The notes under the pieces were generated by a model. It searched no databases. It saw nothing but the letters and a program-made list of their open reading frames with translations, and was not told the origin of the DNA. Below, in pieces: positions 1 to 34,395 of a stretch of DNA of 34,395 nt. Each line of letters opens with the position of its first letter. The first letter of the stretch is position 1. The DNA is from an uncultured Bacteroidales bacterium. Lineage in GTDB: Bacteria > Bacteroidota > Bacteroidia > Bacteroidales > Bacteroidaceae. Location: assembly GCA_902779165.1 (NCBI GenBank), contig CACZAN010000038.1, forward strand, positions 1 to 34,395, in the 5' to 3' direction. The position numbers were made by a program, and so were the translations under genes.

Positions 1-80
1 TTGGGTCGTCAAGGAAAAGTTATGGAGGTTAGGAGGTCGATGACAGGACGAAAGGGGAAAGACGGCCTGACATCTTGGAG

Positions 81-551
81 AAATACATACGCGAAAGTAT
101 ATCTAATACACGTTATCACTTTAAAAATGCTATATCCTTTATTATCAGAATAATAAGTCTTATATTAACGTGTAGATAGACAAATTAAAGTGAATAATTA
201 GGGGTAGGTAACTGTGAAATTGACGTAATAAAGTGAATATTTAGGTGCAATAAAGTGAAATTTTAGATGCTAAAGTGTATAAAATAGGGCGAAAATAGCA
301 TGAAGCACTATCTCCCATCCGAATCTCATATACCGAGAAGAGATCGGAAATATAATAAAACCCCCATCATTTTTAAGGAAAAATGCACGAAATATTCACT
401 TTAATGAACAAAATATGGAAAAACATATATGGTTTTCTACACGTTAAATTTCGGATATTCACTTTAGCAAAACGGGTTATCTTTTGATGTTCAATGGATT
501 AACAAAATTAAAGTGATAAAGTGTATTAGAAATACTTTCGCGCATGTAATT
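81..551. repeat. AT-rich element with ~44-bp inverted ends and AAAGTGA iterons
   Basis: The outer arms (81-124 and 508-551) are inverted copies of each other with about four mismatches, both containing GCGAAAGTAT and TCTAATACAC. A second, perfect 12-bp inverted pair (TTAACGTGTAGA) lies inside at 165-176 and 436-447. The heptamer AAAGTGA or AAAGTGT occurs at 187, 230, 252, 272, 510 and 518 on the plus strand and at 116-122, 396-402 and 459-465 on the minus strand, often extended to TAAAGTGAATA. No gene fits inside. A MITE-like element, a multi-site operator or a plasmid-type iteron region are all possible, and the sequence alone does not decide. Confidence 0.7.
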
Positions 552-573
552 GTATGAAAAAAACAGCGAAGCA

Positions 574-674
574 TGACAATGGTTCTTCAAGAGGTTTGAA
601 GCGACCAGAGGTTGAGCGCTCCAAGTGTGGAACGAGCAGATCTCGAGCGCTTCAAACCTGAAGAACCATTGTCA
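574..674. repeat. Long imperfect hairpin with TGACAATGG ends
   Basis: The left arm 574-603 begins TGACAATGGTTCTTCA and continues to GGTTTGAAGCG. The right arm 648-674 is its reverse complement apart from a 3-nt bulge. The loop is about 44 nt. The ends are shared with the next palindromes, so this is one member of a local repeat family. No coding content is convincing here. Confidence 0.75.
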
Positions 675-774
675 AATGCAATGGCATAACTTTCGAAACT
701 TGAGGAAAGAGCCCACTTGAAAAACTGCCATTTTTTGAGGCTGTTCAAGTTTCGTAAGTGATGCCGTAGGCATC

Positions 775-931
775 TGACAATGGTAGCCAGCCATTTCAAT
801 GGCTGGTAATGAGGATGTTAACGGATAGCGTGCCTTAGGTACGCGACAGGGATTTAATGTCGCGTACCTAAAGGCACGCTTTTTCCTGGCCGCTTTATAC
901 CAGCCGTTGAAACGGCTGGCTACCATTGTCA
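775..931. repeat. Nested palindrome (cruciform-like) element
   Basis: The outer arms 775-809 and 898-931 are inverted copies reading TGACAATGGTAGCCAGCC. Each arm is itself a small palindrome (CCAGCC...GGCTGG). The centre holds a separate strong hairpin, 827-848 against 858-880, 22 bp with a single bulged base. That hairpin is followed by TTTTT, so it could also act as a transcription terminator on the plus strand. Confidence 0.8.
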
Positions 932-933
932 CG

Positions 934-1190
934 CGAAACTTCAATGAGGCTGCTTTCAGAAGCGCTTACGTTTTGCCCTGAAACAACATTAGAACTGGAC
1001 TTTATGTCAGCACTGGCTCTTTGATTTTAATCGTTACAACATTACGTTTATTACAAAATGATAGGTAAGTAGGTGATGAAATACATAAACACACCTACTG
1101 GAAATAACATGTAAAATAGAATTGATTACCTACTTAAAATCTTTACTCAAGTTTCGCTAACCAGCTGTAATACAAAGCCCCAGCGGGGCG
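934..1190. other. Intergenic stretch with no gene seen
   Basis: There is no plausible coding frame. The only structure noticed is TAAGTAGGT at 1067-1075, which has two downstream complementary partners (CACCTACT at 1092-1099 and TTACCTACTTA near 1126-1136). These could form alternative small hairpins. Confidence 0.4.
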
Positions 1191-1263
1191 TGACAAAGGT
1201 AGCCAGCCGTTTCCGCTCGGCGCTCTGCGACGCTTCACGCTTGAAGAACGGCTGGTATAAATT
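1191..1263. repeat. Third copy of the GGTAGCCAGCC palindrome
   Basis: TGACAAAGGTAGCCAGCCG at 1191-1209 pairs with CGGCTGGTATAA ending near 1260. It matches the outer arms of the 775-931 element but carries a different loop of about 35 nt. It lies about 100 nt past the stop of the minus-strand kinase gene and could help end its transcript. Confidence 0.65.
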
Positions 1264-1365
1264 TCGTCTTGGGATTCGGTTCTGTTTGTCGAAGTTGAAT
1301 TGCTACGACTTGCGTTTTTGCCCAACGCATCCAGCAACCACTCGGCCGTGAGCCGATAGTCTGTG

Positions 1366-4299
1366 CTATTTCTCATCGTCCTGCCTCTCCCGCCCCGGCG
1401 TGATGCCGTACGCTTCCTTGTAGATTCGGATGAAGTGCGGGAGGTCATAGAAGCCGCAATGCTCGGCAATAACCGATAGTTTCTTATTGGGGAACTGCAG
1501 TATTTCCTTATGCGCCTGTTCCAGACGCATCCTCATGATGTATTTCTTGGGCGACATGCCCGTGATGACGTTCATCTTGCGGCGCAACTGCGAGGTACTG
1601 ATGCACAACTCTGCTGCAATACTCTCGATGTCGGCATTGCCCGTAGCGAGCTGCCTTTGGAAGACTTCCTCGAATTGTCGTACAAACGAGGTTGAGTGTT
1701 GTGAGAATGAAGAAGGTTCAAAAGCTGCTTCGGCAGCTGATGATTTTTCGTCCAAAGGCGTGTTCTGGCTGGGCTTGCGATTCATATCGGATAGTTTTGC
1801 GTATTTCTCTTGTATCATTCGTCGGGTTTCCAACAGCTTTTGGATCCTGACATACAGTTCTTGCTCGTTGAAGGGTTTATAGAGGTAGGCGTCAGCTCCC
1901 TCTTGCAGTCCACGGACACGGTCAGCTTCCGTAGCCTTGGCTGTGACGACGATGATGGGGATATGGCTCGTCAGTTCATCGGCACGTATGCTCCTGCAGA
2001 GCTGCAGTCCGTCGGTGTAGGGCATCATCACATCCGTGATAATGAGATCCGGCAAGAGTTCGCGCGCCATCAGCAGTCCCTGCTGGCCATTTGTAGCAAA
2101 GTGCAGTTCGTATTGTCCTTCCAGCAGATGACCCATGTAGCGGGCCACGTCTGGCGAGTCTTCCACAATGAGGAGTGTGGGGAGGGCGGTCTCGCTCTCG
2201 GCTGGCTCCGATGTAGTCGGCGTATTCTCATAGGTAGTAGGAGCCGACACCGCATCAGAGGAGGCTTTGCCCGACAGGTTCTCCGGTTCCTCCCTGGTCG
2301 TGAGCGATGCGGCAGGATGTTTGCCGGGGTTCCAGAGCACCTTCACCTTCGTTCCTTTCCCCACTTCGCTGGTCACCTGTATATCGCCATGCTCGGCATC
2401 GATGATCTGTTTCACCAGCGCCAGCCCCACACCACTGCCTGTGGCTTCAGCATTATCTGCCCGGTAGAAGGGCTCGAAGATATGGGGCAGAGCATCGGCA
2501 GCGATGCCGCATCCAGTGTCTTCCACGGTCAGTTCCAGCTGTTCGCCCACACGATGCAGGGCAGCGTGCACGCTTCCTCCTTCTGGAGTGAACTTCACAG
2601 CGTTGCCGACGAGGTTTGTGATGATCTTGTCCGCGTAATCGGGAACGAAGTTTGCCAGGATACCGCCCTCATCAGTGTCGAAGGTTACCTCCACACCTTT
2701 CTGCCTTCCCGCCTCGCGCAAGGTCTCCATAACCATCGTTGCCACAGCTGCGATATCGCCATACTGCTGTGGCTGTTTGCCCATTGCCGACTTCACTTTG
2801 GAAATATCCAGCATCTGATTCACCAGTGTCAGCAGTCTCGTTCCCTGCCTTTCTATCATCTCGCCTGTTTCCTGCAGCCGTTTGGTGTCAGCGGGGGGAG
2901 TGTTCTGGAGTTCCTTTCCCAGTCCGAGGATGACGGTCAGCGGCGTACGGAACTCATGGGTAACGCTCGTGAAGAAGGACTCGCGTGCTTCGGCCAGTCG
3001 GCGCAGTGTGTCGGCAGTCCGTTTCTTTTGGCGGAAGGCAAAAAGCAACGAAGCAATCACCATCGCCAGCAGGATAAACACAATCAAAGAGGTCCAGAAG
3101 ATAATGCGGTTCATGCGGCGGCTCTCCACATTGGCTTCCTGCAGTTCATCGTTGTGGAACTCTGCATTGGCCTGACTCATCAGTTCCTTCAGCTGCTGGG
3201 CATGGATGGTGTCGGACATACGCACATATCGGTTGAGGACATCCAGAGCGCCTCGGGCATCAATGGGAGCCATGGCCTCCGCCAGGGTGCGGTAGTCATA
3301 CCAAGCGGCGTGGGTGTTCCCCACCTCCTCTTCCAGCCGGATGGCTTCTCGCAGCGCCTCCACGGCTTCGGTATTTCTGCCGATGTCGATGAGGTTCCAT
3401 CCCTTGTACTCCAGCGTGATTGCCAGCTGGTTGCGGTCGAGGGGTTCCTGCGCCTTCACAATGGCAATGGCGGAGTCTGCCATCTGCAGTCCCAACTCAT
3501 ATTCGCCTTTGCGGTCATAGGCATAACTCAGTTGCGTCATGTGGTTTGCCACACCTGGTTGGAAGTCGATTGCACGTGCAGCCTCCACGGCACGCTTGCC
3601 GTATTCGATGGCCTGATCCACCTCCAGGGCACTGCAGAAGATCTCGCAGGCGACTCCAAGCGCATTGTGTAGCTGCATGTTGTCGCCCAATTTCTCGTTG
3701 GTCTCGATGGCCTTGACCACCAGCGCCTTGGCCTCATCGTATTTGCGGAGGGCGTGGTTGACCAAAGATAAATAGAGGTACGCACGTGAGAGCTGCAGGG
3801 TATTTCCCTCTTGCTGGCACAAGCGCATAGCCTGTTGACCGGTTTCCACGGCACGGGAGTAGTCACTGAGTTTGAAGAGGCAATAGGCCTGATCGCACAA
3901 CAATGTGCAGTGGATGTCTGCATCCTCTTCCTCTTCAGCCATTGGCAACGCCTTCTCGTTGTAGACGAGTGCCTCCTTGAAGTACGACGTCGTCAGTAGG
4001 TAGCGTTCAGCAGCGAAGTTGATGACGAGATTTTGCCGGCGCGGTGCCATGGAGGATGTCAGTTCCAAGTTGTCTTTGAACAGCGCCCGCTGGTCGGAAC
4101 AGAGAGACAGCAGTTTGCGGCCTGCGGCAATGCGCACCTCGCCGCGCGAGGACTCATAGACGGTCACCAGCGAATCGACCTCGGCTGGCACATCGGCGAG
4201 GAGGCTTATTGGAACGAGAAGAGACAGGAAAAACAGCGCTGCGAAGTGGCGAACGAGTGAACCGTCTCGAGAACCTATATTTACGTATGTATTTTGCAT
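1366..4299 (-). CDS. Hybrid two-component system sensor/regulator with TPR sensor and AraC output
   Basis: This 977-residue one-protein two-component system senses a signal outside the cytoplasm and should bind DNA through its C-terminus. In order it shows: a signal or anchor segment at about 17-35; TPR-like helical repeats at about 90-345; a membrane segment at about 399-423; a HisKA dimerisation domain with phospho-acceptor H448 in THEFRTPL; an HATPase with N box N562/N566, G1 D594-TGCG and G2 GSGVG near 621-625; a receiver domain with acidic pocket E713/D714, phospho-acceptor D756, T786 and K808; and an AraC-type helix-turn-helix at about 875-970. Family members often control neighbouring genes. 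No SusC/SusD pair is nearby, so the divergent surface operon starting at 4509 is the likeliest target, by inference. TPRs replace the beta-propeller sensor of the usual polysaccharide-utilisation regulators. A TACTTTTG promoter box lies 33 nt upstream of the start. Confidence 0.95.
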   Translation of the reverse strand: MQNTYVNIGSRDGSLVRHFAALFFLSLLVPISLLADVPAEVDSLVTVYESSRGEVRIAAGRKLLSLCSDQRALFKDNLELTSSMAPRRQNLVINFAAERYLLTTSYFKEALVYNEKALPMAEEEEDADIHCTLLCDQAYCLFKLSDYSRAVETGQQAMRLCQQEGNTLQLSRAYLYLSLVNHALRKYDEAKALVVKAIETNEKLGDNMQLHNALGVACEIFCSALEVDQAIEYGKRAVEAARAIDFQPGVANHMTQLSYAYDRKGEYELGLQMADSAIAIVKAQEPLDRNQLAITLEYKGWNLIDIGRNTEAVEALREAIRLEEEVGNTHAAWYDYRTLAEAMAPIDARGALDVLNRYVRMSDTIHAQQLKELMSQANAEFHNDELQEANVESRRMNRIIFWTSLIVFILLAMVIASLLFAFRQKKRTADTLRRLAEARESFFTSVTHEFRTPLTVILGLGKELQNTPPADTKRLQETGEMIERQGTRLLTLVNQMLDISKVKSAMGKQPQQYGDIAAVATMVMETLREAGRQKGVEVTFDTDEGGILANFVPDYADKIITNLVGNAVKFTPEGGSVHAALHRVGEQLELTVEDTGCGIAADALPHIFEPFYRADNAEATGSGVGLALVKQIIDAEHGDIQVTSEVGKGTKVKVLWNPGKHPAASLTTREEPENLSGKASSDAVSAPTTYENTPTTSEPAESETALPTLLIVEDSPDVARYMGHLLEGQYELHFATNGQQGLLMARELLPDLIITDVMMPYTDGLQLCRSIRADELTSHIPIIVVTAKATEADRVRGLQEGADAYLYKPFNEQELYVRIQKLLETRRMIQEKYAKLSDMNRKPSQNTPLDEKSSAAEAAFEPSSFSQHSTSFVRQFEEVFQRQLATGNADIESIAAELCISTSQLRRKMNVITGMSPKKYIMRMRLEQAHKEILQFPNKKLSVIAEHCGFYDLPHFIRIYKEAYGITPGRERQDDEK

Positions 4300-4331
4300 C
4301 TTTTAAGAATTTTTTCTACTTGAAAACGGGA

Positions 4332-4339
4332 CAAAAGTA
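4332..4339 (-). promoter_or_regulatory. Bacteroidetes -7 box for the kinase gene
   Basis: The minus strand reads TACTTTTG, matching TAnnTTTG. A TTG lies about 22 nt further upstream, slightly longer than ideal for the -33 element. Transcription would begin near 4325, giving a short leader of about 25 nt. Confidence 0.55.
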
Positions 4340-4425
4340 CAAAAAGTGTTGTAAAAACGGACAAGAATTTTTGTTAGAAAAGCCAAGATGCGCGAAAAAT
4401 ACAATTTTTTGCTCATTATATACAA

Positions 4426-4455
4426 TTGATAATCTTTAAAATGTTCCTATCTTTG
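4426..4455 (+). promoter_or_regulatory. Sigma-ABfr-type promoter of the surface operon
   Basis: A TTG at 4426-4428 (-33) is separated by 19 nt from TATCTTTG at 4448-4455 (-7, consensus TAnnTTTG). This predicts a start near 4462 and an AT-rich leader of about 47 nt before the ATG at 4509. It lies back to back with the promoter of the divergent kinase gene, so the 209-nt gap is the natural site for regulator binding. Confidence 0.75.
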
Positions 4456-4508
4456 CACACCATTTAATTGCAAATTCATTTATTCATTAAACAAAAACTC
4501 CTAATTGT

Positions 4509-7500
4509 ATGAAAAAATTCTTATTTCTTTTAGCATTTGTTCTCGCAGGCGCGAGCGCGATTGCACAAGGCTGGGTTGCACCTTCAAATAGCGAATACCT
4601 CTACTCCACAGTAGTCTTCGCCCGCCTCAATACGAACTTGTTCCCTTCGAGTTCGAACTTGGTGCTTGGAGCCTTTGTCAACGGCGATTGCAAGGCCATG
4701 GCCTCCCCGGATCCCACCGTTTCCGGCAACCCGTTCTATACGCTTCACCTCCTGAGTGACCTGGACGGCGACCTGAACATGCCGATCACATTCCGGGTCT
4801 ATGACGGCAAGACGGGTTTCGAGTATGTACTGGAATCGCCGTCACCAATGAAATTCATCGACCAGGCCACCTATGGCACGCCGCCTTCTACCAACGCTGT
4901 GGAGCTCACCCTGACGGCTGCCACCAATTTTTCCCTCGACTTTACTGAGGCTGAACTCTGGACTACGAACACCCCAATTGAGTACAACCTCTACAAGGAC
5001 TACATGACCATCACACCCACAGGCGGTGTCATTCCTATAAATCTGGAATGGGAAATCACGCCTGCTGGGTATGCCATGGCCACAGATAGCTTGCTGGTAG
5101 CAATGAAACTCTACGACGGCGAACTGACCCTGAAGCTGAAAGGCCCCGCCACCACGACAGCTGGGCCCTCAACGTTGGCTTCTTCCACCTTCAGGATTGT
5201 ACAGCACGCCACCGCCATCGAGCTCGAAGAAACCAACATACAGGTCAATAAGAGCGACTTGGCCGCGATGAAGACATTCATGCAGAAGGGCATTTCCTAC
5301 AAACTCAACCCTGAGACCTCCACCGACCAGGTACTTTGGGAGACCGAGAATTCCGACATCCTCCTTTGGGATGACACCGAAAAAGCATTCAATCCTCAGG
5401 CTGGAGGTACCACGCGAATGCGCCCATACATTTTACAAAACAACAATACCACCAAACTCGTCCCCCTCATCGGCAATGACGAAGGCTGGATTAACGTTAC
5501 CGTCTACGTTCCCGCAGAAAGCATCGAGATTGACTACTCCGCATTCGGTGGAAGCTTCAAGGCCAATGTCGGCGACACCCATCTCTACGAACGTATGGCC
5601 AAGCTGATAACCGTCAAGCCTTCAGATGCAACGGTCAAGACCTATAAGATTAGCATCGAAAACGGCGACGGCGTTGTGGAGAAGGTTGGCAACACCACCT
5701 TCAATGCCGTGGGCTCTGGTGTTGCAACCCTCAAGGTCGAAGCTGACGGTGCTCCTGCTACGGCCGCCGTGCAGGCCACCATTAACCTGACTGTCGAGAA
5801 GCCCGTCAAGAGTGCAGACATTCCCAACAACATTATCTATGCCACCCTTACCGACGGCAATCCCACCGACATCACCGACAAAGTGCGTGCCAACATCTCC
5901 CTCGGCGGTGATCCCGACCTCTGGGCTACACAGGCCACCGCCACCCTCAGCGGCACCTTCGTAACCTGTACGGACGACACTGGTGCTCCCTTCACCCCGG
6001 CCTTCAACGCTACTGGAATCCTCGGCAAATACACCGCCGTGGCCGAAGGTACCTCCACCATGACCATCGACCTTCGTTGGCCGAACTACGACGATTGGGG
6101 TGTTTCCTCAAATGAGCTGACCTACGGCAATGCCCAGAAGACCTTCGACATCGTGGTCCAGACCGTGGTTTCCCTCATTGGCTTCGACGTATCCATCATC
6201 AATCCCATTGCCGGACAGGACGGCACCATCACCCTGACACCTCAGCCCGAAGGTGCCACCTTCGATCCCGAGGAGATTAATGTCAACATCTACAACGATT
6301 ACGACGATGATATTAACAAAACCAACGACTGGAGCGATCAGCTCACCATCAATATAGTCTCCAAGACAACCAAAGCTTTGATCTACAACTTCTCGTCCAC
6401 CATCCCTGGCAACGTTAACGTCCAGGTCACTCAGAATGCACTCACTGGCGGCGAGACACCCATCCCCGTCAACGACCCGAATTCTCCAACAGCCTACTCC
6501 TTCAAGAGCTTCGAGATTGGATGGCCTCTAGAACTCACTACCGGTTGGCAGTGGCGCAGCAACCCCTGCGGCTTCATCGCTATAACAGAACTCGGCAGCA
6601 CCTTCGGCACCAAAGACCTCCTGGAAATCCGAACTGGCAACAAGTTGCTCTACAACGATCCCAACTGGGGTCTCTTCGGCACGCTGACCTCCACGGCTGG
6701 CCTCCTCCAAGGACAGTGCTATAAGGTGAATATGGTGAACGCCCACACGGCAACGCTCCTCGGTAGCACCGTCACCGATGCCAACAAGCGTGCTGGCACC
6801 ATCGATGAAACCGCCAAGACCCTCACCATTTCCCTGAATCCCGGATGGAACTGGGTGGGTAACCCCTATCTCTTTGACCGCAACCTGAACGACCTCTTCG
6901 GAGGTACAGCTTCAGGCGTGTCAGATGGAACGGTCATTGTCGGCAAGACCGGTTCTGCAGAGTTCAAGTCTGCATCGGGCCTCTGGGAAGGTGACCTGAA
7001 GATGTTGAAGGCAGGCGAAGGATATATCATCAAGAATCCGAGCACTGCGGCCTTCAATCTCGTCTTCCCCGCCGAGACCACGCTGACACCTGGCAACGAT
7101 GCCGTTCCCTCTGGTGTCAAGGGCATCAATGCCCCCGTCAAGGTCTGGGAGTATGACCACACCCGCTTCGTGAACAACATGACCATCGTAGCCACCCTGG
7201 AAGGCATCGAACATCCTGACCAGTACAGCATCGGTGCCTTCGTGGGCGACGAGTGCCGTGGCGAGGGCATCATCGAAGACGGCAAGGCATTCATCACCGT
7301 CCACTGCGACGCCGATGAGTTCGTGACCTTCAAGCTCTACAGCCCCTACACCAACGACTTCTACTCCGTCGAAGAAGGCTTGAAGGCCCAGGCACGCGTC
7401 GGTTCGCTGAGAGCTCCTCTCACACTTCACGCAGCAGGAGTGGTCGATGGCATCAACGCCACCATGTCTTCGCCTTCCACTGAAGCAAATGCCGCCTACG

Positions 7501-7592
7501 ACCTCAACGGCCGCCGCTCCATCGCCACCCAGCGCGGAATCACCATCCGTCGTATGTCCGACGGCAGTGTCCGCAAGGTCATCGTGAAGTAA
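4509..7592 (+). CDS. Secreted multidomain surface protein with Big-like domains and sorting-type C-terminus
   Basis: This is a 1027-residue exported protein. The signal peptide is MKKFLFLLAFVLAGASAIAQ (cleavage near A19/Q20). Residues about 30-130 contain a small domain with the core GAFVNGDCKAM and a following FRVYDG strand. A second copy occurs at about 895-960 with GAFVGDECRG and FKLYSP. Between them are several beta-sandwich stretches, one resembling a bacterial Ig-like (Big_2) domain near residues 380-435, and two related GW-W-NP segments (GWQWRSNP and GWNWVGNP). The end, YDLNGRRSIATQRG...VRKVIVK, resembles the C-terminal tails of Prevotella secreted proteins, often treated as type IX secretion signals. 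That assignment is by resemblance only. It is the first gene of the surface operon and has a good promoter. No enzymatic motif is seen, so a structural or adhesive role is likely. Confidence 0.85.
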   Translation: MKKFLFLLAFVLAGASAIAQGWVAPSNSEYLYSTVVFARLNTNLFPSSSNLVLGAFVNGDCKAMASPDPTVSGNPFYTLHLLSDLDGDLNMPITFRVYDGKTGFEYVLESPSPMKFIDQATYGTPPSTNAVELTLTAATNFSLDFTEAELWTTNTPIEYNLYKDYMTITPTGGVIPINLEWEITPAGYAMATDSLLVAMKLYDGELTLKLKGPATTTAGPSTLASSTFRIVQHATAIELEETNIQVNKSDLAAMKTFMQKGISYKLNPETSTDQVLWETENSDILLWDDTEKAFNPQAGGTTRMRPYILQNNNTTKLVPLIGNDEGWINVTVYVPAESIEIDYSAFGGSFKANVGDTHLYERMAKLITVKPSDATVKTYKISIENGDGVVEKVGNTTFNAVGSGVATLKVEADGAPATAAVQATINLTVEKPVKSADIPNNIIYATLTDGNPTDITDKVRANISLGGDPDLWATQATATLSGTFVTCTDDTGAPFTPAFNATGILGKYTAVAEGTSTMTIDLRWPNYDDWGVSSNELTYGNAQKTFDIVVQTVVSLIGFDVSIINPIAGQDGTITLTPQPEGATFDPEEINVNIYNDYDDDINKTNDWSDQLTINIVSKTTKALIYNFSSTIPGNVNVQVTQNALTGGETPIPVNDPNSPTAYSFKSFEIGWPLELTTGWQWRSNPCGFIAITELGSTFGTKDLLEIRTGNKLLYNDPNWGLFGTLTSTAGLLQGQCYKVNMVNAHTATLLGSTVTDANKRAGTIDETAKTLTISLNPGWNWVGNPYLFDRNLNDLFGGTASGVSDGTVIVGKTGSAEFKSASGLWEGDLKMLKAGEGYIIKNPSTAAFNLVFPAETTLTPGNDAVPSGVKGINAPVKVWEYDHTRFVNNMTIVATLEGIEHPDQYSIGAFVGDECRGEGIIEDGKAFITVHCDADEFVTFKLYSPYTNDFYSVEEGLKAQARVGSLRAPLTLHAAGVVDGINATMSSPSTEANAAYDLNGRRSIATQRGITIRRMSDGSVRKVIVK

Positions 7593-7643
7593 CACCTTAT
7601 TAATTTACACACGCACATACGCGTGAGAACGACATCCTGACGT

Positions 7644-9449
7644 ATGAGACGAATCCTCCATAGAACTATTCTGATGGTACTCTTCGCACTGGTCGCCGTG
7701 TCTCTGGACACGGCGGCACAGACGCTTTCGCTCAATACCATCTCCACCATCGCCAAGAGCGACCCCCTCATCATCACGGGTGCCGTTGGAACACAGAACA
7801 CCTACCGCTACAGTTCGGCGGGCAATGGCTATGCCTCCCCCATGAGCAATAGCGTCTATGCCAACCTGAACATCAGCGTCTACGGAATCTCCATGCCCTT
7901 CGCTCTCTATTTCACCAACGACGGGATTGACTGGAACTATCCCCACATCGCCTTCCACCTCACGCCGGCCTACAAGAACTGGCGTGGTCACTTTGGCCAG
8001 AGCAGCATGTCCTTCAGCCCCTATGTCATGAACACCTCGTTCAATGGCATAGGGCTGGAGTACAATTCCGAGCGGATACGTGCGGGCGCCTTCTATGGCA
8101 CCCTTCGCAGCGCCATCAACGACGACCCTACCGACCCCTTCGCGCGCCAGCCTCAGTACAAGCGCGTGGGCTGGGGGTTCAAGGCCGGCTACGGCTCGGG
8201 TCGCAACTACATCGATCTCTACGTTCTCCGTGCCTACGACCTTCCTAAATCCCTCGATGAGCAGTGGCGCCGCTATATCTCCCCGCAGGAGAACGTGGCC
8301 ATCGGCGTGAAGGGCGCCCTCGCCCCCACCAAGTGGCTGAGTTTCACCGGCAACATTGCCACCTCACTCTTCTCCACAGATACCCAGGCCCCGAAACTCG
8401 ACACCCTTGCCACGCCCGCGGCCAAGCGCTTCAGCAACGCCATCATGGATATCCGCTATTCGTCCATGGCGCGCTTCGCCGGCGACGTCAACGTCAACCT
8501 CTCCTTCCCCGGTATCTCCGGCTCCGTCACTTACCGCCTCGTTCAGCCCGACTACACCTCGCTGGGCACCTACTACATGGCTAACAACTACCATAGCTTG
8601 GGCCTCTCGCTGACCACGACGCTCTTCCGCAAGATATCCCTCGCCGGAAACTTCTCGGGTCAGTCAGACAACCTCACCAACCGCCAGATGTTCACCACCC
8701 GCGGTTTCATCTATTCCGCCATGGCCAGCACCCGCCTTGGCGAACACTTCAACATCAGTGCCGGCTACAACGGCTACACCCAGGTCCAGGGCGACGGCAC
8801 AGCCCAGGTCAACGATACCACCCGCGTACACCGCCGCACATACAGTTTCACCTGCACCCCTTCCTACATGACCGACAACGAGATCCTTGGCCACTCCGCA
8901 TCCCTCTCCTTCAACTACACAGGCAACAAAGACCTGAATAAGTTCGCCATCGGTGAGAGCGATGTCAAGACCATGGCTATCGGTGCCAACTACACCTTAA
9001 GCGTCAAACCCTGGAACACCGACTTCAGCCTCACCTTCAGCAACCAGACTTCCCGCGGCTACAAGACGAAGTATACCAGCCGCATCGGCACCCTCTCCAC
9101 GGGTCACACCTTCTTCGAAGATAACCCGCTCGTCGTCTCCGGCTCCATCTCGTTGGTATACAATGAGGTAGAGCGTCAGAGCAAGAGCCTCAACATAGGC
9201 GGCGATATCAGCGCCAGCTACACCCTGAAGCAGTATCACGTCTTCTCCGCCTCCGCTTCATTCTATAAGTACGGCGACGTCAATCCCACCAAGCTGCGCA
9301 GCACCCTCGACCGCACCGACATCACTGTCAGCCTCAACTACGCCTATACCTTCAGCCTCTTCGCCATCAAGAACAAGGAAGAGCGCGGCATCTTCAAGAA
9401 GAAATGGATGAAGCGTCTCTCCGAGATTTCCGAAGGATTCTCAGAATAA
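7644..9449 (+). CDS. Predicted outer-membrane beta-barrel protein
   Basis: This is a 601-residue protein with a signal peptide ending near DTAAQ (about residue 26). The rest is a long succession of short amphipathic strands with alternating hydrophobic residues and aromatic ends (for example FSGNIATSL-like, VSLNYAYTFSLF), as expected for a transmembrane barrel. It does not resemble TonB-dependent receptors: no plug domain or TonB box is visible. After the last predicted strand it carries a basic tail (KNKEERGIFKKKWMKRL) rather than ending in the usual terminal aromatic residue. It starts 51 nt after the previous gene and ends 54 nt before the giant gene, so it is probably co-transcribed. An anchor or export channel for the giant protein is an attractive inference, but not shown by the sequence. 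Confidence 0.8.
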   Translation: MRRILHRTILMVLFALVAVSLDTAAQTLSLNTISTIAKSDPLIITGAVGTQNTYRYSSAGNGYASPMSNSVYANLNISVYGISMPFALYFTNDGIDWNYPHIAFHLTPAYKNWRGHFGQSSMSFSPYVMNTSFNGIGLEYNSERIRAGAFYGTLRSAINDDPTDPFARQPQYKRVGWGFKAGYGSGRNYIDLYVLRAYDLPKSLDEQWRRYISPQENVAIGVKGALAPTKWLSFTGNIATSLFSTDTQAPKLDTLATPAAKRFSNAIMDIRYSSMARFAGDVNVNLSFPGISGSVTYRLVQPDYTSLGTYYMANNYHSLGLSLTTTLFRKISLAGNFSGQSDNLTNRQMFTTRGFIYSAMASTRLGEHFNISAGYNGYTQVQGDGTAQVNDTTRVHRRTYSFTCTPSYMTDNEILGHSASLSFNYTGNKDLNKFAIGESDVKTMAIGANYTLSVKPWNTDFSLTFSNQTSRGYKTKYTSRIGTLSTGHTFFEDNPLVVSGSISLVYNEVERQSKSLNIGGDISASYTLKQYHVFSASASFYKYGDVNPTKLRSTLDRTDITVSLNYAYTFSLFAIKNKEERGIFKKKWMKRLSEISEGFSE

Positions 9450-9503
9450 GTATCAGAGGAATTAAAGAATAAAAGAATATAAATATACAATATATATAAG
9501 GTT

Positions 9504-12500
9504 ATGATAGCCCTGATCTCTCATAATTCCCATAAGAACCATGAGTCCCACAAGACCCATGCTTTCTTCAGAGCCCTCTCTCTCTCTCTCTCTTTATTTT
9601 TGTCATTCCTCAATATCTCTTCCCCGCTGTTCGCCCAGGAAGTCACGGTGACAGTCACTCCGACGCAGCCCATCCTGCCGCCGCAAGTGATGCTCTATAT
9701 CACGGAGCCATCCAACTACTTCAACATCTCCCTGACCAACACGGGCAAGGACGACGCCAATATCTACCTCGTCATGCAGGTGGAGCAGGTCATGCCCTCC
9801 AGCGGCCTCAGCCTGAGCACTCCCGCCCGGCGCCAGCCCAAACTGCCGATTGTGGTACCTGCCGGTAGCACACACATCCTTTCTCCTTCTGAGATCCGCA
9901 GCCTCTTCAACCACATTCCCCTGAACGAGATTCAGGCTCCTCAGGACCTCTTCGATAACTACGCCAATGGTTCTTTTGGACTCCTGCCTGAAGGCCAGTA
10001 CGAGCTCCACATGACCGCCTATCGCTGGAATCTGGCCTTGACCGAACCTGTCGTCGCCAGTTCTCCCAGCGGAGGCTGTGCTGTATTCAGTGTCTGTTAC
10101 AACGCCCAAGCTCCTGAATTCCTGACACCTATGGCCGCCACTCAGGGCCTCCTGGCAGTGGCCGAGATGAATCCGCTTGCACCGCAGTTTACCTGGAAGG
10201 CACCCGTCGTGGCCTGCAACCCCAGTGCGCTGCAGTACACCTATTCCTTACGCATCGTTGAGGTCCTGCCCGGACAGGCACCCGACAATTCCATGGATAG
10301 TAACCCCGTGGTCTATCAGGTCTCGAATCTCAGCACACCGATGTGCATGATTCCACAGAGCGTCATCAGACAGATGACGGAAGGCAAGACCTATGCCGCG
10401 CAGGTCACAGCCACCTCGGCGACCGTCAACCGAGCAATGCTCAATTACGTCAGCATAGCCAACAACGGCAAGAGCACTTACAAGCTTTTCCGCTTGAATT
10501 CCCAGGTTAATCCCGTGGTACCGGAATTGGATAACGAGGACGAAGATGTAGAAGATGAGGACGACAGCGCTCCAGACCCCGAGGATGAGATGGAGTTGAT
10601 GGGACTTCTCGGAGAAATCAGGGGCAGCGGAGAAATCAGCGAAGACTCCCTCTATACCTATCGCAACCCCAAGCTGGTGGAACCCGTGTTCATCGAGAGT
10701 GCCGCCCGCAAGGTCTTCATTGAGGAAGACATCGATGTTGAATGGGAACCCGTATGGCATCTCGGCGGCGAGGGCACCAACCCCGGCGACAACGAGTTCG
10801 AATATGAGCTGCGCCTCTACAAAGGAAGTCAGGAAGCCGACCGCGAGGCTACCTTGAAGACCGAACCCATCTACACCCTGAGGACTCAGGAACTGAAGCA
10901 AACCATCGAATGGAAAGACATCGAGGAGAACGTCGCAAAAGGTGACTACATCCTGATGGAGGTCAAGCCCATCGTCACCAAGGGCGAGAGCATCGCCTTC
11001 ACTGGCGAAGACAACATTACGGACTTCGGACTCTGCGAAAGACTCTCACAAAAGTACTTCCAGTGCTCTGACATGGTGCAGATCAACGACAAGACTCCCA
11101 CCACCAAGTCAGCTCAAGACCTCAAAGGCAAGGTGGTGGCCATGGGCGAATACCTTCTCACCATCGATGACATCAAGGGCTCTGCTGCCGAAGGTTTCTC
11201 CGGCTCGGGCCGTGTGGAGTGGACTCCCTTTGGCTCCAAGATCATGGTATGCGTGACCTTCGACAAGCTCAAGATCAACAAAGAAGACATCGTCTATGAG
11301 GGTACGGCCGTCACTGCCAAGGAGCCTGCCATGCTGAGCAGCATGGAGGTCGTTGACAAGCTCTTCAGCGACTGGGGCATCGACAACCTCATCAGCGACA
11401 CCGGCCTTCCCTATGCCAAGCAAATCCAGGACAAGGCCACCTCCGAAGTCAAAAGTCTGGCCGAGAAGGTGAATCTTGGCACTTATTATAAGAAGTTGCA
11501 GGACGGCAAGGAAATCGGCAAACTCCTTACCACGGGTACCATGGACAAGCTCTATATGCCCGTCAGGTTCCCGAAGGAACTTCTGCAAGACAAGTTCGAC
11601 GCCGTGGATCTTCAGATTGTGGAGATGAAGTTCACTCCCACCTACGCCACGATGAACATCCTCGGCGAGGCCACCATGCCGGAGTGCGATGTCCTCAAGA
11701 GCAAGGTCCTCGTCTTCGGAGCACCACGCATCTGTATCTCCCCCAACCAGTTCCTGCCCGAGGCCGGACACGTGGCACTGCTCGGTGACTTCACCCTGAC
11801 ACCCTCTGCCGACATCGAGATGACGTTCAAGGCTCCGAAGAACGTCCTTGAACCAAGTGACGGTTGCTACATCTCTTGGAAGACCGTGGAGGAAAAGACG
11901 AAACTCGAGCTTCTCGGGGTGGATATCGACATGAAGATTGCCGATCTCGTCAAGGATGTCAATGGCACGCCCACCGACGAGACTCCCATCATGAACCTCA
12001 AGGCATCCGTCGGCAGTTGGGATGACTTCCTTGTGGACCACATCAGCATCGAGGACTTCCAGGTCAAGGACCTCCCGGGCTGGACATTCAAGGCCAGCGA
12101 CATCGTCTATGACCACACTAAGACCCGCAACTCCGAGCACATGGGCGCCTTCCCAAAAGGCTATAACAAGAAACTGGCGGGTTGCGACAAGTCCGATCTG
12201 CTGTGGCAAGGCTTGCACATCGGCAAGGTTGGCGTCGGTTTCCCGAAGTCCCTGCAAGTGGGTGTCGGGGACGACAAGGGCGACAAGCGCCTGTGGGTCG
12301 ATGCCAAGGAGATGTACTGGGACCAGAGCGGCGTCACCGTGACGATAGGTGCCGAGAACCTCTTCGAGGGCAAGGAAGGCACCCTCGGCGGATGGGGCAT
12401 CAGCCTCGACGAAGCCCACGTGCAGATTATCCAGAGCGACTTCGATAATGCCGGCTTCTCTGGACAGATCAATATCCCCATCCTCAAGACCGCCTCGAAG

Positions 12501-15500
12501 AAGGATGGTGAGGGCGACAAGGGGAAAGCCAAGGAGAAAGAACGCTTTGGCAACGTGGACTACACCTGCCAGATACGCAGCCTCACCAGTGTGGAAGCCC
12601 GCAAGAAAGGCGAGAAAGCACGCTATTCATACGTCTTCCTCACTGAGAACGTCGGCGAACTGGACTTCAGTTTCTTCATCGCACACGCAAAACTGGATGA
12701 CGTACAGACCTACTTCCTCGTTGAAGCATTTGACGAAGAGAAGGCCGACAAGATCAAGACCCAGGTGGAACTCTGCATGGGTGGTGAAATCGGTATCGGA
12801 CTTGTCGATGATGCCAACGACTGGATAAAGAAGAAGACAAAAAATCTGCCCCTGGAACTGAAGATTCCAGACGTCCACTTCACCAAGATGCGTCTCTCCA
12901 ACGTCAAGCGTAGCGAGTGGATCTCTGTGGATGAGAAAGCCAAGGAGAAACGTTCCGCACGCGAGCAGAAGGAAGAGCAGATCCGCAACAAGGCTCTGAC
13001 CGTTCTCATGGAGAGCGACGAAATCAACATCGGCACCGCTGATGAACCCTTCTACTTCGACCTCGGCGAATGGTCATTGGCTTCCGAGAAGAAACACCTC
13101 GGTCCCTTCTCCTTCTCGTTGGATAAGTTCTCGCCCGGATTCTCCGACGGAAGGGTCACCCTCCAACTGGGTGGCTCCTTGGGACTCTTAGAGGACAAGA
13201 TTGATGTCAGTGCTTCTTTGGTCATCGCCGCCAAGGTGAATACCAAAGGCGACCTCAAGGACTGGTCCATCGAATACGACACCGTTGAGTTTAAGAAGCT
13301 CAGCCTGGACATGGACTTCACCGCCATCCACCTCAAGGGCGAACTCGAAGCCACCGATAAACCCAACAAGGGCTACAAAGGAACCCTTGACATTGGCATC
13401 ACCGGCTTCTTCAACCTCGATTGCGAGGGCGGCTACTTCGAGCACAAGAAGGATGAGAAGAACGACGATGACGAGAGCTACTCTTGGGGGTATTTCATGG
13501 CTAACCTGGAGTCCGCTGCCCTGCGTTTCGACCCCGTGGTCATTGACCGTATCTCCGGCGGCTTCTTCTTCAACTGCCGACCCACCAAGGGCAAAGGTGG
13601 GTCCGGTGACGAACCCAAAAAGTCCAAGAATAAGTTCAATGGCGATCCCACACCTAAGAAGGGGTGCATCGGCATTGCTTTCGGTCTCGGCCTGTCCTCT
13701 TCTGCGGGCAAGGAGACCCTGAGTGCCGACCTCGATATGCTCGTGGTCTTTGATACGAAAAACAATTGCTTCTCCACCTTCATGCTCGATGGTACCCTCG
13801 AGGCCGTGGGAGGCATGGTCAAGGCCAACTGCTCACTCATGTACGAGAACGAGAAGGACATGAGCGGCAATACCAAGAACCGTTACCTATGCCTCAACGT
13901 CACCGTGGATGCCGGCGCGGACACCAAGGCACTCGTCGGAAAGGTTACCAAGGCCAATGCAGCACTCGAATCCCTGAAGGGCAAATTCACCGAGTTCCAG
14001 GAAGAACTGGATCCCAAGCAACTCTTCGAGAGGGTCGTTAGTCCCAAGAGCGACATGTCTGCCCTCTCCGGCAACGAGGTGGATGCGGAAGAAACCAAGG
14101 CGCGTGAGCCTTCGGATAAGGAAAAGAAAGAGCTGGGCATCACTGCCTGCAAAACGGAAATCAATCTGGAATTCAAGGTTACCTGGGTCAAGGACGGACA
14201 AAAATACTCCACGCCTAAGTGGCATCTCTACCTCGGCGAACCCGCCAAGGACAAGCGCTGCCGCTTCACTTTCCTGAAGTACGACGGCGTCATCGTCAAT
14301 GTGGACATCGGTGCCGACGCCTACCTCTGCCTCGGCAACGAACTGCCCGATGGCGGTGCACTGCCTGCCATACCTTCCACGATTACCGAGTTCCTCAGCG
14401 GACACAAGGCCGACCAGGCCGACATGGGTGCCGACCTCGGCAAGGCCGAGCGCAGCCGCAAGGCCGCTGCCAAGAAGCTCCTCGACCCCAACTCCTGTGA
14501 GGGCGGCATCATGGTCGGTGCCAGCGCCTGGGGCCACATCGGCATCGACCTCGGTCTTTTCTACGGCTCCCTCGATGCCATCGCAGGCTTCGATGCAGCC
14601 CTCGTCAACTACGGCAACAATGCCTTCTGCGTCAACTCCGGCTCGCACATGGGCTACAATGGCTGGTACGCTATGGGTCAGCTCTACGCTTACCTGCACG
14701 CCGCATTAGGTGTCCACATCCACATCGGTTCCCTCATCAACGAGAAGGTCAGCATCTTTGATGCCGGCATTGGCGGCGTCCTCGAAATCGGATTGCCGAA
14801 CCCCACCTGGGTCGAAGGTTCTGCCCGCATCAAGATCAGCCTCCTCGGCGGTCTCTGCAAGATCAACAAGAAGTTCGACTTCTCTGCCGGTGACCACTGC
14901 GTGCCCTTCAAGGGCAACGCCCTCGACGGCTTCGAGATGTTCCAGGGCGTCAGCCACGGTTCCGACAGCCTCTACCAGGCACTGCTCGACCCCACCTTCG
15001 CCATCTCCCTGAACGAGGCAAAGAACATGACCTTCACCACCCAGTCCTCCATCGGCAGCCACTACCGTCTGGTGGATCCCTCCTGGGAGAGTGAGTTGGC
15101 CGATAAGGAAGAGGTCAAGCAAGAAGACTTGGAGAAATCCTACGCCCTCAACGCCAGCCGCACCTACGTCTTCGACATCAATAAGGACAAGAACCGCAAC
15201 GGCATGAAGATGGGCGTCCGTCTCTTCGACCTCGGCGATGGCCCCACCCGCTGGATGGAAGAATGCAAGTCCTCTCCAATTGCAGAACATGGCTATGCCA
15301 AGAGTATTGCAAATGGCACGATCATAAGTCCGGAAGACCTGAAGGATCTCTTCGTGGGTAAAAATGCCAGCATCGGCAGCTATCGGCATGGCAACAACCT
15401 ATATTCTGAGATACTAAAAGGATACACCTACGACGAGCGCAACCAGTATGAATCTGCCTTCGCCAGCAACTTTGTTGACCTGCCACGCACCGAGACCGTC

Positions 15501-18500
15501 AACGAAGCCTCTATCATCATGCAGGGCAAGGAACTCAGCAACGGTCCCATCAAGGACCCGCTCTCATCGAAAGGCAAGGTCACTGGAGGATGGACCAACA
15601 GGGTAGGAGGCCGTCCCAGCGCTGCCGACCTCGAATCTTTCCTGAAGAAACAGATCGTGAATGGCGAGGTCAATGTCAGCTTCCGCGAGGACAAGGGTAC
15701 CACCTTCCACCTCAGTGACATGGACCTCAAGGCCGGCCACAGCTACATGATGATCCTGAGCGCCGATGCCTACGAGATCGACAACGGACGAAAGGTCTGG
15801 TGCGAGTACTACAGCGAGAAGGACCGTAAGAACCACCGCATCCACTGGCAGCAGAACAAGGTCTGGTTCTTCCGCATCAAGAGCGAGGAGGAGGAAAAGA
15901 TCGTCACAGACTCCCTCCGCTTCCTCGAGCCTTACGTGGCACTGGCATATCCCTCCACCAACGGCACACGCGTGGTGGACAACCGTGGCGAAGGTGTCGT
16001 GAAGGCATACTACACCGACATCATGCACCCCACCATCGCCCTCAACCGCGACATACGCGAAAGCCTGCCCGTAGAGAAGATGCAGTGGGTGCTCACCTAC
16101 ACACAGCCCGATGGGACGGAACTCGTGCAGACCCGCAATGCTGTTTACAAGACCTCTGGTAACTGCATCAACCTGGAACCGCAGCAGGCCTTCAAAGAGT
16201 TCAATCAGATCACATCCCTGCGCAATCAATCCAACAAGGGCACCTACAACTTCGACCAGGAGCAGTACCACCTCCAGCTCCTCTATACCTATTTCCACAA
16301 GAAGAAAGAAAGTGCCCTGGTGTCTAACTACAACGAGTACGGCAGGTATCTCGGCAAGATACCCGGATATATACTCGTCGATGACAAGGACAGCACCTTC
16401 GCCCTCGTGGATCTCTACGTCTCCCCGCTACCCCACCACCTCCAGGAAAAGAAGGTGGGTAACGAATGGTATCGTGCTGACAACTGGCTGCTCACGACTA
16501 CCAGTAGCCAGACAGAACCTGTGGCTTACAGTAAGCCCTTCGTCGGTGGTACCATCGACCAGGCACCCACCATCGAATACGAGAAAGACTACTACAGTTC
16601 ACGTGGCGGAGATCTTCTCACCGACGAGGACATCGTCTTCAAGAATGCCAAGTTTGGTGGCATCACGAATGCTCAGGGCCGTATCACCAACCGTTTCAAT
16701 CTGCCCTACCGCCTCATCGACCCCTACCTCTACTTCGCATACCTCGGCAAGTGGGTCTTCATTGGCGACCGCGAGATCAGCGCTTATAGTTTCGACAACG
16801 TGCCCGTGAAGTTCGGCTCCGAAAGCCTCATCTTCAACTACAACGGTACCGTTGTCAACTCCGAGTTCCTGAAGGGCCAGACCAACAAGTCGCTGCTGCA
16901 GCTTCGCAAGCAGATGTACGGCGTCTGGAACACCTGGAACTACAACGACTCGAACCATCCCAAGTACCCGCTGCCCTCGGTCGGCGGCACCATCGGTGGC
17001 ATCACCGCCGCCAACCAGGATGGCAAGGCCAGCACCGTCACACCCCTGAACATCAACCACTATACGGATTACACCTATGTCTTCGAAGACCTCGTGAAGG
17101 ATTATCTGGGAGCATATCAGGTGGCTTCAAAACTTTGTACCTTGCTGAACACGTATTCCACACAGTTGGTCAAGAAGTTCTATAATAAAGCCTCTTTCTA
17201 TGAATCCTTCAATAGCAGCAGCTTTGACAAAGCGTTCAATGAGAGCATGCAAGAATGGAACTCCCTCCATCGCGGGCAGTATATCGAGGCCTCAGACCGC
17301 GGCTACACCGTGCGCGTCCCCATGTATCAGCTACCACTCGTCTTTGGTGACTGCTTCGGTAACAATGCCAAGTTCGGTAACACCAGTTTAAATCGCTCCA
17401 AGCGTACCTTCACATTCTCCATTGGCGAGAACGACATGAAGTCCGGCGATGCAGCAAGTTCCAACCTCAGCTTGCGCTGGCCCTCTGCTGCCTCCAACCT
17501 CCTCTTCTTCCGCTTGAACGACGGCGGCAACCAGAGTTCGACATACTATGGCTACAACGCGCTGCCCTTCAAATACTTCGAGGGCGACAAATGGTCTTTG
17601 TATTCTTCCAACTACAAGAACTCTGTCAGCATCGAGCACGACCAGTTCGATGTCCACAAAGCGTTGCAAGCTGTCACCGGCTTCAAGGCGCGTCTCTACC
17701 GCGTGGACAGCTACGACATCAAGACAGGTCTGTACAAGGTCAGCTCCCAAAAATTCGGCGGCGGCCCATGGGAGCAGGTTGTTGCTATAGGTACTGGCAA
17801 TGCCACTGCCTCCAACATGGACAAGATGTACGAAGCCTCGGAGGAGATGGATGCCTTCTTGGAGACGCATTTCGACAAACCTACCGTGCAGGCAGTGTGG
17901 TGCGACAATGAGAAGACCCTTGTGTTCCTCGTTTCCAATATCGACTACAGCAGTGCCATCGGCGAGAAGATCGCCAACGTGGGCAAGGTGGGCGATGAGA
18001 CTTATGCTGTGGATGGCACATCCGCTGTGGAAAAGCGAAAAGGATGGTACAACTACGCCAAGAACGACTGTGAGAAGGTGATCTTCGACCCGTCCTTCAA
18101 GAATGCCGATATCACCACTTGCGAACGCTGGTTCTATAACTTCAAGAAGCTGAAGACCGTGGAAGGACTGCAGTACCTGCCCAAGACCATCACCTCCACC
18201 TCTTCCATGTTCCAGGGTTGTACCTCCCTCACGAGCCTCGATTTCAAGGGCATCGACCTGAGCAACGTCACTGACATGGGCAGCATGTTCTATGGCTGCA
18301 CATCGCTCACCTCCGTGAACCTCAACAAGTGCAAGGCCAACAAGGTGACCACGATGTTCGGTATGTTCTCCGGCTGCACCAGTCTGACCTCTGCCCGTCT
18401 CATGGACATGGAGACCGAGAGCCTCACCAACACGGCACGTATGTTCTTCGGTTGCTGGAGGATGACACTGGTAGACCTCACACGCTTCAATACCAGCCAG

Positions 18501-21500
18501 GTAGAAGACATGTATAACATGTTCGAGAACTGCGAATCGCTGACCTCTCTCAACCTCAGCTCCTTCGAAGGCGGCAACGTACGCCAGATGGGTGAGATGT
18601 TCTATAATTGCAAAAAGCTCACCTCCATTGACATGCGCAATTTCGACACTGGCGACCAGAAGAATCCATCTATGTCACGTGTTTTTGCTGGCTGCAAGGC
18701 ACTGCGCACTCTGAACATCGATGCCCTCAACCCAAATATCACATTCAGTGGTACATGCATGGCTATGTTCGATCAGGTCACCGCCGGCCTCACCTGTTAC
18801 TACTTCTGCGACCTCACGCCCTACATCGCCGATCAGATACCAGGTGCTAAGAAACCCCAGCCAGACAACCGTGCAAAGGTCATCCACGCGAGACTCAACA
18901 ATGGCACAGAGGCCCTCTTCTTCCTCTATTCCACCCAAACATTCTCCAAGAACAGTAGTTACACCATCACCACCAGCATCACACCCATTAACTCGTCCAC
19001 ACCTGAGAAGATTACTCATAATATTAAAGTATTGGATGTCTGGTCTGGGGATGATGTATTCAACACGGGCCTCAGTAATCCAAAGTGGGCCACCACCACC
19101 ATTGCCTCTGCCGTGAGGAACGTCTATATCGACGATAACTTCGCCGCCACCCCGCGTTCCACCTACAAGTGGTTCTATGGCTTCGACAAGATTACCGAGA
19201 TCCAGGGTCTGTCAAACCTGAAGACCGACAAGGTCACCAACATGGGTTACATGTTCAATAATTGCTCCAGCCTGACGAGTCTCGACTTCACGAAGAACAA
19301 ATTCGACGAGGTCACCAACATGTCGTACTTCTGCTATGGATGCACCGACCTGGCCACCGTAAAGGGACTCACATCCCCTGCGAGGTTCCCCAAGGTCACG
19401 GACATGTGCTATATGTTCTACCACTGCGAGGGCCTCACCTCTCTGCCCTGCTACGGCGGCCCCGAGGTGCGCAGAATGAATTATATGTATACCGGCTGCA
19501 CAGGCTTTGAGTACAAGGGCAGCACGCCCACCATCACGTCCGACAAGGTGACCACTATGGCCGACATGTTCCATGGCTGCAGCAACCTGCGCAACACCTT
19601 CAAGTTCACGTCCACGGCCAACGTCACCGACATGAGCTACATGTATGCCAGCTGCAGCAGTCTGCGCGAGATCAACATGGGCACGTTGAACACTGAGAAT
19701 GTGCGGCTCATACAAAACATTTTCTCCGGCTGCAGCAGTGCCTATCTCATCGACCTCGGCGAGATGTCGACCAAGAGACTGTCCAACTGCGGAAGCATGT
19801 TCCGCAGCGTGCCCAGCTCCTGCACCATCTACATCTACTACGATGCCACCTCCGTCATCCGTGAGTGCCCCTTGTCCACCTATCCCAAACGTATCCTCGT
19901 CTATCCTGCCAGCGCCGTCGTGCTGCGTTCCGGCGGCGACTACAAGCTGCACTTCGTCGGCGAGAAGATCACCCTGAAGAGGGGCGACACCTACAACCGC
20001 TCGCCCTACAGCGGCTATGTCATCCAGGATGTCTACTCCGGTACCTTTGTCCAGAACCGCGTCCGCAGCAGCGTGAACATCGCCGGCGCGACCTATAAGG
20101 AGATGTGGAACTACTATGCCGACCGCATCACCGAGGTGACCGTCGATGCCTCCTTCAAGAAGGTGGAGCTCATCAACGCCTTCGGCTACTTCAAGGGCAT
20201 GAACCGCCTGACCAACATCAAGGGTATCGGCAACCTGTCCACAGGTAATGCCCAGGATCTCGGCAGTTTCTTCTCGGGCTGCTCCAACCTGACGACCCTT
20301 GACGGTGGCTACCTCAGCACCGCCAGCGCCACCCGTATGGACTACATGTTCAAGGGTTGCGCCAAGCTGAGCTCCCTGGCAGGCATCCAGTTCGGCACCT
20401 CTGACATCGCCACGGACGTGAGCCACATGTTCTCCGGATGCTCCAGCCTGACGGAAATCAGTTCAAGCAACTACCCCCGCACAGGTAATGCAGAGGAGCT
20501 TGCCTACATGTTCTATGGCTGCTCATCGCTGACGGGCGTTCCTGTCAACCGCATGAAGATAACGTCCAAGGCTGAAAACATGGAGAGTATGTTCTCTGGA
20601 TGCACCAAGCTGAACTTTGCACGCTATATTGGCGGCTTCACGAACTGGGACGTCCAAAGCGTCTGGGATGCCACCAACATGTTCAAGAACTGCGCTACCA
20701 TCGCCGAGCTGGATCTCTCGACCTGGAACACACGGAGACTGGCCTTCTGGGACGGCATGTTCGCGGGTTGCACCAGTCTGCGCACCCTGAAGCTGGGAAC
20801 GAATGTGAACCTCTATAACGCCCGCAAGAAGTCTTCGACAACGTACCAAGCTTTCACCTCCGACCATGACATGGTCGTCGTGGCACCCAAGGAAGTGCTT
20901 TCCGATGTCAAGTCGTGGTTTACCACCCTGGGCTTTGTCGTGGGCACCACGGGACAGTTCTACGACAAGTTACCCGAGCAGACAATGCAGGTCATCTGGA
21001 CACGCAGCAACAAGACATTGACCTTCTACTACGGTAACCCCGTGGGTAGCACTTTCAATGGTAACTCCGTCACCAAGGTGTGGAAGGGCGATGCCGTGGG
21101 AGGAGCCACCTCCAAAGCGACGCGTGATTGGAACTACGAAGTCAAGAGCAATTTTACGAAGGTGGTCTTCGACAAGACATTTGCCAACGCACGTCCTGTC
21201 TCTACCCGCGGTTGGTTCGCCAATTGCACAAACTTGGTGACCATCGAGGGCCTGAACAATCTGCGCACCGACAACGTTACCGACATGTACATGATGTTCT
21301 ACAATTGTTCCAGTCTGCAGGAGCTTGATTTGTCAGGTCTCATTACGTCCAAGGTCACCGACATGGGGTATCTCGTCTACGGATGCACATCACTGAAGAC
21401 TCTCAAGGTCTATTCCACTTCCACCTTCCGCACGCTCAATGTGACGAGCATGAAGGGTATGTTCGGCTACTGCACCTCACTGAAGGCCCTCGATCTGAGG

Positions 21501-23234
21501 TCGTTGAAGACCTCTGCCGTGACCAATGCCGACAACATGTTCAACAACTGTACCAGCCTGCGCGAGCTTGATGTCAGTTCCGACTTCAACTTCCCGTCGC
21601 TGAGCTCCAAGGCCACCGGAGCCTTTACCAGTGTTTCCAAGTTGGAGATCACCGCAAGCAGCTCCGTCATCAGCACGGTGAAGAATCCCATCGTCAATAA
21701 GTTAGGATTCATCGAGCGCGTTGATGGCACCAATGGTGAGTTCGTGGCCACCGACAAGAAGGGTCCCCAGGCCATCTGGTGCTCCAGCAGCAAGCGGCTC
21801 ATCTTCGCCTATGGCAAGGAGTACAAGGCTGGCAGCAAGTTCAACGGCTACACCATCACCAACGTCTGGAAAGTCAGCGGCAGCAGCACCCCGTGGCTCG
21901 ACACCGTCAAGGGAACCGTGACCACCGTGGTGATCGATGCGAGCATGGCCAACTACTCCCTCATGTACTTCAGCGGATGGTTCAAGGATTGCACCAAGCT
22001 CACCTCGGTGAGTGGCCTGGAGTACCTGAAGTCCTCCTCCTCGGGTGCTTCCTTCAGCAACATGTTCTATGGCTGCGTGAGCCTCAACCGCCTCGACGTC
22101 AGCAATCTTGATGTCAGCAACGCCACCAGCTTCTACTGTATGTTCTATGGCTGTACGGAATTGGAAAACATCAATGTCAGCAAGTGGAACACCTCCAAGG
22201 TCACCAACATGAGCTATATGTTCGCTAAATGCAGAGACATCACCAGCCTTGACCTTAGCAACTTTGATGTCAGTAAGGTCACCACTTTCAGAGGCATGTT
22301 CTCCTCCAGCGCCTACCTGTGGAATATCACTGGCCTGGATAAATGGAACACCATCAGTGCCAAAGACATGTCCTACATGTTCTACGGCTGCGAGCGGCTC
22401 AGCACCTTCAATCCCACGAATTTCAACACGGTCAATGTCACGGATATGAGCTATATGTTCTCTGGCTGCGAGAAATGGACTGTCACAAGCCGTGGCTCCT
22501 ATCCCGCCCCAAAGAATTACAACGTAAGCAATGTCACCAACATGAGCTACATGTTCTATGGCTGCGATGGCATCACCAACTTGGAACTCCCCAACTGGAA
22601 AACCGGCAAGGTCACCAATATGTCCTACATGTTTGCGTGGTGTTCCGGCCTCAAGACAGTCAACTTCAGCGGATGGGATACAAGGGCGGTGACCACCATG
22701 CAATCCATGTTCTATCGTTGCAATTCTTTGACTTCCATCAGCCTGACATCTTTCAACACCCCAGCACTGACAACCATGAAGCAGATGTTCTATATGTGTG
22801 AAAAGTTGGGTTTGGTTGACCTGCATACCTTTGACCTGAGCAATGTCTCGGATATGAGTTATATGTTCGCCGGCTGCAAGAATTGGCCAGTTATTGATTT
22901 ACGTGTGTCCAAGAAGATAAAAGCCGGCGTCAATATGTACTACATCTTCAACGACACCTGGGACGTAACTGCAAAATATGGTGGCGTCAGTCTGAATGTC
23001 AACACGAACTTCGTGATAACAACGAGCCAGAACTGTGGTTGGCCGACGCGCGACGATTACTTCAACTATTGTTGGTTCAATCTCTACACGAATGATCGCA
23101 GCGTCAACACGACGACCAAGAACACCGCCATCACCACGCTGAGGAATCTGGGTTGGAAAGGCGCTGCTAAGGGTGAGAAGCCCTACTTCTACTACAAATT
23201 CGTCAATGGCGGATCAAAGGATATTGAATTCTAA
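9504..23234 (+). CDS. Giant (4576 aa) exported protein with five tandem BspA-type (DUF285) modules
   Basis: The signal peptide spans about residues 1-45, with hydrophobic core LSLSLSLFLSFL and end FAQE. The first part (about 46-190) resembles the TANFOR-type N-terminal domain of large Tannerella/Bacteroidetes proteins (tentative). FN3-like stretches flank an acidic linker at about 345-370. Residues about 520-2790 are beta-rich and unrecognised, with a distinctive GWYAMGQLYAYLHAALG segment near 1720. From about residue 2795 to 4470 there are five modules. Each has a lead-in domain (QAVWC/QVIWT/QAIWC...) followed by 25-residue repeats of the type VTNMSYMFYGCSSLTSLDL. About 37 MF-x-x-C repeats are seen by eye. 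BspA repeats are known as adhesive surface repeats. The C-terminus shows no sorting domain. The ATG is preceded by AAGG at a good distance and no other Met is near. A (CT)9 tract lies in the signal-peptide codons. Confidence 0.9.
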   Translation: MIALISHNSHKNHESHKTHAFFRALSLSLSLFLSFLNISSPLFAQEVTVTVTPTQPILPPQVMLYITEPSNYFNISLTNTGKDDANIYLVMQVEQVMPSSGLSLSTPARRQPKLPIVVPAGSTHILSPSEIRSLFNHIPLNEIQAPQDLFDNYANGSFGLLPEGQYELHMTAYRWNLALTEPVVASSPSGGCAVFSVCYNAQAPEFLTPMAATQGLLAVAEMNPLAPQFTWKAPVVACNPSALQYTYSLRIVEVLPGQAPDNSMDSNPVVYQVSNLSTPMCMIPQSVIRQMTEGKTYAAQVTATSATVNRAMLNYVSIANNGKSTYKLFRLNSQVNPVVPELDNEDEDVEDEDDSAPDPEDEMELMGLLGEIRGSGEISEDSLYTYRNPKLVEPVFIESAARKVFIEEDIDVEWEPVWHLGGEGTNPGDNEFEYELRLYKGSQEADREATLKTEPIYTLRTQELKQTIEWKDIEENVAKGDYILMEVKPIVTKGESIAFTGEDNITDFGLCERLSQKYFQCSDMVQINDKTPTTKSAQDLKGKVVAMGEYLLTIDDIKGSAAEGFSGSGRVEWTPFGSKIMVCVTFDKLKINKEDIVYEGTAVTAKEPAMLSSMEVVDKLFSDWGIDNLISDTGLPYAKQIQDKATSEVKSLAEKVNLGTYYKKLQDGKEIGKLLTTGTMDKLYMPVRFPKELLQDKFDAVDLQIVEMKFTPTYATMNILGEATMPECDVLKSKVLVFGAPRICISPNQFLPEAGHVALLGDFTLTPSADIEMTFKAPKNVLEPSDGCYISWKTVEEKTKLELLGVDIDMKIADLVKDVNGTPTDETPIMNLKASVGSWDDFLVDHISIEDFQVKDLPGWTFKASDIVYDHTKTRNSEHMGAFPKGYNKKLAGCDKSDLLWQGLHIGKVGVGFPKSLQVGVGDDKGDKRLWVDAKEMYWDQSGVTVTIGAENLFEGKEGTLGGWGISLDEAHVQIIQSDFDNAGFSGQINIPILKTASKKDGEGDKGKAKEKERFGNVDYTCQIRSLTSVEARKKGEKARYSYVFLTENVGELDFSFFIAHAKLDDVQTYFLVEAFDEEKADKIKTQVELCMGGEIGIGLVDDANDWIKKKTKNLPLELKIPDVHFTKMRLSNVKRSEWISVDEKAKEKRSAREQKEEQIRNKALTVLMESDEINIGTADEPFYFDLGEWSLASEKKHLGPFSFSLDKFSPGFSDGRVTLQLGGSLGLLEDKIDVSASLVIAAKVNTKGDLKDWSIEYDTVEFKKLSLDMDFTAIHLKGELEATDKPNKGYKGTLDIGITGFFNLDCEGGYFEHKKDEKNDDDESYSWGYFMANLESAALRFDPVVIDRISGGFFFNCRPTKGKGGSGDEPKKSKNKFNGDPTPKKGCIGIAFGLGLSSSAGKETLSADLDMLVVFDTKNNCFSTFMLDGTLEAVGGMVKANCSLMYENEKDMSGNTKNRYLCLNVTVDAGADTKALVGKVTKANAALESLKGKFTEFQEELDPKQLFERVVSPKSDMSALSGNEVDAEETKAREPSDKEKKELGITACKTEINLEFKVTWVKDGQKYSTPKWHLYLGEPAKDKRCRFTFLKYDGVIVNVDIGADAYLCLGNELPDGGALPAIPSTITEFLSGHKADQADMGADLGKAERSRKAAAKKLLDPNSCEGGIMVGASAWGHIGIDLGLFYGSLDAIAGFDAALVNYGNNAFCVNSGSHMGYNGWYAMGQLYAYLHAALGVHIHIGSLINEKVSIFDAGIGGVLEIGLPNPTWVEGSARIKISLLGGLCKINKKFDFSAGDHCVPFKGNALDGFEMFQGVSHGSDSLYQALLDPTFAISLNEAKNMTFTTQSSIGSHYRLVDPSWESELADKEEVKQEDLEKSYALNASRTYVFDINKDKNRNGMKMGVRLFDLGDGPTRWMEECKSSPIAEHGYAKSIANGTIISPEDLKDLFVGKNASIGSYRHGNNLYSEILKGYTYDERNQYESAFASNFVDLPRTETVNEASIIMQGKELSNGPIKDPLSSKGKVTGGWTNRVGGRPSAADLESFLKKQIVNGEVNVSFREDKGTTFHLSDMDLKAGHSYMMILSADAYEIDNGRKVWCEYYSEKDRKNHRIHWQQNKVWFFRIKSEEEEKIVTDSLRFLEPYVALAYPSTNGTRVVDNRGEGVVKAYYTDIMHPTIALNRDIRESLPVEKMQWVLTYTQPDGTELVQTRNAVYKTSGNCINLEPQQAFKEFNQITSLRNQSNKGTYNFDQEQYHLQLLYTYFHKKKESALVSNYNEYGRYLGKIPGYILVDDKDSTFALVDLYVSPLPHHLQEKKVGNEWYRADNWLLTTTSSQTEPVAYSKPFVGGTIDQAPTIEYEKDYYSSRGGDLLTDEDIVFKNAKFGGITNAQGRITNRFNLPYRLIDPYLYFAYLGKWVFIGDREISAYSFDNVPVKFGSESLIFNYNGTVVNSEFLKGQTNKSLLQLRKQMYGVWNTWNYNDSNHPKYPLPSVGGTIGGITAANQDGKASTVTPLNINHYTDYTYVFEDLVKDYLGAYQVASKLCTLLNTYSTQLVKKFYNKASFYESFNSSSFDKAFNESMQEWNSLHRGQYIEASDRGYTVRVPMYQLPLVFGDCFGNNAKFGNTSLNRSKRTFTFSIGENDMKSGDAASSNLSLRWPSAASNLLFFRLNDGGNQSSTYYGYNALPFKYFEGDKWSLYSSNYKNSVSIEHDQFDVHKALQAVTGFKARLYRVDSYDIKTGLYKVSSQKFGGGPWEQVVAIGTGNATASNMDKMYEASEEMDAFLETHFDKPTVQAVWCDNEKTLVFLVSNIDYSSAIGEKIANVGKVGDETYAVDGTSAVEKRKGWYNYAKNDCEKVIFDPSFKNADITTCERWFYNFKKLKTVEGLQYLPKTITSTSSMFQGCTSLTSLDFKGIDLSNVTDMGSMFYGCTSLTSVNLNKCKANKVTTMFGMFSGCTSLTSARLMDMETESLTNTARMFFGCWRMTLVDLTRFNTSQVEDMYNMFENCESLTSLNLSSFEGGNVRQMGEMFYNCKKLTSIDMRNFDTGDQKNPSMSRVFAGCKALRTLNIDALNPNITFSGTCMAMFDQVTAGLTCYYFCDLTPYIADQIPGAKKPQPDNRAKVIHARLNNGTEALFFLYSTQTFSKNSSYTITTSITPINSSTPEKITHNIKVLDVWSGDDVFNTGLSNPKWATTTIASAVRNVYIDDNFAATPRSTYKWFYGFDKITEIQGLSNLKTDKVTNMGYMFNNCSSLTSLDFTKNKFDEVTNMSYFCYGCTDLATVKGLTSPARFPKVTDMCYMFYHCEGLTSLPCYGGPEVRRMNYMYTGCTGFEYKGSTPTITSDKVTTMADMFHGCSNLRNTFKFTSTANVTDMSYMYASCSSLREINMGTLNTENVRLIQNIFSGCSSAYLIDLGEMSTKRLSNCGSMFRSVPSSCTIYIYYDATSVIRECPLSTYPKRILVYPASAVVLRSGGDYKLHFVGEKITLKRGDTYNRSPYSGYVIQDVYSGTFVQNRVRSSVNIAGATYKEMWNYYADRITEVTVDASFKKVELINAFGYFKGMNRLTNIKGIGNLSTGNAQDLGSFFSGCSNLTTLDGGYLSTASATRMDYMFKGCAKLSSLAGIQFGTSDIATDVSHMFSGCSSLTEISSSNYPRTGNAEELAYMFYGCSSLTGVPVNRMKITSKAENMESMFSGCTKLNFARYIGGFTNWDVQSVWDATNMFKNCATIAELDLSTWNTRRLAFWDGMFAGCTSLRTLKLGTNVNLYNARKKSSTTYQAFTSDHDMVVVAPKEVLSDVKSWFTTLGFVVGTTGQFYDKLPEQTMQVIWTRSNKTLTFYYGNPVGSTFNGNSVTKVWKGDAVGGATSKATRDWNYEVKSNFTKVVFDKTFANARPVSTRGWFANCTNLVTIEGLNNLRTDNVTDMYMMFYNCSSLQELDLSGLITSKVTDMGYLVYGCTSLKTLKVYSTSTFRTLNVTSMKGMFGYCTSLKALDLRSLKTSAVTNADNMFNNCTSLRELDVSSDFNFPSLSSKATGAFTSVSKLEITASSSVISTVKNPIVNKLGFIERVDGTNGEFVATDKKGPQAIWCSSSKRLIFAYGKEYKAGSKFNGYTITNVWKVSGSSTPWLDTVKGTVTTVVIDASMANYSLMYFSGWFKDCTKLTSVSGLEYLKSSSSGASFSNMFYGCVSLNRLDVSNLDVSNATSFYCMFYGCTELENINVSKWNTSKVTNMSYMFAKCRDITSLDLSNFDVSKVTTFRGMFSSSAYLWNITGLDKWNTISAKDMSYMFYGCERLSTFNPTNFNTVNVTDMSYMFSGCEKWTVTSRGSYPAPKNYNVSNVTNMSYMFYGCDGITNLELPNWKTGKVTNMSYMFAWCSGLKTVNFSGWDTRAVTTMQSMFYRCNSLTSISLTSFNTPALTTMKQMFYMCEKLGLVDLHTFDLSNVSDMSYMFAGCKNWPVIDLRVSKKIKAGVNMYYIFNDTWDVTAKYGGVSLNVNTNFVITTSQNCGWPTRDDYFNYCWFNLYTNDRSVNTTTKNTAITTLRNLGWKGAAKGEKPYFYYKFVNGGSKDIEF
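9576..9593 (+). repeat. (CT)9 simple sequence repeat in signal-peptide codons
   Basis: Nine CT units encode alternating Leu and Ser at residues 25-30 of the giant protein. Change by one unit shifts the frame. Gain of one unit leads to a TGA at 9649, and loss of one unit to a TAG at 9866. This is the usual layout for slipped-strand phase variation of a surface protein. Confidence 0.8.
17886..22905 (+). repeat. Five-fold super-repeat within the giant gene
   Basis: Five modules begin near nt 17886, 18872, 19890, 20980 and 21763. The approximate number of MF-x-x-C repeats per module is 7, 8, 7, 4 and 11. Each lead-in holds a strand-rich segment, a VW/VY turn, a 'TTVVIDASFAN'-like strand and a W-F/Y-x-x-C or equivalent cap before the repeats start. 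The last module is the most regular (DMSYMFYGC, NMSYMFAWC), the earlier ones more diverged. Confidence 0.8.
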
Positions 23235-23253
23235 ACAGAAAGAAACATAAGAT

Positions 23254-25533
23254 ATGAAACTTAGGTCTATCATACTGAACACCATCTTCCTGGCCGCTGC
23301 CTTGCCTGCAGCGGCACAGGATCCCGACAGCACTTTCACCGGGAACCCGCACACCACCGTGGCCGAGCCGTGGCAGCAACCGCTGATTACCTCGAAGATC
23401 CATCTGATGACCCGCGCCTACGGCGACAGCATCGTCCTGCGATGGGTGGCAGAGGACTTCGCCTCCTACAACTACCTGGCACGGTTGGGAGTGAACGTAC
23501 TGCGTGTGCAGAAAGCCAACGCCGACGGCACACCCTACGATGACTTCCGCATAGACACCCTCGCCTACAAGCTGGTGCCCAAGACCCTGGAAGAGTTCCG
23601 CAGCACCTATGCCGAGAACGACAGCAATGCCTTTGTGGCTATGGGGCTGCTCTATGGCGACAAGGAGAACTACCACAAGTCCAACGACGGATTCGCAGAC
23701 CAAAGCCAGAACCGGAGCAGCGACCAGGACATCACCTATGGCTTCGCCATGCTGGTGGCAGACTGGCGCAAGGATCTCGCCACGGACCTCGCCGTCCGCT
23801 TCACAGACAAGTGGGTGGAACGCGGAGCGACCTACGACTACTACATCCAGCCTACGGTGTGGGAGAATGACGGCAAGCTCATCTTCGAACCTGGCGTAGT
23901 GGAGGACGTGAAGAACGTGCCCTTCGAGCGGCCACGCTTCGAGCCGCGTATGGTGGACAGTCTATCCACGCCCTATAAGGTGATGCTTGGCTGGTGGGAC
24001 AAGGAGTTCTCCAGCTATGAGATTGAACGACGCCAGCTGTCGAACCTCGTAGGCCAGAGCGTCAGCGACACCTGGAAGCGAGTGACGCTGAAGCCCTACG
24101 TGCCCATGGTGCAGCAGCCCGAGGGTGAGGACTACTGCGTCATCCACGACTCGGTGCCCGAACTGGGCATGTGGGAGTACCGTGTCTTCGGCTACGACCC
24201 CTTTGGGGACTTCAGCCGGCCGGCAGAGCACCAGATCTTTGTCCGCGACGTGGAACCGCCCATGCCAGCCAACATCAAGTACATCGTCATCGAACGCCCG
24301 GACGATGAAGACCCGATGGCGAAGGTCATTGCCCATGTGGTCTGGGAGAAGGACACCCTGGAGCAGGATCTCGCGGGCTACCGCGTCTTCTACCGCCCCA
24401 TGCGCGACGGCGAGGGCGGCCTCTGGCAGTTGATGAATCCCAGCTTGCTGGCGCCCACCGACACGCTGCTCAGCCTCGACATGACGGGCAAGCGCACGGG
24501 CATGATGTACATCTCCGCCTACGACGACGCGGGCAACGAATCGAAGTCCTTCATGCAGCAGATCCGACTTACGGACTTCAAGGCTCCTAAGACGCCCGCC
24601 AACCTGCGCGCCGATGTGCGTAAGATCGACCTGGAGAAGGACAGCGCCATCCTGGCATCGAAGTGGGCCTACATCGACCTCACATGGCAACCTTGGCCCG
24701 AGGACGATGACATCGACTACTTCGACATCGCATTCGCCAACGACAGCACCCACGACTTCCTCGTCCGCAACGCGGGTGGTATCCGGCAGACGACGTTCAC
24801 CGACTCCGTGGCCCTGAACGCCAACCAGAAGTATATATATTATAAGGTACGCGCGATAGACTGGTCCACGAACGTCGGCGAGTGGAGCCCCTGGATTCAG
24901 GTGCTGCGTCCACACATCACCCCGCCCACGGAACCCCACTTGGGCCAATCCAGCCACGACGAGTGGGGTATGCACATGCAGTGGATTGTAGGTAACGACG
25001 TGGACATGCAGGCGCACACCCTCTACCGACGCCTCGGAGAGAAGGGTGAGCCAGAGGCCATCGGCACCTGGAATGCCGACTCCGTGAAACTGGACAGTTG
25101 CATCATCCGCGTGGACGACAACCCGCCCTACACCTCCAAGGAACGCTATTACTACTGGATGGAGAGCACCAACGCCTCGCCCTTCATCAGCAAGAGCCTG
25201 GCCGTCAGCTGGCGCCACACCGGCCCCCGCGTCTTCGACATCAACATCGACCTGAGCAGTAGGTACGTCGCTGCGGATAAGGCTGTCTGGCTCGAATGGA
25301 GCTGCGACCAGCGACTGCCCGATGGCGACTGGTACTGGGCCATCTTCCGCCGTGGTCCCGACGAGGAGAACTACAAGTACTACATGTCTGTCCCCAAGGA
25401 AGACCGCAGCTACTCCGAGCACACCCTGAACGCCGGTGAACAGGCTGACTACTACATCCGCCTGCAGTTCGAAGACGGGCGACGCAGCAACGATTCCGAA
25501 TCGGTCAGCGTCGTAGCAACCAAGAATGAATAA
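23254..25533 (+). CDS. Secreted fibronectin type III-like protein
   Basis: This is a 759-residue protein that begins 19 nt after the giant gene, so the two are almost surely co-transcribed. A signal peptide ends at about LPAAAQ (residue 22). From about residue 220 onward it shows several fibronectin III-like units with typical W...Y-V/A-x-D and PxxPxNL boundaries, for example DFKAPKTPANLRADV, followed by IDLTWQPWPEDDDIDYF and KYIYYKVRAIDWSTNVGEWS. The first 200 residues form a separate unrecognised domain beginning with HTTVAEPWQQPLITSK. There is no lipobox, no membrane segment and no clear sorting tail. FN3 arrays usually act as spacers or protein-binding scaffolds. A partner role for the giant protein is inferred from position only. 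Confidence 0.85.
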   Translation: MKLRSIILNTIFLAAALPAAAQDPDSTFTGNPHTTVAEPWQQPLITSKIHLMTRAYGDSIVLRWVAEDFASYNYLARLGVNVLRVQKANADGTPYDDFRIDTLAYKLVPKTLEEFRSTYAENDSNAFVAMGLLYGDKENYHKSNDGFADQSQNRSSDQDITYGFAMLVADWRKDLATDLAVRFTDKWVERGATYDYYIQPTVWENDGKLIFEPGVVEDVKNVPFERPRFEPRMVDSLSTPYKVMLGWWDKEFSSYEIERRQLSNLVGQSVSDTWKRVTLKPYVPMVQQPEGEDYCVIHDSVPELGMWEYRVFGYDPFGDFSRPAEHQIFVRDVEPPMPANIKYIVIERPDDEDPMAKVIAHVVWEKDTLEQDLAGYRVFYRPMRDGEGGLWQLMNPSLLAPTDTLLSLDMTGKRTGMMYISAYDDAGNESKSFMQQIRLTDFKAPKTPANLRADVRKIDLEKDSAILASKWAYIDLTWQPWPEDDDIDYFDIAFANDSTHDFLVRNAGGIRQTTFTDSVALNANQKYIYYKVRAIDWSTNVGEWSPWIQVLRPHITPPTEPHLGQSSHDEWGMHMQWIVGNDVDMQAHTLYRRLGEKGEPEAIGTWNADSVKLDSCIIRVDDNPPYTSKERYYYWMESTNASPFISKSLAVSWRHTGPRVFDINIDLSSRYVAADKAVWLEWSCDQRLPDGDWYWAIFRRGPDEENYKYYMSVPKEDRSYSEHTLNAGEQADYYIRLQFEDGRRSNDSESVSVVATKNE

Positions 25534-25610
25534 TCACCAGGAAACCTAGAAGACCTGGAGACTCTAGAACATCTAGAGACTCTAACAAATCTGGAATAAG
25601 ACACCGCCCT

Positions 25611-26522
25611 ATGAAAAAGCTTTCTAAGATACTCCACCTGCTTGGCTGCACGTTCCTGCTCGTGCAGCTATCGAGCTGCGAGCTGCTGGACTTCGACGTG
25701 GACAGCGACCTGGCGCAGATAGCCGCCCAGATGAAGCTCAACTTCGACACGGCCTACGTCTACAAAGGATACACCTTGAACGTCTTACCCGTCTTCGAAC
25801 CAGACTCGCTGAACATCACCGACCTCTACTACACCTCGGGCGACTCCACCGTCGTGGAGGTGAATATGCTGACGGGTAAAATTGTGGCTGTGGGAGCAGG
25901 ATGGACCAAGCTGTATGCGGAGTCCGTGTCGGCACGCATCAAGGACAGCTGCACCGTCTGTGTCATGGAACCCTGGGACGTCACGCAGGCAGAGTATCCC
26001 TATGAGACCGTGTTCTACGCCGACATGACCGTTAAAGGCGAGCCCCTGAACGAGAATATGGTGGTGGCCGCTTTCGTGGGTGATGAATGCCGCGGCATCG
26101 GCGAAGCACTCGAGTTCCACGGCATCAGCCTCATGCAGATGCGCGTGGGAGGAGAGGATATCTATGGTAATAAACTCATCATCACACCGTCGGAAGACAA
26201 TAACGACAATGAGGAGGAAGAGGAAGACGAAGAGGATGAGGAAGATGACGAAGGTGAAAAGGAGGATGACAAAGGCAATGGTCAAGACGAAGAGGATGAA
26301 GACATCTGGGACATCTTTGATGATGACAATGAAGGTGGCGACGAAGGTGGCGACGAAGGTGGTGAGGATGTAGAACCTACTCCGCCCCAGAAACCGCAGA
26401 CCATCGTCTTCCGTTGCTATGATAAGAAGAAACTGAAACTCTACGAATTCATCCTTCCCGCCGGTTTCGACGGGGCCACCCACGGAACCCTCTCCAAGCT
26501 CTACAAGATTGACTTTAAGTAA
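25611..26522 (+). CDS. Lipoprotein with Big-like domain and acid-split FVGDECRG domain
   Basis: This is a 303-residue lipoprotein with lipobox LSSC, lipidated at C23. Residues about 55-120 look like a Big_2-type Ig domain (YKGYTLNVLPVF ... VVEVNMLTGKIVAVGAGWTKLYA). Residues about 130-290 match the small domain found twice in the first gene of the cluster, with core AAFVGDECRG at about 152-161. Here the domain is interrupted: after LIITPSED a low-complexity Asp/Glu-rich insert of about 65 residues appears (about 195-260) before the domain resumes with TIVFRCYDKKKLKLYEF. The insert ends in three 12-bp repeats. It lies 77 nt after the FN3 gene, a gap filled with short-period repeats. Surface or periplasmic location depends on the lipoprotein export signal. 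The residues after Cys (ELLDFDVD) are acidic, which in Bacteroidetes favours surface export. Confidence 0.85.
   Translation: MKKLSKILHLLGCTFLLVQLSSCELLDFDVDSDLAQIAAQMKLNFDTAYVYKGYTLNVLPVFEPDSLNITDLYYTSGDSTVVEVNMLTGKIVAVGAGWTKLYAESVSARIKDSCTVCVMEPWDVTQAEYPYETVFYADMTVKGEPLNENMVVAAFVGDECRGIGEALEFHGISLMQMRVGGEDIYGNKLIITPSEDNNDNEEEEEDEEDEEDDEGEKEDDKGNGQDEEDEDIWDIFDDDNEGGDEGGDEGGEDVEPTPPQKPQTIVFRCYDKKKLKLYEFILPAGFDGATHGTLSKLYKIDFK
26331..26366 (+). repeat. Three 12-bp tandem repeats in the acidic insert
   Basis: GAAGGTGGCGAC occurs at 26331 and 26343 and as GAAGGTGGTGAG at 26355. It encodes EGGD, EGGD and EGGE. Copy-number change would stay in frame and alter only the length of the acidic linker. 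Confidence 0.8.
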
Positions 26523-26570
26523 AAGACCCACTCCATTAAACCCATCAACCCCATTAGCCCCATAACCCCT

Positions 26571-28982
26571 ATGAAAAAATTTCTGCCTTTTATCACTATA
26601 GCAGCCCTCCTCACCTCCTGCACCCTCTCCATGGAGGATTGGGCCGTTCCCGAGGAGCAGAAAGGTTTCGAGGAAGCCGAAATCGTCGAGAATGAGTTCG
26701 GCACCATGACCTATCAGTTCAAGGACGGCGTGCGATCCATCACGGAGAACATCCAGGAGTACATCGTAGAGGTGGAGGACGACAGCATCATCTACTTCAT
26801 GGACAATACGCCCAGTGAGTGGCTGCCACGTGTCGGCGACAAGGTTGCGGCGATGTGCTCGCCCGTCATCCCCTTCGGCCTGAATCACAAGGTCATTGAT
26901 GTGCGGGATGTAGGAGGCATATATAAAGTTACCTGCACCAAAGCCACGCGAAGCGAGATATACGAAAAACTGGTTATAGACTTGGATTATGAAGTGGCTA
27001 CCCCGGATGTTCCGATGTATGACAGCCTGTACTTAGACAGCCTGGGTATCAAGGGTGAGGATCTCGTCATCGAGGACTTGTCCTTGCTGGAGGATTACTA
27101 TGGTACGGAAAGCATGGCCAAGGCCAACAAGCCGCGACGCGCCTACAAGAAGAACGCCGCCTGGAAGAGGACCAGAGCGGCCCTGGAGTTACCAAATGAG
27201 ATTCTGGCCACACGCGGCGAGAAGTCGTCCGACTCCGTCATGCACTGGCACCTGGCGAAGCTTACCTTCACGGAACGAAAAACGGGTCTGAAAATCGCCC
27301 TTGATGGAGAATTGGAAAAGCACAGCGTGCAGCGTATCGTCTACAAGGAAGACAAGGAAAAGGATTACAAAAAGCAAGTGACGACGGACAAGTCCTACGA
27401 CATTTGGAAAGCGTCCGCCACCCTCACAAAAGGCAAGGATGCCTTTGATGCCCATGATGACCAGACAGCCAAATCATTAAAAGAACTCAAGCAAGCACTG
27501 AAAAATCTGGCTCCATCGAAGCCAGCTGGCAAGAAGACGATGGTGGGCGGCAAGATTTTGTGCCCCATACCGGCAATGCCGGCCATCAGCCTCGCCATCA
27601 ACCTTGAAGGCAATGTGTCCTTCGAGGGAGCCATTTGTATAGACGCCACCATCAAGCATTACCATCCACAGACAGAATCCGCCTATGAGTATAAGGATGG
27701 TGAGGAAATCTACCATCCTACCAAAACGATCAAGGAGGGGTATGTCACGGTGGATGACTACAAAGCCTACGGTTCACTGACGCTGTCGGCGCAGGTCCGA
27801 GCCGGTGTAGGTGTTGAGATAACCGGAACAGGCATCGGAGGAGACATCGGCGTAGGCATCACGGCGAAGCTCACAGCCAAGTCGCCGTTCTTGGATGTTC
27901 AGCAGCTGATAGACGATGAGACGATGACGCTCATTGATGACAATCCCCACATCACGGTTGAATCCTATTTCTTCGTGGATGCCAGCATCTACTTTTCACC
28001 AGGAGGATTTGAAGTTTTCAAGGCCGCTCATACACTAGTGCAGAAAAATCTCTTCAAGGAGACTTTGTACCCTCTTCCCAAGGTTGACAAGAAAAAAACT
28101 TCGTTCACCTACAAGATTATGGATGAAGACGAGAACTTAACGCGCAACAACCGCTACACCATCTTGACGGAGTTCAGCAATCTGTGGGTGCTCGGTCTGC
28201 CATCGGAACGATGTTATCCACGCTTGCGTATGTATGTGGGGGGCTATGAAGGAGAATGCACTTCACTGCCCGAAGACGATCGTAAAGGCAATGAACGCAA
28301 TGTGGAAAAAGGGACCAGCTATCAATACACACGCTATTTTGAGACCGGCAAGTACGACAAGATCATCTGCGTACCCAGCATCTATGATGCCGTTCACCAC
28401 CACTACTACGAATTCCGCGAAAGCGCCATGACTTTTGGCACCGCAAAACCATCCTTCACCTACGTGAAGCAGAAGTCGCGCGTCAGCCTTTCCATCAACA
28501 AGTATTTTGAAAAAGAGGGGCTCGACGACGAGGACGTACAGAAGGACTTCCTCAAGGAATACGGATTAGACAAGTTGCCCGCCTGGATGAAGAACCTGAA
28601 CAACTGGTACTTCCACGAACATGCCCTCGCCCTTGATATCAAGAACCTGGGAATGGTCGATCACTGGGGCGTGAAAGTGCGCATTGAGACCTCGAGTGAC
28701 ACCAACAATGGCACGAAACTGATAGAGAGTGAAATCAATATAAGCAAGAGAAACACGTACATGAAAGCCGGCAAGAAGACCCTTGTCTTCAGCTTCGTCA
28801 CCAACTGGTCCAAAGGCCACGAGATCAAAGTCACGCCCTACACCGTGGACTCTCAAGGTAATAAGACCTACTACGAGAAGACTTTCGGCCCTTATACGAT
28901 TTCGGAAGATACCTACAGATCCACTTGGAATTGGAATGAGTGGCCGGGAGCCATGATTCAGGCCGACGTGTTTGCGAATTGA
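26571..28982 (+). CDS. Large lipoprotein of unknown function, last gene of the surface cluster
   Basis: This is an 803-residue lipoprotein with lipobox LLTSC, lipidated at C17, followed by TLSMEDW (acidic, surface-export-like). I do not recognise the family. Residues about 20-160 are strand-rich. Residues about 175-210 are very basic (KANKPRRAYKKNAAWKR), a possible linker or cleavage site. Residues about 330-440 contain a glycine-rich stretch (VRAGVGVEITGTGIGGDIGV) that recalls similar glycine-rich strands in the middle of the giant protein. The last 110 residues resemble a CARDB-like beta-sandwich (LALDIKNLGMVDHWGVKVRI), a tentative call. It starts 48 nt after the preceding lipoprotein, and a strong hairpin follows it at 29041. 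Confidence 0.8.
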   Translation: MKKFLPFITIAALLTSCTLSMEDWAVPEEQKGFEEAEIVENEFGTMTYQFKDGVRSITENIQEYIVEVEDDSIIYFMDNTPSEWLPRVGDKVAAMCSPVIPFGLNHKVIDVRDVGGIYKVTCTKATRSEIYEKLVIDLDYEVATPDVPMYDSLYLDSLGIKGEDLVIEDLSLLEDYYGTESMAKANKPRRAYKKNAAWKRTRAALELPNEILATRGEKSSDSVMHWHLAKLTFTERKTGLKIALDGELEKHSVQRIVYKEDKEKDYKKQVTTDKSYDIWKASATLTKGKDAFDAHDDQTAKSLKELKQALKNLAPSKPAGKKTMVGGKILCPIPAMPAISLAINLEGNVSFEGAICIDATIKHYHPQTESAYEYKDGEEIYHPTKTIKEGYVTVDDYKAYGSLTLSAQVRAGVGVEITGTGIGGDIGVGITAKLTAKSPFLDVQQLIDDETMTLIDDNPHITVESYFFVDASIYFSPGGFEVFKAAHTLVQKNLFKETLYPLPKVDKKKTSFTYKIMDEDENLTRNNRYTILTEFSNLWVLGLPSERCYPRLRMYVGGYEGECTSLPEDDRKGNERNVEKGTSYQYTRYFETGKYDKIICVPSIYDAVHHHYYEFRESAMTFGTAKPSFTYVKQKSRVSLSINKYFEKEGLDDEDVQKDFLKEYGLDKLPAWMKNLNNWYFHEHALALDIKNLGMVDHWGVKVRIETSSDTNNGTKLIESEINISKRNTYMKAGKKTLVFSFVTNWSKGHEIKVTPYTVDSQGNKTYYEKTFGPYTISEDTYRSTWNWNEWPGAMIQADVFAN

Positions 28983-29040
28983 ACCATGTAGCCCATAAAT
29001 ACTACAAATAAAATAAGTAAAGCCAAATTTCCCTCAGGCT

Positions 29041-29086
29041 GGAGGGGAGGATGCGGAGGTCACACCTTCAGCGCCTCCCCTCTTTT
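29041..29086 (+). terminator. Terminator of the surface operon
   Basis: GAGGGGAGG at 29042-29050 pairs perfectly with CCTCCCCTC at 29074-29082. A small inner stem (GGAGGT...ACCTT) lies in the loop, and the right arm is followed by TTTT. It is 59 nt past the stop of the last lipoprotein gene. Confidence 0.7.
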
Positions 29087-29109
29087 CGTAAGTGTACAGG
29101 AACGAATGC

Positions 29110-29221
29110 CGCAAGCGGCTGGGACGGATTCTGGAATCAATCCCACATGAAGGTGTTTGCCGATTTTGCCGATGGCAGGTACGATGGGCGAATACAAAAG
29201 TACCAGCAGGGGGCAAGGTGA
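29110..29221 (+). pseudogene. 3' end fragment of an unidentified gene (copy 1)
   Basis: The frame ending at the TGA 29219-29221 reads ...FADFADGRYDGRIQKYQQGAR. The same ending occurs at 30403. Most differences between the copies across ADGRYDGRIQK fall at third codon positions, so this was a real coding frame on the plus strand. Nothing convincing precedes it, so it is a remnant. I do not recognise the parent gene. Confidence 0.55.
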
Positions 29222-29251
29222 CGAAGATAATTCCTCGTAGAGGAGATACAA

Positions 29252-29287
29252 GCAGGGGGAGCATCCCCAAATGACAACTCCCCCTGC
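29252..29287. terminator. Perfect 10-bp hairpin between converging remnants
   Basis: GCAGGGGGAG at 29252-29261 pairs with CTCCCCCTGC at 29278-29287 around a 16-nt loop. It sits between the end of the plus-strand remnant and the stop of the minus-strand remnant at 29302, where a two-way terminator is expected. There is no long T tract. Confidence 0.5.
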
Positions 29288-29301
29288 ATACGTTTGACTT
29301 A

Positions 29302-29452
29302 TTACTTCTTGATCGTAAACTCCACCTTTTGTATTCCGCGTTTGTAAACATTGCAGAGGATGAGGGCGTAGCGCAGCATTTCGCCCTGTTTCATCGATTG
29401 CAAGACGTGGGCCATCTCGCTCTCGGTCAGTATGTTCTTGAACACCAACCTT
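29302..29452 (-). pseudogene. C-terminal fragment duplicated from the gene at 33981-34395
   Basis: The reading frame encodes FKNILTESEMAHVLQSMKQG and on to ...QKVEFTIKK, nearly identical to the last 46 residues of the partial gene at the window's right end. Upstream of about 29452 the similarity stops abruptly. The frame runs on only to a start at 29499 with unrelated residues. It is a truncated copy, probably not functional. The family is not recognised. Confidence 0.65.
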
Positions 29453-29550
29453 TTTCTTCTCGGGAAATATTTTGGCGAAATTTCTATAGCAAGAATCAAA
29501 AAGTCAACGCTTACTTATGTAGTTCTATGTTATGTCCTATCCTGCTCATG

Positions 29551-30150
29551 TTATTTTAACAAGTTTCTATTATCATCGTTCTCCAGCACACGCATCTGAT
29601 TGATGGCAATCTGATTGAGCCGAACAAGTCGGTCGCCCTGTGGCACTCCCTCATCAATGAGAACTGCATTGATGTTCTCCATATTCAGTTCATTGATGGA
29701 GGCATAATCACGGATGTTTCCTTTTAGTTCAGGATGGGCTTCACGCCATTGCTTGGCCGTCTGTCCAAACATGGCCACATTGAGCACGTCTGCTTCCTCT
29801 GCATAGATGATGCTGGCCTGTGCTGCCGTCACCACTTCAGGGATTAGGTTCTGCTTGATAGCGTCCGTGTGAATGCGATAGTTATTTTTTGAGAGTTCAC
29901 GTTTAGCCGTCCAACCTAGCTGTTTCAGCTCTTCATCTTTCAGACGTTGGAACTCTCGTATCAGATAGACTTTGAACTCTGGACTTATCCACATAGCGAA
30001 CTCAAAGGCAATGTCCTTGTGGGCGTAAGTGCCACCATAACGCCCTGCCTTTGAGATAATACCGATGGCATTAGTCTTCTCTGTCCACTCTTTGGCAAAA
30101 TTCGGATTCATCAACCGCTCCCAGATTCCAAGGAACTCTATGGTGTTGCG
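29551..30150 (-). pseudogene. Decayed KilA-N domain gene (N-terminally truncated)
   Basis: KilA-N proteins are phage- and mobile-element-related DNA-binding proteins, common in Bacteroidales. This frame begins inside the domain at RNTIEFLGIWERLMNPNF. It then jumps to AKEWTEKTNAIGIISKAGRYGGTYAHKDIAFEFAMWISPEF..., missing about 25 residues that family members have between these blocks (the VEFDGIKSEAG region). A further small gap appears near the end at ASINEL/NMENINAV. The frame can be extended to an ATG at 30207, but those 19 residues are antisense to another remnant and look spurious. The normal first 45 or so residues are absent. A related fragment is at 33661-33788. Translation of a short product cannot be excluded. 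Confidence 0.75.
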
Positions 30151-30152
30151 TG

Positions 30153-30403
30153 GTCGAGGCGGCAAGCATGGTGACATCTTCTGGGACAACGAGTCATACG
30201 CCATCAAGCACTACCTGAAGATGTTTTCCGAACTTGCCAGTGCCACTTTGAAGCAGGTGGCAGACTGGTTTGTCTGGCTGGCTAGCACCTTGGGCAAATT
30301 CAATGTTAACGAACTCAGACGTGCCGACCATGAAGTCCACGACATTGCCGATGGCAGATACGATGGGCGCATACAGAAGTTCCAGCAAGGACTTACGAGA
30401 TAG
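30153..30403 (+). pseudogene. 3' end fragment of an unidentified gene (copy 2)
   Basis: The frame reads from about GGKHGDIFWDNESYAIKH to the TAG at 30403 with the ending DIADGRYDGRIQKFQQGLTR, related to the fragment ending at 29221. The 5' part is lost at the junction with the KilA-N remnant on the opposite strand. The ORF can be opened upstream only by reading antisense to that remnant. I do not recognise the family. Confidence 0.5.
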
Positions 30404-30420
30404 GTTAATGTCACAAAGAC

Positions 30421-30457
30421 CCTCCCCGTTACTTGCAGTAGCAAGCAAACGGAGAGG
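30421..30457. terminator. Hairpin between converging genes
   Basis: CCTCCCCGTT at 30421-30430 pairs with AACGGAGAGG at 30448-30457 with one mismatch, and the loop contains its own TTGC-AGTA-GCAA stem. It lies between the plus-strand remnant ending at 30403 and the anti-sigma stop at 30485, so it could end transcripts from both sides. Confidence 0.55.
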
Positions 30458-30484
30458 TATGCTTATTGGTACTGGTGCAATTAA

Positions 30485-31768
30485 CTATAGCCCACCATCA
30501 GCTACCCAGATATGCTTTTCGTTGTCGTTTCTGATAGCGATGTGCTTCTGCTCTTGTTTCCCATCGGGATGCGACAAGGTGTAGAACACATAGGTGCCAA
30601 CATAATCGCCATCGCGACGTTCTTTGAATTCTGAGACTTTACATCCTTTCATTTTCTCGCTCAGCGCGGGGAGTACGCTCTTGTAATTTACAAGTGCTTC
30701 ACAGGCTTGGCTGTTGTCGGCGCTGATGATGGCTTGGAGTATGCGCTGGGCGGCTTGTGTAGCAGTCTCATTTTGGAGTTTGCTGAGTCTGTCATCGGCT
30801 GTCGAAGATGTCATTTCTGTTACATCCGTCCATTGAGTGTCTGGGATTTGAATGAGATTGGCACGACTCATCATGACGTTATATTGGATATTATCGATAT
30901 GAAGCAGGAGGGTCTTCTGGCCATCATTGACAACCCAGAGCTTGACAAAGCGCAGCAGCCCGTCGTTTTTTGTGAATACATTCTCCACTTCCACCTCACA
31001 ATCCCCCATCTTGCCAGTCTCAAGCAGTTGTTGCAGGTCGCTGTTTTTCTCTGTTCCCTTGAATGTCAAGGTGATGGTTGAATCACTTTCTGTGCGTATC
31101 ACTTCGTTCTTCTTGGAAAAATCGATGGCAGATTTCTGCATAGTCAGCAGACGCTCGGGGTAGAGCAGGTTGATAAAGTATTCTAGGAAATTGGCAGCAC
31201 GAGGCCCTTTTACGTAGAACGCGTTAGGAACCCACATATATTGGTCCTGGCCGTCGAATACGATAACACGCCCATTCTGCTTCTCTACACGATAGAACAC
31301 GCTGTCATTCTGTCTCAGGAGTCCGATGTCTATTCTCACGAAGTCGGCTTTTGGGTCGAAATAAGCAAAGTTGTCATTGGACGTTGTGCGGGCATAGACA
31401 GCCATTTGGAAACTGCCCACATTCTGCACACTTTTAATCCACTGCTCAAAGAGTTGGCCGCGTGGAGTCTCGGCCACAGCGGATGTGGAGAAAAGGTGGC
31501 TCCAACCGATAAAGAATCCCAGGAGGAACACTGCGGCGGCAGCGATGGGGCGCCAGAGATGGTGCTGCTTGCAGACTGGTCTGCTGATAGATGGTTGGGC
31601 AGATGTCTCCTGTGGTTGTAAGGCATTAAACGCTTCGGCCAGTTCTTCATAATAGGCCTTACATTCGGGACACTCAGCCATGTGTGCCTTACATTCTGCC
31701 TGCGTCTGCATGTCGATTGTGGTATCAAAAAGGTCAACCACCTTATCTTTAAATTCCTTGCAATTCAT
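30485..31768 (-). CDS. Membrane-bound anti-sigma factor with LolA-like periplasmic region
   Basis: This is a 427-residue protein using the ATG at 31768. A TTG two codons upstream is possible but weaker. The cytoplasmic N-terminus is a zinc-binding anti-sigma domain with ligands C3, H29, C33 and C36 (HMAECPEC). A single membrane helix follows at about 74-94 (AAAAVFLLGFFIGW). The periplasmic part at about 105-300 resembles LolA/DUF2092-type lipoprotein-carrier folds (FEQWIKSVQNVGSFQM ... FDGQDQYMWVPN). The last 100 residues form another small domain ending in HPDGKQEQKHIAIRN...VADGG. It begins about 20 nt after the sigma factor stop, the usual sigma/anti-sigma pair arrangement, and would hold the sigma factor inactive at the membrane. 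The extended periplasmic region could be the sensor for envelope or lipoprotein stress, by inference. Confidence 0.85.
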   Translation of the reverse strand: MNCKEFKDKVVDLFDTTIDMQTQAECKAHMAECPECKAYYEELAEAFNALQPQETSAQPSISRPVCKQHHLWRPIAAAAVFLLGFFIGWSHLFSTSAVAETPRGQLFEQWIKSVQNVGSFQMAVYARTTSNDNFAYFDPKADFVRIDIGLLRQNDSVFYRVEKQNGRVIVFDGQDQYMWVPNAFYVKGPRAANFLEYFINLLYPERLLTMQKSAIDFSKKNEVIRTESDSTITLTFKGTEKNSDLQQLLETGKMGDCEVEVENVFTKNDGLLRFVKLWVVNDGQKTLLLHIDNIQYNVMMSRANLIQIPDTQWTDVTEMTSSTADDRLSKLQNETATQAAQRILQAIISADNSQACEALVNYKSVLPALSEKMKGCKVSEFKERRDGDYVGTYVFYTLSHPDGKQEQKHIAIRNDNEKHIWVADGGL

Positions 31769-31788
31769 AGTCAATGTACTTTTTAATG

Positions 31789-32301
31789 TTAATGATTCGT
31801 TTGTTTCATTGCCTTGCGGATTTTCTCCAGTCCGTAGAGAAAACGAGATTTCACCGTGGGCAGGGGTAGAGAAAGAATCTCGGCTACATCAGCAAAGCTG
31901 TTATTTCCATAGATTCGAAGACGTATGACCTCGGCCTGTTCCTCTGGGATTTCCACAAGTAGCTTGGCAATTCGTTGGTAGTCCGATTCGTCGTTTTCCG
32001 TTGGGAGATCTGCTATGTCAAGGCGAGCGTCCAAGGGTATTGTCCTGAGTTTTCCCAACGCAGTAAGTCGTGAGGAACACAAGTTAGAGAGTACACGAAA
32101 GATATAGTTGCGCCAGTCTCTCACTTCAACGCTCTTCTCATCAGAGAATTTTGAGCTGATTTTAAGGAAGGCATCTTGCAGCGCATCTTTCGCATCGTCC
32201 GTATCACCAAGGCGGTAGCACGCATACCTCATCAAGTGCGGTTGCTCCTGTTGAAAGTGTTCAGCGAGTTCTTTCATTTTGATGTCGTTTTCTGTATTCA
32301 T
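31789..32301 (-). CDS. ECF-family RNA polymerase sigma factor
   Basis: This is a protein of about 170 residues from the ATG at 32301. An ATG at 32325 would add 8 residues. Region 2 is clear: LMRYACYRLGDTDDAKDALQ followed by DAFLKISSKF. Region 4 follows: IPEEQAEVIRLRIYGNNSFA, then DVAEILSLPLPTVKSRFLYG and LEKIRKAMK, the helix-turn-helix that reads the -35 element. The length and lack of region 1 and 3 are typical of ECF sigma factors. It precedes its anti-sigma gene with a gap of about 20 nt. ECF factors often autoregulate, but I see no clear consensus promoter in the short gap upstream (32326-32386). Whether it controls anything else in the window is unknown. Confidence 0.92.
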   Translation of the reverse strand: MNTENDIKMKELAEHFQQEQPHLMRYACYRLGDTDDAKDALQDAFLKISSKFSDEKSVEVRDWRNYIFRVLSNLCSSRLTALGKLRTIPLDARLDIADLPTENDESDYQRIAKLLVEIPEEQAEVIRLRIYGNNSFADVAEILSLPLPTVKSRFLYGLEKIRKAMKQTNH

Positions 32302-32386
32302 TATCTTTACGTTTTTGAGATGCATCTGACATAAAGACTCTAAAAGTCCGAAAAAGATTTAAATGAAAGACATTTTTTCAAAAGAA

Positions 32387-32419
32387 GGGCGAGAATGTAC
32401 ACAATTTCCATCCTCGCCC
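32387..32419 (-). terminator. Terminator of the Abi gene
   Basis: An 11-bp inverted repeat with one mismatch (GGGCGAGAATG at 32387-32397 and CATCCTCGCCC at 32409-32419) lies 18 nt beyond the Abi stop on the minus strand and is followed in that direction by TTCTTTTG. This fits a rho-independent terminator that also insulates the sigma operon. Confidence 0.6.
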
Positions 32420-32436
32420 ACCTCGTGGTATTCTAT

Positions 32437-33275
32437 CTATTGCCACAACGGTTCATTCTCCCACCCACGGGGAAAACCCATCATGGAGGGCTGCACCATT
32501 GGGTATCTGCTCAAGAGCAATCTGAAGTCCTGAACGAAGGTGTTCTGGGGATTGATGCTGTTGAGCCAATAGGCAATGCAGCAAAGTTGCGGATAGAGAC
32601 GGTCGATGGGGAAATTGAGATTTCTTATCCATCGCGGGCATGGTGGGCACAATAGTTACGGACGATGGTGAGACTTTCCAACCAACTGCGAAGATATTCA
32701 TGCTGGGGCATGTCAAAATCGCGAGCCACACGCTTCATGAGATTGAAGTCGTTCATATTGTTGTAGAGCTTGGAGAGGGTGCCGAATGAGGCAACTTCAA
32801 GCGTCTTCCATGATGGAGGGAATTCGGGTGAGTCGTATTTCCTGAAGTGTTCCAGAATGAACTCGTCACGGCAGCGGCTTAGCTCTGTACGCAGAGATTC
32901 CAGATTCTTATTGTAGCGGTATTCATTGGCTGCAAGCGAGGAGTCCATAAACCAGAATGAGCCGTAGGTCATGGCAAAATGCTGGTTAATCTTGGTCCTC
33001 GATGCAATCTCAATATGTTGGAGAGCATTGAACACCAAAGAGCGCAGTTCGCTGTCAAAGTTGTAAAGTGTCAGAACAGATGAGAATCTGCTTCCGTTTC
33101 GAAAACGGTGTATGCGGCTGTTCTCCTCCATCACTCGCCAATAACTGGCAAGACGGAAATAGCTGATGTGGTTGAGGACGGCTATAGCCTGTTCCTCATC
33201 TTCAAAAATAAGCCCTCGCTGTTTCAGTATGTTTAACTGTTCAGCGAGGGTGATGGGCTGCTTTGTATATTCCAT
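32437..33275 (-). pseudogene. Abi_2 / HEPN family abortive-infection gene with one frameshift
   Basis: The first 214 residues match the Abi_2 (AbiD/AbiF-like) family: start PITLAEQLNILKQRGL, then FRLASYWRVME, ALQHIEIASRTKINQHFA, and the HEPN-type motif RNYCAHHAR (R206, H211) near the end. The frame then hits a stop after two wrong residues (DG). The neighbouring frame continues the family sequence at once: WIRNLNFPIDRLYPQLCCIA through to ENEPLWQ at 32437. One missing base near 32642 explains both, and its repair would give about 279 residues, the normal family length. Such genes are putative RNases that block phage growth. The truncated form keeps the HEPN motif, so residual activity is possible. 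A good promoter lies upstream at 33343-33374. Confidence 0.85.
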
Positions 33276-33342
33276 ATTAAAAGAAACGTCCCACCCTGGT
33301 CCGCTGGTCTTGCGACGAGAAGCGTGGTGGGATTTGTTGGTG

Positions 33343-33374
33343 CAAAGGTACAGCTTTTATTTGGAATAGCCAAA
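33343..33374 (-). promoter_or_regulatory. Promoter of the Abi gene
   Basis: On the minus strand TTTG (33374-33371) is followed after 20 nt by TACCTTTG (33350-33343), matching the TTTG/TAnnTTTG Bacteroidetes consensus. The resulting leader of about 60 nt contains an inverted repeat (CCCACC near 33292, GGTGGG near 33326) that could form a hairpin just ahead of the start codon. Confidence 0.7.
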
Positions 33375-33433
33375 CTTTTTCAAAGAAAAGAATAAATTTG
33401 GCCGAAGAAATCGTCATTTTGCCTCAAAGTGCC

Positions 33434-33502
33434 ATCTCAACCTTTCTTTTCCCTACCTTTATGAATCAATTTGCACCAAAGATTATCTGTCTGGCGACAC
33501 AT
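33434..33502. repeat. Direct repeat, copy 1
   Basis: The segment TTTCCCTACCTTT to CTGTCTGGCGACACAT recurs at 33912-33981 with only a few mismatches over about 65 nt. Weaker similarity extends a further 30 nt to the left in both copies. It has no coding content. Confidence 0.7.
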
Positions 33503-33660
33503 AAACATTGGTACGATTGAAAATCAAAATTCCGCATCCTTAGTTCGACTTTGAATTATTAACCGCCGTTGAATCCCAGACACTTAGAGTGCCCAAGATA
33601 CAATAGCGGTACAAGAACCTTGCTTTTAGCCGATTTTTGAGTCATCAACGAAGCAGGGCC
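33503..33660. other. Intergenic stretch with no gene seen
   Basis: There is no plausible coding frame. Only a 7-bp inverted repeat (GCAGGGC near 33652 with GCCCTGC near 33674) is visible at the border with the KilA-N remnant. Confidence 0.4.
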
Positions 33661-33788
33661 ACGGAAACGGTTCAGCCCTGCCTGAGATTTAATTATGTCG
33701 AATTCGGCACAATTAAAATTCGGATTCATCAACCGCTCCCATATTCCAAGGAACTCAATGGTATATTCTGTACTGTTATCTTTGCCAT
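33661..33788 (-). pseudogene. Second KilA-N gene remnant with internal deletion
   Basis: On the minus strand an ATG at 33788 opens MAKITVQN, which looks like a normal KilA-N protein start. After the eighth codon the sequence jumps to another frame that reads TIEFLGIWERLMNPNFNCAE and FDIIKSQAGLNRF, conserved KilA-N sequence. About 35 codons normally between these blocks are missing. The family similarity ends near 33661. The block shared with 29551-30150 (33716-33763 against about 30098-30145) is nearly identical, but this copy retains the region deleted there and lacks the rest. Confidence 0.7.
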
Positions 33789-33911
33789 ATCGTCTGCTGT
33801 TTTTACAAACTTTACGATGCGAAGTTACAACTTTTCCACCAATTACAGATAACTTGCCATATTAAATAAGGTGAAGGAGGCGTTTTTTACCTCATTTTTG
33901 GCATCAAGACG

Positions 33912-33981
33912 TCACGTTCACCTTTCCTTTCCCTACCTTTTGAATCAATTTGAACCAAAGATTACCTGTCTGGCGACACAT
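33912..33981. repeat. Direct repeat, copy 2
   Basis: This matches 33434-33502. It ends directly at the stop codon of the minus-strand gene beginning beyond the window. The two copies enclose the KilA-N remnant. Confidence 0.7.
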
Positions 33982-34395
33982 TATTCCTTCTTTATTGTGA
34001 ACTCCACCTTTTGTATCCCGCGCTTGTAGACATTGCAGAGAATGAGGGCATAGTGCAGCGTCTCACCCTGTTTCATGGACTGCTGTACGTGTGCCATCTC
34101 GCTCTCGGTAAGTATGTGCTTGAAGAGGAAGCTGGAATGACTGCTCGGCACAAGGCGTATTTCATCAGTAAGCGGTGAGAGCACATAGGCGTAGGTTGCC
34201 ATATAACGGGCACCTGCCTGCCATAGCGGATGACTCTTGTCGAGAATGTTCTCTAAGTAGATTCGCGCATCCTTGTCAAATTCGGGCGTCGGTGTGCCAT
34301 CGGCGTATGTCATCTTGCCATCGGCATCCACCATGTATTCACCACCTTTGGCTATGGCATACTTCTCTACCGGACACTGCTGCTCATACTCTATG
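33981..34395 (-). CDS. Partial gene of unknown function, runs off the right end
   Basis: The frame is open from the window edge to the TAA at 33981 and encodes about 137 residues. Upstream of the first ATG at 34334 it continues in the same frame (YEQQCPVEKYAIAKGGEYMV), so the true start lies outside. The visible part includes FDKDARIYLENILDKSHPLW, QAGARYMATYAYVLSPLTDE and the ending YALILCNVYKRGIQKVEFTI KKE. I do not recognise the family. The last 46 residues are duplicated in the remnant at 29302-29452, so the gene is associated with the mobile debris on both sides of the sigma/Abi block. Confidence 0.7.
   Translation of the reverse strand, partial: IEYEQQCPVEKYAIAKGGEYMVDADGKMTYADGTPTPEFDKDARIYLENILDKSHPLWQAGARYMATYAYVLSPLTDEIRLVPSSHSSFLFKHILTESEMAHVQQSMKQGETLHYALILCNVYKRGIQKVEFTIKKE

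Follow-up and report, generated by a model that had tools for sequence, protein, structure and literature searches.

A gene module pairing a predicted outer-membrane barrel with giant TANFOR-type proteins in Bacteroidota

Do six adjoining genes of an uncultured Bacteroidales bacterium, one of which encodes a protein of 4576 residues, form a single surface system, and if so, which of their parts define it? A sequence-only reading of the window (the whole 34,395-nt stretch of DNA analysed here, which is contig C38 of a 3.59-Mb genome in 75 contigs) had proposed a system built round BspA-type repeats and perhaps unlike any described.

Six envelope genes and their signals

The ORF coordinates bear out the expected arrangement of six co-directional genes with gaps of 19-77 nt. 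All lie on the + strand at 4509-28982, separated in order by 51, 54, 19, 77 and 48 nt. The first, g1 (4509..7592), encodes an exported protein of 1027 aa (P0001); g2 (7644..9449), an outer-membrane barrel of 601 aa (P0002); g3 (9504..23234), the giant (P0003, 4576 aa); g4 (23254..25533), an FN3-array partner of 759 aa (P0004); and g5 (25611..26522) and g6 (26571..28982), predicted lipoproteins of 303 and 803 aa (P0005 and P0006). Read by eye, all six proteins carry a signal-peptide- or lipobox-like N-terminus. Divergent from g1, on the - strand at 1366..4299, lies the gene of a hybrid regulator (P0007) with TPR, histidine kinase, receiver and AraC-type HTH parts assigned by Pfam; in 34 of 56 named loci the first gene visible before g1 encodes a regulator, divergent in 25 and on the same strand in 9.

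The terminator that had been read at the end of the cluster stands as a stable hairpin on the + strand at 29041..29083 (-30.9 kcal/mol, z -3.42), followed by TTTTCG and absent from the list returned by a terminator scan. The promoter read at its start corresponds to a Bacteroides-type motif match on the + strand at 4426..4455, TTG-N19-TATCTTTG, which we take to be the Bacteroides consensus; it is the sole + strand match in the window, with one - strand match at 33373. The site is modest evidence, since 200 mononucleotide shuffles give 0.255 chance matches per strand, and a sigma-70-type scan of 4200-10000 found sites no commoner than in shuffles. Farther downstream, a KilA-N/antirepressor-like gene and an Abi_2 abortive-infection gene occupy the - strand at 29551-30207 and 32625-33275, and a sigma-70-family (ECF-like) sigma factor gene adjoins a zinc-finger anti-sigma-like gene at 30485-32325.

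The barrel, FN3 and lipoprotein genes match no Pfam family above cut-off; Pfam fn3 matches P0004, and LPAM_1 matches P0006, below threshold only. P0001 had been described as a sorted Big-like protein; no Big domain was found in it. The g1 protein probably travels by the T9SS: its C-terminus resembles short T9SS sorting domains, although only 3 of 25 g1 homologues match the sorting-domain model TIGR04183 and P0001 itself gives no match. Short domains of this kind are described for Prevotella intermedia (PMC11969387), and g1 proteins end in a similar way. An AFVGDECRG-type domain is common to g1, with its T9SS-sorted look, and the predicted lipoprotein g5, and their relatives in a second cluster of the same genome cross-match too.

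P0002 has no match to Pfam or NCBIfam (E<=0.1) or PHROG models. Its structural model is a 26-strand barrel without a plug, closest to MtrB, and in the fold lists a sheath barrel is the clearest match, with porins and TonB-dependent receptors ranking lower. The barrel is thus predicted to be a 26-stranded pore without a plug, and the earlier suggestion that it exports or anchors the giant is consistent with this model. The same model argues against a SusCD-like nutrient-capture or polysaccharide system in which the barrel would be an importer. Polysaccharide utilisation loci do carry regulators and lipoproteins such as the AraC-type hybrid regulator and the lipoproteins found here. However, Pfam and NCBIfam at E<=0.1 agree with the sequence-only reading that the six proteins include no SusC/SusD, glycosidase, peptidase or pilus family, and we regard an importer as very improbable.

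Variation of the giant and conservation of its neighbours

Four regions were delimited in the giant, all encoded on the + strand. Residues 43-337 (9630..10514) form a divergent TANFOR and Fn3-like region recognised by hhalign, residues 536-1735 (11109..14708) a conserved beta-rich core that is a separate gene in other lineages, residues 1871-2880 (15114..18143) a variable region, and residues ~2881-4460 (18144..22883) a PARCEL/DUF285 leucine-rich repeat tail assigned by Pfam and NCBIfam. No Pfam family scores above cut-off from residue 1 to ~2880. The tail matches the PARCEL model TIGR02167 in 20 stretches (E 8.1e-123) and DUF285 (PF03382) with E 2.5e-137, and the BspA-type LRR_5 model more weakly (E 2.4e-35). 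The length of 4576 residues is upheld, and the BspA-type label gives way to that of the better-scoring models.

When 70 giants were aligned with the window protein, identity per 110-residue block was 27-52% over residues 1-1870 and 7-32% beyond. A PARCEL tail is detectable in 11 of 80 named loci, where the 10-kb flank ends inside many giants. Of ten tail stretches from 9 relatives, 3 carry LRR or ribosomal L7/L12-type domains and 7 match nothing in Pfam at E<=0.01. The giants of two family genomes (G459 and G508; L088:3-2714 and L090:1-2199) have ribosomal protein L7/L12 C-terminal-type domains at their ends, an odd module in an exported protein, with three such stretches in that of G508 (PF00542, E 1e-46).

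A search of the window's own genome with the barrel found all six genes again on contig C5, in the same order on the opposite strand. The two clusters share 33% identity in g1 (over 320 C-terminal residues), 56% in the barrel (over 570), 40% in the giant (over 1890), 37% in the FN3 protein, 41% in g5 (over 165) and 28% in g6 (over 598), and a divergent regulator with TPR and AraC-type parts stands upstream of both, that of C5 matching P0007 in its TPR and HTH. The C5 giant, at 2477 aa, lacks the PARCEL tail. Because C5 keeps the whole cluster with a giant free of repeats, the conserved protein can be said to carry its PARCEL repeats as an optional tail, and the notion of a system built round BspA-type repeats is not supported. 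A fibre or adhesion role is suggested solely by the repeat tail.

Within the family, 13 of 151 genomes, the window's own among them, have a relative of the barrel. We read 17 family loci (its own two among them) and found g1 to g5 in order in 14; one of the others ends at a contig end and two (G401 and G441) are of a distant type. Of the 14 ordered loci, 7 have a recognisable sixth gene, and the others have different genes in its place or a contig end. With one genome scanned per species, 147 barrel relatives were obtained, of which the best 80, picked by barrel similarity, were examined; these 80 come mainly from MAGs titled Prevotella, Prevotellaceae, Bacteroidaceae or Bacteroidales, many of them from ruminants, and include Hallella seregens ATCC 51272. 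In the Hallella locus (L126) the barrel and the giant are paired, but the gene after the giant is not an FN3 gene. Among these best 80 of 147, the next module gene after the barrel has the giant's N-terminal domain in 79 (by HMMs that include rows from tested loci, with plain BLAST in agreement) and the core too in 75, and g1 lies directly 5' of the barrel in 76, no upstream gene being visible in the remaining 4. At one locus (L093) the giant is split over two ORFs of 1974 and 1321 aa, and at another (L150) only a 500-aa giant-like protein stands before g5.

Beyond the family, two samples of 198 genomes each were searched: the barrel occurs in 34 genomes of the order sample and in 31 of the phylum sample, and both counts include the window's own genome. 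Apart from the window's own, the order sample gave 43 barrel places, of which 39 were examined, and the phylum sample 38, of which 21 were; with G401 and G441 these make 62 distant loci. Our ORF caller and HMM detected the barrel in 60, and L035 and L042 were dropped. At E<1e-8, and with FN3 and TANFOR models that took rows from some of these loci, a TANFOR-type ORF is present in 39 of the 60, the core in 14 and FN3 in 35; 51 have at least one of these and 9 none. TANFOR and core are fused in four of the 60 (L005, L006, L025 and L027) and separate genes in four (L028, L030, L034 and L076, the TANFOR gene of L076 having also a short, weak core match), and six have the core without TANFOR. The FN3 gene lies upstream of the barrel, in a second gene order, at L018, L024, L053, L054 and L064.

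Gene size gave a comparison with controls, from which genes matched by the module's own HMMs are excluded. A barrel gene is followed, within 500 nt and on the same strand, by a gene for 1000 aa or more in 34 of 47 pairs from the distant loci versus 5 of 215 control pairs, and in 73 of 78 pairs from the named loci versus 6 of 108. In the reverse direction, the FN3 profile found 24 places at E<=1e-50, the window genome's two included: 18 on the barrel's contig and strand within ~14 kb, 5 in genomes with the barrel on another contig and 1 in a barrel-free genome. Seven of the 24 are rows of that profile, and without them 11 of 17 lie near a barrel in this way.

The expectation that barrel and FN3 partners would accompany TANFOR-type giants elsewhere was thus borne out in the family, order and phylum samples, and the proposal of one system holds up against the condition that was to refute it. 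Sequence comparison shows that the barrel, the TANFOR-type N-terminus, the beta-rich core and the FN3-array protein are inherited together, TANFOR and core being one gene in the lineage of the window and two in other lineages. The module is real, widespread and co-inherited, and its centre is the barrel and the TANFOR/core giant, not the BspA-like repeats. That TANFOR and core occur both fused and split suggests which parts work together. It also weighs against an ancestral linkage of unrelated surface genes that form no joint machine. Surface genes of Bacteroidota do often lie in clusters, and all six products belong to the envelope, yet the association persists in the order and phylum samples and in duplicated clusters, and such a linkage appears distinctly improbable.

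TANFOR homology and the route of export

An alignment by hhalign of 25 family N-termini, the window's included, with 6 TANFOR proteins gave a probability of 99.7 and E 8.6e-26 over 262 columns at 27% identity. The curated TANFOR model TIGR02542 itself matches nothing in the window's genome (E<=0.01) and does not match P0003 (E<=0.1). In the 198 order genomes it gives 21 matches at E<=0.01, one over its cut-off, and 15 of the 16 matches with E<=1.4e-4 sit 86-506 nt downstream of a barrel; counted as genes, 14 of the 15 better-scoring ones (one gene being matched twice) have a barrel directly upstream. The earlier view that no described system resembles this one accordingly needs qualification: the giant's N-terminus relates to the described TANFOR class. 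The view that the genes form a conserved module is supported.

TANFOR proteins were defined as polymorphic toxins of Bacteroidetes, one of whose tails, BaCT, is a DNase (Jana, Salomon, Bosis 2020, PMC7073777), and the window locus might on these grounds be an anti-bacterial or anti-host toxin locus, with the PARCEL tail as a binding section before an unrecognised toxin. The homology of the N-termini and the variability of the tails favour this reading, as does one distant locus, L030, in which a separate TANFOR protein of 2198 aa (L030:12033-18626) has a C-terminal AHH nuclease, is followed by a 218-aa ORF and has barrel, core and FN3 genes beside it. The C-terminus of the giant is shown by sequence to be its variable part, PARCEL/DUF285 here and a nuclease domain in that locus. 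In the window, however, the tail is PARCEL/DUF285 almost to its end, with only DUF285, LRR and PARCEL families matched by Pfam and NCBIfam and no toxin domain among them; directly 3' of g3, where an immunity gene might stand, are the conserved FN3 protein g4 and the lipoproteins, not a variable immunity-like gene; and the relatives' tail stretches mostly lack Pfam matches or carry LRR or L7/L12-type domains. A toxin locus here is unlikely.

A stronger contender is that the giant is T9SS cargo leaving through the SprA translocon, the barrel, FN3 protein and lipoproteins merely anchoring or assembling it afterwards. The window's genome has SprA (contig C48), PorU and GldM. SprA is near-universal in barrel-carrying genomes: 34 of 34 in the order, 30 of 30 in the phylum other than the window's own (as SprA_N), and 11 of 13 in the family, one via a fragment below cut-off. 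Without double counting, SprA or SprA_N is present in 74 of 76 genomes (34 order, 30 further phylum and 12 further family), and PorU matches in 12 of 13 barrel-carrying family genomes, 11 of them over cut-off. The ends of g1, like short Prevotella T9SS signals, point the same way, and T9SS substrates are reported to be enriched close to TANFOR genes, whose enriched neighbours are SprB, Fn3, PKD and sorting domains (PMC7073777). The association with SprA is nonetheless uninformative, because many barrel-free genomes have SprA as well: 153 of 164 order genomes and 100 of 138 family genomes. Against T9SS export stand also the giant, which has no TIGR04183 sorting domain (none on P0003 at E<=0.1, none on contig C38), and two genomes. 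G401, a 3-contig genome that is 99% complete, carries genes for the barrel, the core, the FN3 protein and a TANFOR protein and gives no SprA, PorU or GldM match, and G403 lacks SprA, though it has PorU and GldM. A protein in the G401 cluster (L076) has a T9SS sorting-domain match in mid-sequence. We give T9SS export an appreciable chance, though clearly under even.

Proposed role and comparison with known systems

The cluster most likely encodes an apparatus dedicated to export or display at the outer membrane. Each protein would cross the inner membrane by Sec; at the outer membrane the barrel would hold the giant or let it pass, the TANFOR/core part serving as a docking or scaffold section, and the FN3 protein and two lipoproteins would complete the surface assembly. 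The variable tail would face outward, and the window's tail would presumably bind rather than kill. The giant might travel through the barrel itself, or through the T9SS translocon with the barrel as anchor only. We consider it rather probable that the window cluster belongs to a module, found across Bacteroidota, by which giant proteins with variable tails are displayed at the cell surface. More tentatively, the 26-strand barrel, core and FN3 protein might constitute a secretion and display pathway of their own, a TANFOR delivery machine apart from the T9SS translocon, carrying toxins or leucine-rich binding tails by lineage. An exchangeable repeat tail on a conserved platform would explain the repeat-rich giants that gut Bacteroidales encode amid unannotated envelope genes.

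Among known systems, SusCD-type systems differ in their SusC and SusD families, absent from the six proteins, and BspA-type adhesins share with the giant the LRR_5 matches, confined to a tail that is better described as PARCEL/DUF285. In Bacteroidota, a giant surface protein beside a dedicated barrel is also seen in the T9SS with its SprB/SprF-type giant adhesins. The giant here likewise adjoins a dedicated barrel, and SprB-repeat proteins occur in the related clusters L012 and L076, but Pfam and NCBIfam at E<=0.1 give no SprB or PorP/SprF match for the six proteins, and the giant has no T9SS sorting-domain match. PARCEL surface proteins (Roske et al. 2010, PMC2996958) have the same tandem repeats of 25-26 residues, which here make up the tail of a protein of 4576 aa whose N-terminus is conserved and delivery-like. 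With the MtrB porin-sheath family the barrel shares its modelled 26-strand fold, without a sequence match in PDB, and the multihaem cytochrome partner of the MtrAB(C) sheath complex (PMC7198977) has no counterpart among the six proteins, in which no CxxCH haem motif occurs.

The TANFOR toxins have a homologous N-terminal TANFOR/Fn3 region, are large exported Bacteroidetes proteins with variable C-termini, and have FN3 genes and T9SS-type proteins nearby; in contrast, TIGR02542 misses the window protein, and neither toxin nor immunity gene was found here. The window adds a dedicated barrel and a beta core. The main text of PMC7073777 contains no word starting with 'barrel' or 'porin', and a domain-based enrichment would probably have missed a barrel, since P0002 matches none of the domain models. 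For the exit route of TANFOR proteins the defining authors could offer the T9SS as a suggestion only (PMC7073777); a barrel directly upstream of nearly every better-scoring TANFOR gene in the order sample is a concrete candidate export component.
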